Assembly: GCF_001690195.1 (NCBI RefSeq)
Contig: NZ_LZGM01000090.1
Span: 1 to 64,000, forward strand
Direction: 5' to 3'
Length of the DNA stretch: 64,000 nucleotides
Origin: Gilliamella sp. wkB108
GTDB lineage: Bacteria; Pseudomonadota; Gammaproteobacteria; Enterobacterales; Orbaceae
Part shown: positions 1 to 64,000 of the stretch, in pieces
Layout of the letters: the number at the start of each line of letters is the position of its first letter
How positions within the stretch are numbered: the first letter of the stretch is position 1
Notes under the pieces: model-generated
Database searches by the model: none
Told to the model about the DNA's origin: nothing
What the model saw: only the letters and a program-made list of their open reading frames with translations
Program-made: the position numbers and the translations under genes

Positions 1-33
1 TTCGCATTTAGATGTTGAATTCAGCCTATAATT

Positions 34-71
34 TATACTTAAACGTATAGCTTACCTGAAACATCTTTACA
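34..71 (-). repeat. 38-bp dispersed element, copy A
   Basis: One of five copies of a 38-bp sequence that align without gaps in this window. The others are at 17154, 38565, 39451 and 56909. Here it runs from TATACTTAAACGTAT to ACCTGAAACAT then CTTTACA on the plus strand. Positions 1-6 (TATACT) and 21-29 (ACCTGAAAC) are the same in all copies. It lies in the spacer upstream of the lectin-like gene. Function unknown. I call copies reading TATACT first on the plus strand minus-oriented, only to keep orientation consistent. Confidence 0.85.
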
Positions 72-591
72 AAAATTGCAAGTCATTATCTTTTCATTCA
101 CTAAATAGTGCTAAGTAGATTAATTTGCATCAATATCAGACAGAAATCCAAATTACCTGTAGGTAGATTGATGCCCAATGGATTGTAAAAGGTTAATTAG
201 CAACGAAGGCAATCATAAAAAAATCACTATTTTTATCGAGATATTGGGATTGACTACGGCGATTCACATCAACTTTATTTTACTCAAATATAAACATAAT
301 ATTTTTTGATAGTATGTCATTTAAAACATCTATATCTCGTAACGTTTCATTAAAAACAGATATGATCTATAAGGTTATTTTTAAGCTATGTTATTGTTTT
401 TTTTTATTAAATAAAAAGAAGTTGTTAACTTAAATTTTATATTAATTATTTACATTTCTTAACAAATCTCATTTACATACAATTGCATAATATTAATATC
501 ATACTTATACTGTTTTGCGTCTCTCTTGGCATTGTAATAACAAATTATTCAATAATAATATAACCACATATTTATACAAAAGGCTGATAGT
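72..591. other. AT-rich spacer without a gene
   Basis: No reading frame or RNA gene is evident in these 520 bases. It holds the promoter region of the next gene. A purine-rich AAAGG about 9 bases before the ATG at 592 is a plausible ribosome-binding site. Confidence 0.5.
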
Positions 592-2361
592 ATGTTAAAA
601 AGGATATGTTTAGAAGCCAGGCAACCGAGCAGTATTAAAGTGCCGGTAATTTTAGGAAGACAATTTTCAGTATCAATCTTTCCCTATTCATCAATACGTT
701 CTTATGTAGCAATAAATTCTCATTCCAAAATAAAAGTATCAAAATTTATCAGGCCATTATTAAAACCGCTATTACTCAGTGTAAGTTTTCTATTAGCTAT
801 AAATAGCGCTTATGGATTAAATGCTCGTACAGCTAAAACTATTAATGGCGAACCTCCCTATTTAACCTTTGATGGTGGGGTAACTAAAGTCAACGATGCC
901 AGTACATTGTTAAGTATCACGTTATCAGACGGCAATGAAATTAAAGCTACTGACGATACGTCATCTTTAGATAAACCAATTGAGTTACCAAATGGGGAAG
1001 AGACTTTTTCTACAGTAAAAACGGTAGTGCCGTTTCCAGCTAATAATAATCGTTACCCCTCCTATTATATGAATAATATAATTGGTCCTAATAATTATTG
1101 GGGAGACGCGGATGGTGATACTTATGACAATATTACAGGGGCTGTCTCCGTAAGATGGAAAGATAAGGATGATAGAGATATAACTATGGATGTAGGAGAT
1201 AACCCAAATGGGGCTATAAATTTTTGCGATGCACCGTACAAGTTAACCGTAATGGTGGGGCCGGGTCAATTTAGTACCAAATATGGAGATCCTAAAATTA
1301 GTGGATATAACGTTAGTTCTCATACTTATTACATCGTTCCTAATAAAGCAGAAGCAGGGCGAGTATGTTTCGCGGAACCAAATTTGAGCATGCAATATGA
1401 TTGGGATAATAGAAATTTTGTAACAGGATTAGGTTTTAGGGTTACCAAACCTGCCAATAGTGGTAATTATTGGGGAGCAAATTCGGTAAATAATAATAAT
1501 TTCCCTACTACCGGAGCTCACGGATTAAACTTTTATTTGATCACTAATGGCATCACTCCTGCTGAGGTCGTCGCTATTAATGGCAGTCAAGTAACTGCAT
1601 CAGGCAGTAATGTTCATTTAACCCTAACTGCAACAGAGACCCCTCAGTGGAGACGTGGTGACGGTCCAACCTCTGCTGGAGGACCAATAATTAGTACAGG
1701 ATGGTATGGTCCATTTCCACCTGTACCAGCAGTAAAGGTACAGTTATCTGGTCCTAGGTATTCCTCTGGCGATAAAAGCTTTAGTCCTGTGACATTTAAG
1801 CTTTATGCTGATAGCAGTAGGAAAAAGTTATTGTATGAATTTCGCTTAATGCGTTGGTATATAGCACAGCCCGGAAAATCTTATCCTGGTTCAAAAACAG
1901 GGAATGGTCTAGATGGTCAAGCTCAGGCGAGATCTTATTGTGAGAGTTTTGGTTATCGATTACCAAATGTTAATGATTACACCAATGCGAACCAACCTAA
2001 TTTTGGTTGGCGAGAAGGTTTTATTGACGGTAGTGAATCCGCTGGAGATAGCTATAAGCGTAAATTAAGTTACCTTGAGACTCCTACAAAGTGGCAAGGT
2101 GGAATATTAAATGAATGGGGATGTTTAACAAATACTGAATTTTCAGCTGATGTTGCCGTGCTTGGAACCCGATATAGGTGCAGTGGTTATCCGGACAGTG
2201 ATTGGGATAGATATCGTTCATATTGGACCAACAGTGTAGCCACGAATCCAAGTAGTATCCAAAATGGTTATGCTTTGTTAGTTAATTCATCTTATGGCAA
2301 TATTAATTACTATTCTCAAGATAACTATTTTGATTATCGGGCGGTATGTGTCAAACCTTAA
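592..2361 (+). CDS. secreted lectin-like/adhesin-like protein, unknown function
   Basis: A 589-residue protein I cannot assign to a named family. The N-terminus has about 52 polar residues before a basic and hydrophobic stretch (about residues 53-76, ending NSAYG), which looks like an extended signal peptide for export. The middle is rich in Asn, Gly, Tyr and Thr, as in surface proteins. The last 130 residues carry a pattern like the DUF1566/Lcl C-terminal lectin-like fold: a Cys-containing helix, a YRLPNV motif, a YWTNS motif and a final RAVCVKP. Similar C-terminal modules end invasin-type adhesins, so host attachment is a reasonable guess. The ATG has a nearby AAAGG. It stands alone and is followed by a terminator hairpin. 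Confidence is good that the gene is real and low for its role. Confidence 0.75.
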   Translation: MLKRICLEARQPSSIKVPVILGRQFSVSIFPYSSIRSYVAINSHSKIKVSKFIRPLLKPLLLSVSFLLAINSAYGLNARTAKTINGEPPYLTFDGGVTKVNDASTLLSITLSDGNEIKATDDTSSLDKPIELPNGEETFSTVKTVVPFPANNNRYPSYYMNNIIGPNNYWGDADGDTYDNITGAVSVRWKDKDDRDITMDVGDNPNGAINFCDAPYKLTVMVGPGQFSTKYGDPKISGYNVSSHTYYIVPNKAEAGRVCFAEPNLSMQYDWDNRNFVTGLGFRVTKPANSGNYWGANSVNNNNFPTTGAHGLNFYLITNGITPAEVVAINGSQVTASGSNVHLTLTATETPQWRRGDGPTSAGGPIISTGWYGPFPPVPAVKVQLSGPRYSSGDKSFSPVTFKLYADSSRKKLLYEFRLMRWYIAQPGKSYPGSKTGNGLDGQAQARSYCESFGYRLPNVNDYTNANQPNFGWREGFIDGSESAGDSYKRKLSYLETPTKWQGGILNEWGCLTNTEFSADVAVLGTRYRCSGYPDSDWDRYRSYWTNSVATNPSSIQNGYALLVNSSYGNINYYSQDNYFDYRAVCVKP

Positions 2362-2404
2362 AATAATGAAGAAATTGACAGCTAGAGTGAAGTAAAATTT
2401 TTGT

Positions 2405-2433
2405 GCTAGCTTATTTTAAGTTAGCCGGTTTTT
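2405..2433 (+). terminator. rho-independent terminator of the lectin-like gene
   Basis: The arms GCTAGCTTA (2405-2413) and TAAGTTAGC (2417-2425) pair over 9 bp with one G-U pair and a 3-base loop. They are followed by CGG and a run of five T. It sits 43 bases after the stop codon. Confidence 0.7.
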
Positions 2434-2621
2434 CATAGTAAATAGCCCATTTTTGTTAATCAGATAAAGATATGTTGGCAAAAAGGGGCTTTTTGATAAT
2501 AGTAAAAATAAAAAATGCCTCAAAATACAGTGTTTGAGAGTACGTCAGGTTCCGATCATTTTTTATGTAAAAAAGCGATTAGCACTAAAAATAATTAAAA
2601 GCATGCTACACAGGAGCGATT

Positions 2622-3977
2622 TTATAGCAATCTTTTTATTATTCTATCTACTTTAATTCGGCTTAATCGTTTAATTAGTTTGTGAACATGCTTCGGATAA
2701 AATTGGCTAGCCTGAATTTGTTGAAAATGGGTTACCAAGGTAGTTTTTTCACGAATAGTATTAAGCTCTTTTGTGAATTGATTTTGTAACTCTTGTTTAG
2801 GGTCGTGAACCAAAATACCATTTTCAAGATCTAATCGCCAAGCTCTAGGATTAAGGTTATTACCGGTAATTAGTACCCATTGATCATCAATCCAGATACC
2901 TTTCAAATGATAAGTTTGATCTGCGTCTTTCCATAATCGAATAATAAGTTGCTCTTTATCGACAAATGATTGTAATCGTTCAATAAATTTTCTTAAGTTG
3001 ATTTCATATAAATAGGGTAATCCACCAGAGATGTTAAACGGTTGGTCTTCGGGAATAAAGAAATCGTTAGCTTCTTTATCGCCAATTATGATCTCAACCT
3101 GACGACCTTTACGAAGTAATCGAATAATATCGCGCACTAAGATATTAGGTAGATTAAAATAAGGTGTACAAAATACTATTTTTTGTTGGGTTGAGTTAAT
3201 TAAATGATGAATAATTTTATTCAGCGCATTATTACGTCCAAGACCAGCAATTGGTGCTACCGATAATGTATCGTTATCCGCATTACTGGTATATTGATAA
3301 TTAACATCTTGAAGATGTTGGCGCAATGATCTAATTTCATTTTTAATCTGTTTTCGACTTTTGTGCTTTTCAACATCGAGTCTTTGTAATCCGTCCAATG
3401 GTAAAAAGTTGTTATCCACATATGATACCATGCTATCAGCTAAAACTTTATTTTTAATAAAGTGATAACGATCGTAACGGTATTTATCAAGTTTGTGTAA
3501 ATAAACATTATTAATACTTGCACCACTGTAAATGACGGTGTTATCAATGATATAGCCTTTAAGATGTAATACGCCAAGCACTTCACGGCGGTTAATAGGT
3601 ACACCATAAATAGGAATATCTATATCAGGGTGCTGTTGTTTTAATTGGTAATAATAACGGGCATTAGTTTGCGTTTTATCTTCACCAATACGACCACGTT
3701 GCGCTCTGTGCCAGTCCATAAATATTTTAATGTCTATATTCGGCCACTGTTGTTTAATTTGATAAAGTGCATCAAGTATTTCTTTTCCGGCTTCATCTTT
3801 TTCTAAATAGAGCGCAACAATATAGATTCGTTGTTGTGCTTTATAAATATGATCTAAAAGCGCCAAACGATAAGCTTCAGGTTCATATACAATATGATAT
3901 TGATCTGCGTTTTGCTGAATTTTTCCTAATTCATCAAGATGCTTTTGGTGATTATATTTTATAAATGGTATTCGCAT
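2622..3977 (-). CDS. pssA: CDP-diacylglycerol--serine O-phosphatidyltransferase
   Basis: Makes phosphatidylserine from CDP-diacylglycerol and serine, the first step to phosphatidylethanolamine, at the inner face of the membrane. At 451 residues it has exactly the length I recall for E. coli PssA and matches it end to end. Both phospholipase-D-type catalytic motifs are present: HLKGYIID with His138, and HLKGIWID with His357, the second followed by TGNNLNPRAWRLDLEN. The C-terminus is rich in Arg, Lys and Ile (RLSRIKVDRIIKRLL), consistent with peripheral membrane binding. Transcribed alone. The ydiK-like gene upstream is on the same strand about 150 bases away. Confidence 0.95.
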   Translation of the reverse strand: MRIPFIKYNHQKHLDELGKIQQNADQYHIVYEPEAYRLALLDHIYKAQQRIYIVALYLEKDEAGKEILDALYQIKQQWPNIDIKIFMDWHRAQRGRIGEDKTQTNARYYYQLKQQHPDIDIPIYGVPINRREVLGVLHLKGYIIDNTVIYSGASINNVYLHKLDKYRYDRYHFIKNKVLADSMVSYVDNNFLPLDGLQRLDVEKHKSRKQIKNEIRSLRQHLQDVNYQYTSNADNDTLSVAPIAGLGRNNALNKIIHHLINSTQQKIVFCTPYFNLPNILVRDIIRLLRKGRQVEIIIGDKEANDFFIPEDQPFNISGGLPYLYEINLRKFIERLQSFVDKEQLIIRLWKDADQTYHLKGIWIDDQWVLITGNNLNPRAWRLDLENGILVHDPKQELQNQFTKELNTIREKTTLVTHFQQIQASQFYPKHVHKLIKRLSRIKVDRIIKRLL

Positions 3978-4125
3978 GATTCATTTATCATCGTAACTAA
4001 TTTAGTTGGTAGAATAACATAATTTACACTAGAAAATAACACTCCCTTTATAACATTGGCGTTATTTTAATTAACTTAATAAAATATATATATTAAAAAT
4101 GGCTTTATTTGTGATCAAAGCTATA

Positions 4126-5178
4126 TCAAGATTGTTCATTGATCCAAGTTTGAATTAACTTATAAGCCAGAGCGAGTACCACAGGTCCGATAAATAATCC
4201 CATAATACCAAAACCAAGAAGCCCACCAATCACACCAAATAAAATAAGTAAGAATGGTAAGTCAGCCCCTTTTTTAATTAAAAAGGCTCGCATTACACTA
4301 TCAAGAGTGGTTAAAACGACAGCCACAACAATAAGTATTATACCCGACGTGGTGTGACCGTCCCAGAATTGCCAAATAATGCAACCTAACATGACTATGA
4401 CCGGTCCAATTTGTGCAACACAACAGATAAATAAAATCAGTGTTAAAATTCCAGGGAATGGCATATTGGTCAATATAAAACTTAATCCACCAATTAATGC
4501 CAATGTAATGGCGGTCACAACAACACCCAATGCTACGGCACGGATTGATTGTCCGGCTAAAGTTACGGTTGTTGCTCCATATTGTTTAGATAGACGGTTA
4601 GCAAATAGGTAAACATATTTAGTAATACTTTCACCTTTTAAAAATAGTAGCAGGCTGAAAATAATCATGACCCCACCATGGAAGATAAATAGACCGATGT
4701 TAGTTGCTTGTTCTAACAACCATCCTATCACTGTGCCAATATAAGGTTGAATGCTGGTGATTAAATCAGATCCGTCGGTTTTAATCAGTTCTAACCATTT
4801 TTGATGTAACTCAGTACCAAACATAGGTATGTTATTTAACCAGTCAAAAGTTGGTAGTTCTTTAGATTGAAGGGTTTTTGCCCATTCAATAAGGTAATGA
4901 CCATTTTGAGCAACACTGCTAATAATTAGAAAAAAAGGAATGACACACACCAATGATAGTATTAACGTCATTACTAGCAATGATAACCATCGTTTGTTAA
5001 ACAGTCGTTGTTGTATATTTATCATTAATGGCCAAGTGGTTATCACTACCATTACAGCCCAGAAAAAGCCAAATAAAAAAGCTTCTACAACACGGTAAGT
5101 AAGAATTATAAGTAAACCAATCAGTAAAAGATTTAAAATTAATTTTAATAAATCGTAAGTATTTTTTTCGGCTGGCAT
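4126..5178 (-). CDS. ydiK: AI-2E family membrane permease, YdiK-like
   Basis: A 350-residue membrane protein of the AI-2E (PerM/YdiK/TqsA) family, with a hydrophobic helical pair at the N-terminus (about 14-60), one helix near 68-90, a polar periplasmic segment (about 90-150) and four or five helices to the end. The C-terminal helix with FGIMGLFIGPVVLALAYKL is the family signature region. Members are proposed exporters or transporters of small molecules; the YdiK substrate is unknown, so the symbol is by resemblance. It starts at an ATG that faces away from the ecotin gene, leaving about 100 bases that must hold both promoters. Confidence 0.8.
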   Translation of the reverse strand: MPAEKNTYDLLKLILNLLLIGLLIILTYRVVEAFLFGFFWAVMVVITTWPLMINIQQRLFNKRWLSLLVMTLILSLVCVIPFFLIISSVAQNGHYLIEWAKTLQSKELPTFDWLNNIPMFGTELHQKWLELIKTDGSDLITSIQPYIGTVIGWLLEQATNIGLFIFHGGVMIIFSLLLFLKGESITKYVYLFANRLSKQYGATTVTLAGQSIRAVALGVVVTAITLALIGGLSFILTNMPFPGILTLILFICCVAQIGPVIVMLGCIIWQFWDGHTTSGIILIVVAVVLTTLDSVMRAFLIKKGADLPFLLILFGVIGGLLGFGIMGLFIGPVVLALAYKLIQTWINEQS

Positions 5179-5282
5179 TATTTGACCGTATTAATTAAAT
5201 TCAATAGTGGTATTATACCCACTCTCATTTAAAAATCATATAACGTAATGTTAATGATAACGAAGTTTAACGGAGGCATAAA

Positions 5283-5777
5283 ATGAAAAAATTACTGTTA
5301 TTAACGTTGATGAGCGTTGTATTAAGCGCTTGTGCGAAAAGCCCAAATGTACCTGTCACTAATCAAAAGTTAAGTGAAATAGCACCTTATCCTGAGGCAA
5401 AAGTGGGTTATACTCGTTATACAATTCATCTTCCCGCCTTATCAGATGAGAGTAATGCCCGTGTCGAAGTATTAATTGGTAAAAATATGAATGTGGATTG
5501 TAACGCGCATAGTTTATCTGGCAAAGTGGTGCAAAAAGAGTTAAAAGGTTGGGGATATTCATATTATGTAGTGGATAAAGTTGGTGATGGTGTGTCAACT
5601 TTAATGGCTTGTCCTGACAATGCAACACAAAAGCAATTTGTTACCATTCATCACAATTTAGGTTTGTTAGATTATAACAGTCGATTACCGATTGTCTTTT
5701 ATGTACCAAGTGAGTTAACTATTCAATATCGTATTTGGCAACCTCATACCAAAACCTCACAAGCCAACGCCGAATAA
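5283..5777 (+). CDS. eco: ecotin, serine protease inhibitor with a lipoprotein signal
   Basis: Inhibits trypsin-fold serine proteases. The body (about residues 30-155) matches ecotin, including APYPEAKVGYTR, the disulfide cysteines in VDCN (Cys73) and MACPD (Cys110), GWGYSYYVVDKV and LPIVFYVP. The reactive loop reads STLMAC, so the P1 residue by alignment to E. coli ecotin (STMMAC, P1 the first Met) is Leu107. The signal peptide ends in LSAC with Cys17 as lipidation site and Ala at +2, so the protein is probably anchored in the outer membrane; E. coli ecotin is soluble and periplasmic. A GGAGG sits 6 bases before the ATG. Single gene followed by a hairpin. Confidence 0.92.
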   Translation: MKKLLLLTLMSVVLSACAKSPNVPVTNQKLSEIAPYPEAKVGYTRYTIHLPALSDESNARVEVLIGKNMNVDCNAHSLSGKVVQKELKGWGYSYYVVDKVGDGVSTLMACPDNATQKQFVTIHHNLGLLDYNSRLPIVFYVPSELTIQYRIWQPHTKTSQANAE

Positions 5778-5811
5778 AATTATCAAAATTAATCGTCAAT
5801 AGATCGTTAAA

Positions 5812-5850
5812 TCAGGGTTGAGAGGCTAAAATATGACCACTCAATCCTGA
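5812..5850 (+). terminator. hairpin after the ecotin gene
   Basis: TCAGGGTTGAG (5812-5822) pairs with CTCAATCCTGA (5840-5850) over 11 bp with one G-U pair. The following sequence is only mildly T-rich, so termination is likely but not certain. Confidence 0.45.
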
Positions 5851-6098
5851 ATCTGATGATATTTGATTATTTAAGTGGACATCTTTTAAAAAAAAGGTAT
5901 TTTATCCCTCGTAATGCAAGGTTAGCTCTACTTGTTCATTAATTATAATCAGTTAATGACTTGTGATTGCCTGATTACCTCGGTTTCGCCAGGTTATTTT
6001 TTTAAAAGTAACGGGTAAAATTTGGGGGTCCGTTGTGTCATTGCAATGGGCTTGTGTCTAACATGTAATATCCCTATACAAGAGGAGAAGTGGTGAGC
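5851..6098. other. spacer upstream of potF
   Basis: No gene seen. It should contain the pot promoter. I found no convincing operator. A GAGGAG at 6083-6088 precedes the chosen potF start by 10 bases. Confidence 0.4.
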
Positions 6099-7208
6099 AT
6101 GTTTACTCAACGTAAAACAATTCTTTCAATTCTTGCTGGTGTTTCACTAGCTTTATCACAATCGGCCATAGCTAAAGATCGTGTTGTACATTTTTATAAT
6201 TGGGCAGGACAAATAGGTTCAAAAACAATTGTTGATTTTGAAAATTCAACGGGTATTAAGCTGGTGTATGATGTTTATGATTCAAATGAAGCATTAGAAG
6301 GTAAACTAATGGCAGGCCATTCAGGTTTTGATGTTGTGTCACCTTCGGATAGTTTCTTAGCCAGACAGATTAAATCAGATATTTATCTACCATTAGATAA
6401 AAGCAAATTACCAAATTGGAAAAATCTTGATCCTAATTTAATGAAATTAATGGCAACTCACGATCCTGATAATAAGTACGCAATTCCGTATGTTTGGATG
6501 ACAACAGGTATTGGTTACAATATTGATAAAGTTAAAGAACGTTTAGGAGCGGATGCACCAGTTGATAGTTGGGATTTAGTATTCAAACCAGAAAACATGG
6601 AAAAACTGAAAGATTGTGGTGTGGCATTTCTTGATGCGCCAACCGAAATTTTTGCTAGTGCTTTACAATATTTAGGTAAAGATCCAAATAGTACTGATGC
6701 TAAAGACTATACCGGAGCAGCTTACGACTTATTAGCAAAAGTAAGACCAAATATCCGTTATTTCCACTCGTCACAATATATTACCGATCTTGCTAATGGT
6801 GATATTTGTGTGATTTTAGGTTGGTCAGGTGATATTCTGCAATCTCGTGATAGGGCAAATGAAGCTAAAAATGGTGTACATATTGGCTATCAAATTCCTA
6901 AAGAAGGCGCACTTGTATTCTTTGATACCTTTGCCATTCCAAAAGATTCAGCTAATGTTGAAGAAGCGCACGAGTTCTTAAATTTTGTTATGAAACCAGA
7001 GATTGCCGCACAAGTTACCAATGATGTTAACTTTGCTAGTGCAAATAAAGTTGCTAATGATGAATTTGTCAAACCAGAGGTGAAAAACGATCCGGCGGTT
7101 TATCCAAAACCAGAAGTGATGGAAAAGTTATTCACTTTAAAAGTTAAAGAGCCTAAACTTGAACGAGTTATTACTCGGACTTGGACAAAACTTAAAACTG
7201 GTAAGTAA
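6099..7208 (+). CDS. potF: putrescine-binding periplasmic protein
   Basis: Substrate-binding component of the PotFGHI putrescine importer. The 369 residues begin with a signal peptide (FTQRKTILSILAGVSLALSQSAIA, cut before KDRVVHFYNW) and align throughout with PotF, including the conserved HFYNWAGQIG start, DVVSPSDSFLARQI, VWMTTGIGYN and GWSGDILQSRDRA. The family binds putrescine through acidic and aromatic residues in the cleft. GTG codons at 6090 and 6093 would extend it by up to three residues, but GAGGAG (6083-6088) is spaced correctly only for the ATG at 6099. A terminator-like hairpin follows before potG, so potF can be made in excess of the membrane parts. Confidence 0.93.
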   Translation: MFTQRKTILSILAGVSLALSQSAIAKDRVVHFYNWAGQIGSKTIVDFENSTGIKLVYDVYDSNEALEGKLMAGHSGFDVVSPSDSFLARQIKSDIYLPLDKSKLPNWKNLDPNLMKLMATHDPDNKYAIPYVWMTTGIGYNIDKVKERLGADAPVDSWDLVFKPENMEKLKDCGVAFLDAPTEIFASALQYLGKDPNSTDAKDYTGAAYDLLAKVRPNIRYFHSSQYITDLANGDICVILGWSGDILQSRDRANEAKNGVHIGYQIPKEGALVFFDTFAIPKDSANVEEAHEFLNFVMKPEIAAQVTNDVNFASANKVANDEFVKPEVKNDPAVYPKPEVMEKLFTLKVKEPKLERVITRTWTKLKTGK

Positions 7209-7250
7209 GTGATTTATTAAATACAGAGTTATTTAATAAAGTATTCAAGA

Positions 7251-7288
7251 CGGAGAGATTGAATTGATCTTTCCGTTTCGTTTTTTTT
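7251..7288 (+). terminator. internal terminator/attenuator between potF and potG
   Basis: CGGAGAGAT (7251-7259) pairs with ATCTTTCCG (7267-7275) with one G-U pair and a 7-base loop, followed by TTTCG and eight T. Partial termination here would give more PotF than PotGHI, as in many ABC operons. Confidence 0.7.
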
Positions 7289-7313
7289 GGCTTGTTGTTA
7301 TGAGGAAAAAAGA

Positions 7314-8450
7314 GTGAACGATAAAACAACAAATCAGGTACAGCCTAAAAAAAAGATGATAACTCCACTGTTGGAGATCAAAAATTTAACCAAAGTTTTT
7401 AATGATGATTATTATGCTGTTGATGATGTGAATCTCACTATTTATACAGGCGAGATTTTTGCTTTATTAGGGGCATCTGGTAGTGGTAAATCAACACTAT
7501 TGCGTATGTTAGCGGGGTTCGAACAACCGACTTCAGGACAGATTATTTTAGATGGCAAGGATTTATCTCAAGTACCTCCTTATAATCGACCTATCAATAT
7601 GATGTTTCAATCGTATGCTCTATTTCCTCACATGACGGTTGAGCAAAATATTGCATTTGGTTTAAAACAAGACAAATTAAATAGTAATGAAATCAAACAA
7701 CGTGTAGAAGAAATGTTAGCTCTGGTTCATATGGAGCAGTTCGGTAAACGTAAACCACACCAATTATCCGGTGGACAGAGGCAACGAGTTGCGTTAGCCA
7801 GAAGTTTAGCTAAACGACCAAAATTGTTGTTACTTGATGAACCAATGGGGGCTTTAGATAAACAACTTCGAGATCGTATGCAACTTGAAGTTGTTAGCAT
7901 TTTAGAGCAGGTGGGTGCGACTTGTGTTATGGTTACTCATGATCAGGAAGAAGCCATGACAATGGCAGGACGAATCGCAATTATGAACAAAGGGCAATTT
8001 GTGCAAATTGGAGAGCCTGAAGAAATTTATGAGCATCCAAATTGTCGTTATAGTGCAGAATTTATTGGTTCAGTGAACATTTTTGACGGTATTTTACAAG
8101 AGACTTTAGAAGATGGTTTGATTATTGCTTGTCCAATGATTAAACATCCATTAAAAGTTGATTATGATTCTCCAGCAGTTGAAGGTGTACCAATCAAAGT
8201 TGCATTGCGACCAGAAAAAATCAAACTTTGTGAACAAATACCAGAAAACGCTTATAACGTTGCAGTAGGTGAGGTTGTGGAAATTGCTTATTTGGGTGAT
8301 CTCTCTATTTATCACGTCAAATTATCAAGTGGACAAATTATCATTGCGCAATTACAAAATGAACATCGTTATCGTAAAGGTATGCCAACTTGGGGAGACA
8401 CAGTAAACCTTAGTTGGGAAGTTGATAGTTGTGTTGTTCTTACCGAATAA
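7314..8450 (+). CDS. potG: putrescine ABC transporter ATP-binding protein
   Basis: Cytoplasmic ATPase of PotFGHI. It has the Walker A motif GASGSGKST (Ser where I recall Cys in E. coli PotG), the Q-loop MMFQSYALF, the ABC signature LSGGQRQRV, Walker B LLLLDEP and the switch His in VTHDQEEAM. A C-terminal TOBE-type domain (about 280-378) starts near ALRPEKIKL. The frame is open from a TTG at 7287, but that start lies in the terminator T-run. The GTG at 7314 has GAGG 8 bases upstream and gives 378 residues, the E. coli length. It ends 18 bases before potH in the same operon. Confidence 0.93.
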   Translation: MNDKTTNQVQPKKKMITPLLEIKNLTKVFNDDYYAVDDVNLTIYTGEIFALLGASGSGKSTLLRMLAGFEQPTSGQIILDGKDLSQVPPYNRPINMMFQSYALFPHMTVEQNIAFGLKQDKLNSNEIKQRVEEMLALVHMEQFGKRKPHQLSGGQRQRVALARSLAKRPKLLLLDEPMGALDKQLRDRMQLEVVSILEQVGATCVMVTHDQEEAMTMAGRIAIMNKGQFVQIGEPEEIYEHPNCRYSAEFIGSVNIFDGILQETLEDGLIIACPMIKHPLKVDYDSPAVEGVPIKVALRPEKIKLCEQIPENAYNVAVGEVVEIAYLGDLSIYHVKLSSGQIIIAQLQNEHRYRKGMPTWGDTVNLSWEVDSCVVLTE

Positions 8451-8468
8451 ATAAAAGAGGATATAGTG

Positions 8469-9647
8469 ATGCGATCCATTTTATTGGGTGTATTGTTAAA
8501 TGCATTTGTGTTACTCAATGTTTATTGGCGTTTTGTAACTACCGGAGCGTTTGATAATTTATTTTTAGATGCGTTATTTATGGCAATGACGCTATCACTT
8601 ATAGTGTCATGTGTCGGGCTATATTTAGTGTATTACAAACCGTCTAAATTTGCTTATCGACTTATTATTGCCGGAAGTATCTTATTTATACCGGCAGGTA
8701 TTGTTGCTATCTATTTTGCAGTTAAAAAAATGCGCCTGCAACGAGATGAGTCTGATTTGATGACACTTTATGGTCGATCTATAGTAATTGCGATCCCTTA
8801 CCTTTGGATGTTATTACTATTTTTATTACCATTTTTGATTGTATTTAGAATCAGTTTTTCTGAAATGGCTTTAGCTGTACCACCATATACAGATTTATTT
8901 AGTTATGACGATGGTTTACTTAATATAGCGTTAAATTTTGGTAATTATCTAAATTTAATTAGTGATACGATTTACATAGATTCTTATTTACAGTCTTTAA
9001 AAGTTGCTGCTATTTCGACATTATTATGTATTTTGATTGGTTACCCATTGGCATGGGCGATTTCACAATGTAAACCATCAACTCGTAATATTCTATTATT
9101 ATTGATTATTTTACCTTCATGGACTTCGTTTTTGATTCGCGTTTATGCATGGATCGGCATACTTAATCCTAATGGCTTATTAAATAATTTTTTAGCCTGG
9201 TTGGGCGTAATTGATATCAATCATCCGTTAATTATAATGAAAACCTATTTAGCTGTTTATATTGGTATTGTGTATTCTTATCTACCTTTTGTGGTCTTAC
9301 CTATTTATACATCGCTAAGTAAAGTTGATTCTACATTAATAGAAGCAGCATTAGATTTAGGTTGTAAGCCAATTAGAACCTTTTTCAAAATTATTGTGCC
9401 ACTGACCAAAAATGGTGTAATAGCTGGTGGTATGCTTGTGTTTATTCCTGCAGTAGGGGAATATGTTATTCCAGAGTTATTAGGCCCTTCAGAAGGTATT
9501 ATGATTGGTACACAGTTGTGGACAGAATTCTTTAATAATCATGATTGGCCAGCAGCTTCAGCGGTAGCTGCAGTGATGTTATTGATATTAATTGTTCCTA
9601 TTTACTATTTCAATAAATTCCAAAATCGACAAATGGGAGGCAGATAA
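8469..9647 (+). CDS. potH: putrescine ABC transporter permease with N-terminal extension
   Basis: Inner-membrane permease of PotFGHI. From about residue 90 (SIVIAIPYLWML) it matches PotH through to IVPIYYFNKFQ, including the cytoplasmic coupling motif EAALDLGCKP where PotG docks. The first 85-90 residues are extra compared with the 317-residue E. coli protein and contain about three hydrophobic segments (near 2-22, 33-57 and 62-85). AGAGG at 8456-8460 favours the ATG at 8469 over the GTG at 8466. potI starts immediately after the stop codon. Confidence 0.92.
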   Translation: MRSILLGVLLNAFVLLNVYWRFVTTGAFDNLFLDALFMAMTLSLIVSCVGLYLVYYKPSKFAYRLIIAGSILFIPAGIVAIYFAVKKMRLQRDESDLMTLYGRSIVIAIPYLWMLLLFLLPFLIVFRISFSEMALAVPPYTDLFSYDDGLLNIALNFGNYLNLISDTIYIDSYLQSLKVAAISTLLCILIGYPLAWAISQCKPSTRNILLLLIILPSWTSFLIRVYAWIGILNPNGLLNNFLAWLGVIDINHPLIIMKTYLAVYIGIVYSYLPFVVLPIYTSLSKVDSTLIEAALDLGCKPIRTFFKIIVPLTKNGVIAGGMLVFIPAVGEYVIPELLGPSEGIMIGTQLWTEFFNNHDWPAASAVAAVMLLILIVPIYYFNKFQNRQMGGR

Positions 9648-10649
9648 ATGAATAATTCATCAATTATTATGCGATCAGCCTTGATTGTCTTTATTTCATC
9701 GTTAATTGGTTCTTATATATTAAGCATTTTAATCTCATCGTCAGGGTTAGAATTAATTGGCAATAGTAGTTTATATGTAGGCTGTCTAATTTTCAGTATT
9801 GTAGTTACAGCAATGGTGACATTAGCTTTAATTTGTAAAAGTTTGAAAAGCTTAATTATAGTGTTAGTGTTTTCGTTTTTGTATATTCCAATGATTATTT
9901 TGATTGTCTATTCGTTTAATAGTTCACGTTTAGTAACGGTATGGGCCGAATTTTCAACTAAATGGTACTTTGAATTAATACATAATGAAACATTACTTAA
10001 AGCTGTAGGTTTAAGTTTATCTATTGCTGCAGGTGCAGCAACTTTTGCTATTATTTTAGGTACATTAGCAGCTTATGCAATTATTCGTTTCAGACGTTTT
10101 AGAGGCTCTAATCTGTTCTCATTTATGACAACCGCACCACTAGTTATGCCTGATGTGATAACTGGTTTGGCATTGCTCTTATTATTTGTTGGAATGGGGC
10201 AAGTCCTCGGTTGGCCTAAAGATCGTGGTGCGTTAACTATTTGGATGGCGCATGCCACCTTTTGTACAGCTTATGTAACTGTGGTGATAAGTGCAAGATT
10301 ACGTGAATTAGATAGATCTATCGAAGAGGCTGCTTTAGATTTAGGCGCGAATCCGTTAAAGGTCTTTTTTATTATCACTTTACCAATGATAGCACCAGCG
10401 TTAGTTTCTGGTTGGTTATTGGCTTTTACGTTATCGCTTGATGATGTGGTCATTGCTAATTTTGTAACAGGTCCGGGTGCAATGACATTACCAAAACTAA
10501 TCTTTTCTAAAGTTAGATTAGGTGTCGATCCCCAAGTAAATGCATTAGCGACCATTATTTTATTAATCGTTGGTATCATCGGATTTATTTCATGGTTATT
10601 AATGCGTAGAGCTGAACGACGTCGATTGCGTGAACTTCGTATGCGTTAA
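9648..10649 (+). CDS. potI: putrescine ABC transporter permease with N-terminal extension
   Basis: Second inner-membrane permease of the importer. From about residue 67 (KSLIIVLVFSFLYIPM) it follows PotI, with NSSRLVTVW, FRGSNLFSFM, APLVMPDVITG and the coupling motif EEAALDLGANP. About 55 residues precede this that E. coli PotI (281 residues) lacks; they contain two hydrophobic stretches (about 7-30 and 40-63). The ATG directly follows the potH stop and has a GGGAGG just upstream within potH, so translation is probably coupled. A perfect inverted repeat follows the gene. Confidence 0.92.
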   Translation: MNNSSIIMRSALIVFISSLIGSYILSILISSSGLELIGNSSLYVGCLIFSIVVTAMVTLALICKSLKSLIIVLVFSFLYIPMIILIVYSFNSSRLVTVWAEFSTKWYFELIHNETLLKAVGLSLSIAAGAATFAIILGTLAAYAIIRFRRFRGSNLFSFMTTAPLVMPDVITGLALLLLFVGMGQVLGWPKDRGALTIWMAHATFCTAYVTVVISARLRELDRSIEEAALDLGANPLKVFFIITLPMIAPALVSGWLLAFTLSLDDVVIANFVTGPGAMTLPKLIFSKVRLGVDPQVNALATIILLIVGIIGFISWLLMRRAERRRLRELRMR

Positions 10650-10666
10650 AATTGTACTTCATATTG

Positions 10667-10691
10667 ATATTGCCACTTATGGTGGCAATAT
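10667..10691 (+). terminator. hairpin after potI
   Basis: ATATTGCCAC (10667-10676) and GTGGCAATAT (10682-10691) form a perfect 10-bp stem with a 5-base loop 17 bases after the potI stop. The T-run is poor, but position and symmetry favour a terminator of the pot operon. Confidence 0.6.
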
Positions 10692-10765
10692 TATCCCTAT
10701 AAATTATCCGTGTTTTTTGTCTCGTTTTGTATTATAGTGTCATGCGGTCAGTTTACTGACAAAAT

Positions 10766-11007
10766 TCTCAGGGCGGGGTGTAAATCCCCACCGGTGGTAT
10801 AGCCCACGAGCGCTTAATATATTAGATTTTTACGAGTTATCTTGTAAACCTGTTGAACTGAGTGAACTACTACAGACTTGAATAAAACAGATATCATTTG
10901 GGTATCAGAGTTATTGCAAAGTAGTGATATTCACAATGTGATTATATTAAGGACTAGCAGATTTGGTGAAATTCCAAAGCCGACAGTTAAAGTCTGGATA
11001 AAAGAGA
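10766..11007 (+). promoter_or_regulatory. FMN riboswitch (RFN element) with an expanded variable arm
   Basis: Nearly all conserved RFN core blocks are readable. TCTCAGGGCGGGGTG and AATCCCCACCGG begin it, then AGCCCACGAGCGC (10801-10813), and the right half has AGCAGATTTGGTGAAATTCC and GCCGACAGTTAAAGTCTGGAT, closing with GAGA at 11004-11007. It binds flavin mononucleotide and lowers ribB expression when flavin is plentiful. The variable arm between GAGCGC and GCAGAT is about 140 bases; I recall about 30 in E. coli. It is closed by a perfect 9-bp helix, CTTAATATA (10813-10821) with TATATTAAG (10943-10951). A TATAGT at 10733-10738 is a possible -10 element. Confidence 0.93.
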
Positions 11008-11061
11008 GTTGCTTATCTTTTCAAAATTGCTGAAGAGCAATGTCACTATGGTCAAGCACAT

Positions 11062-11249
11062 GCCCTGATTCTGGTATTTAATTTATTTTTATTTATTTAA
11101 TTTTAGCATTCCAAAAAGCAAAATTGATAGGTAGTAGCATTAGATAGTAATTTTACTGATGTTGTTAAACAAATCAGATCTGCTCAAGTTAGCGCTTAAA
11201 ATTAATTTGGTAAATAATAAATTTTTGATAAAAAATATAGGTACTTACC
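11062..11249 (+). promoter_or_regulatory. distal ribB leader, probable expression platform
   Basis: The segment TGCCCTGATTCTGGT (about 11062-11076) closely resembles the same part of the E. coli ribB leader as I remember it, placed between the aptamer and the coding start, so it is probably part of the switching platform. The remaining AT-rich sequence up to the ATG contains no gene. No strong ribosome-binding site is visible (GGTACTTACC precedes the ATG). Confidence 0.55.
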
Positions 11250-11894
11250 ATGAATCAGTTTAATTTAAAAGAGTTTGGTACATCGATTGAACGTGTACAA
11301 AAAGCAATTGCATCAATTAAAGCCGGTCAAGGCGTATTAGTTTTAGATGATGAAGATCGAGAAAATGAGGGTGATATTATCTGGTCGGCTGAAACAATCA
11401 CAGCAGCACAAATGGCTTTAACTATTCGTTATGGTAGTGGGATAGTTTGTTTATGCTTGCCACAAGCACGTTGTGATCAATTGCAATTACCGATGATGGT
11501 TGCTCATAATACAAGTAAAAATAACACCGCATTTACTATATCTATAGAAGCAGCTGAAGGGGTGTCAACAGGGGTTTCAGCAGCAGATCGTGTAACGACA
11601 ATTAAAGCAGCAGTTGCAGATAATGCTAAACCTAGTGATTTAAATCATCCCGGGCATGTATTTCCATTAGTCGCTAAAGAAGGCGGAGTATTAGTTCGTC
11701 GAGGTCATACAGAAGCGTCCATTGATTTAGTGACATTAGCTGGTTTAAAACCTGCTGCCGTTCTGTGTGAATTAACTAATGACGATGGCACAATGGCAAG
11801 AGCGCCACAAGTAGTCCAATTTGCTAAACAGCATCATCTACCTGTAGTGACTATTGAAGATATTGTGGCCTATCGTAAAACGTTACAAAATTAA
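11250..11894 (+). CDS. ribB: 3,4-dihydroxy-2-butanone 4-phosphate synthase
   Basis: Converts ribulose 5-phosphate to 3,4-dihydroxy-2-butanone 4-phosphate and formate, supplying the four-carbon unit of riboflavin. The 214 residues match stand-alone RibB (E. coli 217). The metal-binding acidic motif [11 protein letters not shown] (about 35-45) is intact, as are SAADRVTTI, the HPGHVFPL motif with the catalytic His, and [11 protein letters not shown]. There is no fused GTP cyclohydrolase II domain. Expression is under the FMN riboswitch just upstream. It is the only riboflavin gene in the window. Confidence 0.96.
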
Positions 11895-12184
11895 ATCAAT
11901 CATCAGTTTTCGCTGAATTTATCGGTGGAAACTGACAATACCAGCACATTGGTCGTCTATTACCTAATCGCTATTATTTGAGGTTAGGCTGTTCATGTTG
12001 TGTTTGATTTTTATTCACTCACTCATTTTAGGGAACTTACTGTTTGTCAATTACAGAGGTTAAGCTCTATGTAGTTAGGTAAGCCTTACATTAGCATTTT
12101 TCAACATCAGTAATAGGGGATGAGTAAAAACGGTAATAGTATAATTATTGATGTGAGAAAGTTAGCAATAGTTTTATCAACTAA

Positions 12185-12373
12185 CTATATCTATATTCTA
12201 CTTTGAACGTTAATGGTCAGTATCAATTTATTAAAAACGTCATGCTAACCGCTAACGTCGATAATTTATTTAATAAACATCTAGTTAGCGAAGGTAATTC
12301 ATTGCCTTTACAAGAGCTTACAAGTAGTAAAATCACTGTTATTGGAGCTGGAGCTACCCCTCTAATACGCTGA
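12185..12373 (+). pseudogene. remnant of a TonB-dependent receptor C-terminus
   Basis: A short open stretch ending at TGA 12371 translates to a peptide containing NGQYQFIKNVMLTANVDNLF then NKHLV. This is the typical penultimate beta-strand pattern of TonB-dependent outer-membrane receptors (strand, TANVDNLFNK, then a last strand). The frame has a stop at 12182 and no receptor coding before it; the end GAGATPLIR does not form a normal terminal strand. I read it as the tail of a decayed receptor gene. The rest of 11895-12477 holds no recognisable gene; an inverted repeat follows ribB near 11907-11938. Confidence 0.6.
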
Positions 12374-12477
12374 ATACGAGTTAGATGCTATTTGAAAATA
12401 TGCATCATTGTTTGTAACAATATACTGGTTGCAATAAAGTTCCTGCTACTTAGCTATTGGTTACGCAATTGTTTTAT

Positions 12478-13131
12478 TTATAGTGCTTTTTTTATGCCTT
12501 CAATAAATAGATTTACAGTATACGCAAAAACTTGGCCAGATTCGATGGCGTTGAAGGCCGGAGCAAGTTTCTTGGTCAGTTCAAAACCTTGATTTGGAAG
12601 TCTTTGAATATCTTGTAAATCGGCATCATCGGCAGGGCGTAGTAATCCACCAGCTTCAGAAGCTGCAAGTCCAATAATGCAGGCATAATAACCTAAACAA
12701 AAACTGGTTACTTGGTTATCATTAAAACCAGCATCTACGAGTGCCTGACAGACATATTCAGCTCGAATATAATCGGCAAGTCCGGTACTCCAAAATTGCT
12801 GCATTAATTTAAACGTATTAGGATAGGCAAGGGCAATTTCTCGATATTGATAAGCTAAATGTTTAAGACGATCTTCCCAAGATGCGGTATGGCTAATCGT
12901 GGATATTCTACGCGTTAGCTCCTCAGCCATAGCACGCTCCAGTCCTTTTTTGGATTTAAAATGATATTGTAATGACATTGGATCGCAAGCTATTTTACTG
13001 GCAAGTTTACGCAAACTAAATGCTGAATCCCCAACATCTTCCATAAATTCAATCGCTGCAAGAACCATAGTTTGAGATGCTAGTCCTTTGGGTCCGGTGG
13101 TTTTGATTTTATCTGGATTTTTCATTCTCAT
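12478..13131 (-). CDS. TetR/AcrR family transcriptional regulator
   Basis: A 217-residue regulator. Residues about 14-60 form the TetR DNA-binding domain, with ASQTMVLAAIEFMEDVG leading into the helix-turn-helix SLRKLASKIACDPMSLQYHFKSK. The C-terminal ligand domain resembles the tetracycline-repressor C-terminal type (LKHLAYQYREIALAYP, then a long helical tail). The frame is open from a TTG at 13143, but ATG codons at 13131 or 13125 are more likely; no strong ribosome-binding site separates them. It is divergent from the two SMR exporter genes across 360 bases, the usual layout for a local repressor, so those are its likely targets. The ligand is unknown. Confidence 0.82.
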   Translation of the reverse strand: MRMKNPDKIKTTGPKGLASQTMVLAAIEFMEDVGDSAFSLRKLASKIACDPMSLQYHFKSKKGLERAMAEELTRRISTISHTASWEDRLKHLAYQYREIALAYPNTFKLMQQFWSTGLADYIRAEYVCQALVDAGFNDNQVTSFCLGYYACIIGLAASEAGGLLRPADDADLQDIQRLPNQGFELTKKLAPAFNAIESGQVFAYTVNLFIEGIKKAL

Positions 13132-13390
13132 TCTTAATCTCAAAAAAGAAAAAACAGTATCATTATATCGCTTTTATCATTATTTGAGCAAAGATAACCT
13201 TCTGATAGATAGCTGATATCTTGAATAATAAACGTTTTTTAACTTGCTATTTATATTTCTTCATTATAGAATTATTTCTACAGTGAATAAATAATAATAA
13301 AAAGTTAAAGAATTTTTGTAATATTGATGCTTTAAGGTAAGGCAAATTAGTTTCTGACTATACCAATAGATCTTTAGGTGGCAGGCCAAT

Positions 13391-13439
13391 CGGTTTGCGA
13401 ACCGTCTTTCGCTTTCAATGACAAACTTCGGCGAAAAGA
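13391..13439 (+). promoter_or_regulatory. paired inverted repeats between tetR-type gene and SMR pair
   Basis: CGGTTTGCGAACCG (13391-13404) has 5-bp perfect arms and is directly followed by TCTTTCGC (13405-13412), which pairs with GCGAAAAGA (13431-13439) with one bulged A. It lies 52-100 bases before the first SMR gene. It could be the TetR-type operator or a structured leader. I compared it with the guanidine-I, -II and -III riboswitch patterns I remember and could not make a match. The rest of the 13132-13490 spacer is AT-rich with nothing else recognised. Confidence 0.45.
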
Positions 13440-13490
13440 ACAAATCAAAACAACAAAGATAAGTAAAAAAATAGTAATAGCGAGGTAGCT

Positions 13491-13814
13491 ATGTTTAGCG
13501 TGAATAAAGAGTGGGCATTTGTGGTATTAACCTGCTTTTTTGAATTATGTTGGATTTTAGGATTTAGTATTGCCACAGAACTTTGGCAATGGATGATTAT
13601 TATCACCCTGATTCTGATTGATTTTACTTTTCTCACCAATGCTTGTAAAACAATTCCAACAGGTACGGTTTATGCGATTTTTTCAGGCGTTGGTGCGGTG
13701 GGTGCGACGATTATTGATATGTTGCTGTTTGGCAAGGAGATAAAGGCAATACAAATTTTTTTTGTGGCATTAATCATAATTGGGGTTGTACAACTTAAAC
13801 GTACTGATAGCTAA
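13491..13814 (+). CDS. SMR family exporter subunit, YkkC-like
   Basis: A 107-residue protein with four predicted helices, typical of small multidrug resistance transporters. The membrane Glu expected for proton and substrate coupling is in helix 1 (TCFFELCWILGFS, Glu18). The helix 3 motif IPTGTVYAIFSGVGAVGA matches the YkkC side of heterodimeric pairs. GAGG precedes the ATG by 5-8 bases. It is followed after 25 bases by a second SMR gene, so the two probably form a heterodimer exporting a guanidinium-like or cationic compound. Substrate is inference. Confidence 0.85.
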   Translation: MFSVNKEWAFVVLTCFFELCWILGFSIATELWQWMIIITLILIDFTFLTNACKTIPTGTVYAIFSGVGAVGATIIDMLLFGKEIKAIQIFFVALIIIGVVQLKRTDS

Positions 13815-13839
13815 GTTATAAGAAATAAAGGGCGATTTT

Positions 13840-14154
13840 ATGGGATGGCTGTTAATATTTACTGCATCAATATTTGAAGTTGTCGGTGCAGTCGGGCTTA
13901 AATTATATGCACAACAAAAAAATCTAATCAGATTAATTCTATATTGGGGAGGATTTTTTGTTTCATTTGTGCTGTTTTATCTTTCATTACATTACCTTGA
14001 ATTAAGTATTGTCTATCCTGTTTGGGTTGGACTTGGCACATCAGGAGCTGTATCAGCCAATATGTTGCTATTTAATGAACCTAAAAATATAGCGCGTTTA
14101 TTTGGCTTGGGCATTATTATTATTGGTGTGGTGGGTTTGCATATGACTATATAA
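13840..14154 (+). CDS. SMR family exporter subunit, YkkD-like partner
   Basis: A 104-residue four-helix SMR protein. Helix 1 has the essential Glu (ASIFEVVGAVGLK, Glu13), and helix 3 reads ELSIVYPVWVGLGTSGAVSA, differing from the standard GTAYAVWTG by Ile-Val-Tyr-Pro. Paired with the gene before it (25-base gap, AAGGG before the ATG). Paired SMR genes generally insert with opposite topology and work only together. The pair converges on the Gdx-type gene that ends 24 bases downstream. Confidence 0.85.
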   Translation: MGWLLIFTASIFEVVGAVGLKLYAQQKNLIRLILYWGGFFVSFVLFYLSLHYLELSIVYPVWVGLGTSGAVSANMLLFNEPKNIARLFGLGIIIIGVVGLHMTI

Positions 14155-14178
14155 CTTACGAGTTAATAACGTAAAAAG

Positions 14179-14493
14179 TTACGATAATAGTTTTAGCCCA
14201 ATAACCCCTCCGATAATGAATAATATACAAATCGCTTGCCAAAAGGAAATACTCTCATTAAACAGAATAACGCCGAGAATAATCGCACCAACTGAACCCA
14301 CAGCAGTCCATACAAGATAAGCAATACCAACCGGTAAGTTTTTCATCGCAAAACTAAGTAGAACTAAACTAATAATCATCAAGATAAGGGTAATAATAGA
14401 AGGTATTAATTTGCTAAAATTTTCAGAATATTTAAGACCAATAGCCCAACCAGTTTCAAAAAGACCTGCAATGATAAGAATGATCCATGACAT
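14179..14493 (-). CDS. gdx: guanidinium exporter Gdx/SugE (SMR family)
   Basis: A 104-residue four-helix SMR protein that matches E. coli SugE (Gdx) from MSWIIL to IGLKL. Helix 1 carries Glu13 in AGLFETGWAIGLKY, with the W-x-GLK pattern of the Gdx subgroup, and helix 3 has LPVGIAYLVWTAVGSVGA. The family exports guanidinium in exchange for protons as an antiparallel homodimer. A GAGAA precedes the ATG. It is transcribed towards the SMR pair. I saw no guanidine riboswitch upstream. Confidence 0.88.
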   Translation of the reverse strand: MSWIILIIAGLFETGWAIGLKYSENFSKLIPSIITLILMIISLVLLSFAMKNLPVGIAYLVWTAVGSVGAIILGVILFNESISFWQAICILFIIGGVIGLKLLS

Positions 14494-14756
14494 AATAATA
14501 TTCTCAATATTTAAACGATAATTATGATATTTTAATGTTAAATTGTTTAATTATGATAGCAGTTTACATATTAATCTGACCATTGCGCTATCATTCAAAA
14601 ATACAATGAAAAGATTTCATGTTAAGGCGCTAAGTTTACCTTTAGACGCAGCCTGTTATCAAATCTATACACGCTTTGAGTTGGGTAAACAGCTAAACTA
14701 CCTAATATACAATAATGATTAACAGATTTTGTAACGATAAGGTTTTATATAAAAAT
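14494..14756. other. spacer between gdx and the peroxiredoxin gene
   Basis: No gene recognised. It contains the gdx promoter region and ends at the peroxiredoxin terminator. Confidence 0.4.
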
Positions 14757-14785
14757 ATGAAAAAACCGGAGACAAGCTCCGGTTA
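14757..14785 (-). terminator. rho-independent terminator of the peroxiredoxin gene
   Basis: On the minus strand AACCGGAG (14785-14778), loop CTTGT and CTCCGGTT (14772-14765) form a perfect 8-bp stem followed by a run of T. It lies about 54 bases past the stop codon at 14839. Confidence 0.9.
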
Positions 14786-14838
14786 AAGTAAAGTCCATTT
14801 TTAACAGAAATATATGCTAATAAGGTGGATTTCAACAA

Positions 14839-15441
14839 TTACAGTTCTTTAGCATGTTGTTTTAAATAACTTGCCACACCATTCGGATTATCTTTCATAC
14901 CTTGTTTGCCTTTAGTCCATTGAGCAGGACATACTTCACCATGTTCTTCATGGAATTGGAAAGCATCAACAATACGAAGCATTTCATCAATGTTACGTCC
15001 AATTGGTAAATCATTAATTGTTTCATGACGAACAATACCTGATTTATCAATGAAAAATGATGCGCGAAGTGCTACGCCAGCTTCTGGATGTTCAATACCG
15101 TAAGCTTGCATAATTGAATGCTTAACATCAGCAACAATTGGGAATTTCACTTCACCAATACCGCCTTTATCTTGTGGAGTATTACGCCAAGCATTATGTA
15201 CATATTCTGAATCCATAGATACACCAATTACTTCTACACCACGTTTTTTGAATTCTTCTAAACGGTGATCAAAAGCAATGATTTCAGAAGGACATACAAA
15301 GGTAAAATCCATAGGCCAAAAGAATACAACTGCGTATTTACCGTGAATATGTTTTGCTAAATTAAAATTGGTAACAATTTCACCAGAACCTAATACCGCT
15401 GCTGAAGTGAAGTCAGGGGCTTTGCGAGTGACTAATGTCAT
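14839..15441 (-). CDS. typical 2-Cys peroxiredoxin, AhpC/Prx1 type
   Basis: Reduces hydrogen peroxide and organic hydroperoxides in the cytoplasm. The 200 residues contain the peroxidatic Cys in DFTFVCPSE (about Cys50), the resolving Cys in HGEVCPAQW (about Cys167), the conserved FFIDKSGIVRH block and the C-terminal extension of typical 2-Cys enzymes. The length and the WTKGKQGMKDNP tail fit the Prx1/TSA-type AhpC of gammaproteobacteria rather than the 187-residue E. coli AhpC. No AhpF reductase is adjacent. Single gene with its own terminator. I saw no clear OxyR site. Confidence 0.92.
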   Translation of the reverse strand: MTLVTRKAPDFTSAAVLGSGEIVTNFNLAKHIHGKYAVVFFWPMDFTFVCPSEIIAFDHRLEEFKKRGVEVIGVSMDSEYVHNAWRNTPQDKGGIGEVKFPIVADVKHSIMQAYGIEHPEAGVALRASFFIDKSGIVRHETINDLPIGRNIDEMLRIVDAFQFHEEHGEVCPAQWTKGKQGMKDNPNGVASYLKQHAKEL

Positions 15442-15567
15442 AATCTTTCTCCTTATCTTATTTTAAAATACATAATTTATATTGATGCATTATAGCAATT
15501 AAAGTGAATTGTCCAAGTCGTTATGAACAATCAATTTCATAAGCTTAAACTATTATGCATGTTATTA

Positions 15568-16878
15568 TTATTCGGCGCTAATTATTGATTTTTTAGGTTT
15601 ACCTTTATTTTTGAGATCTCGATGGCGAAGCTTAACCTTTTTCTTTTTAGTCTCTTCTTTCTTCTTAGAAGCTTGTTTGAGTTTTGTTTTTTGTGAAGGC
15701 TTCTTTTTTGTAACAGGTTTGGGCGCTTTAGTTTTAGGGCGCAGCTGATCGATAGTTCTTAATTTAATTGGTTCTTTAATGTAACGCTCGATTTTTTGTA
15801 ATAACTCATTATCATGCGCTTCAACCAGCATTATTGCAGTTCCTTTTTTACCGGCTCTGGCAGTGCGACCGATACGATGCAAATAGACATCCGCGGTTTT
15901 TGGCGCATCAAAATTAATCACATGAGTGATGTCATCAATATCAATACCACGTGCGGCAACATCAGTTGCAACCAGCACATTAACCGTATTATTGCTGATC
16001 CTTTTGATTGCCTCATTTCGCTTAGCTTGCACCATTTCTCCTTCGAGATAACAACTCTGTATTCCAGCTTGATGTAACCAAGTGACTAATTCATGAACTC
16101 TTTCACGTTTACGGACAAATACAATACTTTTTTTTACTTCTGGTTGTTTTAAAAGATAGGTGAGTAGCGCAATTTTATGTGTTAAATCATCAGCTCGATA
16201 GTAAAATTGCAAAATCTTTTTACGCTCTTTACGAGAAGGATCTGCGTTAATTTCAATCGGATCTTTTAAGATACGACGAGCAAAATCATGTAAGCCTTCG
16301 CCTTCTAGTGTCGCTGAAAAAAGAAGCGTTTGTTTGCGCCAACGAGTTTCTGCCGAGATCGTTTCAACATCTTGTGAAAAGCCCATATCTAACATGCGAT
16401 CTGCTTCATCTAAAATGAGCATTTCAACAGCGCGGCAATCAAAATTTTCTTCTTTAATATATTGTAATAGTCGACCAGTGGTCGCAATGACAATATCTTG
16501 ATTTTTGCTAAACACCTCAGAATGATTCATATAAGCTACACCACCGGTAATTGTTGCAATACTTAAATGAGTGTCTTGGGTTAATCGTTTGGCTTGGTCA
16601 GCAATTTGCATAGCAAGCTCGCGAGTTGGGGTTAAAATCAGAATTCGTGGTGGACCCGGTTTTCGACGAGGAAAATCTAATAAATGTTGTACCGCTGGAA
16701 GTAAAAAAGCTAAGCTTTTTCCCGTACCGGTTGGTGCTGAGCCTAAAATATCTTTACCTTCTAATGCCACAGGAATGGTTTGAGCTTGAATTACTGTTGG
16801 TGTTTGGATATTTTCTGCTTGTAGGTTATGAATTAAAATATCATCTAATTCTAAATCCGAAAAAGTCTGTGCTGTCAT
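15568..16878 (-). CDS. srmB: ATP-dependent RNA helicase SrmB
   Basis: DEAD-box helicase acting early in assembly of the large ribosomal subunit. The motifs are in order: Q-motif region (TPTVIQAQTIP), SAPTGTGKS, PTRELA, DEAD (about residue 157), SAT, and RGIDI and HRIGRTARAG in the second domain. A Lys-rich tail of about 60 residues follows, as in SrmB. The match to E. coli SrmB runs the whole length. The frame extends upstream to 16941, but the family N-terminus begins at the ATG at 16878 (MTAQTFSDLELD), giving 436 residues. Expressed alone. Confidence 0.93.
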   Translation of the reverse strand: MTAQTFSDLELDDILIHNLQAENIQTPTVIQAQTIPVALEGKDILGSAPTGTGKSLAFLLPAVQHLLDFPRRKPGPPRILILTPTRELAMQIADQAKRLTQDTHLSIATITGGVAYMNHSEVFSKNQDIVIATTGRLLQYIKEENFDCRAVEMLILDEADRMLDMGFSQDVETISAETRWRKQTLLFSATLEGEGLHDFARRILKDPIEINADPSRKERKKILQFYYRADDLTHKIALLTYLLKQPEVKKSIVFVRKRERVHELVTWLHQAGIQSCYLEGEMVQAKRNEAIKRISNNTVNVLVATDVAARGIDIDDITHVINFDAPKTADVYLHRIGRTARAGKKGTAIMLVEAHDNELLQKIERYIKEPIKLRTIDQLRPKTKAPKPVTKKKPSQKTKLKQASKKKEETKKKKVKLRHRDLKNKGKPKKSIISAE

Positions 16879-17153
16879 AGTGATCTTTCTGTCTAAATTA
16901 ATGTGACACATTATAACGGCAATCATTAGAACTACAATCAATAAAAGTGACAGAATCTATTGCTTGTCTCATTATTATTAAGCAAAAGAGAGCATAATAG
17001 TACAATATGCCTGCATCTTTGAAAAAGAAGCGAGTTAACCTCTTATTTTGAGCAAAATCTTAATATAGATAGGCTATAAAATCCTATTTTAGCAAGGTGT
17101 ATTACAATTATTTTCACCTATTTATTTTTAATCATTTATAAGAGTAAATTTTC
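16879..17153. other. spacer upstream of srmB
   Basis: Divergent spacer between srmB and trmA, AT-rich, no gene seen. The repeat copy at 17154 and a further AT-rich stretch follow before trmA. Confidence 0.4.
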
Positions 17154-17191
17154 TGTAAAAATGTTTCAGGTCAACTATACGTTTTAGTATA
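17154..17191 (+). repeat. 38-bp dispersed element, copy B
   Basis: Gapless copy, here reading ATGTTTCAGGT then TATACGTTTTAGTATA on the plus strand. It shares the extended TGTAAAAAT end with copy A. It lies about 178 bases before trmA. Confidence 0.88.
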
Positions 17192-17368
17192 AAATTTATC
17201 AAAATTGGCTATTTATGCTAAAATAACAACATAAGTTTACTAAGGATGATAATTTCATTTATTAATGACACTAAATAGTTAAACAATTAATGGTATGATT
17301 ATTGATAAATTCTTAGTTAGCTGATAACAAATTATATTCGTTTTTTTTACAATCATTAAATAAATAAT

Positions 17369-18469
17369 ATGACCGAGTGTTTTTCAACCGAAACTTATAA
17401 CCAACAACTAGAAAATAAAGTAATCCATTTAAAAAAACTACTAGTTAATTTCGTCCTACCTGAATTAGCGGTTTATTCATCACCAATAAGTCATTATCGT
17501 ATGAGAGCTGAGTTTAGAGTTTGGCATAATGGTGAAGAACTTTATCATATTATGTATGATAAAAAGACGAAAAAGCGTATACGAGTTGATAGTTTTCCCA
17601 TTGCGACAAAATTGATTAATCAAGCAATGCATGCTATTTTGCCACTTTTGCAACACAATCAATTGCTTCGTCATTTACTTTTTCAAATTGACTATTTTTC
17701 AACTTTGAGTGGTCAATTATTAATTACGCTGTTATATCATAAAAAACTCGATGAAACATGGCTTACCCAAGCAAGAAACTTAAAACAGCAATTGGCAAAA
17801 CAAGGGATTAATGCAAATTTGGTTGGGCGTGCAAGTAATCAAAAAATTCCCGTAGATGTTGATTATGTGGATGAAGTTTTACCTGTTGGGGATAAGGTAT
17901 TTACCTATCGACAAGTAGAAAATAGTTTTACACAGCCTAATGCTGCGGTAAATATTAAAATGCTTGAATGGGCTATTACAGTAACTAAAGGTCTATCGGG
18001 TGATTTACTTGAATTTTATTGTGGTAATGGTAATTTTTCTGTTGCTTTAGCACAGAACTTTCGCAAAGTACTTGCAACTGAAATTGCCAAAGCTTCGGTC
18101 TATTCAGCGCAACATAATATTGCAGTTAATAAAATTGATAATTTGATTATTGCTCGTTTATCGGCACAAGAGTTCACCAGTGCAATAACAAAGCAGCGAG
18201 AATTCAACCGATTAAAAGATATTGATCTTGATGATTATCAGTGTGACACTGTACTTGTCGATCCACCTAGAGGTGGATTAGATGATGAAACGCTAAATAC
18301 TCTCATGAGTTATAAAACAATTATATATATTTCGTGTAATCCACATACCTTATGTGAGAATTTACAGCAACTGACTCAGACTCACAATATTACTAATATT
18401 GCTATGTTCGATCAGTTCCCTTATACCGAGCATATTGAAACAGGTGTTGTTTTGCAAAAACTAAACTAA
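17369..18469 (+). CDS. trmA: tRNA (uracil-5-)-methyltransferase
   Basis: Methylates U54 in the T-loop of tRNAs to ribothymidine with S-adenosylmethionine. The 366 residues equal the E. coli length. The SAM site is [15 protein letters not shown] (about 216-230), the VDPPRGG motif is present and the catalytic Cys lies in ISCNPHTL (about residue 323), with the general-base Glu in EHIETGV near the end. There is no TRAM domain, which fits TrmA rather than RlmC/D. It has its own spacer; the hairpin downstream terminates minus-strand transcription, so it is not the terminator of this gene. Confidence 0.95.
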
Positions 18470-18570
18470 TTTACCTTTTGAGTATGTAAGATTTTTGTTT
18501 ATATAGCTTAAAATTTGTGCCAAACTAATTGGTGTATTAATTGTAGTTAAGCTAACATTGTTTTAAGACA

Positions 18571-18595
18571 AAAAAAAACCCTAGATAAACTAGGG
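18571..18595 (-). terminator. rho-independent terminator of a minus-strand transcript
   Basis: On the minus strand CCCTAG (18595-18590), loop TTTAT and CTAGGG (18584-18579) form a perfect 6-bp stem followed by eight T. Both flanking protein genes are on the plus strand, so this terminates an otherwise unannotated RNA. Confidence 0.8.
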
Positions 18596-18636
18596 CTGCA
18601 TTAAATTGCAAGGAATGGATGAAAGGAAATAAAACA

Positions 18637-18663
18637 ATGAAACAATACTGTCTAGCCTCATGA
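18637..18663 (+). other. possible 8-residue leader peptide or yaeP-like start fragment
   Basis: ATG, seven codons (KQYCLAS) and TGA on the plus strand, with GAAAGGAA upstream at good distance. The ribosome-binding site, start and first codons match those of yaeP over about 30 bases (yaeP begins MKQYC). It may be a leader, a fragment of a yaeP duplication, or simply the complement of the small RNA. Confidence 0.3.
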
Positions 18664-18677
18664 ATCATTGTGTGGCT

Positions 18678-18687
18678 ACTATAGCAG
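18678..18687 (-). promoter_or_regulatory. extended -10 promoter for the candidate small RNA
   Basis: On the minus strand the sequence reads CTGCTATAGT: the TG extension, one spacer base and a -10 of TATAGT. No good -35 box is visible, as is usual for extended -10 promoters. Confidence 0.45.
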
Positions 18688-18826
18688 ACTCAAACAAACG
18701 GATTGATGACATTGTGATTACAAAATAGTCATTGAATTATCATGATTGCATTAGAGTTTTTCATATATCCTATTACAGCATTATGCAATTTCGATAACCT
18801 GATAAAAAACAAAGGAAATATTCAAG

Positions 18827-19513
18827 ATGAAATTGTTAGTTGTTGAAGATGAGCAGAAAACAGGTGAGTATCTCCGTCAGGGATTAATTGAGTCTGGATT
18901 TATTGTCGACCTGACTAATAATGGCCTAGATGGTTATCATAGAGCAATGACAGAAGATTATGATTTAATTATTCTCGATGTGATGTTACCTGATATTATT
19001 GGTTGGAAGATAGTACAATCACTACGTGAAGTCGGCAAAGATACTCAAATTATTTTACTTACTGCAATGGGTAGTGTAGAAGATAAAGTTAAAGGACTTA
19101 ATCTTGGTGCGGATGATTATTTGGTTAAACCTTTTTCATTTGCGGAATTATTAGCTAGAGTTAAATCGTTACTCAGACGCAATGTTCCACAGGTTAATAA
19201 TTATCAATTGAGTATCGCAGATTTAGTTATGGATCTGCCTAAACGTACAGTTACACGTTCCGATAAACGTATTGAACTAACCAATAAAGAATTTTTATTG
19301 TTAGAGTACTTTTTACGTTATCCTGGTGAGGTTTTACCGAGATCATTAATCGCTTCACAAGTATGGGATATGAACTTTGATAGTGATACAAATGTTATTG
19401 ACGTAGCAATCAGACGGCTACGCAATAAAATTGATGCCGGTTTTGAACCTAAATTAATTCACACAGTTCGTGGTATGGGCTATAAATTAGATGTTTTAGA
19501 TGAAGCAGAATAA
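18827..19513 (+). CDS. cusR: heavy-metal type response regulator, CusR/CopR-like
   Basis: OmpR-class response regulator of 228 residues. The receiver domain (1-115) has the acidic pair VVEDE, phosphoacceptor Asp51 in LIILDVMLP, Thr in LLTAMG and Lys in LVKPF. The winged-helix DNA-binding domain (about 127-225) matches CusR closely ([26 protein letters not shown]). AAAGGA lies 10 bases before the ATG. Its last 14 bases overlap the start of the sensor kinase. No copper or silver efflux genes are near, so the regulon lies elsewhere and the metal is uncertain. Confidence 0.88.
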
Positions 19514-20906
19514 ATTAATTTCGTTTCGTTTACCTGTTATAGTTTGCCTACTAACGTGTGGGTTACTTTACTGTTTCAGTTATTTAATTGAAAATTCTTT
19601 TGAGAAATTCTCAATTCAACAGAATGTGACAGAATTGAACTCTGTCATTACCTCTGTTGAACGAGAACTTTCTTACTATGCTCCAGATGAGAATCGGGAT
19701 GAATTCTTTCAAAACCTATTATTAATTTTGACCGGACATCATCGTTTGTTCGTTTATATTATTGATGACTCAGGGAAAATAGTCTACCGCACTCGTGGGC
19801 CTAATTTATCCATAGCGTTAACGCCAACTGTATTAGAACAAATTATTAAAAATCATCGTACGGCAATTGCAAATGTAGATAAAGCATCTTATCGCATAGC
19901 AGCTTCTAGATTAATGGTTGAAAATGGTAAACAATTTACTACTATTGCAGCAGTAGCTCGTGATTTACAACTTGAATTTATAGGTCGATTAAGGCATGGA
20001 TTGGGTATCCTTATTATCATAGCTTGTGTCTTAGCTTTAATTGGCTCAGTAATGACTATTTATATTACGCAAAAACCGATTAATCGCTTAATTAAGAAAA
20101 TAGAACGTATCAATTTGAAAAGTCTTAATTATCGTATTCCAACTACATCAGTTCCGACAAAATATGTCAGTCTAGTTACTGCGTTCAATAACGTATTAAA
20201 TCGCATGCAAGATGTTTTTCATCGACAACATAATTTTACTGCCGATATAGCACATGAAATGCGTACTCCAATTACTAATTTAACGACACAAACACAGATT
20301 GTATTAAATAATGCAAGATCAACTGAAGAGTATCGCGAGATTTTATATTCTAACTTAGAAGAATATGAAAAGATGTCACAAATGATATCGGATATGCTAT
20401 TTTTAGCTCAGGCTGATAATCGCCAATTAATACCAAATTTAATTTGTATAGATTTGCATGATATGATTATGATGATGTGTGATTATTTCGAACCTCTAAC
20501 CGATGAAAAACATATCACTTTTTGTCTGGAAGGCAACTGTTCACATATTCAAGGTGATAAGAGAATGCTAGGTCGAGCGATAAGTAATATCTTATCTAAC
20601 GCAATTCGTTATACACCTGAAAAAGAAAAAATTACCATTACGTTAAGTCAAGTTACCGAAAAACGTGTCAAAATAATTATATCTAATCCAGGTACTAAGA
20701 TAGACAGTAAGCATCTGCCTCATCTGTTTGATCGCTTTTATCGCATAGATGAGTCTCGTCATCGTAATGAAAATGATAATTCCTCAGGTGCTGGTATTGG
20801 TTTAGCTATTGTAAAATCGATTATTGAAGCACATAAAGGTAGCATTTATGCTGAATCAGATGATCTATCCACTCGATTTGTAATAAATCTACCAACAGTT
20901 AATTGA
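19500..20906 (+). CDS. cusS: heavy-metal type sensor histidine kinase, CusS/CopS-like
   Basis: A 468-residue membrane kinase. Helix 1 spans about 12-30, a periplasmic sensor about 31-163 and helix 2 about 166-189. A HAMP segment follows ([16 protein letters not shown]), then the phosphoacceptor motif [16 protein letters not shown] with His252, and ATP-binding boxes [20 protein letters not shown] and [12 protein letters not shown]. The FYRxDESR box is typical of the heavy-metal kinase group. Translation overlaps the regulator by 14 bases, so the two are coupled. The 3' end overlaps the convergent yaeP by 8 bases. The periplasmic part has no His or Met cluster that I would call a copper site. 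Confidence 0.88.
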
Positions 20907-21099
20907 CATCAAAATCACTCATTAACAAATTAGCTGCTGCATAAGCAGCTTTATGTTTTAAATCTTCTGATACTTGTTGGTCACAAGCGATTTCATTAAG
21001 TACTTGCATTACCGTACCAAGTGCATCTTCGATATAACCAAGGTCATTACTGCCGATTTGAGCATATTTTTCCCGGATAAGTTCACAGTATTGCTTCAT
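20899..21099 (-). CDS. yaeP: UPF0253 family protein YaeP
   Basis: A 66-residue cytoplasmic protein with the exact length of E. coli YaeP, matching it in [32 protein letters not shown] and [13 protein letters not shown]. Its function is not established. In E. coli it precedes rof; no rof-like gene is here. Instead it follows hldD-waaF-waaC in the same direction with a 46-base gap and overlaps the convergent sensor kinase by 8 bases. GGAATTAACATAATG forms its translation start, and this start is nearly repeated at about 18611-18651. Confidence 0.9.
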
Positions 21100-21145
21100 T
21101 ATGTTAATTCCTTTTTTTATAAATTAAATAGGTTGCTGAAATCTG

Positions 21146-22108
21146 CTATAAAAAATCAGCTAATTGTTGGTAAACTTGACCAGCTGTAATGGTTTGCATG
21201 CTTTTTTCAGGAGAAATAATACTATATTGATTTTTACCATACCCCCCAATTAACTTAGGATCCGTTTCCCCAAAAAGCGTAATATTGGGTCGATCTAATG
21301 CAGCTGTTAAATGACTTAATCCTGTATCGACCGAAACAACCGCTTTCGCACCGGCAATAACGGTAGCAACTTGCGCAAGCGAAAGTTTAGGTAACACATC
21401 AACATGTTTAAAGCCTTGAGCTAGACGTATAGCCCGTTCTTGTTCATGAGGTGCGCCCCAAGGCAACTTTATTTTTAAACCTGTAGGCTCAATCAATTTA
21501 ATTAATTCTCGCCATGCTTCTTCTGTCCAATGCTTTTCATCACGTGTAGTGGCGTGTAAAAAAACTAAATATTGTTGATTATCTTCAGGTAAGGAAGATA
21601 AAAAATGACGAGCAATGGCATAATCACCCATACAATCAGAATATGGATAGTTTAGACTCTGAGCAAAAAGCAATCTGACACGTTCAATAGCATGTAATTG
21701 TTTAGGTACGTAATGTTTAATATCATAAAACCAACTGGCAATGGGTTCTTTGATACTTTTACGATCTAATCCATGTTTGATCCCACGTGCTTTACGAGTT
21801 ATTAAAAAAGCACTCTTGATTAACCCTTGTGCATCAATAATACAGTCATATTCTAGTTGCCTAAGCTGTTGGATAAAATGATGACGCTCTTGGCGAATTT
21901 GCTTAGCGAACCAATTTTTTCGCCAACGTCGAATAGCCACTGGTATAACGTTATTGACAGCAAAATGCCAACTTGGAATTTGGGCAAAGTTTTCTTCTAC
22001 TACCCAATCAAAAGTTAGATTGGGTAGGCAATTAGCTGCGTCTGTTAACGCAGGCAAAGTATGAAGGACATCACCCATTGATGAGGTTTTAACGACTAAT
22101 ACGCGCAT
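21146..22108 (-). CDS. waaC: lipopolysaccharide heptosyltransferase I
   Basis: Adds the first L-glycero-D-manno-heptose to Kdo2-lipid A at the cytoplasmic face. The 320 residues follow WaaC (RfaC): MRVLVVKTSSMGDVLHTLPAL at the N-terminal domain, the conserved Asp13 region, FLHATTRDEKHW, KLPWGAPHE and SVDTGLSHLTAALDRPNI in the ADP-heptose-binding half. It is the third gene of hldD-waaF-waaC, six bases after waaF, so it is co-transcribed. Confidence 0.95.
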   Translation of the reverse strand: MRVLVVKTSSMGDVLHTLPALTDAANCLPNLTFDWVVEENFAQIPSWHFAVNNVIPVAIRRWRKNWFAKQIRQERHHFIQQLRQLEYDCIIDAQGLIKSAFLITRKARGIKHGLDRKSIKEPIASWFYDIKHYVPKQLHAIERVRLLFAQSLNYPYSDCMGDYAIARHFLSSLPEDNQQYLVFLHATTRDEKHWTEEAWRELIKLIEPTGLKIKLPWGAPHEQERAIRLAQGFKHVDVLPKLSLAQVATVIAGAKAVVSVDTGLSHLTAALDRPNITLFGETDPKLIGGYGKNQYSIISPEKSMQTITAGQVYQQLADFL

Positions 22109-22114
22109 TATTAA

Positions 22115-23158
22115 TTACTCTTTTTCACAACGCACAATTAATTTCATTAAAGTTTCAAAAACAGTCTCAGGCTTTATATCAATTAAACTTTGATGATAGC
22201 CTTGCTCAGCATCTCCTTGACGAACTCGCTGATATCCCGTAATTAAACGGATAACTTCAGCTCGGTTTGATAGAGGAGGAGTAAAATCAGGGCTACTTGG
22301 TCCATAAAGTGCGACTAAAGGCCGATCTAGCGCAGCGGCTACATGCATTAACCCAGTATCATTGGTAACAATAGCTTTACAAGAGGCAATTAAGCTTACA
22401 GCTTGCTCTAACTTAGTTTTACCCGCCAGATTAATACCTTGATCACCATGAGTCATTTTGCTAATAATACGTTCGCCGACTTCAAAATCATTGGCTGATC
22501 CAAAAATAAGAATTTTAGCATGTTGTTTTACAAGTAAATCGGCTAGTGAAGCATAATGATAGTCAGGCCAACGTTTAGCTGGTCCAAATTCAGCTCCCGG
22601 ACAAAAACCAATTAGAGGCACATCTTGTGGAATATTGAACGTAGCAAGTGCCTGAGAAATCTCATCTGCTTCAACATTCAATTTAGGCCATAAAAGAGGT
22701 TGTGGTAATTCATCTGCTTGGTGAATTTGGTGTTTAGGATAGGCGAGTGCAACATAACGTTCTACCATTAAAGGAAAAGCCTGTTTATCAAGTTTACGCA
22801 TATCGTTAAGTAAGCCATAACGCATTTCACCTTTCCAACCAGTTCGTTTAGGAATTTTAGCAAAAAAAGGAATCAACGCTGATTTTAACGAATTAGGTAA
22901 AATAATAGCCTGATCATATTGATTAGCACGCAATGATTTTCCCAGTTTATAACGTTTTGCCAATGAAAATTCACCATGACCTAAAGGCATATCAATGGAT
23001 TGATTTATCTCTGGCATTTTATTTAATAACGCTTGGCACCAAGCCGGTGCCATGACATCAATTTCATTACTTGGATCAAGCTGTTTTAATGTGCGATATA
23101 AACTTTGTGACATCATCATATCGCCTACCCATGAAGGACCAATAATGAGAGTTTTCAT
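22115..23158 (-). CDS. waaF: ADP-heptose--LPS heptosyltransferase II
   Basis: Adds the second core heptose. It has 347 residues from the ATG at 23158 (MKTLIIGPSWVGDMMMSQSL), which matches the E. coli start; the open frame extends seven more codons upstream into the end of hldD. GFCPGAEFGPAKRWP and TNDTGLMHVAAALDRPLVALYGPSSPDFTPPLS are the GT9 family nucleotide-sugar motifs. The ribosome-binding AAAGGT overlaps the hldD stop, indicating coupling. Confidence 0.95.
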   Translation of the reverse strand: MKTLIIGPSWVGDMMMSQSLYRTLKQLDPSNEIDVMAPAWCQALLNKMPEINQSIDMPLGHGEFSLAKRYKLGKSLRANQYDQAIILPNSLKSALIPFFAKIPKRTGWKGEMRYGLLNDMRKLDKQAFPLMVERYVALAYPKHQIHQADELPQPLLWPKLNVEADEISQALATFNIPQDVPLIGFCPGAEFGPAKRWPDYHYASLADLLVKQHAKILIFGSANDFEVGERIISKMTHGDQGINLAGKTKLEQAVSLIASCKAIVTNDTGLMHVAAALDRPLVALYGPSSPDFTPPLSNRAEVIRLITGYQRVRQGDAEQGYHQSLIDIKPETVFETLMKLIVRCEKE

Positions 23159-23168
23159 TTTATTACCT

Positions 23169-24098
23169 TTATTGCGCATTGAGCCATTTCATATATTCAG
23201 TTGTGCCTTCGGCGACAGTTTTAAATTCAACCGGACAACCTGTTTTTCTAAATTTTGTCAAATCTGCTTGGGTAAAACTTTGATAGCGACCTTTTAAATG
23301 ATCAGGGAAAGGAATATAGTCAATTTTATCGGTTTGATGATAATTAAGTACTGCATCTGCAACTGATTGGAATGATTCAGCCCGACCTGTACCACAGTTG
23401 AAAATTCCAGATATTTTGTTTTTCCAGAACCATAAATTGACGTTAACCACATCTTCCACATAAATAAAATCACGTTTAAAATTATCACTACCTTCGAACA
23501 ATTTAGGTGTTTCACCTTTATTGATCTGTTCATTTAAATGGAAAGCAACGCTGGCCATACTGCCTTTGTGTGCTTCACGAGGTCCATAGACGTTAAAATA
23601 GCGAAATCCACAAACTTGGGAGTGATCTTTTTCTGTTAATATTTCTCTTACATATTGGTCAAATAAAAATTTGGAATAACCATAGACATTCAATGGTTTT
23701 TCGTAAGCCCGACCTTCGACGAAATTATCACTACGGCCACCATAAGTTGCCGCTGATGATGCATATAAAAATGGTATGCTTAATTCTAAACAGTAGTGTA
23801 GAAGATCTTTGGAATAAGCATAATTGTTTTCCATTATGAACTTACCATTCCATTCAGTGGTTGATGAACAAGCACCTTGATGAAATATAACATCAATATC
23901 GAGATTTTCACCGGAAAGGATTGCTGAAATAAATTCGTCTTTATCCAGATAATCAGCAATATCTAAATCGACTAAATTAGCGAATTTGGTACCGTCGGTT
24001 AAATCATCAACAACCAAAATATCTTTATATCCTTGTTCATTTAGACCTTTTACTATATTACTACCAATAAATCCTGCGCCACCTGTAACAACGATCAT
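23169..24098 (-). CDS. hldD: ADP-L-glycero-D-manno-heptose 6-epimerase
   Basis: Converts ADP-D-glycero- to ADP-L-glycero-D-manno-heptose, the donor used by WaaC and WaaF. An extended short-chain dehydrogenase: NADP-binding [10 protein letters not shown] (about 5-14), catalytic Ser/Tyr/Lys region ([14 protein letters not shown]) and [18 protein letters not shown]. The length of 309 residues from the second ATG (24098) is close to the E. coli 310. It is the first gene of hldD-waaF-waaC and the spacer before it should hold the promoter. Confidence 0.95.
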
Positions 24099-24493
24099 AA
24101 TCATTTTCCTTCACTAATAAATTGATGTGCTTATCATACCGATTTATGCAAGAATTTTCGAGTAATCATTTAAAGTTAAGTTATTTTTCATTCGTTTCTC
24201 AAACATAGTCAAAGAAGTTTGATTGCTACAAGTGGTAAAAAGGGCTTTTTAACGATAAATATCACTCAGAATTATCAACTTAATGAGTTACTTTTGAAGG
24301 ATTAATCATTCATTAAATGGTGATAGGGTTAGTTGATGATGTTCCATAAGGGTAACGCTATCGGTGATATAATGATTGCTATTCATTGTTCTGGGCGTAA
24401 TTACTCTTACTTCCGGCACTTATCTGTTCAACAAATCAGGAAAAGACTGAGTTGTCTGCAAATATCTCTACTAATAAAATATCTGATACTAAA
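24099..24493. other. spacer between cmoM and hldD
   Basis: About 395 bases with no gene I can support. A 75-residue plus-strand frame here has no family features. It contains the hldD promoter region and a small AT-rich palindrome around 24237-24252 (TAAAAAGGGCTTTTTA). Confidence 0.4.
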
Positions 24494-25270
24494 TTATTCA
24501 TCAGTCTGCTTAGCGGTTACTAAAATGTATCTGGCAATATTCAAAAAAGTGTCATTTTGACAATGCTGTTTTTCAAGTTCTAACAACTGCTCAAACTCTG
24601 CCTGTGCTTTGTTTTTATTGATAAGATAATCATGGAAGATACGAATCCCTGTTTTTTGTGTGATCACAAAATTCAATTGACTAAGCCAATTATAAACGTC
24701 ATTGGGATCTCTAGGAAAATCAGGAGAGAGTGTCTTTTTTTTACGTTTAGCTAACCCTGTTTGTGTATAACCAAAATTACCTAAAGTGACCGTTTTAAAA
24801 AATAAAGCATAATAGTTATAAAACATCAATGATAGATAACCATTAGGCTTAAGGTATTTTTTTAAAGAGGCTATTATTGCAACAGGATCTGCAACCCATT
24901 CTAGTACCGCATGACAAATGACCAGATCAAACGACTGATCAAGACAAGTTTCTAGTTGTTGGATAGAACTATGGATACAAGTTAAGTTAAGATTATCTTT
25001 TTGTGCTTGATGTTTAGCAAGAGTTAGCATCTCTATAGAGATATCGCAGAGCGTAACTTGATGTCCCAGTTTGGCTAACTTACACGCTATTTGACCTTGC
25101 CCGCCACCTGCATCTAATATAGTTAACGGTTTGTCATTAGGGTAAGTGGCAAGTATTTTCTCTAGCTCTTGCCAAACAATAATCTCTCGAATTTTACCTT
25201 TGCTAGTACCGTAAATGTTTTGTACAAATTTATTGCTGATATCATCAAAATTGCGATCTTGTTTATTCAT
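24494..25270 (-). CDS. cmoM: tRNA 5-carboxymethoxyuridine methyltransferase
   Basis: SAM-dependent enzyme that methylates cmo5U34 to its methyl ester in tRNAs decoding four-fold boxes. The 258 residues match CmoM (formerly SmtA): QDRNFDDI start, the SAM motif ILDAGGGQGQIACKLA (about 50-65), HAVLEWVADP and LSLMFYNYYAL, then KKKTLSPDFPRDPNDVYNWL. It begins three bases after plsC ends, so the two form an operon. Confidence 0.93.
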   Translation of the reverse strand: MNKQDRNFDDISNKFVQNIYGTSKGKIREIIVWQELEKILATYPNDKPLTILDAGGGQGQIACKLAKLGHQVTLCDISIEMLTLAKHQAQKDNLNLTCIHSSIQQLETCLDQSFDLVICHAVLEWVADPVAIIASLKKYLKPNGYLSLMFYNYYALFFKTVTLGNFGYTQTGLAKRKKKTLSPDFPRDPNDVYNWLSQLNFVITQKTGIRIFHDYLINKNKAQAEFEQLLELEKQHCQNDTFLNIARYILVTAKQTDE

Positions 25271-25273
25271 AAA

Positions 25274-26005
25274 TTACTTTTGATCGTTCAGTTTAGTTAC
25301 TTCTATATTTATTTGTTCTATTTTTGCAGCCATTTGCTGATAACAATTTTCCAAAAGTACTTTTGCATCTTCTTTACGTAAATCTTTGGTTTCAATTGGT
25401 GGAAGCATTTCAACAATCATATGCCCGTTATTTATACGATTTAATTGGATATCGTTGGTATTTGAAACACAAATTGGAACAATTGGCACGCCAGCAGCAA
25501 TAGCTGCTTTAAATGCACCCGTTTTAAACGGTAATAGTCCTCGACCTTGACTGCGTGTACCTTCTGGAAACATCCAAATAGAAATGCCACGTTTTTTAAT
25601 CTCATCAACAACTTGATTTATAGTATCACGTGCTTTTGCTTTATTATTTCGATCGATAAGAATATTACCAGTTAAATAATAGAGTTGACCGAAAAAGGGG
25701 ATCCAAGCCAAACTTTTTTTACCAACGGTAACAGTTTTAGGCTGAACAATATCAGCAGCTACAATCATGTCAAAATTATTTTGGTGATTAGCAATATAAA
25801 CACAACTTCCTAAGTCTTTGATGCCGGGATATTGGCGAGTTTCTACTTTTACACCCAAAATTGGTTTGAAAAAGAAACTGAATAAATGAGCAAAATGGGC
25901 GACATTTTTCGGGTTACGAGGATTAAATAAGCAAAATAAAATGCCTAAAACACAAATAATGATACCTAATATTAAGACAATAATTAAGCGAAATAGAAAA
26001 ACCAT
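25274..26005 (-). CDS. plsC: 1-acyl-sn-glycerol-3-phosphate acyltransferase
   Basis: Acylates lysophosphatidic acid to phosphatidic acid in the inner membrane. The 243 residues begin with a membrane helix (3-26). The catalytic NHQNNFD (HX4D) motif and the glycerol-phosphate-binding FPEGTRSQGRG motif are both intact, followed by PIVPICVSN. Length agrees with E. coli PlsC (245). Operon with cmoM. Divergent from the mnmD-type gene across 85 bases. Confidence 0.94.
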   Translation of the reverse strand: MVFLFRLIIVLILGIIICVLGILFCLFNPRNPKNVAHFAHLFSFFFKPILGVKVETRQYPGIKDLGSCVYIANHQNNFDMIVAADIVQPKTVTVGKKSLAWIPFFGQLYYLTGNILIDRNNKAKARDTINQVVDEIKKRGISIWMFPEGTRSQGRGLLPFKTGAFKAAIAAGVPIVPICVSNTNDIQLNRINNGHMIVEMLPPIETKDLRKEDAKVLLENCYQQMAAKIEQINIEVTKLNDQK

Positions 26006-26090
26006 AATTTACCTCATAAGTTGATATGGCGTATTATATATGTAATCTAGACTAATATACAGTTTCCTCGAGATTGCTTTAAGGAAGTTT

Positions 26091-26819
26091 ATGCAAAATT
26101 CAACGCTTATTTGGGATGAAAAACACACCCCTATCTCTCGTTATTTTAATGACGTTTATTTTAATACAGACGGCGCTATTGATGAAAGGACTTATGTTTT
26201 TATTAACGGTAATAAGTTATCTGAGCGTTTTCTACAACATAAACAACCTATATTTACAGTTGGTGAAACCGGTTTTGGTACAGGGCTTAGTTTTCTTATA
26301 TTATGGCAAACGTTTCTCGGATTCAGAAAACAACATCCAGATCATATACTTAAAAAACTACAATTCTTTAGTGTGGAAAAATATCCTTTAACTCAATCAG
26401 AAATGATAAAAATTCATGAAAGTGTTATCCATGATCAAGCATTAAAACTCCTTGCTAAACAGTTACAGCAACAGTTAGTTAATACAACTTGCCTGTTTAA
26501 TAATGTCAGTTTGTCTATTCTTTATAATGACGTCAGCCATTTTCCTGAATTTTTAGCCAAGCAAAATATAATGATTGATGCATGGTTTTTTGACGGTTTT
26601 TCTCCGTCTAAAAATCCGGATATGTGGTCAGAATCATTATTTAAAGCCTGTTATCAATTAACTTCGTTAGGCGGAACATTCGCAACTTATTCAGCTGGTG
26701 GATTTGTCCGTCGTAATTTAATCAGTAGCGGATTTATTGTTAATAAATGTCAAGGATTTGGTGTAAAACGTGAAATGTTATTAGGTTACAAAAACGAAAT
26801 CACCTCGCCGAAAAAATAA
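26091..26819 (+). CDS. mnmD: stand-alone tRNA 5-methylaminomethyl-2-thiouridine methyltransferase (MnmC N-domain)
   Basis: Matches the N-terminal methyltransferase half of E. coli MnmC: TPISRYFNDVYF, the SAM-binding ETGFGTGLSFL (about 57-67), IDAWFFDGFSPSKNPDMW (about 161-178) and GGFVRRNLISSGF. This half converts nm5(s2)U34 to mnm5(s2)U34. The protein stops at 242 residues, whereas the E. coli enzyme goes on for about 420 residues with an FAD oxidase domain; no such sequence follows here. The stop codon lies in the loop of a hairpin, so the gene seems to end naturally. The ATG has TAAGGAAG upstream. Confidence 0.88.
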   Translation: MQNSTLIWDEKHTPISRYFNDVYFNTDGAIDERTYVFINGNKLSERFLQHKQPIFTVGETGFGTGLSFLILWQTFLGFRKQHPDHILKKLQFFSVEKYPLTQSEMIKIHESVIHDQALKLLAKQLQQQLVNTTCLFNNVSLSILYNDVSHFPEFLAKQNIMIDAWFFDGFSPSKNPDMWSESLFKACYQLTSLGGTFATYSAGGFVRRNLISSGFIVNKCQGFGVKREMLLGYKNEITSPKK

Positions 26820-26827
26820 TCGGCGAG
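26804..26827. terminator. hairpin shared by convergent mnmD and tamB
   Basis: CTCGCCG (26804-26810) and CGGCGAG (26821-26827) form a 7-bp G/C-rich stem with the mnmD stop codon in the 10-base loop. Without clear T-runs it is a likely but not certain bidirectional terminator. Confidence 0.45.
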
Positions 26828-26855
26828 AGGGAAGAGTTAAATTATTTTAAATGAT

Positions 26856-29800
26856 TTAAAACTCAAATTGATAAATTAGATCCAGTGTTTGTGCAAGACC
26901 GGATGCTGCTTCTAAATAAAGATTTGGCATTAATCTATAACTCAGTGTAAATGTTGCAAGAGAATCAAAAATACCGACCCCATATTTTAATTGCAAATTA
27001 GGTAAAATATAACCGCTAACGACTACTTTTGAATTATCTCCAGCGCCTTGCGTATCTAAAGAGAGGTTTTTGATACCAAAAACATTACCAAAGTCGCCAA
27101 TAAATTTACCTGTTTTTGCTGTACCTAATCCAACTAATAGCGCAGTCATCATATCATTATCACTTTGGTCGGTACTATCAAGTCCTTGTCCTCTGATCAA
27201 ATAAGAGAGTGCTTCTTGTTGTGACATTGCGGGATCTGAAAAAATTTCAACTTTAGGATCATCCGATAGACCAGAAACACGGATACCGGCGGTAATATTA
27301 CTATTTTCCATTGATTCCGGATTACGAATTGCTTCAATATCTAGCATCACTTGATCGGTTGGACCAGAAAACGTGAGTATACCTTTGCGGATAATTAAAT
27401 CTTGTCCATAAGCTTTAAATTGTCCTTTTGGGATCAAAATTTCACCATGAACATCTAAACCTTTATTACTTTGTTGAGCAATTAAATTACCTTTAAGCGA
27501 AGCTTTTAAACCAAACGCATCGACAGTCACTTTATCTTCAATATTGATCTCAAGGTGACTATTAATTTTCATACCAAACTGTTGTGGTTTAATCGCATGA
27601 TTATTTCTATCTAACATTACTTCGTCTTTGGATACATCAATGCTAGACGGAGGTAAAGATTCAACGGTGATTTTGCCTTTTGGAATATTGACTTTACCTG
27701 ATAAGGTTAATTCATCTTGAGTTGCTTCGATTTTTATGTCAGGAACAACGGTCATTACTACCATAGGTGGTACCGTAACTTCCATTGCTGCTCCATTAGC
27801 AGTTAATGTCGCTTGCCATTTATCAATGGTATTCCAACTAGCTCGACCATTAAGATTAATATTCCCTGCATTAGTGGCTAAACTTCCTTTTAAAACGGAT
27901 GATTTACCATTGAAATTGATCGTTAATCTGGCTGATTTGATATCGGCTGGCAATTGACTTGATTTTATTTCACTATGTTTTAAACCTATTTCACCAGTTA
28001 GATATGGTTCAATCAACGTTCCTGAGAATTTAACTGCACCATTAATTGCACCTTTAGCATAATCTTTTTTATCTAATAGTGGATTCACGATAGCTAAGGC
28101 AAGACTATCAATGTTTAACTGCCCACTTAATTTTTTTTGTTGCATAGGATCGGCAATAGTTAAATCACCTTTTATTTTACCTAATTTATCCAAACTAAAG
28201 TTCCAATCTATTTTAGCCTGTTGTTCGTTAAATTCAGCATTGATATTAAATAAATCAAAAGGAATGGTTAACGGTTGTGAAGTTATAAGTTGCTGAACAT
28301 AAACTTTTTTACTATTAATATTCGCTTTAATTAACGGAATCTTACTTGTATCATTAAATTTTATCGTTACTTTACCGTTGATATTACCTGCAATTTTGGT
28401 TTCACCATCGTTCGGAATCGGTAATTTAGCAAGATCGATATCTTTTAAACTAATACTGGTATCAGTATTAGGCATAAATGACATTGCTTTATCAAGACAA
28501 ATACTAGAATAACTATTATTCCAACAGTGTGCGTTAATCACCGGCGCTTGCTGATCAATATCATAAGATAATGTTAATGCTTTAGCTAATTGCCAATTAT
28601 TTTTATCACCTAAATTTAATAAAGCTCGTGGAATTGTACCTGTCCATTTAGTACGATTTTTATCAATTTGACCTGTTAATGACGTGGTTAATGATGCGGG
28701 AGTACCGTCAAGATTAACAGTTAAAGTATGATGACTCTCGTTACCAGACAATTCTATATTAGCCTTTTTAACACTTTGATTCGGTAGTTCAATACCTTGT
28801 CCAGTCAGATTAACTTTTCCACTTAATTGGTTTTTATACTGCACTTTACCGGTGAGATTGGCTTTAGCAACTGCAATATCATGTAATGCTAATGTATTAA
28901 CCGTAAGATTAGTGTCAATAATTGGTTCATTGAGAGTACCACTCATTTTGACATCGCCAACAATCGAACCTTTCATATCATCGATGAATAATGATAAAGA
29001 GGCCAGATTTAATTTCGCATTTAAATTGCCTTTTTGTGTCGAACCATTTAAATCAAAACGATTTTTTCCCCAATTAAGGGTTAAATTATTAGCTGTGATC
29101 ACATTTTGTGAGTTGACCGATACATTACCATTGGCTGAAAAATCAGCACGTTTGATATTTCCTTTTAATTGTAATTCAGGTAAATCTAATTGCCATATCT
29201 TATCATCTAACATTCCTGTTGTTTTAATGTTACCCGCTAATTTAATTGGATAAGCGGGGAACTCTTTACTAATATCGACATTATCTAGTTTAATTTGGGT
29301 ATCCCATTGTAGAGCTTTTTGCCAGCTTACTTTACCCGTAAGATTGACTTCTCCTTGCGGTAATTTAACAAAAGCATGATCAAATGTTGCATCTTCATTA
29401 GTGCCATTACCTACAATATCAAAATGAATATCTGGTAATTGTTTACCTAACATAGTTCCTTTTGTCGTCAATTGATATTTATTCACTGAACCATTTAAAG
29501 TCAGTGCAAATTGATTAAGTTGATATTGTGCTTGTTCTTCGATTGGCCATTGAATATGTTCACCATTAATTTTAGCCATGATAGGTAGATATTTTTCGAT
29601 AAAATTTATCTGCCCTTCAATTTTTGCCTGATTTAAACCACTCAATGTAGTATAGGTTGAAACCTCGCCAAGCAATTTACCGGAAAATTGCCCGTCAATC
29701 TGATTCTTGTCTGTTTTCACATTTATTAGAGCAAAAACAGGCCAACTATCACCTAACGTGATTTCACCTGATACTGTTGCATGTCCATTGGCATAGGATG

Positions 29801-30638
29801 ATTTTACATCGGTATCAACTTTATTGATCACAATATGATTATTATCAATATCTGTCTGAATTGTGACATGATTAAATTTAAAATCTTGGCCAGCAATATG
29901 CAATAACCAATTATCACCACTAAGGCTTGTAACATTAATATCTAGCGGAATATGGACATCCGGAAGAGTATTAATCAAAGGTTTATTAAATAATTGATTA
30001 ATCTTTTGATTAAGTGGAATCGTGTTATCGCTTTCGCTTTTTGGTTTAGTCTGAACAGGATCGGCAAAAATCGCTTTTAAATCATTGGCAACTACAGGAT
30101 AAATATAAAGCTTATCTTTTACCCATTTCGCTTTACCGGTAAAGTCAGAAAGAGCGAACTGCATATCATTGACCTTGACTTTAACATCAGATATAAAAGT
30201 TTTTTTCAGCTCAATCGGCAGAGGCATTTTGATAACTTCAATTTTATCAGGTGATGTGATGATCTTGGCGGTTTCAAGATCCACATTTACCCCTTTAGCA
30301 TCAAAATGGTTAATACAGATTTTTGCTTTTAATAAACAGGAGCCAGCAAGGGTCAGTGAAGCATCATCAACTCGAACATTAACGCCCGGTAATTCGAGCG
30401 AAAGATCTTTAATATGCAGATCATGCAATGTTCCGTCAATTTGTGCTATTTTTAGTTCAGGTAAAAATTTATTTAAGGCAAAAGTAGTTAGTTTTATACC
30501 TAAACTGGTATAAATCAAAATAATAAAAAGGATAATAAGCGTGACAAAAAAAGATAAAATAATAATACTACGTTTTTTCCATTTACGGATCCGTTTTAAC
30601 TTTTTGACTTTTTTAACTCTATTTGGATTTTTTGCCAT
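26856..30638 (-). CDS. tamB: translocation and assembly module inner-membrane subunit
   Basis: A 1260-residue AsmA-like protein of the TAM complex, which spans the periplasm to help insert outer-membrane proteins and move lipids. A Lys/Arg-rich cytoplasmic start (KNPNRVKKVKKLKRIRKWKK) is followed by one membrane helix (about 24-46), then about 1000 residues of repeating beta-strand segments, and the conserved DUF490/TamB C-terminal domain ending in LYLEAASGLAQTLDLIYQFEF. Its length is close to E. coli TamB (1259). The ATG at 30638 is one base past the tamA stop, so translation is coupled; the frame is open eight codons further upstream. Confidence 0.94.
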   Translation of the reverse strand: MAKNPNRVKKVKKLKRIRKWKKRSIIILSFFVTLIILFIILIYTSLGIKLTTFALNKFLPELKIAQIDGTLHDLHIKDLSLELPGVNVRVDDASLTLAGSCLLKAKICINHFDAKGVNVDLETAKIITSPDKIEVIKMPLPIELKKTFISDVKVKVNDMQFALSDFTGKAKWVKDKLYIYPVVANDLKAIFADPVQTKPKSESDNTIPLNQKINQLFNKPLINTLPDVHIPLDINVTSLSGDNWLLHIAGQDFKFNHVTIQTDIDNNHIVINKVDTDVKSSYANGHATVSGEITLGDSWPVFALINVKTDKNQIDGQFSGKLLGEVSTYTTLSGLNQAKIEGQINFIEKYLPIMAKINGEHIQWPIEEQAQYQLNQFALTLNGSVNKYQLTTKGTMLGKQLPDIHFDIVGNGTNEDATFDHAFVKLPQGEVNLTGKVSWQKALQWDTQIKLDNVDISKEFPAYPIKLAGNIKTTGMLDDKIWQLDLPELQLKGNIKRADFSANGNVSVNSQNVITANNLTLNWGKNRFDLNGSTQKGNLNAKLNLASLSLFIDDMKGSIVGDVKMSGTLNEPIIDTNLTVNTLALHDIAVAKANLTGKVQYKNQLSGKVNLTGQGIELPNQSVKKANIELSGNESHHTLTVNLDGTPASLTTSLTGQIDKNRTKWTGTIPRALLNLGDKNNWQLAKALTLSYDIDQQAPVINAHCWNNSYSSICLDKAMSFMPNTDTSISLKDIDLAKLPIPNDGETKIAGNINGKVTIKFNDTSKIPLIKANINSKKVYVQQLITSQPLTIPFDLFNINAEFNEQQAKIDWNFSLDKLGKIKGDLTIADPMQQKKLSGQLNIDSLALAIVNPLLDKKDYAKGAINGAVKFSGTLIEPYLTGEIGLKHSEIKSSQLPADIKSARLTINFNGKSSVLKGSLATNAGNINLNGRASWNTIDKWQATLTANGAAMEVTVPPMVVMTVVPDIKIEATQDELTLSGKVNIPKGKITVESLPPSSIDVSKDEVMLDRNNHAIKPQQFGMKINSHLEINIEDKVTVDAFGLKASLKGNLIAQQSNKGLDVHGEILIPKGQFKAYGQDLIIRKGILTFSGPTDQVMLDIEAIRNPESMENSNITAGIRVSGLSDDPKVEIFSDPAMSQQEALSYLIRGQGLDSTDQSDNDMMTALLVGLGTAKTGKFIGDFGNVFGIKNLSLDTQGAGDNSKVVVSGYILPNLQLKYGVGIFDSLATFTLSYRLMPNLYLEAASGLAQTLDLIYQFEF

Positions 30639-30639
30639 A

Positions 30640-32358
30640 TTATAATTCACTTCCCAAACCAATATATAGGTGAATAGAGCCGGTATTTTTTCGGTTAGTA
30701 GGCGTTGCTAAATCGACTTTTATTGGACCGACAGGCGATGCCCAACGAACCCCAAAGCCTGCACCAGTATAAAATTTATTTTTATCAACTTTATCAATGG
30801 CTTCACCGCTGTCGATAAATAGTGCGCTCCACCATGAACCTGTTAGTTTATATTGGTACTCTATAGAGCCTGTTAGGAGTTTTGAAGCTCCTTTTAACTT
30901 GCCTTTTTTATCTTCGGGGGAAATAGATTGATAGCTATAGCCACGAATACTATGATCACCGCCAGCAAAGAACCTAAATGAAGGTGGAACCCGATCAAAA
31001 TTACTTGCTTGAATTATCCCTAAATTACCACGAGCAATAAATCGGTGTTTTTGTGAAATTGAACGGATCCAACTTTGTTGGGCTTGAAAACGAACTAAAT
31101 TAATATCAGAGCCTAATGATTCGCCAGCTAGGTCAACAGAATAACGTTGTGAATCCCCCCACATTGCAAATAGATTACCATCGGTACGAATCCGTGAGAA
31201 GCTAAGCGAAGGATAATAGAGAAACGTTTTAAAACTTGAATCACCTTGCGTAAAGTCATCACGTAGCATTGATAAACCCAATGCACTTTGCCACCCTTCA
31301 AAACTATCCCAATTGCGTAAAACACCGAACGTATAGGAGCGAGAATAGGTGTCATTATTATCTATTTTCTTATATCCGCCTTGAACAGTATAGTAGTGTT
31401 CAAGTGGCGATCGTTTCAGCGGGATTTTATAACTCATAGTAATGGTTTTTTCGGGGGATGAAAGTGACAGATTGCTTTGAAAACTTTGTCCACGGCTATT
31501 GATCCACGGTTTATTCCAACCAATCTTACCATGTACACCATTATCTGTTGAAAAACCCAATCCCAAATCCATATTATTTTTTGCTCGCGGTGATGTGGCT
31601 ACATCGATAGGCAACGTCTTATCCGCAGATACTTTTGAAAAATCCGGCGCAACAACAACGGTATTAAACCAGTTGGTTGATGCAAGGCGTCTATTAAATA
31701 ATGATAACTGTTCGGCAGTATATTTTTCACCTTCTTTAAATGGAATAATATTGACCAAATAATCTTCCCGGATTCTGGCATTGTGAAAACTTACTTTACC
31801 AAATTTATATCGTTGTCCCGTATTATATTCAATATCCCAAAAAGCTTGATGTAAAGAGTTGGAGACAGCCAATTCATGTTTAGTCATATTGGCATCAAAA
31901 TAGCCTTTTTTCAGAGATAGATTTTGTAGGCTCTTTTTGAAGGCCTCATATACACCATGATTTAAAACGTCACCTAGTTTAGGTAAATTATGTGCCAATA
32001 GATCGTTAAAATCTTTATCATTTTGACCCTCACCAAGTATTTTAATATCTAATTTCTCAACCGTTATGGGTTCTCCTGGCGAAATATTAACAACTAATAC
32101 TTTAGGATCGTGATCATCATATTGAAAAGTAGGAGAATAATAACCTAAAGCGCGTAACGCTTTTTCTGTTTCATTTTCTAAATAACGCTTAAAATATGGG
32201 CTATTGTCGATCTTATTTGGATCGATTAATGAGATCCGCGCATCAACATTCTCAGCAAGCTCTCCCGATAATCCTTTAATTGATAACTTCATTTCAGCAT
32301 AGCTTGATGCTGATGTTACAAATAAAAGTAAAAACAATGAATTGGAAAATCGTGACAC
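30640..32358 (-). CDS. tamA: translocation and assembly module outer-membrane subunit
   Basis: Omp85-family protein of about 572 residues. A signal peptide (to about residue 21, SSYA) is followed by three POTRA domains (about 22-260) and a 16-strand barrel with the family motifs FFAGGDHSIRGYSYQSISP and GAGFGVRWASPVGPIKVDLA. It partners TamB, encoded one base downstream. The frame can start at a GTG at 32364 that overlaps the GAGG ribosome-binding site; the GTG at 32358 is better spaced. Confidence 0.94.
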   Translation of the reverse strand: MSRFSNSLFLLLFVTSASSYAEMKLSIKGLSGELAENVDARISLIDPNKIDNSPYFKRYLENETEKALRALGYYSPTFQYDDHDPKVLVVNISPGEPITVEKLDIKILGEGQNDKDFNDLLAHNLPKLGDVLNHGVYEAFKKSLQNLSLKKGYFDANMTKHELAVSNSLHQAFWDIEYNTGQRYKFGKVSFHNARIREDYLVNIIPFKEGEKYTAEQLSLFNRRLASTNWFNTVVVAPDFSKVSADKTLPIDVATSPRAKNNMDLGLGFSTDNGVHGKIGWNKPWINSRGQSFQSNLSLSSPEKTITMSYKIPLKRSPLEHYYTVQGGYKKIDNNDTYSRSYTFGVLRNWDSFEGWQSALGLSMLRDDFTQGDSSFKTFLYYPSLSFSRIRTDGNLFAMWGDSQRYSVDLAGESLGSDINLVRFQAQQSWIRSISQKHRFIARGNLGIIQASNFDRVPPSFRFFAGGDHSIRGYSYQSISPEDKKGKLKGASKLLTGSIEYQYKLTGSWWSALFIDSGEAIDKVDKNKFYTGAGFGVRWASPVGPIKVDLATPTNRKNTGSIHLYIGLGSEL

Positions 32359-32837
32359 ACTCACCTCGTGTTATAATATGAAATATAAAGGCTATCTTAT
32401 TTCGATTATTGTATGGGCATATATGCTGTATAAATTTAGCATATTAAGCCTTTAATAGTCTATTTATTAAAAATAATTTGCCATAAATTTTTCTCTTACA
32501 AAATTAAAATTCATTCAAACTTGCTGCTAATAAGTATTATATCTTAAATAAAATCTCTTTTTGCTACTTTTACACTCTGCAAGTAATTTGAATATGGTTT
32601 TTTTATGTTTATCTTTCGAGCAATAAAAGAGAAATTTTAGAAAATTAAAATGAATAGAAACGATTTTTGTAAATGGTTTGTTTACTATAATTCATTAACT
32701 TAATAATTAGTTATGATTTTCAGATTCTTTTCTCAATCAGTTGCAATATTTAACTTAGTGATAAAGTGAATTGCATTTAATGAATATGTTGAAAAGACCC
32801 ATCATACGATGACCTTTAGTGCGATTGAGTTAATATC
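32359..32837. other. spacer upstream of tamA
   Basis: No gene seen. Near tamA there is an inverted pair, TAAAGGCT and AGCCTTTA, surrounding a perfect palindrome GCATATATGC (about 32418-32427). This could be a regulatory site but is unproven. Confidence 0.35.
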
Positions 32838-32865
32838 AAAAAGCCAGCATTAATGTTGAACTGGC
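32838..32865 (-). terminator. rho-independent terminator of the xyloside operon
   Basis: On the minus strand GCCAG (32865-32861) pairs with CTGGC (32847-32843), with an additional inner CATTAATG palindrome, followed by five T. It lies about 40 bases past the GH43 stop. Confidence 0.75.
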
Positions 32866-32904
32866 GTTGAGTGTTTAGTTAATAGGTGAAATTTAACTTA
32901 TTGT

Positions 32905-34431
32905 TTATTTTGGTTTTATGTCAAAATATTTAAAGTTACAATTACCATGGCTGTTTTGTTTAGATTCGGTGGAGGCAAAAATACCAATTTTAGCACCAAC
33001 CCATTTGCCTTTTCCGGCAGCAAAGTTACGGGAGATTTTTTGCCATTCACCTTTTTCTTCTCGGTAATAAAATTGACAAATACCGTTTAATCCAACATCA
33101 ACTTTAAATTGACAATCAGCAGTGGTTAATTGCGTAATTTTTTCTCGATACTCATCAACTTTACCAGAGTCTTTCATCCAACCGTAGCGGTAATATAAAT
33201 TATACTCTTTATTGTCATAACTTATTATTAGGGCAGCATAGCGTTCACCATAAACAATTAAGCCACCAAAATCACCAGATTGCTCTGGATTTAGTTTTAT
33301 AGCAGTTTGAGCAGTAAATTGAAATGATGAGAATTTTTGTAATAATAAGTTTGGAGCAAAATAGAGCGTTTGTTGTTCATTACGATAGGGAAGAGGGTAA
33401 CAATTTAATGTTAATGATTGATTATTGTCAGCTAACCATTGCTTTTGTGGATTAGCAAGCCATTGCCATTGTAAACCAAATTTTCCCTGTGCAAAATTAT
33501 CACTAGTTTGGATTTGATAATGGCTTGTATTATTGGTGATTGTTGGCACTTTCCAGGTTAATACTGGTTGACAAACATTATTACCTTTTATTTCACCGAT
33601 TGTCGGCCAGTCATCATCAGCCCAATGCATAGGTTGTAAATGTACAATTCGTCCATATAAATTAGCATCTTGAAAATGTACAAACCAGCACTCCTGATTG
33701 TCTAACTCTACCCAACCTCCTTGATGAGGTCCATTAATTGGTGTGTCACCTTGGAAAAGTACATTTCGAGCAGTCCATGGACCTTGTATGTTTTTGCTAC
33801 GTAAAACGGTTTGCCAGCCAGTTTCAACGCCGCCTGCTGGTGCGAAAATATAGTACCAACCATTACGTTTATAAACTTTAGGGCCTTCAAGAGTAGGTAA
33901 ATCTGCCGTTCCGTCATAAATAATTTTACCTTCTCCAATTAAAGCGGAACCGTCATTTTTCATTTTGAATAGTTGTAACTTATGTTTTATGCCACTACGA
34001 CTTTGTGCAAAAGCATGGACTAACCATGCATTGCCATCATCATCCCAAAAAGGGCAAGGATCTATCCAACCTAACGCAGATTGTACGCAATGTGGTTTGC
34101 TCCATTTTCCCCAAGGATCATCGGTGTTACACATGAAAATCCCTTCATCTGGTGTACTAAAAAACACCCATAATTTTTGATCGTGATAGCGGATCGAAGG
34201 CGCCCAAACGCCTTTACCTGGTTGAACTAAGTCGTAATCAGGTAGATCAAATGATGAAAAAACATGATTGATAATTTGCCAGTTAACCAAATCTTTTGAA
34301 TGTAATATTGGTAATGCGGGCATGTGATTAAAGCTTGATGATACCATAAAGAAATCATCATTAACTCTCACAATATCTGGATCTGAATAATCCGCACAGA
34401 TAATAGGGTTTTTATAATAATCAAGACTCAT
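32905..34431 (-). CDS. xynB: glycoside hydrolase family 43 beta-xylosidase/arabinofuranosidase
   Basis: Cytoplasmic enzyme releasing xylose (or arabinose) from short xylosides. The 508 residues have a five-bladed propeller (about 1-300) with catalytic Asp17 (YSDPDI), modulating Asp124 (GWIDPCPFWDDDG) and acid Glu182 (TLEGPK), spaced as in Selenomonas XynB. A C-terminal beta-sandwich domain (about 310-508) is typical of this subgroup. No signal peptide, so the substrate must be imported, presumably by the transporter gene 48 bases upstream. An AAAGGT precedes the ATG. Exact specificity cannot be fixed from sequence. Confidence 0.9.
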   Translation of the reverse strand: MSLDYYKNPIICADYSDPDIVRVNDDFFMVSSSFNHMPALPILHSKDLVNWQIINHVFSSFDLPDYDLVQPGKGVWAPSIRYHDQKLWVFFSTPDEGIFMCNTDDPWGKWSKPHCVQSALGWIDPCPFWDDDGNAWLVHAFAQSRSGIKHKLQLFKMKNDGSALIGEGKIIYDGTADLPTLEGPKVYKRNGWYYIFAPAGGVETGWQTVLRSKNIQGPWTARNVLFQGDTPINGPHQGGWVELDNQECWFVHFQDANLYGRIVHLQPMHWADDDWPTIGEIKGNNVCQPVLTWKVPTITNNTSHYQIQTSDNFAQGKFGLQWQWLANPQKQWLADNNQSLTLNCYPLPYRNEQQTLYFAPNLLLQKFSSFQFTAQTAIKLNPEQSGDFGGLIVYGERYAALIISYDNKEYNLYYRYGWMKDSGKVDEYREKITQLTTADCQFKVDVGLNGICQFYYREEKGEWQKISRNFAAGKGKWVGAKIGIFASTESKQNSHGNCNFKYFDIKPK

Positions 34432-34479
34432 ACAAATACCTTTTCATAAAATACGTTGCTAACGTATATTGTTATCCTA

Positions 34480-35862
34480 TTAGTTGTTTTCCGAATTTTT
34501 TTGTCTTGCTAACAAATCGTTTTGGATTTTTTCCATCATTTTGTCATCTAACTTATAAAAACGCATCAACCACCAGAGTAATAAATATGAAAATGCAGGT
34601 CCAATGGTTAATAAACCGATAATACCGGTAGTGGCAAGAGGGGTTTGTACATCAACACCGGCTTGATAGCCTAATAGTCCTAAACAGATACCCACTAAAG
34701 CTCCAGCTACTGCCATTCCTAGTTTTAGTGCAAATAGATTTCCTGAAAAAGAGAGTCCGGTTGCTCGTACACCAAATTTCCATTCACCATAATCTGCCGC
34801 GTTTGCCATCATATTCCATTTAAATGGTTGATACATTGAATGGAAAAAACCGATTAAGAAATAGAGAGGGAAGACAACAGGTAACCAGACAGGTGGAATA
34901 AAAAACATGATCACACCAATGACAAACAAGGTTAAATTTATATTTTTAAATAGTTGTATAGCGGTAAAACGTTTAGCGAAATATCCTGCTGCGATAGCAC
35001 CTAGGATTGTACCAACAACAGAGGTAGATACAAAAGCTGACTTCATGGCTGTACCCGCTGCAGAGCTTATTCCACCCATCATTAAATAAGTAGCATAATA
35101 AAGTGTAGCTGAACTTCTCATTACACCAGCCATACTGGAAAAAAATGTAATGATTGCAACAATACACCACTGATCATTAGCTAACAAACATTTTAAATCT
35201 TTTTTAACACTGACATTTTTTTCATCAATTGGTGTCACGCGTTCTTTCGTGGTAGCAAAACAGAATATTAACATGCCAATGGCCATAACACCCATAACCG
35301 CCATGGTAAGTTGAAATCCAAGTTGTTTGTTTTCTTTACCTAACCAATCGACCAGAAATAAAGTTCCAATTGAGACCATTAAACCCGATGCTGAAGAGAT
35401 GGTAAAACGGAATGATTGCGCTGAAAGGCGGTCTTTTTCATCTCGAGTAATTACGCCACCTAAAGCACAGTAAGGAATATTAATAAAGGTATAACACATC
35501 ATTAATAGTGCGTAGGTGATATAGGCATATAAGAGTTTACCTGAATAGCCAAAATCAGGTGTGGTGTAAGTCATGACAGCTAAGACAGCATAAGGAATAG
35601 CAAACCATATTAACCAAGGCCGAAATCGCCCCCATCGGGTTTTGGTACGATCGGCAATCATACCAGTGATAGGGTCGATAATGGCATCAAAAATTCGTGT
35701 AGCTAAAAACATGATCCCTACAGCAGCGGCTGAAAGCCCATAAATATCGGTGTAAAAGAAAGTTAAAAACATTGTCACAGAAGAATAAACAATACCACAG
35801 GCAGCATCACCCATTCCAAAGCCTATTTTTTCCATGGTTGATAATTTTTTATTATTATCCAT
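34480..35862 (-). CDS. GPH-family sugar:cation symporter, xyloside transporter (XynT/YagG-like)
   Basis: A 460-residue twelve-helix permease of the glycoside-pentoside-hexuronide family. Family signatures are visible: DAACGIVYSSV in helix 1, the cation-site region RIFDAIIDPITGMIADRTKTRWGRFRPW, and YGEWKFGVRATGLSFSGNLFALKLG. It resembles YagG/XynP-type carriers that travel with GH43 enzymes. AGGAG precedes the ATG. It is the first gene of a two-gene operon, with a near-perfect CRP site about 160 bases upstream. Confidence 0.88.
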   Translation of the reverse strand: MDNNKKLSTMEKIGFGMGDAACGIVYSSVTMFLTFFYTDIYGLSAAAVGIMFLATRIFDAIIDPITGMIADRTKTRWGRFRPWLIWFAIPYAVLAVMTYTTPDFGYSGKLLYAYITYALLMMCYTFINIPYCALGGVITRDEKDRLSAQSFRFTISSASGLMVSIGTLFLVDWLGKENKQLGFQLTMAVMGVMAIGMLIFCFATTKERVTPIDEKNVSVKKDLKCLLANDQWCIVAIITFFSSMAGVMRSSATLYYATYLMMGGISSAAGTAMKSAFVSTSVVGTILGAIAAGYFAKRFTAIQLFKNINLTLFVIGVIMFFIPPVWLPVVFPLYFLIGFFHSMYQPFKWNMMANAADYGEWKFGVRATGLSFSGNLFALKLGMAVAGALVGICLGLLGYQAGVDVQTPLATTGIIGLLTIGPAFSYLLLWWLMRFYKLDDKMMEKIQNDLLARQKNSENN

Positions 35863-36021
35863 TACAATCTCCTTATGGCTTATAAACCATTTTGTAAATT
35901 TTGATTAATTACACGAAATCATTACTTACTATTTATTAACAAATACCTATGTTTTGAGTTTATAAAATTAGTTTTTAATACAGTATTATGATTTTACGTA
36001 CTCTAATTACGTTTTATGGTT

Positions 36022-36041
36022 AATGTGATAGATATCACATT
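36022..36041. promoter_or_regulatory. consensus CRP (cAMP receptor protein) site
   Basis: AATGTGATAGATATCACATT has perfect TGTGA and TCACA half-sites with the ideal 6-base spacer. It lies upstream of the xyloside operon on the minus strand. TATTAA about 45 bases closer to the gene could be a -10 that would put the site near -63, the class I position. This indicates catabolite control. Confidence 0.85.
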
Positions 36042-36592
36042 GCACTAACGATATTCTTTGATTGAACAGGTATTTTTATATAACTAAGGTTATTGTATTG
36101 ATTACTTGAGAAATCCATTAAGTGAAAAAGAACCTAACCGATATTTAATTTATCAAATAGATAGTGCAAATATTTTTCTGACGATGTTGCTTTTAAGGCA
36201 AATTGACAGTTGAATATTGATAGTAACGTGATTAGCTTGAATTGATTAAAAAAGGATTTTAACTATTAATTATTACAATACTAAAATTAAGCATGATTAA
36301 TGCGAAATAGATGATGAGAATAGATCAAATAGAGATGATTGATATCTTGAAATCCGCTAGATTTTTTGAGAAAGGGGACAAAATGATTATCGAGCAAAAT
36401 GAGTATAAAGATATATTGTTTAATGCAAATTAATGTTGAATGGTTATTAGGAATAAAAGTCGAAAAATGTTAATTTAATAAGCTCAGTTTCATTATATTT
36501 CACAACAGTACTAATCTATTAATTAATATAGGGCAGATTTAGCAAATTGCTAAAAAGTTACATCATAAGTTATAGTTGTTCAACAGTTTTGA
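36042..36592. other. long spacer between xyloside operon and MATE gene
   Basis: About 550 AT-rich bases. The only reading frame of note (36311-36433, plus) would give a 40-residue peptide (MMRIDQIEMIDILKSARFFE, then KGDK onwards). It has no good ribosome-binding site and no recognised family; it may be a gene fragment. Confidence 0.3.
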
Positions 36593-36656
36593 GGTAGGCG
36601 AGTTATCCATTTTTAAACTATTAGTTTTTATACAATAAGATGATAATCTGCCTACC
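36593..36656. repeat. long imperfect inverted repeat after the MATE gene
   Basis: GGTAGGC-GAG-TTATC (36593-36607) and GATAA-TCT-GCCTACC (36642-36656) form a 15-position stem, with 12 Watson-Crick pairs, two G-U pairs and one mismatch. The loop contains a further AAAC/GTTT hairpin. It is 31 bases past the MATE stop. No T-run, so terminator, structured RNA or a small mobile remnant are all possible. Confidence 0.5.
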
Positions 36657-36687
36657 AGATTATAAGCAAATAATGGTTAATTTTTTA

Positions 36688-38100
36688 TCAAATTCGCTGA
36701 TGATAACGCCATAACCATTTGCCACTCACTAATCGATAGTAGAAAAATAAACTTCGGATGATCCAATCAAGGAACATGCCAAACCATACACCTATTACAC
36801 CAAATCCGAAATAGACACCAAAAACGTAACCGACCACAATTCGACACATCCACATACTAGCAATAGCTACCCACATAGTATAACTGGCGTCTTTTGCGCC
36901 TTTAAAACCATAAGGTAAGACAAATGACGATGCCCAAAATGGGGTAAATAGTGCATTGAACCAAAGTAAGTGCTTAGCTATATCGATAACTTCTTGATCG
37001 TTGGTGTACATCGAACTTAACAAACCAGCAAAGGGAATGGATAAAAAAGCGATAGCACATAATAGAATATTAGTTAAATGAAAAATAAAGGTTAATTGTC
37101 GTGTAGGTTGATAAATCTGTCCCATTCCAATACGTTTGCCAACAATAATCGTTGAGGTTGCGCCTAAAGTTCCACCGGGTAAATTTAACAATCCCGCAAT
37201 TGAAAATGCAATGAAATTAGCTGCTATTGTTGATGTACCCATACCGGCAACAAAAGTCTGAGTTAACAATTTACCAATATTGAACATTACAGATTCAACA
37301 CTGGCAGGAATACCGATGCTTAAGATATCAAGAAGAATTTTACCATTGAATGAGTGGAAGTAACTTCTAAAAGGAATAAATAAAGCTCGGCTAGGTTTAA
37401 TGGTTAATACAAGTAATATAAAAAACATACCACAATAACGAGATACTGTAAGTCCAATTCCTGCGCCAATAAATCCTAATCCTTGCCAATCAAAAATACC
37501 GTAAATTAAGATATAACTTATCGATAAATTAAGGATATTCATGATAATGTTCAAATACATTGGTAACTTAGTATTACCGGCACCTCTTAAAGCTCCACAA
37601 CCTATTAAAATAAAGGCTAAAGCAGGATAACCTAACACAGTTAATCTAAGGAAAGTTAACGATAACTCTTTTACTTCAAGATCTGCTTTGCCGGCTATAA
37701 TTTCGATGATCCAATAACCAGAAAACTCGACAAACAGGAACAGTAAAATTGATATTATGACTAATAAAGTAATAGATTGTCTGGCTGCAAATACGGCTTT
37801 TTTCCTATTATGACGACCTAAACTAAAAGCAACAACCACCGAAGTCCCAAGAGCAACAGCCATAAAAAAGGACATAATGATCATATTAAAACTTTCAGCC
37901 AATCCTACTGCGGCCATTTCGGCTTTACCTATCCAACTAACTAAAAAGGTACTGAAAATACCCATTAGGATAACGGATAAATTTTCAATAAATATTGGAA
38001 TTGCTAAAGGATAAATTTCTCTCCATAGAAGTACATTATTTGAATGCCTTTTTTTATATAATTGTAGACTTTTTAATCGTGTAATAAGTTGTACATTCAA
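36688..38100 (-). CDS. yeeO: MATE family efflux transporter, YeeO-like
   Basis: A 470-residue inner-membrane antiporter with twelve predicted helices in two halves. It follows E. coli YeeO closely (LLWREIYPLAIPIFIENLSV, STFLVSWIGKAEMAAVGLAES, GCGALRGAGNTKLP, PASVESVMFNIGKLLTQTFVAGMGTS, LPYGFKGAKDASYTMW). YeeO has been linked to export of flavins and peptides; whether this homologue does so is unknown. The start appears to be a TTG with AAGG about 7 bases upstream; no in-frame ATG is near. Single gene. Confidence 0.88.
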   Translation of the reverse strand: MNVQLITRLKSLQLYKKRHSNNVLLWREIYPLAIPIFIENLSVILMGIFSTFLVSWIGKAEMAAVGLAESFNMIIMSFFMAVALGTSVVVAFSLGRHNRKKAVFAARQSITLLVIISILLFLFVEFSGYWIIEIIAGKADLEVKELSLTFLRLTVLGYPALAFILIGCGALRGAGNTKLPMYLNIIMNILNLSISYILIYGIFDWQGLGFIGAGIGLTVSRYCGMFFILLVLTIKPSRALFIPFRSYFHSFNGKILLDILSIGIPASVESVMFNIGKLLTQTFVAGMGTSTIAANFIAFSIAGLLNLPGGTLGATSTIIVGKRIGMGQIYQPTRQLTFIFHLTNILLCAIAFLSIPFAGLLSSMYTNDQEVIDIAKHLLWFNALFTPFWASSFVLPYGFKGAKDASYTMWVAIASMWMCRIVVGYVFGVYFGFGVIGVWFGMFLDWIIRSLFFYYRLVSGKWLWRYHQRI

Positions 38101-38564
38101 TTTTAGGCCTTATCGATTGTCCATTAAAATTTGGGCGCCATTATAACTCCATTATCTAACAAAAATGAATTCATGTTTTAAAAATTATGGTAGAAAATTG
38201 TTCACGATTAACATTATTTTTTTGATTTTTAATGGTTGGTAAATAAGCTTAAATTTAACGCTAATAGCAAATTTGGCGATGTAAATTAATGATTGGCTTG
38301 TTAGATAACATAAATAATGAAGATAATGCAATGCATATCTGTTTTTAGCTACTCTGTGGATAATTTTTCTCCAAAAAGTAACCCAATGAAAATGTTGTCG
38401 AAGCAGATATGAATAAATGATTAGTAATGAGTTTCAAAAACGGTTAACTGAAAATTTTTTTTGTTTATTTGTATAAATACTAACAAATGTTTAACTGCGA
38501 ACAGAGTTGTCGAGTAAAGCACTATGCAATAAATTGAGGTGAAAGATGTAAAATTACTAACGTT
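38101..38564. other. spacer between the MATE gene and queH
   Basis: AT-rich, no gene recognised. It leads into repeat copy C. Confidence 0.4.
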
Positions 38565-38602
38565 TGTCAAAAAGTTTCAGGTTAACTATATGTTTGAGTA
38601 TA
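38565..38602 (+). repeat. 38-bp dispersed element, copy C
   Basis: Gapless copy reading TGTCAAAAAGTTTCAGGTTA then TATATGTTTGAGTATA on the plus strand, about 92 bases before queH. With copy D it forms an inverted pair around queH. Confidence 0.85.
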
Positions 38603-38694
38603 ATAACTTCACGGTTTAGCTTGAATAGAAGAAGGTATCACTATATCATAGCGAGCGTGAAAGACTTTAATTATCAAAATAAAATTGAGTCCTT

Positions 38695-39411
38695 ATGTTA
38701 ATCAATGCCAAAAATATTCTCGAAAAATTAAATCCACATAATAAAGTTAATTACGATGCCATTTTAAAAGAGGTGATAGCCGATTGGCAATTAGCAACCG
38801 TCCGTCCTAAACTCTTAATACATAGCTGTTGTGCGCCATGTAGTACTTACGTTTTAGAGTACTTAGCTCAGTATGCCGATATTACAATCTATTTTGCCAA
38901 TTCCAATATTCATCCTCGGGTAGAGTATGAGTACCGAAGTGTGGTTCAACAAAAATTTATCGCCGATTTTAACGCCAAAACGGGTAATCACGTACAGTTT
39001 TTAGAAGCGCCTTATCAACCAGCCGAGTTTATTAAACAAGTTGAACATTTACGTGATGCGCCAGAAGGTGGAGAGCGGTGCCATTTATGTTATAAATTAC
39101 GCTTGGATTTAGCGGCAATAAAAGCGCAAGAACTGGGATTTGATTATTTTGCTAGTGCCTTAACTCTCAGTCCCAAGAAAAATAGTCAGAAAATAAATGA
39201 ACTTGGTTTTGAAATTCAAGAGATCTTTTCTGTTAACTATCTCCCTTCTGATTTCAAAAAGAATAATGGTTATAAGCGATCAATTGAGTTATGCAAAGAA
39301 TATGATGTTTATCGACAATGTTATTGTGGGTGTATTTTTGCCGCCAAAGCTCAAGGTATTGATATGAAAAATGTCATTGCCATAGCTAAACAAGGTTTAC
39401 AGACATTGTAA
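38695..39411 (+). CDS. queH: epoxyqueuosine reductase QueH
   Basis: Catalyses the last step of queuosine synthesis, reducing epoxyqueuosine in the wobble position of GUN tRNAs. It is the non-cobalamin alternative to QueG. The 238 residues of the QueH (DUF208) family show all its cysteine groups: LLIHSCCAPCS (Cys45, 46, 49), GERCHLCYKLR (Cys129, 132) and YRQCYCGCIFA (Cys209, 211, 213), which hold a 4Fe-4S cluster and a mononuclear iron in the family. The ribosome-binding site is weak. It stands alone between two inverted copies of the 38-bp element. Confidence 0.93.
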   Translation: MLINAKNILEKLNPHNKVNYDAILKEVIADWQLATVRPKLLIHSCCAPCSTYVLEYLAQYADITIYFANSNIHPRVEYEYRSVVQQKFIADFNAKTGNHVQFLEAPYQPAEFIKQVEHLRDAPEGGERCHLCYKLRLDLAAIKAQELGFDYFASALTLSPKKNSQKINELGFEIQEIFSVNYLPSDFKKNNGYKRSIELCKEYDVYRQCYCGCIFAAKAQGIDMKNVIAIAKQGLQTL

Positions 39412-39450
39412 GCTATCATCTGCAATAAAATTTGATTTTTATCAGAAAAA

Positions 39451-39488
39451 TATACTAAAACGTATGCTTAACCTGAAACATTTGGTCG
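39451..39488 (-). repeat. 38-bp dispersed element, copy D
   Basis: Gapless copy reading TATACTAAAACGTAT then TTAACCTGAAACATTTGG on the plus strand, 40 bases after the queH stop and inverted relative to copy C. Its right end ACATTTGG also matches the extra half of copy E. Confidence 0.88.
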
Positions 39489-39642
39489 AAATAACCGCTA
39501 AAAAGTGAGATTATTTATTCAGACATGTTAAAAAATAAAAGTTTTAGCTATAATAATTTTAATGGACAGGAATTACTAAAAGAATTCTTTATTAAAATAT
39601 ATTTATAAGTTAGGAATCATTTTTTAAACGTGAGTTTGTTTT

Positions 39643-42600
39643 ATGTCAAAAATATATAGGCTCGGATTGGATGTAGGTTCAACAACGGCAAAATGTGTCG
39701 TTCTTGATGAAAAAGATAATTTTGTATATACCAACTATGTTCGTCATAATACCCATATTGTAGCAACTGTGCTTGAATTGCTTGATGAAATAAAACAGAG
39801 TCTTGGTGAGGATATTGTTTTATCAGTCAAGGTAACTGGTTCAGCTGGCATGGGGATTTCTGAAAAAGCTGGTATTGCTTTTATTCAAGAGGTTGTTGCT
39901 GCATCAGAAGTGGTTCAGCGTAAGTATCCAGAAGTTCGGACTTTAATTGATATTGGTGGTGAAGATAGTAAGATGATCTTCTTCTTCCCTGATCGCCCAC
40001 CTGATATTCGCATGAATGGTAGTTGTGCTGGTGGAACAGGGGCTTTTATTGACCAGATGGCAACTTTACTTAATACACCTGTTCAAGAGTTCGATCAGCT
40101 TGCTCAAAAACATGATCAGATTTTCCCAATTGCATCTCGCTGTGGTGTATTTGCTAAAACTGATGTGCAGAATCTAATTAGCCGAAATGTTTCTAAAGAA
40201 AATATAGCTTATTCTGTATTACATGCCGTTTGTATCCAATTAATTAATACGTTAGCACGTGGCTATGATATTGTACCAAAAGTCATGTTAATTGGTGGAC
40301 CATTTTCGTTTATTCCTACTTTAGGCAAAGCCGCTTTAGACACCCTAAAATTAAGTGATGAGCAGATTGTCAAAACTGAGCATCCAACCCTATTATCGGC
40401 TTGGGGTGCCGCAATCCACCTGCTTGAACGAACTGAACTACCGCTAACTGAGTTGATCCAGAAATTGAATGATTCAAGTAAGGTAAAAGTGAACGAGTCA
40501 TTCAGATTAAAACCACTTTTTAATGAAGCACTTTCGTTTGATAATTGGAAGAAGAAGCGTAAATATATTGAGATCCCAAAAGTCAATTTAGCCGATTATC
40601 AAAAACAAACTGCCTTTTTAGGTATTGATAGTGGATCAACGACCACTAAGATCACTTTAGTCAGCGAAGATGATGAGTTACTTTTTACCTATTATGCACC
40701 CAATAATGGACACTCTATCACGGCCTTGATTAAAGGGCTAACTAAACTCAAAGAAGAGATTGAAGCATCCGGTAAACAGATCACTATCGCCAGAACCGGT
40801 GTAACGGGTTATGGTGAGGAGTTATTAAAAGCGGCGTTTGCTATTGATGACGGTTTGGTTGAAACCATGGCACATTTTGCCGCGGCCAAACATATTGATC
40901 CTGATGTAAGTTTTGTGATGGACATCGGTGGTCAGGATATGAAAGCCATTTTTATTGCTAATGGCGTAGTTAATCATATTGAATTAAATGAAGCTTGCTC
41001 ATCTGGTTGTGGATCGTTTATTGAAACCTTTGCTAAATCCCTTAATTCAAATACCATTGATTTTGCTGATGCAGCTTGTAAGTCAAGTAATCCATGTGAT
41101 TTAGGTACACGCTGTACTGTATTTATGAACTCTAAAGTGAAGCAAGCATTACGTGAAAATGCCACCATGGGGGATATCTCAGCAGGCCTTGCTTTTTCAG
41201 TGATCAAAAATGCGATTCATAAAGTACTCAAATTACATGATATGCGGAAGTTAGGCGATCATATTGTCGTTCAAGGTGGTACATTTAAAAATCCAGCTGT
41301 ATTTAGAGCATTGGAACAGCTAACAGGAGCGCAGATTGCCAGTTCAAACATACCTGAACTAATGGGGGCATATGGCTCAGCTTTAGTGGCTAAAAATCAT
41401 TATCAGCAACAAAATAGTAAATCGCAATTTATTGGTTTGGATAATTTGGATAAAGCGTTAGACAATAGAGCTAAACCTTCACGCTGTAAAGGATGTGAAA
41501 ATAATTGTGATATTATGATCTATCGTTTTGCTAATGGACAGCGTTATTATTCCGGCAATAAATGCGAGCGTTTTTTAAGTAATAATCAACAGAAAGATAG
41601 CAATTCATTTAATATGTTTGATTATAAAAATGCCTTGTTATTCGATCGTACGTCTCAGTCAAATCCTGATGCCAAAATTAATATTGGTATTCCTCGTGTG
41701 TTAGGACAATATGAAAACTTTCCGTTCTGGCATACTTTATTAACGCAAAGCGGTATTAATGTCACCCTCTCACCTTATTCGACGCATCGTATCTATGAGA
41801 AAGGGGCGGGTACGGTAATGTCCGATAGTATCTGTTTCCCTGCTAAATTGGTACATGGTCATATTATTGAGTTAGTTGAGAAAAAAGTTGATCGAATCTT
41901 TATGCCAATGGTGGTTTTTGAGGCGACGCAATTTGGTAATGCAGTAAACAGTTATAACTGCCCGATTGTGAGTAGTTATGCTGAAGTTATGAACAGCGCT
42001 ATTAATCCGGAAATCAAATATGGTGTACCATTAGATTATCCTGTTATTAATTTTACCGATATCAAATTACTTAAAAAGGGTTGTATACAATATCTACAAT
42101 CGTTGGGTATTGATAAAAGTGTAGCAAACAAGGCGTTTTCGGCAGCCTTAAACGCTCAAGCTCAATATAAACAAGCGTTATATAATAAAGCAATTGAAAT
42201 ACTCAATAAAGCAAAAGAAACAGGGCGTTATGTCTTTATTTTAGCCGGCCGACCTTACCATAGTGACAGCTTAATTAATCATAAAACACCAGAGATCTTA
42301 AATGCATTAGGGTGTGATGTGATCACCGAAGATTCGGTATTAGGATCAATTAACCAATTATCACCGGAATTGCAGATTTGTTCACAATGGAGTTATCCTA
42401 ATCGTTTATATGCTTCGGCCTCATTTGTTGCCGAGCAAGCAAATAATATTCAGTTTGTGCAATTAAATTCATTTGGTTGTGGACCAGATGCAATTGTAAC
42501 TGATGAATGTAAAGCTATATTAGAATCAAAAGGAAAAACCTGCACGATTATTCGAGTTGATGAAATTACCGCAACAGGATCAGTAAGATTACGGTTACGT

Positions 42601-43917
42601 TCAATTATTGAATCTATTCGCATGAATCGCAATCAACCACTGAAAACAACCGAGCGTAAAAAGACCGCAATTTTTGGTGTAAAAGATAAACAACGACGTA
42701 CTATTTTAGCGCCGTTTATTTCTGACTTTTATTCACCCATTTTACCGCCGATTTTTGCTTTATCGGGTTATAAACTTGAAACTTTACCAAAACCAGATAA
42801 AAGTTCAGTAGAGTGGGGGTTAAAATATTGTAATAACGAGATTTGCTATCCAGCAACAATTATTGTAGGCGACATAATTAAAGCATTACGATCGGGTAAA
42901 TACAATCGTGATGAAGTTGCTATTGGGATCACCCAAACTGGAGGACAGTGTCGTGCAAGTAGCTATTTGTCGTTAATTAAAAAAGCTATGATTAGTAATG
43001 GTTTTGATGATATCCCTATTATTTCTTTAAGTACCGGTAATATTAATGAAATTGAACAACCAGGTTTTAAAATTAATTGGTTAAAGACGTTACCAATCAC
43101 CTTTTTTGCTATGTTATTTGCTGATTCATTGTCCAAAATGTACTACGCTATTGCGCCAAGAGCGCGGGTAAAAAAACAAGCTAACCAGCTTAAAGAGTAC
43201 TACACCAGAAAGTTACAGCAAATCATTAGTGAACGTAAAGGGCATAAAGCTATTTATGCACTTTTATCTGATGCCGTAAATCATTTCAACCAAGTTGAGA
43301 CACTGAATAAAGAGTGTCCGCAAATTGGTATTGTTGGTGAAATTTATGTTAAATATAATAGTTTCGGTAATCAACATAGCGTAGAGTGGTTAGTTGACCA
43401 AGGTATTGAACCAGTTATTCCACCAATGATTGAGTTTTTTGCACAATGCTTCGTTAATTATGATAGCAATGTAGAGAATCATCTGTTAACCAAAAATTAT
43501 CTTTCATACCTTTCGCACTTTTTTGAAAAAGTGGCACAAAGATATATTAATAAAACTAACCAGATATTATCAGGATTTAAATATTATCAACCTTTTCATA
43601 GTATTCGTAATATGGCGAAAAAAGCCGAACAAATTCTTAATCTATCCAATCAATATGGTGAAGGTTGGTTGATTCCAGCTGGGATTATGACATTTGCCGA
43701 ACACGGCATTAACAATGTGATTAGTTTGCAGCCTTTTGGATGTATTGCTAATCATGTTGTTTCTAAAGGGGTTGAAAAGCGGATGCGAGATATTCATCCA
43801 AAACTAAATTTATTGTACTTAGATTTCGATGATGGAGCTGGTGAAGTAAACGTTCTCAATCGTTTACATTTTATGGTTAGTTCATTAAAGTATACACAAC
43901 TGCAAAGAATTGTATAA
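39643..43917 (+). CDS. giant acyl-CoA dehydratase activase-type iron-sulfur protein (tandem BadF/BcrA ATPases, DUF2229)
   Basis: A 1424-residue protein. Two activase (HgdC-like, BadF/BadG/BcrA/BcrD) ATPase domains lie in tandem: about 1-265 (LGLDVGSTTAK, DIGGEDSK, SCAGGTGAF) and 323-590 (LGIDSGSTTTK, DIGGQDMK, CSSGCGSF with Cys452 and 456, VVQGGTFKN). A Cys group follows (RCKGCENNCD, Cys615/618/622, and Cys641), then a DUF2229-type region from about 680 (NIGIPRVLGQYENFPF). The rest, containing FGCGPDAIVTDE, YCNNEICYPA and TGGQCRASS, resembles HgdB-type dehydratase subunits. In characterised relatives the activase injects an electron by ATP hydrolysis into a dehydratase for 2-hydroxyacyl-CoA. 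No CoA-transferase or partner gene is adjacent, so its substrate is unknown. Such enzymes are oxygen-sensitive and typical of anaerobes. Confidence 0.88.
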   Translation: MSKIYRLGLDVGSTTAKCVVLDEKDNFVYTNYVRHNTHIVATVLELLDEIKQSLGEDIVLSVKVTGSAGMGISEKAGIAFIQEVVAASEVVQRKYPEVRTLIDIGGEDSKMIFFFPDRPPDIRMNGSCAGGTGAFIDQMATLLNTPVQEFDQLAQKHDQIFPIASRCGVFAKTDVQNLISRNVSKENIAYSVLHAVCIQLINTLARGYDIVPKVMLIGGPFSFIPTLGKAALDTLKLSDEQIVKTEHPTLLSAWGAAIHLLERTELPLTELIQKLNDSSKVKVNESFRLKPLFNEALSFDNWKKKRKYIEIPKVNLADYQKQTAFLGIDSGSTTTKITLVSEDDELLFTYYAPNNGHSITALIKGLTKLKEEIEASGKQITIARTGVTGYGEELLKAAFAIDDGLVETMAHFAAAKHIDPDVSFVMDIGGQDMKAIFIANGVVNHIELNEACSSGCGSFIETFAKSLNSNTIDFADAACKSSNPCDLGTRCTVFMNSKVKQALRENATMGDISAGLAFSVIKNAIHKVLKLHDMRKLGDHIVVQGGTFKNPAVFRALEQLTGAQIASSNIPELMGAYGSALVAKNHYQQQNSKSQFIGLDNLDKALDNRAKPSRCKGCENNCDIMIYRFANGQRYYSGNKCERFLSNNQQKDSNSFNMFDYKNALLFDRTSQSNPDAKINIGIPRVLGQYENFPFWHTLLTQSGINVTLSPYSTHRIYEKGAGTVMSDSICFPAKLVHGHIIELVEKKVDRIFMPMVVFEATQFGNAVNSYNCPIVSSYAEVMNSAINPEIKYGVPLDYPVINFTDIKLLKKGCIQYLQSLGIDKSVANKAFSAALNAQAQYKQALYNKAIEILNKAKETGRYVFILAGRPYHSDSLINHKTPEILNALGCDVITEDSVLGSINQLSPELQICSQWSYPNRLYASASFVAEQANNIQFVQLNSFGCGPDAIVTDECKAILESKGKTCTIIRVDEITATGSVRLRLRSIIESIRMNRNQPLKTTERKKTAIFGVKDKQRRTILAPFISDFYSPILPPIFALSGYKLETLPKPDKSSVEWGLKYCNNEICYPATIIVGDIIKALRSGKYNRDEVAIGITQTGGQCRASSYLSLIKKAMISNGFDDIPIISLSTGNINEIEQPGFKINWLKTLPITFFAMLFADSLSKMYYAIAPRARVKKQANQLKEYYTRKLQQIISERKGHKAIYALLSDAVNHFNQVETLNKECPQIGIVGEIYVKYNSFGNQHSVEWLVDQGIEPVIPPMIEFFAQCFVNYDSNVENHLLTKNYLSYLSHFFEKVAQRYINKTNQILSGFKYYQPFHSIRNMAKKAEQILNLSNQYGEGWLIPAGIMTFAEHGINNVISLQPFGCIANHVVSKGVEKRMRDIHPKLNLLYLDFDDGAGEVNVLNRLHFMVSSLKYTQLQRIV

Positions 43918-43992
43918 TGAATGATAACTTAAATATTACCGCTTGTTTATTTAAGAAAATAGATAAGCGGTATTGAATAATTAGGATTGCTT

Positions 43993-44601
43993 GTGTTATC
44001 AATTTATCAATTAAAACCAAAGTTTCAATCACTACTCCGCCCTTATGCGAAATCTCTTTTTGATGCCAATATCACCGCCAATCAAGTAACCCTTGCTGCC
44101 TGTATTGGTTCCATTTTGATCGCCTTGCTTGTTGGTTATTTAGCGCAGTATCAAATGATATTTATATTGATACCATTATGGATGTTTATCCGCATGGCGC
44201 TTAATGCGATAGACGGTATGTTAGCACGAGAATTTAATCAAAAATCTAATTTAGGTGCTTATCTAAATGAGATCTGTGATGTGATCTCTGATAGCGTTTT
44301 ATTATTAATTTTTACTCAAATAGATGCAGTGAGTAGTAGTTTAGTCATATTGGTAGTTATTCTTTCATTTTTAACGGAGTTTGTAGGCGTGTTAACCGTC
44401 ATGATCGGCGGGTCGAGACGCTACGATGGACCAATGGGTAAAAGTGATCGTGCTTTTATTTTTGGTGTGATAAGTTTTGGTATAGCGACTCATTTATTAC
44501 CTTTGTACTGGATTAATGTTTTATTGTGGATTATCAGTCTGTTATTGATTTACACGATAGTTAACCGCATTAAAAAAGGTCTACAGGAAGTTGCTAAATA
44601 G
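43993..44601 (+). CDS. ynbA: CDP-alcohol phosphatidyltransferase family protein, YnbA-like
   Basis: A 202-residue membrane protein with about six helices that matches YnbA. CDP-alcohol transferases normally carry DxxDGxxAR(x8)GxxxDxxxD; here the motif reads N71-AI-D74-G-ML-AR, then G88-AYL-N92-EIC-D96, so the first and third Asp are Asn. As I recall, E. coli YnbA has the same two Asn, so this is a subfamily trait. It would join a CDP-lipid to an unknown alcohol, or do a related reaction. The GTG at 43993 has AGGA 6 bases upstream; a TTG at 43987 is also possible. First gene of the ynb-type operon, 13 bases before ynbC. Confidence 0.85.
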   Translation: MLSIYQLKPKFQSLLRPYAKSLFDANITANQVTLAACIGSILIALLVGYLAQYQMIFILIPLWMFIRMALNAIDGMLAREFNQKSNLGAYLNEICDVISDSVLLLIFTQIDAVSSSLVILVVILSFLTEFVGVLTVMIGGSRRYDGPMGKSDRAFIFGVISFGIATHLLPLYWINVLLWIISLLLIYTIVNRIKKGLQEVAK

Positions 44602-44614
44602 CTAGGAGAAAAAT

Positions 44615-46366
44615 ATGCGTCAACAGCAAGAAAAAACATTTATTAGCCATGATGGTTGTAAGTTATTTTATCGCTATTGGCCAGCACAAGATAGTGAAAC
44701 AAATAGTACTCAAGCAATAGTCCTTTTTCATCGAGGACATGAACATTCCGGACGTGTAGCCCATTTAGCGGATGAAATTGATCTCCCTAATTACCAAATT
44801 TTCGCTTGGGATGCCAGAGGTAACGGACAATCGGAAGGTGAACGAGGTGATGCTGAAAATATTGCTTCTCTGGTAAAAGATGCTAATTGTTTTATTGACC
44901 ATATTACTCACCAATATGCTATTGCTCAAAAAGATTTAGCCGTTATTGCCCAAAGTGTGGGGGCAGTTATTGCAGCAACTTGGGTGCATGACTATGTGCC
45001 GAACATTCGAGCTTTAGTATTAGGTTCGCCAGCCTTCAGTGTTAAGCTTTATATTCCTTTAGCTGTACCCGGATTAAAGCTCCTTTATAATTTTAAAGGT
45101 AATTTTTTTGTTAATAGTTATGTTAAACCTAAATTATTAACTCATGATACGCAGCGAGCAGAGTCATTTGCACAAGATCCTTTAATTACCAGACGAATTT
45201 CTGTACGTCTGCTACTTGATTTATATACGGTATCAGATCGCATCGTGGAAGATGCCAATGCTATTACTGTACCAACTCAGTTATTGGTTTCAGGTTCAGA
45301 TTATGTGGTAAGACGTAAACCTCAAAAACTGTTCTATCAAAATTTAGGTACAGAACAAAAAGAGTTTCATATTTTGCCTGGATTTTATCATGATACCTTC
45401 GGGGAGAAAGATCGTCAGATCGCTATCGATCGCGCCAAACGTTTCATTTTGGGTTGTTTTGCCAATGAACCTCAGTCTCCATGCTTATTAAATGCCGATC
45501 GAGTAGGGTATACACGACTGGAAGCTGATAATTTAGCCTTGCCAGTAACCGGTTGGATCAAACCCTGGTACTGGAAATTTATTAAAGCTAATTTGAAATA
45601 TGCTAGCAAACTTTCTGAAGGGATAAAACTTGGATTTGAGACAGGTTTTGATTCGGGAAGTACACTTGATTATGTTTATCGTAATCAACCAACCGGTTCA
45701 TCTAAACTTGGACAATTTTTCGATTATACTTACCTGCAATCTATCGGTTGGCGAGGTATTCGTCAGCGCAAAGTCCACTTAGAAGAGTTATTGAAACTTG
45801 CTATCGATCTATTGCATCGACACAATCAATCCGTTGATATCGTCGATATCGCAGCCGGACACGGTCGCTATATTTTAGAAACCATTACTCAAATAGCTGA
45901 TAAACCTGATTCAGTATTACTCAGAGATTATAGTGATATTAACATCCGTGACGGTCAAGCATTAATTGCGGAAAAAGGCTTAACGAGTTTGGTGCGTTTT
46001 GAAAAAGGGGATGCATTTAGCCGACAACAACTTGCTCAATTATCGCCTAAACCAACATTAGCGGTGGTTTCCGGCTTATATGAGCTTTTTGGTGACAATC
46101 AACTGCTTTGCGACTCTTTGTCTGGTTTAGCAGATTCGATGCCGGAAGGCGGATATCTGATATATACCAATCAACCTTGGCACCCTCAATTGGAATTTAT
46201 TGCAAGAGCGTTAACTTCTCATCGTGACGGTCAGCCTTGGATTATGCGACGACGAACTCAGCTTGAAATGGATCAATTAGTTGCTCATGCTGGGTTTAAG
46301 AAGATCACCATGCGTATTGATCAGTGGGGAATATTTACGGTATCACTGGCTCAACGCATTAAATAA
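44615..46366 (+). CDS. ynbC: bifunctional alpha/beta hydrolase and SAM methyltransferase, YnbC-like
   Basis: A 583-residue cytoplasmic protein. Residues about 1-290 are a monoacylglycerol-lipase-like alpha/beta hydrolase: FAWDARGNGQSEGERG, nucleophile Ser in IAQSVGAVIAA (Ala in place of the first Gly of GxSxG), Asp in LVSGSDYVV and His in PGFYHDTFGE. Residues about 390-583 are a class I methyltransferase with VDIVDIAAGHGRYILE. The same fusion occurs in E. coli YnbC. Within a lipid operon it could remove an acyl chain and methylate a head group, but neither is shown. Start preceded by AGGAGAA. Confidence 0.87.
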   Translation: MRQQQEKTFISHDGCKLFYRYWPAQDSETNSTQAIVLFHRGHEHSGRVAHLADEIDLPNYQIFAWDARGNGQSEGERGDAENIASLVKDANCFIDHITHQYAIAQKDLAVIAQSVGAVIAATWVHDYVPNIRALVLGSPAFSVKLYIPLAVPGLKLLYNFKGNFFVNSYVKPKLLTHDTQRAESFAQDPLITRRISVRLLLDLYTVSDRIVEDANAITVPTQLLVSGSDYVVRRKPQKLFYQNLGTEQKEFHILPGFYHDTFGEKDRQIAIDRAKRFILGCFANEPQSPCLLNADRVGYTRLEADNLALPVTGWIKPWYWKFIKANLKYASKLSEGIKLGFETGFDSGSTLDYVYRNQPTGSSKLGQFFDYTYLQSIGWRGIRQRKVHLEELLKLAIDLLHRHNQSVDIVDIAAGHGRYILETITQIADKPDSVLLRDYSDINIRDGQALIAEKGLTSLVRFEKGDAFSRQQLAQLSPKPTLAVVSGLYELFGDNQLLCDSLSGLADSMPEGGYLIYTNQPWHPQLEFIARALTSHRDGQPWIMRRRTQLEMDQLVAHAGFKKITMRIDQWGIFTVSLAQRIK

Positions 46367-46369
46367 TTA

Positions 46370-47698
46370 GTGACTAAAATGTTAAAATTTAGATTGAACC
46401 AACTAACCTTATATAAATTTATTTGGTTAGTTGGTTTGTCGATCTTTTTCTTTGCCAGTTACAATTTTGCCAATTGGTTTGCTTCAACCCGAAATAATGT
46501 AGGCAGTTTAGTTTTTGATTGGGAAGTGTCAATTCCGCTTTTACCTTGGTCTATTGTACCTTATTGGTCGATAGATGTTATGTATGGTCTGGCAATTTTA
46601 TTGACCCGCTCAAGACAATCACTTAAAACTCTCTGTTTACGTCTTTTGTCTGCACAAATTATTTGTATTATCTGTTTTTTGTTATTCCCACTTAAATTCA
46701 GTTTTGAACGGCCAGCTTTAGACGGATTATCTGGCTGGTTATTTGATATTCTAATGGGTTTTGATAAACCTTTTAATCAAGCTCCTTCGTTGCATATTAC
46801 TTTACTGGTCATCTTATGGGCATTTTATAATAGCTATCTTCGATCTTTTTGGCGTTACTTGTTACATTTTTGGTGTTTATTAATTGGTATATCGGTATTA
46901 ACTACTTGGCAACACCACTTTTTCGATATTCCGACTGGGATCTGGGTTGGATGTTTTTGTATATGGTTATGGCCTGCTAATGGATTATCCCCTTTAAAAA
47001 GGGTCCAACCACCTAAGCAATATTTGTGGTCTACGTTCTATTTTACCTGTTGTTTACTCTCTTTTGGCATCGCCATTTACTTACAATCATGGGGACTGTG
47101 GTTACTATGGTTGTCAGCGGCGTTTCTGCTTGTGTCAGCGAATTATCTGCTGTTAGGTGCAAAAGGATTTCAAAAACAGACTAACGGACATTTTAATTTA
47201 GCTGTAACACTTCTATATTTGCCATATTTTATCATTATGTGGATAAATTCACGTTTATGGACTTATAACAATCATGAGATAGATCATATTCACGAAACGA
47301 TTTATTTAGGACGTATCCCCTCAACTAGCATATTGATTAAAAATCAATTTATTTCAGTTGTGGATCTTTGTGCAGAGTTACCTATTGGTAGGTTTAATGG
47401 TCATTATTCGTTGATAGCTGTCCTTGATATGACGCCGTTAACGGCACAAGATTGTTGGAAAGCCGCAACTCTTATTGAACAATATTATTCACAAGGAAAA
47501 TTATTAGTTGATTGTGCCTTAGGTTATTCTCGAAGTGCAACTGCTATCATTGCCTGGTTATTAATGACGAAAAGGGCATCCAATATTGTTGATGCTATTA
47601 ATATAATAAAGGCTGGTCGTCCTAGTATTGTCATTTCAACACAACAACGACAAATTTTGGAAGATTGGATTGCTCAGCTTAATAATAGGGAACAATGA
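46370..47698 (+). CDS. ynbD: membrane PAP2-like and dual-specificity phosphatase fusion, YnbD-like
   Basis: A 442-residue protein. About eight helices (20-310) contain an incomplete PAP2/inositol-phosphotransferase-like pattern (APSLHIT, then TTWQHHFFDIPTG). The C-terminal domain (about 325-442) is a dual-specificity phosphatase with the CX5R loop DCALGYSRSA (Cys382, Arg388). This architecture matches E. coli YnbD. It may dephosphorylate the phospholipid product made by YnbA, as PgpB- or PTPMT1-type enzymes do; that is inference. It starts three bases after ynbC and overlaps the next gene by four bases (ATGA). Confidence 0.87.
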   Translation: MTKMLKFRLNQLTLYKFIWLVGLSIFFFASYNFANWFASTRNNVGSLVFDWEVSIPLLPWSIVPYWSIDVMYGLAILLTRSRQSLKTLCLRLLSAQIICIICFLLFPLKFSFERPALDGLSGWLFDILMGFDKPFNQAPSLHITLLVILWAFYNSYLRSFWRYLLHFWCLLIGISVLTTWQHHFFDIPTGIWVGCFCIWLWPANGLSPLKRVQPPKQYLWSTFYFTCCLLSFGIAIYLQSWGLWLLWLSAAFLLVSANYLLLGAKGFQKQTNGHFNLAVTLLYLPYFIIMWINSRLWTYNNHEIDHIHETIYLGRIPSTSILIKNQFISVVDLCAELPIGRFNGHYSLIAVLDMTPLTAQDCWKAATLIEQYYSQGKLLVDCALGYSRSATAIIAWLLMTKRASNIVDAINIIKAGRPSIVISTQQRQILEDWIAQLNNREQ

Positions 47699-48177
47699 TG
47701 TTAAAGAGTTATTCTGTCCAAACAACAGATCATATAAATAAAACCGCATTAGTCACTTTTTGTAGTCTACTTGGTTTGAGTAAAAAATTGGATAATTTTT
47801 CGCAGTTATTAACCATTTTAGTTATAGGTATTGGTATGATTGCAAGTTGGTGGTTTCATGCAGTTCTATTATCTATTTTTTGTGCAGTTATATTTATAAT
47901 TGGTGTAATTGCTAAATATTATGCCTTACGACTTTCTCTTGATAAAACACTATTTGATTACTTGTCTCAAAATCCAGAGCAATTGTCTGAAATACTACTC
48001 GAATTGGATGAGGCATTAGTGTCATTTAATTTAATCAAACCAAATTCGCAATCGCCTCGAACATTTGTCGATCGTCAGCATGGCACAATACAATTATTAA
48101 AAAAACAGTTAATAATGCTAATTATTCAGCTATTGTTATTAATCGTTACGCTTTTGACTGGCATTTTTTTGCAGTAA
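47695..48177 (+). CDS. small membrane protein of the ynb-type operon, unknown
   Basis: A 160-residue protein I do not recognise. It has two close hydrophobic helices (about 40-58 and 60-78), a soluble segment rich in Leu and Glu (about 80-130: DKTLFDYLSQNPEQLSEILL) and one C-terminal helix (about 137-159). The start overlaps the ynbD stop, so it is translationally coupled and clearly part of the operon; I do not recall it in the E. coli ynbABCD cluster. No catalytic motif is visible. It may be an assembly or regulatory subunit. ATG at 47698 is an alternative start. Confidence 0.75.
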   Translation: MMLKSYSVQTTDHINKTALVTFCSLLGLSKKLDNFSQLLTILVIGIGMIASWWFHAVLLSIFCAVIFIIGVIAKYYALRLSLDKTLFDYLSQNPEQLSEILLELDEALVSFNLIKPNSQSPRTFVDRQHGTIQLLKKQLIMLIIQLLLLIVTLLTGIFLQ

Positions 48178-48239
48178 ATAAACTGCTAGTTGCGTATTTA
48201 TAGCAAATTTTAAATTGAATTAGCGATAAGGGGAAAAAG

Positions 48240-49178
48240 ATGTCTAGTTACCAACATGATACATTATGGCTTTTTATGGGCATCGGGCTTTTTCTTGTTG
48301 TCGCTTCAATTATTGGTTGGATATTGAAAAGTCGTGTTAAAGCGCCTAATAGCGTAATTGATAATTTAAACACTCGTATTAATGCATGGTGGGTGATGGT
48401 GGTGATTATAGGTGTTGCTTTTTTACTTGGTAAATTGGCGGTGATTTTCCTATTTTTTGTCGCTTCAGGTCTGGCTTTACGCGAATTTCTTATTTTAACT
48501 CCAATTACACGTTATGATTACTATGCACTGTTATTTGCTTTTTATGTGGCACTTCCGGTGCAATACATCTTAGTGGCTGTATCATGGTATGGTCTATTCA
48601 GCATTTTTATTCCTGTTTACGTTTTTTTGTTACTCGCTATATTGGCTTCAATTACCGGATCAACCAATAACTTTTTAGAGCGAACCGCAGAGGTTCAATG
48701 GGGATTGATGATCACCGTATATAGTATTTCTTGCGTACCGGCATTGTTGGCATTAGAAATCAACAATTATCAAGATCGGAATTTATTACTTATCGCTTTT
48801 TTAATTTTGGTGGTACAACTTTCTGATGTATTACAATATGTATTTGGTAAGTTATTTGGTAAACATAAAATTGCCCCCAATTTATCACCTTCAAAAACGA
48901 TTGAAGGTTTTTTCGGAGGTGTTTTATCAGCAAGTTTTATCGGCGCCTGTCTTTTCTGGATAACGCCATTTGGCTTTATTCAAGCTGGCTTAATCTCTTT
49001 GCTCATCACCTTATTTGGTTTTATGGGAGGATTAGTAATGTCAGCTATAAAGCGAGATCGAGGAGTAAAAGATTGGGGTAATTTAATAGGTGGTCATGGT
49101 GGTATCTTAGATCGTCTAGATTCCGTCTGCTTTGCTGCGCCAATTTTTTTCCACGTTGTACGCTATTTTTGGGTGTAA
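48240..49178 (+). CDS. ynbB: CDP-diacylglycerol synthase (CdsA-like), YnbB-like
   Basis: Phosphatidate cytidylyltransferase family protein of 312 residues with about eight helices. The signature region is present: QYVFGKLFGKHKIAPNLSPS followed by KTIEGFFGG, and VKDWGNLIGGHGGILDRLDS with the metal-binding Asp residues. It would make CDP-diacylglycerol from phosphatidic acid and CTP, feeding the YnbA-type transferase. It resembles E. coli YnbB, a CdsA paralogue. AAGGGG precedes the ATG. Last gene of the lipid operon, 62 bases after the small membrane gene. Confidence 0.88.
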   Translation: MSSYQHDTLWLFMGIGLFLVVASIIGWILKSRVKAPNSVIDNLNTRINAWWVMVVIIGVAFLLGKLAVIFLFFVASGLALREFLILTPITRYDYYALLFAFYVALPVQYILVAVSWYGLFSIFIPVYVFLLLAILASITGSTNNFLERTAEVQWGLMITVYSISCVPALLALEINNYQDRNLLLIAFLILVVQLSDVLQYVFGKLFGKHKIAPNLSPSKTIEGFFGGVLSASFIGACLFWITPFGFIQAGLISLLITLFGFMGGLVMSAIKRDRGVKDWGNLIGGHGGILDRLDSVCFAAPIFFHVVRYFWV

Positions 49179-49328
49179 CGATTATCGAATATTCAAATAA
49201 TTATAGATAAAATAGACCAGTGCTGTTGTTAGTATAAAAAATTGCATGTAAAAAAGAGCAAAATGATTAAATTTATGATATAAATACACAAATTTAATTA
49301 ACTTAACAATATAAATAAGGACCTTATT

Positions 49329-49592
49329 ATGTTAAAAGAGCAAATGGTAGTTAAAAATTCAACTGGACTTCACGCACGCCCTGTAACAACGCTTGTTAAA
49401 TTGGCCGGTCGCTACAAATCAACAATTGAACTTGTTTATAATGAAAAAACCATTAAATTAAAAAGTATGATGGGTCTATTAGGTGCTGGCGTCAAAGGTG
49501 GCTCAACTGTTGAAATTATTTGTGATGGTGAAGACGAACAAGCCGCTATGGATGAAATTCGTGAACTTTTTGCTTCTGGCTTTGGCGAATAA
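49329..49592 (+). CDS. HPr family phosphocarrier protein, Firmicutes-like, orphan
   Basis: An 87-residue HPr. Active-site His15 lies in STGLHARP and Ser46 in IKLKSMMGLL, followed by GAGVKGGSTVEI. The Ser46 segment is far closer to B. subtilis HPr (NLKSIMGV) than to E. coli PtsH (SAKSLFKL), and the C-terminus ending GFGE recalls the Gram-positive protein. No ptsI, crr or other PTS gene is near, so it may be a second HPr in addition to a standard ptsH elsewhere. AAGGACC lies before the ATG. A strong hairpin follows. Confidence 0.9.
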   Translation: MLKEQMVVKNSTGLHARPVTTLVKLAGRYKSTIELVYNEKTIKLKSMMGLLGAGVKGGSTVEIICDGEDEQAAMDEIRELFASGFGE

Positions 49593-49629
49593 TAGCTGAA
49601 AAAGTAAACCGTAAGTTTTGTAAGATATT

Positions 49630-49657
49630 TATTCCGTCGATATTGATCGACGGAATA
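49630..49657. terminator. hairpin between HPr gene and APC permease
   Basis: TATTCCGTCGAT (49630-49641) and ATCGACGGAATA (49646-49657) form a perfect 12-bp stem with a 4-base loop between convergent genes. The flanks are not T-rich, but placement suggests a bidirectional terminator. Confidence 0.6.
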
Positions 49658-49709
49658 TTAAAAAAGACAGTACTAAGTAGTATAAAATAGAGATAATGAT
49701 CTGATTAAT

Positions 49710-51071
49710 TCAATCTTTGATAATAGAATTTAGTTCATTATGACCAATTGAAGGTAACATACATTTGAAACCTTTAGTCAGATAGACTAAATAAATAAAA
49801 CCAATTGCCAACCAAATTAAACCGACAATCATCGCCGTAGCATCAAGACTCGTCCATAACCATAATGAAAGTAGTACACCGATTAAAGGTAATAACCCAT
49901 ATTTAAAAATGGCAGTGCCTGTGCTACCTTTGACTTTACCTAGATAACTCTTAATGACACATAAGTTAACAAAAGTGAAAGCAACTAATGCACCAAAACT
50001 AATCATTGAGACAACAAGACTAAGTTCTAATACTAATGATAACAATGAAAAACATGCAACAAAAATAATAGATAGGTAAGGTGTTCTAAAACGATGATGA
50101 ATTTTATAAAAAATTTGTTTAGGTAACACTCCCTCTCGTCCCATTGCATAAAATATTCTTGATACACTAGTTTGAGCCGTCATCGCTGAAGCAAATACAC
50201 CAGTTAAATAGGCTGCTTGAAAGAAGTTATACATAAAGTTGCCACTTAGGTGACTGATTTCGCCAACACGGCGAACAACATATAAACTTGCAATGTCTTC
50301 TTTACCAATCAGGTCACTCCAAATCGGGTAAGCTAAGTGCGCACTATAAGAGACAATTAAAAAGATACCGCCAGCTATGGCTACCGTCCACAGTATTGCT
50401 CTAGGTAATGATTTTTGTGCATCATTTGATTCTTCAGCTAACGTAGCTATGGCATCAAAGCCTAGAAAAGCAAGGCAAAGCACCGCAGCGCCCGAAAGTA
50501 AACCACTAAAATCATGTGGACTGATTTGAAGTGGTTTTAGCATTGTTTCTGGCGAATGATCGACATTGGTGAAAGCTAAAAAAACAAATAATACAATAAA
50601 AATTAATTGAACAATGATTAATGTAAAATTGACAGAGTTAATTAATTTGATACCTATAAAGTTTAAAAGACTTACACTGATTAACGCTCCTAATACAAAA
50701 ACATAAGCTGGTATAAAAGGAAATGTATCATGCAGGTAAATGCCTAAAACCAAATAATTTAATATTGGTAAAAATAGGTAATCAAGAATTTGCGCCCAAC
50801 CCACTAAAAAACCAATTTTCCCGCCAAACGTATATTGCACGTATGAATAGGCAGAGCCAGCAATAGGTAATTTATTTGCCATACGGCAATAACTCAATGC
50901 TGTGAAAAAGATCATTGCAAGGGTGATAATATAGGCTATAGGTAAGTGTCCATTGCTTAAAACTGTAACTTGCCCATAAGTGGTAAAGATCCCTAAAGGA
51001 ACCATGTAAGCTAAACCAAATGCAATCAATGCAGGTGTGGTTAAAACTCGTTTCATTTTTATTGTGGACAT
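49710..51071 (-). CDS. APC family amino acid/putrescine permease, PuuP/YgjI-like
   Basis: A 453-residue twelve-helix permease. TTPALIAFGLAYMVPLGIFTTYG in helix 1, AGSAYSYVQYTFGGKIGFLVGW, LGFDAIATLAEESNDAQKSLPRAI in helix 6 and ASAMTAQTSVSRIFYAMGREGVLP match the PuuP-like part of the family, so the substrate may be putrescine or an amino acid. The frame runs to 51215, but the ATG at 51071 has AGAGGAG 7 bases upstream and begins at the family N-terminus (MSTIKMKRVLTTPAL). Single gene, convergent with the HPr gene. Confidence 0.88.
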   Translation of the reverse strand: MSTIKMKRVLTTPALIAFGLAYMVPLGIFTTYGQVTVLSNGHLPIAYIITLAMIFFTALSYCRMANKLPIAGSAYSYVQYTFGGKIGFLVGWAQILDYLFLPILNYLVLGIYLHDTFPFIPAYVFVLGALISVSLLNFIGIKLINSVNFTLIIVQLIFIVLFVFLAFTNVDHSPETMLKPLQISPHDFSGLLSGAAVLCLAFLGFDAIATLAEESNDAQKSLPRAILWTVAIAGGIFLIVSYSAHLAYPIWSDLIGKEDIASLYVVRRVGEISHLSGNFMYNFFQAAYLTGVFASAMTAQTSVSRIFYAMGREGVLPKQIFYKIHHRFRTPYLSIIFVACFSLLSLVLELSLVVSMISFGALVAFTFVNLCVIKSYLGKVKGSTGTAIFKYGLLPLIGVLLSLWLWTSLDATAMIVGLIWLAIGFIYLVYLTKGFKCMLPSIGHNELNSIIKD

Positions 51072-51481
51072 GACTTTGCTCCTCTGTCCAAAAAAACAAT
51101 AAAAAACTACTAAGTATAGTTTTGCCTTTTTACCCGCTAAAAGCGGCAGGGAATTTTCCCACATTATTGTAAATATGCAAGCCAATTTTTTGTTAATTAA
51201 TGGAAAAGTGAACAATTTGCTAAATTTGGGATTATGTATGAACTAAATTTAGGCATGTCAAAATAAAAAAAGGGTCTCGGGAAATAAATGACTGTATGTT
51301 TATTCGTATTTATCTGTGTCGAAATAGCGTGTTAGTTAGCTAGTTTTTATCAATTAGAAGAATATATTTATCGCATCAATCCCTGTTATATCTATTAAAT
51401 TAACAAACAATGTCATTAATCAAAATCTTTTATCATTGATTTTATGATAGCAAAAGTGAAATTTATTTAACTGGTGTAACA
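51072..51481. other. spacer upstream of the APC permease
   Basis: AT-rich, no gene seen; it should hold the permease promoter. Confidence 0.35.
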
Positions 51482-51655
51482 ATGTTTGTTGCAGATGTGA
51501 TGGCTCATGAGCAAGAGATAGAGATGAAAGTTCTACCTAATAATATTGTATTGTTTCATGCTAAAAGCAGTGTGGTTAAAACGCTTTTCATTGCAATACC
51601 TAAAAATAGTACAGGTGTCGTTTGGAACAATAATAAAGTGAAATTAAGTGTTTAA
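51482..51655 (+). pseudogene. 57-codon frame, possibly part of a decayed gene
   Basis: ATG to TAA gives MFVADVMAHEQEIEMKVLPN followed by 37 more residues (ending KVKLSV). There is no signal peptide or good ribosome-binding site. Just after it a second short stretch in another frame (about 51675-51776, containing NQDHLIIIANLASNLVMDDF) also looks protein-like, as if a single gene had been split by frameshifts. I cannot name a family. The remaining bases to 51886 hold nothing recognisable. Confidence 0.3.
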
Positions 51656-51886
51656 ATTAATTCTTCTGAACAGCTAACCAAGACCATTTAATCATAATTG
51701 CTAATTTAGCTTCTAATTTAGTTATGGATGATTTTGTCGACAATTTACTTAACAGTGACAAATACTATTGTTGATAAAATTCGAGGTTTGTAGGAATAAT
51801 AAAGAGATTGTGGCTATTTTATATTTTAGCAAAAAGAATGTAGTTGACCACTATGATGCCAATGAAGTGGAATAACGTTCGATATT

Positions 51887-51921
51887 ATAATCAACACCGA
51901 TATTTTATCGGTGTTGATTAT
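51887..51921. terminator. 15-bp perfect hairpin downstream of the amidohydrolase gene
   Basis: ATAATCAACACCGAT (51887-51901) and ATCGGTGTTGATTAT (51907-51921) pair perfectly around ATTTT, 36 bases past the amidohydrolase stop. Weak T-run on the minus side, so terminator is the best but not the only reading. Confidence 0.55.
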
Positions 51922-51956
51922 GTACTGTAAAAATGATAGACGTTAACGAGTCTGTA

Positions 51957-53639
51957 TTATTGTTGGTTATAAACTGTTTTACCGCCAACAATAGTCGTTA
52001 AGACTTTTACTTTACTTATTTCAGTTGCAGGAATAGTAAACGGATTACGATCTAAAATAATTAGATCGGCAAATTTACCTTTTTCAATCGAGCCGATATA
52101 CTTATCTTGTTTTAACACATATGCGGCATTAATTGTTGCACAACGTAACACTTCGTTAACCGTTAAATTGCGATCGCTATTTAAACGAGGATAATCGGGA
52201 CTAATTTGCCTTGTCATGGCAATTTGAAAATCATACCACTCATTTAAAGGATCAATTGGCCAATCACTACCGAATGCACATTTAACTCCGGCATCGATAT
52301 ATTGACCGTGTGCCTCTAAACCATTGTAACGTTCTGAACCAAACAGTGTTTGATACTGCTCAATCATTGCTGAACTGCATCCTGCCCATTGAAATGAAAA
52401 TACTACCGAAGTATTTAATTGTTTATATCTGGCAAACTGATGCATAGCACTTAATTCATTGTGGGCAGTACTAGGGCGAATATCGGCATCAGGTAATACT
52501 TGACGCATTTTTTCAATGGCATTAAGCACAACTTCAATCGCTCCTTCACCTACCGTATGCATATGTGGATGAAAGCCTGCTTTTGCTGATTCGAGAATTA
52601 ATGCATCTAACATTTCAGTTGAATAGTAAAGATCACCATAGCGATCTTTTTCAGTCGCTAAATGATAGGGCTTAAGTAGACGAGCGGTCATTAGTGGTGC
52701 TTGCATAACACCGTCAACAAACAGTTTAGTATGGGAAATTTTGATTCCGGGTTTCGGTTGCCAGTTTTTATCATCATAACGTTTGGCAAACTGTTTAACT
52801 TTATTCACTACATTAGGAATATCCTCAATGGTAGAAATATCACCCGGCGGTAATTCACGTGCGCCAAATAACCGAATGGATAATTGGTCATGTTGTTGAA
52901 GATTTAAATATGCATCAGCTTGTAACTCGGTAATTCGTGCATCCATTACTGCCGTGACGCCTTGTTTATTTAGTTCTGTTTGCGACAATTTGGCAATATT
53001 AACCGCTTGTTCAGCAGTTATTTTAGAAATACTATCAAATGCACGCATTGCTGGTGCATCTTCTAAAATACCATTTAATTCTCCGTCGTGAGTGCGACCT
53101 ATTTTTCCATCTGATGGCTCTGGTGTATTTCTGTCAAATCCAAATTTTTCTAATGCGATACTATTTGCAACGAGTGTGTGACAATCGTTGGAAAAGAGAA
53201 TAACAGGGCGTTTAGTGTTAAGTTTATCAAGATCAAAACGAGTAATATCTGTGCCAATGGGCAAAACTTCTTGCCTCAACCAACCGCGAACTTGCAACCA
53301 ACTGTCACTATTTTTTGTAATATCTTCGTCTAAATATTTTTGAATAATTGCTAAAGTAGCATCTACGGTTAAACTCTGATAATTTAAATTACAAGAGGAT
53401 AATTGCGTTCCACCCCAAAAAGTATGAAGATGAGTATCAATGATCCCAGGCATCATGGTTTTACCCTGTAGGTCATAAATGGTCGTATGATGATCAACGA
53501 AATTACTGTTATTTATTTCTTTGGTACTACCTATTGCAGTAATATACCCATTTTCAATCGCGACTGCTTCACACACACTATCATGTTGATCAGCGGTATA
53601 AATATAGCCGTTTATATAAATAACATCAGCTTTAGCCAT
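51957..53639 (-). CDS. amidohydrolase family 3 protein, YtcJ-like
   Basis: A 560-residue metal-dependent hydrolase. The N-terminal and C-terminal strands form the small domain (ADVIYINGYIYTAD; KGKFADLIILDRNPF). The barrel shows metal ligands in PGIIDTHLHTFWGG (His72, His74 region), the Lys or carboxylated-Lys region, HMHTVGEGA, STAHNEL and the catalytic Asp in FGSDWPIDPLNEW. The group includes YtcJ and N-substituted formamide deformylase types; the substrate is not predictable. AAAGGAATC precedes the ATG. Single gene. Confidence 0.85.
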   Translation of the reverse strand: MAKADVIYINGYIYTADQHDSVCEAVAIENGYITAIGSTKEINNSNFVDHHTTIYDLQGKTMMPGIIDTHLHTFWGGTQLSSCNLNYQSLTVDATLAIIQKYLDEDITKNSDSWLQVRGWLRQEVLPIGTDITRFDLDKLNTKRPVILFSNDCHTLVANSIALEKFGFDRNTPEPSDGKIGRTHDGELNGILEDAPAMRAFDSISKITAEQAVNIAKLSQTELNKQGVTAVMDARITELQADAYLNLQQHDQLSIRLFGARELPPGDISTIEDIPNVVNKVKQFAKRYDDKNWQPKPGIKISHTKLFVDGVMQAPLMTARLLKPYHLATEKDRYGDLYYSTEMLDALILESAKAGFHPHMHTVGEGAIEVVLNAIEKMRQVLPDADIRPSTAHNELSAMHQFARYKQLNTSVVFSFQWAGCSSAMIEQYQTLFGSERYNGLEAHGQYIDAGVKCAFGSDWPIDPLNEWYDFQIAMTRQISPDYPRLNSDRNLTVNEVLRCATINAAYVLKQDKYIGSIEKGKFADLIILDRNPFTIPATEISKVKVLTTIVGGKTVYNQQ

Positions 53640-53766
53640 TATTGGTGATTCCTTTAAATAGAGATCAAAATCAAAGATGAAACGATAGCAGATTTATAAA
53701 AAATTTGTCAAATGCAATAATTTTCTTTATTGTGTGAGGGGATTATGCTACAAATAATCTATCTTA

Positions 53767-53779
53767 GTTACAGCGTCAC
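53767..53779. promoter_or_regulatory. matS-like MatP site at the matP start
   Basis: GTTACAGCGTCAC matches the E. coli matS consensus GTGACRNYGTCAC at all but the third position. It lies 11 bases before the matP ATG, where it would cover the translation start region or promoter. Possible autoregulation, unproven. Confidence 0.45.
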
Positions 53780-53790
53780 ATGGTAAACAG

Positions 53791-54255
53791 ATGAAATATC
53801 AACAACTAGAAAACCTTGAATGTGGTTGGAAGTGGCACTATCTAGTAAAAAGGCATTCAGAAGGTGAGCCGATTACTCGCTATATAGAAAAAAGCGCAGC
53901 TCAACATGCCGTTAATGAATTATTGCTACTAGAACGTAATCCAACCGGTGTGGTTGACTGGATTAAACAGCATTTAAACCCCGATTTAGATAATCGCATG
54001 AAGCAAACAATTCGGGCAAAACGAAAACGACATTTTAATGCAGAGCAACAGCATACCAGAAAAAAATCGATTGATTTGGAATTTCTAGTTTGGCAACGAT
54101 TAGCGAATCTAGCCAAAAGAAGGCGTTCTACGTTGTCAGAAACGATTACGCAACTAATTGAAGATGCTGAGCAGAAAGAGCAATATGCAACCAAAGTATC
54201 GACAATTAAAGATGATTTACTATCACTACTTGATGTAAAACAAGATAGTAAATAA
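53791..54255 (+). CDS. matP: macrodomain Ter protein MatP
   Basis: DNA-binding protein that organises the chromosome terminus by binding matS sites and linking to ZapB at the division septum. The 154 residues match E. coli Mat[18 protein letters not shown], the four-helix N-terminal domain, [18 protein letters not shown], and the ribbon-helix-helix [20 protein letters not shown] with [12 protein letters not shown] and a coiled C-terminus. The ribosome-binding site is weak and a matS-like site sits just upstream. It lies 29 bases before topA and may share a transcript with it. Confidence 0.95.
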
Positions 54256-54284
54256 TACAAACAACAGAATAAATAGGTTTAATT

Positions 54285-56885
54285 ATGGGAAAATCCCTTG
54301 TTATTGTAGAATCACCAGCCAAAGCAAAAACAATTAATAAATATCTTGGCAAAGATTTCGTGGTTAAATCAAGTGTTGGTCATATTCGTGATCTTCCGGT
54401 GAGTGGAAGTAGCCAGCGCGCTGAGAAAACCAGCAAAGATAAAACAGAAAAGAAAGTAAAACGTTCCGAAAAACAGATCTTAGTTGACAGAATGAGTGTC
54501 GATCCTTACAACGGTTGGCAAGCTCATTATCAGATTTTACCCGGCAAAGAGCGTGTGGTGTCTGAGTTAAAAAAACTGGCGAAAGATGCTGATATGATCT
54601 ACCTCGCAACCGACTTGGATAGAGAAGGAGAGGCCATTGCTTGGCATCTTAAAGATGTGATTGGTGGAGAGGATAGTAAATATCGTCGCGTGGTTTTTAA
54701 TGAAATTACTAAAACCGCTATTAAAAATGCGTTTAATAAACCTTCAATGTTAGATATGGATCGCGTTAATGCTCAGCAAGCGCGACGATTTATGGATCGG
54801 GTTGTCGGCTTTATGTTATCGCCTTTATTATGGAAAAAAGTTGCTCGAGGGCTATCTGCTGGCCGAGTTCAATCCGTTGCCGTGCGCTTAGTTGTTGAAC
54901 GTGAACGCGAAATTCATGCATTTATTCCGCAAGAGTATTGGGATCTTTATGCGGATTTGACTACTTCTAACAAAGAGTTATTAACGCTACAAGTTACTCA
55001 CTATAAAGACGAAGCCTTTGAACCAAAAGATAAACTTGCTATTGATATTGCTTTAACTGAATTAAATAATAGCCAATATCAGGTTACAAATATAGAACAA
55101 AAACCGACTAAAAGTAATCCAACCGCACCATTTATTACTTCTACATTGCAACAAGCAGCAAGTACCCGTTTAGGTTTTGGTGTCAAAAAGACGATGATGT
55201 TAGCACAACGGCTCTATGAAGCAGGTTACATTACCTATATGCGTACCGACTCGACTAATTTAAGTCAAGATGCGCTGACCATGGTTCGCAACTATATTGG
55301 TAAAAATTTTGGTGATAAATATCTACCAAGTTCAGCAAATGTCTATACCAGTAAGAAAAATTCTCAAGAAGCGCATGAAGCCATTCGTCCTTCAGATGTA
55401 ATGATCCTTGCTGAAAATCTCAGTGATGTTGAAGCTGATGCAGGGAAATTATATCAGTTAATTTGGCGACAATTTGTGGCTTGTCAAATGACCAGTGCCG
55501 AATATAACTCAACCACGATAACTGTTAAAGCGGGTGATTTTATCTTAAAGGCTAAAGGTCGTACCTTACGCTTTGATGGTTGGACAAAAGTTCAACCACA
55601 ACTTAGCAAAAATAGTGAAGATAAAATGTTACCAGAGGTAGCGGTTAACGATAAATTAGCATTACAAAGTTTAAATCCAAATCAGCACTTTACTAAACCA
55701 CCTGCTCGTTATAATGAAGCATCGTTAGTTAAAGAACTTGAAAAACGCGAAATTGGACGTCCTTCAACTTATGCAACAATTATCTCCACTATCCAAGATC
55801 GTGGTTATGTTCGTTTGGATAATCGTCGCTTTTATGCAGAAAAAATCGGGGAGATTGTAACAGACAGACTAAGTGAAAACTTTAATGATCTTATGAGTTA
55901 TGATTTTACTGCTCGTATGGAACAAGCGCTTGATGAAATAGCCAATAAAAAACAGGAATGGCGTGAAGTATTAGACCAATTCTTTAGTGATTTTAGTGAA
56001 CACCTTGATATTGCCGAACAAGATCCGGATAAAGGTGGAATGCAGCTGAATCCATTAGTCTTAACGCCAGAAATTAAATGTCCAAATTGTGGACGTGAAA
56101 TGGGAATTAAAACCGCTGGAACAGGGGTTTTTCTTGCTTGTTCTGGTTATTCACTGCCACCCAAACAGCGTTGTAAACAGACAATAAACTTAATTCCTGA
56201 GCATGAGACTTTAAATATTTTAGAAGAAGCAGATACGGCCGAAACCGATGCATTGCGAGCGCGCAAACGTTGTCCAAAATGCCATACAGCAATGGATAGT
56301 TACTTACTTGATAATGAGCGTAAATTGCATATTTGTGGTAATAATCCAATTTGCGATGGTTTTATTGTTGAAAAAGGTAACTTCAAAGTAAAAAGCTATG
56401 AAGGTCCAGTTATTGAGTGCGAAAAATGTGGATCAGAGATGCATTTAAAATCAGGACGTTTTGGTTTATATATGGGCTGTACAAATCCCGATTGTAAAAA
56501 TACTCGCAAAATCTTGAAAAATGGAGATGTCGCACCTCCAAAAGAGGATCCAGTTGATTTGCCAGAACTTAAATGCACCAAATCAGATGCGCATTTCGTA
56601 TTACGTGACGGTGCTTCAGGCATCTTTTTAGCGGCTCATAATTTCCCAAAATCACGGGAAACCAGAGCGCCATTGATTGAAGAATTACAACGTTTTAAAG
56701 ATCGCTTGCCAGAAAAGTTCTTATATTTAACTCAAGCGCCAAGTAAAGATCCTGAAGGTAATCAGGCCATAGTGCGTTTTAGTCGTAAAAGTAAACAACA
56801 ATATGTTACATCCGAAGTCAATGGAAAATCGACAGGTTGGGTGATGCAGTATGTGGACGGAAAATGGATTAATGGTAAAAAATAG
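54285..56885 (+). CDS. topA: DNA topoisomerase I
   Basis: Relaxes negative supercoils by transient single-strand cleavage. The 866 residues (E. coli 865) start with the TOPRIM domain ([27 protein letters not shown] near 108-120). The catalytic Tyr is in [14 protein letters not shown] (Tyr318). The core ends near 590, followed by three four-Cys zinc ribbons ([42 protein letters not shown]) and a C-terminal DNA-binding tail. Six bases past the stop is an expanded copy of the 38-bp element. The topA-cysB order is as in enterobacteria. Confidence 0.97.
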
Positions 56886-56890
56886 GTAAT

Positions 56891-56946
56891 AAAAAAACCT
56901 GAAACATTTGGCAAGATGTTTCAGGTTAAGCCTACGTTTTAGTATA
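56891..56946 (+). repeat. 38-bp dispersed element, copy E, expanded into a hairpin
   Basis: The 38-bp unit is at 56909-56946 (TTCAGGTTAAGCC then TACGTTTTAGTATA). An inverted extra half precedes it, so AACCTGAAACAT (56896-56907) and ATGTTTCAGGTT (56916-56927) form a perfect 12-bp stem with an 8-base loop right after topA. On the minus strand the stem is followed by seven T, so it would terminate transcription coming from the right; it may also aid topA ending. Confidence 0.85.
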
Positions 56947-57058
56947 AAGACAGATTATCCTTATTTGTGTTAACGTCTAAAAGGAATGATTTTATGATAG
57001 CTTCCTTTTAAATGCAGACTTAAAGGAAGGACAGTATAGGATTGAAGAGGTCTTTGTC

Positions 57059-58030
57059 ATGAAATTGCAACAGTTACGCTATATTGTTGAAGTCGTCAAT
57101 AACGATCTCAATGTCTCGTTAGCGTCCGAGAAACTTTATACATCTCAACCCGGTATTAGTAAACAAATCAAATTACTGGAAGATGAGTTAGGCGTACAGA
57201 TCTTTACTCGTGCAGGTAAACATTTATCTGAAGTAACGCCGGTAGGGCAGAAAATTGTTGCATTAGCCAGAGAAATTCTCAATAAATCACAAGATATTAA
57301 AATCATCGCCAAAGAGTTTAGTCAACCTAATCAAGGTTCATTAACTATTACCACGACTTATACTCAAGCACGTTATGCATTACCAGTTGTGATTCAACAA
57401 TTTATGCAGCAATATCCCAATATTACCTTGCATATGGAACAAGGCTCTTCATCCCAATGCATTATACAAGCACAGTCTGGACAAGCTGATTTTGCTATTG
57501 TGACCGAACTTTCGCAGTTAAGTGATGAAATGATTGCACTACCTTGTTACCATTGGAACCAAGCTATCATTGTGATGAAAGATCATCCTTTGGCACAAAG
57601 CAGTTTAATTACCCTAGAGCAACTGGCAAAATACCCTCTTGTGAGTTACGATTTTTCTAATGACGGTTCAGATCTCAATCAAGCTTTTAACAGAGCTAAT
57701 CAATCGCCCAACATTGTCTTTAGTACTACCGATGCTGAGCTGATCAAAACTTATGTAAAATTAGGAGTAGGTGTGGGTATTGTGGCTAAAATGGCGGTCA
57801 ATGACAATGCGAATGATGATTTTGCGGTTCTCAATGCTGGTCACATCTTCCCTTATAGTACTACTTATGTTGTTTTTAAGCGTTCGTTGTTTTTACGCCG
57901 TTATATGTATGATTTTATTCGTCAGTTTTCACCTCACTTAAACCGACAAACTATCGATAAACTATTGTTATGTGAAACTAATATTGAAGTACAAGCCATG
58001 TTTAACGGGGTAAAATTACCTATTTGCTAA
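57059..58030 (+). CDS. cysB: LysR-type regulator CysB
   Basis: Activator of sulfate assimilation and cysteine synthesis that responds to N- or O-acetylserine. The 323 residues (E. coli 324) begin MKLQQLRYIVEVVNNDLNVS with the winged helix-turn-helix (TSQPGISKQIKLLEDELG, about 28-45). The ligand-binding domain keeps TTYTQARYALP, QGSSSQC in place of the E. coli GSPTQ, LPCYHWNQAIIV and TDAELIKTYVKLGVGVGIVA. The C-terminus NGVKLPIC resembles the E. coli end. Convergent with the his operon. Confidence 0.94.
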   Translation: MKLQQLRYIVEVVNNDLNVSLASEKLYTSQPGISKQIKLLEDELGVQIFTRAGKHLSEVTPVGQKIVALAREILNKSQDIKIIAKEFSQPNQGSLTITTTYTQARYALPVVIQQFMQQYPNITLHMEQGSSSQCIIQAQSGQADFAIVTELSQLSDEMIALPCYHWNQAIIVMKDHPLAQSSLITLEQLAKYPLVSYDFSNDGSDLNQAFNRANQSPNIVFSTTDAELIKTYVKLGVGVGIVAKMAVNDNANDDFAVLNAGHIFPYSTTYVVFKRSLFLRRYMYDFIRQFSPHLNRQTIDKLLLCETNIEVQAMFNGVKLPIC

Positions 58031-58032
58031 AT

Positions 58033-58057
58033 AAAAGCGCGAAATACTTCGCACTTT
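58033..58057. terminator. bidirectional terminator between cysB and hisI
   Basis: AAAAGCGCGAA (58033-58043) pairs with TTCGCACTTTT (58047-58057) with one C-A mismatch. An A-run on one side and T-rich sequence on the other give terminators for both convergent genes. Confidence 0.8.
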
Positions 58058-58071
58058 TGATTTTTGTTAGA

Positions 58072-58691
58072 TTATTTATGTCTGGCTTTTAAAATGCCAA
58101 TGACATCTTTCAGTGAAAGATGCTGATCTTGTAAAAGTACTAACAAATGATAGATCAAATCTGCTGACTCATTTTTAAGTTCTTCTTGATCATGAACAGT
58201 TGCAGCTAAGGCTGTTTCAACACCTTCTTCGCCTACCTTTTGCGCGATGCGTTTAGTCCCATCTTGATAAAGTTTTGCCGTATAAGAAGATTTAGGATCA
58301 GCGTTTTTGCGTGAAGCTAGCAGTTGTTCTAATTCAAATAAAAATCCCCACTCACTTTTAGCCGAAGTGAAACAACTGTTTGAGCCGGTATGGCACGTAG
58401 GGCCAATAGGATCGACCAAAATCAGTAACGTATCATTATCACAATCAGCAGCAATATTTTTCACATTTAAATAATTGCCCGACGTTTCACCTTTAGTCCA
58501 CAAACGTTGTTTGGTGCGTGAATAGAAAGTGACTTTACCACTATCGAGTGTCTGGTTAAGCGCTTCTTGATTCATATAACCGAGCATTAAAACATCACCA
58601 GAAACATAATGTTGAATAATTACCGGCATTAAATTATCGACTTTTTGCCAATCAAGTTGTTGTAGGTTTAATTTGGTATCTGAATTTGAAA

Positions 58692-58698
<7 letters not shown>
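58072..58698 (-). CDS. hisI: phosphoribosyl-AMP cyclohydrolase / phosphoribosyl-ATP pyrophosphatase
   Basis: Bifunctional HisIE, steps 2 and 3 of histidine synthesis. Residues 1-110 are the cyclohydrolase ([58 protein letters not shown] with zinc-binding Cys). Residues about 120-208 are the pyrophosphatase ([42 protein letters not shown]). Length 208 against about 203 in E. coli. The start overlaps the hisF end by 7 bases. Last gene of the operon. Confidence 0.96.
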
Positions 58699-60791
<2,093 letters not shown>

Positions 60792-60792
<1 letters not shown>

Positions 60793-61859
60793 TAAAGTAC
60801 TCCTTTCGAGCTAGGCAACCGATCACTTTCAATTTTAATAGCTTGTTTCAATGTGCGTGCAAAAGCTTTAAATAAACTTTCAATTTTGTGATGATCATTA
60901 TCACCTTGAGTTTCAATGTGTAACGTGATCCCCATAGCATAACTGATTGAATAGAAGAAATGCTCTACCATTTGCGTACTCATATCACCCACTTTTTGAT
61001 GAGTAAACTGTGCTGAAAACTTAAGGTAAGGACGACCCGAAATATCTATTGCACATTTGGCTAAGCATTCATCCATAGGGATCACCGAGGCATAACGAGT
61101 AATACCTCGTTTATCACCTAAGGCTTTTTTCAACGCTTCACCTAAAGCTAAACCGGTATCTTCAATAGTATGATGATCATCAACATGTAAATCTCCCTCA
61201 ACTTGGATATTGAGTTTAATTCCTCCATGGGTAGCTATTTGATCTAGCATATGATCGTAAAAGCCTATTCCGGTATTGATATTACTACCACCTTGACGAT
61301 CTAACCAAACTTCAACTAAAATCTTCGTCTCTTTAGTATGACGTTCAACTTTGGCATAGCGATCAGCTGTTGTTAAACGTTGTGCAATCTCATCCCAATT
61401 GAGATTTTGCCGATCATAGCGTAACCCTTTAATTTGCATATTTTCTGCTAGTTGAATATCAGTAAGTCGATCACCAATGACATAACTATTCTCTTTATCC
61501 AGTTTACCACTTGTTAAATAAGGTAATACCAGTTTAATTTTTGGTTTTCGGCATTCACAGTTATCTGCAGGGAAATGTGGACATATAAGAACGTCTTCAA
61601 ACTTGACACCTTGTGAAGTAAATATCTGCATCATTAAATTATGTGGACCATCAAAATCGGCTTGCGGATAGCTACTCGTACCAAGACCATCTTGGTTAGT
61701 CACCATAACTAACTTAAATCCTGATGATTGTAGTTTTAACAGCGCAGGGATCACATTAGGCTCAAAAGCAAGTTTATCAAAACGATCAACCTGAAAATCG
61801 ATAGGGGGTTCAGTTATTAAAGTACCATCACGATCAATAAATAAATATTTCTGTAACAT
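60792..61859 (-). CDS. hisB: bifunctional histidinol-phosphatase / imidazoleglycerol-phosphate dehydratase
   Basis: Steps 6 and 8 of the pathway. Residues 1-165 are a HAD phosphatase ([17 protein letters not shown], zinc cysteines [26 protein letters not shown]). Residues about 168-355 are the dehydratase with manganese His motifs ([48 protein letters not shown]). From the ATG at 61859 it has 355 residues, as in E. coli; a GTG at 61865 overlaps the AGGAG ribosome-binding site. Confidence 0.97.
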
Positions 61860-61867
61860 GATCACTC

Positions 61868-64000
<2,133 letters not shown>

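Follow-up and report, generated by a model that had tools for sequence, protein, structure and literature searches.

The window, meaning the whole stretch of 64,000 nucleotides of Gilliamella sp. wkB108 DNA that was analysed, contains five copies of a short intergenic element. One lies beside the remnant of an insertion sequence (IS) and another has an inverted repeat of its own. The copies, called cores below, and the associated features are:

1–25, plus strand: right-end remnant of an IS30-family IS (TTCGCATTTAGATGTTGAATTCAGC), 5' of the core at 34 and at the usual fixed distance from it
34–71, plus strand: core copy, 521 bp 5' of the ORF at 592–2361, which has no Pfam or NCBIfam family match
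17154–17191, minus strand: core copy between the divergent srmB-like (SrmB) helicase gene and trmA
38565–38602, minus strand: core copy between a divergent MATE transporter gene and queH
39451–39488, plus strand: core copy 3' of queH, between queH and the gene for a CoA-activase-like protein
56898–56925, plus strand: inverted repeat (arms 56898–56907 and 56916–56925), special to the topA-cysB copy
56909–56946, minus strand: core copy between topA and cysB

The initial annotation had described five segments of 38 bp, and all were found at the coordinates it gave. Once oriented (34 and 39451 plus, the other three minus), they align without a gap, TATACT, AAAC and ACCTGAAAC are invariant in all five, and none overlaps a listed ORF of at least 80 amino acids. 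The neighbours trmA, queH (both sides) and topA were identified again by family models, while the gene called lectin-like has no Pfam or NCBIfam match, which leaves that name unconfirmed. The five segments are copies of one element with a consensus of ~40 bp, TTTATACTNAAACRTATAGYTAACCTGAAACWTCTTTACAA; 38 bp is a valid alignable unit, but the conserved unit is slightly longer, about 40–41 bp. The element is bipartite: one part reads TTTATACTNAAAC, the other GAAAC-W-TYTT-N-ACAA, and the linker that joins them has a length fixed per species. Two CTNAAAC words within it lie 18 bp apart in direct orientation.

A sequence-only search model built from 13 copies found at least 150 matches in the wkB108 genome itself (G000). 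A weight matrix (49.6 bits over 39 columns) found 155 copies in 407 kb of this genome, made up of the stretches fetched around the model matches plus the window, and across these copies conservation spans about position -1 to 39 and falls off on either side. In G002, 101 copies were found. The abundance is far above what would be expected of AT-rich words, with 128 occurrences of TATACTNAAAC in G000 compared to 14 of its reversed control. The intergenic preference proposed from the five copies also holds for the larger set: with ORFs of at least 90 amino acids standing in for genes, 145 of the 155 copies are wholly outside ORFs, 8 lie over an ORF edge and 2 are inside an ORF, while 4,088 of 21,200 random 40-mers from the same stretches are wholly outside. 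Stop codons are favoured over start codons as close neighbours: of the 147 copies that have a neighbour on either side, 48 have a stop and 14 a start at no more than 50 bp.

Orientation relative to the replication origin, a check suggested in the initial annotation, showed no strand bias by replichore in the complete genome G001. A role as replication-direction sites was rejected, as the best replichore split (11 of 85 loci) was exceeded in 95% of random runs.

The sequence-only model had a match in 33 of 35 genomes of the genus, with from 0 to at least 109 matches per genome; 25 genomes from other genera had none. A second pattern, less tied to any one dialect, matched 26 of the 35 and none of 84 genomes outside the genus, nine of them of the same family; its reversed form matched none. 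The nearly empty species form two clades (G006, G018, G025, G026 and G030; G013 and G029), each with support of 100 and lying among site-rich species, in a tree of 28 genomes built from the topA and cysB ends, a single locus. G005, which is outside this tree, has 59 model matches and is 84–86% identical to the core-poor G006 and G030. The earlier statement that the element is known from no named family agrees with literature searches on Gilliamella and Orbaceae repeats, which at the level of listings gave no description of it, and the 64-kb window has no Rfam match at gathering score. An exact core is also present in a phage-like IMG/VR contig (L352, 2053–2083), the only such contig found in the entire viral collection.

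Sites are shared in place between species. Within 200 kb of G002, G012 has an orthologous core at 8 of 8 loci, one weak genic ninth match being left out. Five of the seven G020 cores in 200 kb have a partner core in G023; of the other two, one has no clean orthologous flanks there and one is gone. At five G000 loci, most of G003, G016, G020 and G023 also have a core at the matching position. In the window, site 38565, 5' of queH, is common to G002, G007, G015, G020 and G023, and the core is absent in G003. Site 39451 has a core in G003, G002, G012, G007, G015 and G010, a degenerate one in G021, and none in 12 of the 20 genomes whose interval could be compared, including G020 and G023. Sites thus come and go over longer times. 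At the five G000 loci above, nine intervals of the core-poor G006 and G013 were compared: eight are no more than 15 bp off the core-bearing length and one is 168 bp longer, although as an empty-site test this comparison is between diverged relatives.

The TATACTAAAAC end of the topA-cysB copy can be made out in nearly all of the genus genomes that were compared, including those with almost no other copies. The arm sequence of its inverted repeat differs between species, and the pairing appears to be kept. Its role as the progenitor of the family found no support, as in G001 and G005 it is unlike both the model and the dialect of the other copies.

At orthologous sites, the conserved core positions diverge less than their surroundings: 15 of 660 positions (2.3%) differ, versus 175 of 1646 and 194 of 1666 (10.6 and 11.6%) in the two flanks, in 22 of 24 orthologue rows. 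The two rows left out were one without a core and one with too little flank similarity. The G002 loci were picked for strong cores, a choice that hides up to half of the neutral divergence, so that a fair neutral expectation for these best-scoring cores is about 5–6%; the deficit remains about twofold. The comparison favours purifying selection at orthologous sites, with this ascertainment bias. One site departs from the pattern. At G020:C3:11059, 17 of 40 core positions differ from G023 with no change in length and with flanks about 94% alike, a change faster than simple decay would give and a point against the reading preferred below. L339 (G015:C4) has a coreless allele of the L299 locus, 74% identical to it; the remaining contigs of G015, a draft genome, resemble G002 at ~96%, and L339 is possibly contamination.

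The spelling of the core differs between species, with a characteristic dialect in G000 (CCTGAAACWTCTTTACAA), G001 (TTTTCTGAAACTTCTTGACAAG) and G002 (AACCTGAAACTTTTTNACA). In G012, a relative of G002, ATCT precedes GAAA in 24 of 33 sites among the matches listed. G020 and G023 form a sister pair. In 200 kb of each genome, 14 of 16 G023 cores read TCAGGAAAC (CAGG), while 6 of 7 G020 cores read CCTGAAAC and none of the seven has CAGG. At 7 of the 9 loci where both species have a core, CCTG in G020 faces CAGG in G023, the exceptions being topA-cysB and G020:C3:84883. The length of the linker also varies: among the matches listed, a 33-nt form with a linker 1 bp shorter accounts for 32 of 33 sites in G033 and 30 of 33 in G021, and the 34-nt form with the normal linker for all 33 in G012 and all 32 in G020. 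In the species compared, spelling changes in concert across whole genomes while the places mostly stay.

At the queH 5' site, G013 and G029, with one model match each per genome, have the worn cores TTGTCAAAAAGTTTTGGTTATTACCTTTGTTTCAGTATAAA and TTATCAAAAAGTTTTAGTTATTACCTTCGTTTCAGTATAAA, and G014 and G017 have a similarly decayed relic. A relic test with the weight matrix, which is a weak test, gave P<0.05 for 6 of 20 orthologous intervals, three of these not in core-poor species.

Some cores are found in tandem. In the complete genome G001, 149 matches form 85 loci, 24 of which have at least two copies. All 24 of these multi-copy clusters are head-to-tail, with a period typical of the locus and ranging from 104 to about 1,000 bp. 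G000 has 14 clusters within 600 bp, 13 of them in one orientation. Tandem Repeats Finder gave no array with a period of at least 100 bp in 146 kb of G001 control stretches, where arrays of shorter period occur, and no arrays of any kind in the 64-kb window. The spacers of the arrays are local DNA, for example the 3' end of a gene. Array size differs between species at one locus, with three core copies in G012 (C1, ~2,279 kb) versus one in G002 (C1, ~2,427 kb), where the flanks of the single core suggest a contraction between cores. In 13 G001 arrays, divergence is 5.5% at conserved core positions versus 11.5% in the spacers; in the G000 arrays there is no difference (5.4% in cores, 6.2% in spacers).

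L203 (G001:C1:1705500-1712000) and L208 contain CRISPR-like arrays of period 60 inside core-delimited units, accompanied by leader-like DNA and a GC-rich repeat; at L203 the unit of ~950 bp is itself in tandem, and the spacers differ in each copy. The repeat of these arrays resembles that of type I-F. On G023:C1 (L398, 7500–19500, and L400, 3000–13500) there are arrays of long, related genes for secreted-looking proteins, and 10 of the 16 G023 cores of the 200 kb sit among such arrayed genes.

The IS remnant in the window belongs to a wider association. Among the copies listed, 37 of the 155 in G000 are preceded by GTTGAATTCAGC (at most 2 mismatches) at a distance of up to 70 bp, usually at -20 or -21. 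At several loci this sequence forms one end of an element of the IS30 family (NCBIfam NF033563, 218 bits). One IS30-family left end adjoins a variant core in reverse orientation. Excerpts of the literature describe IS30 as targeting hot-spot sequences or sites beside its own IRs (PMC9333248) and other ISs as targeting REPs (PMC1525189). The fixed distance between IS and core in Gilliamella is similar to these cases, though here cores are abundant in genomes without such a transposase at E<=1e-20. Only 6 of 35 genus genomes have the transposase at that threshold and most site-rich genomes have none, so the IS was rejected as the source of the family; it uses the site but did not make it. A second, diverged core type (AAATGAAACGGTATAGACTCCTGAATATTTTTTACAA) occurs in G000 (L127, L100 and a stretch of C93), also beside IS30-like ends.

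The element was compared with known classes of short repeat. REPs are described, in an excerpt of PMC3116915, as short, dispersed, extragenic and able to cluster. The Gilliamella cores share these properties with REPs, REPINs and BIMEs, but lack a palindromic hairpin and, in G000, a RAYT, and their arrays are head-to-tail rather than inverted doublets. DNA folds of four dialect consensuses have energies of -0.5 to -1.4 kcal/mol, no better than shuffled sequences. The RAYT domain (Y1_Tnp, PF01797) was not found in G000 and was found in 1 of 35 genus genomes (G009, L172 = G009:C28), in a search whose control was positive in 5 of 14 cases. A REPIN/RAYT system was rejected on these grounds. MITEs are likewise short, intergenic and present in many copies; they differ from the cores, which have no terminal inverted repeats, show no coherent excess of target-site duplication over 107 single copies, and occupy places common to several species. 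A MITE with target-site duplication was rejected as well, as was an RNA element, there being no Rfam match in the window, no fold and no orientation to genes. Two of the options raised in the initial annotation, the end of a mobile element and a REP-like family, are disfavoured by the absence of hairpin, Y1 transposase and target-site duplication and by the shared places; the third, that a global DNA protein binds the site, is favoured.

The reading that we prefer, with a probability of about 0.55, is that a putative co-evolving DNA-binding factor recognises the element as a double-stranded DNA site, and that the element is not mobile. The shared places, the constraint, the concerted spelling and the decay in some clades fit reading in trans better. 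The spread, in an ancestor, of a non-autonomous mobile repeat of MITE or REPIN type that is now mostly static would explain why copy number varies from 0 to at least 109 within one genus and why the copies are dispersed, intergenic and short; the IS30-family IS abutting a quarter or so of the listed G000 copies and the copy in one viral contig also point that way. We consider it unlikely. Beside the missing terminal repeats, target duplication, hairpin and (in G000) Y1 transposase, no clean empty sites were seen among diverged relatives, and transposition does not produce dialect changes in concert at sites that have not moved. That the element is simply an operator or promoter sequence for a single regulator is very unlikely: the topA-cysB and queH 5' copies do adjoin conserved promoter-like sequence, but the copies are not oriented to genes and are mostly 3' of them, and inspection by eye showed no -35/-10 pair at a constant spacing.

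Two further explanations were considered. DNA uptake sequences (DUS) are short. Those of the Neisseriaceae, in an excerpt of PMC3630211, are genome-wide, number in the thousands, and have a spelling constant within species and different between species. If a transformation receptor preferred core DNA, exchange would spread and update the sites and its bias would favour arrays; dialects per species, loss along with a presumed loss of the receptor, either orientation and array growth would all follow, and the DUS dialects of that excerpt are the closest dynamic analogue. Gilliamella also has genome-wide sites with species dialects at conserved places. Its sites, however, number ~100–150 per genome, are ~40 bp long, bipartite and partly in tandem arrays, as opposed to DUS, which are short and number in the thousands, and core copies are found at ~30 kb spacings; a signal of this type is improbable. 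Templated rewriting, in which DNA or RNA, coming from an array or made by a reverse transcriptase, serves as a template for overwriting sites where they stand and so keeps copies alike, would account for the concerted base changes and the 1-bp linker difference at unmoved sites, and for the length-neutral 17/40 difference at G020:C3:11059 with its flanks intact. Selection by a reader explains most of the same pattern, and we regard rewriting from a template as quite improbable. Taken more broadly – ~100 intergenic 40-bp sites that update themselves in concert and in place, by biased exchange or templated conversion, with the arrays as by-product or template store – the idea is still improbable; if true, rewriting in place would include a 1-bp linker change.

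Under the preferred reading, ~90–120 intergenic loci in each genome would be read, whichever way the site faces, by a putative DNA-binding protein specific to the lineage or by a machine that includes such a protein. The sites would be kept in place by selection on their being read, as their shared positions and low divergence suggest. As the specificity of the reader drifted, the sites would follow in concert, giving rise to the species dialects, and where the reader was lost the sites would decay, which would account for the relics seen at one locus in two species and for the near-absence of cores from the rest of their genomes. Recombination between directly repeated cores could multiply or contract the segment between them, giving the head-to-tail arrays observed.

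The use of such sites would most likely be chromosome-wide marking, for nucleoid organisation or biased DNA exchange, rather than regulation of adjacent promoters, because the sites occur downstream of genes and face either way. Even spacing along the chromosome, the expectation for a chromosome organiser, was only hinted at and was inconsistent (P 0.03, 0.08 and 0.5), which counts against that use. The matS, parS and SlmA sites are dispersed non-coding protein sites at scores of loci, as the Gilliamella cores are, but those sites are shorter and stable between species, while the spelling in Gilliamella changes within one genus. The dynamics are best read, by analogy, as resembling those of DNA-uptake-sequence dialects.

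If the preferred reading is true, Gilliamella would offer a natural experiment in the co-evolution of a DNA reader with many sites, whose places are stable while their spelling turns over, and would caution annotators that such intergenic repeats need not be mobile. With site-rich and site-poor species in one genus, the reader should emerge when their gene contents are compared, and removal of a single site could show the purpose of the mark.
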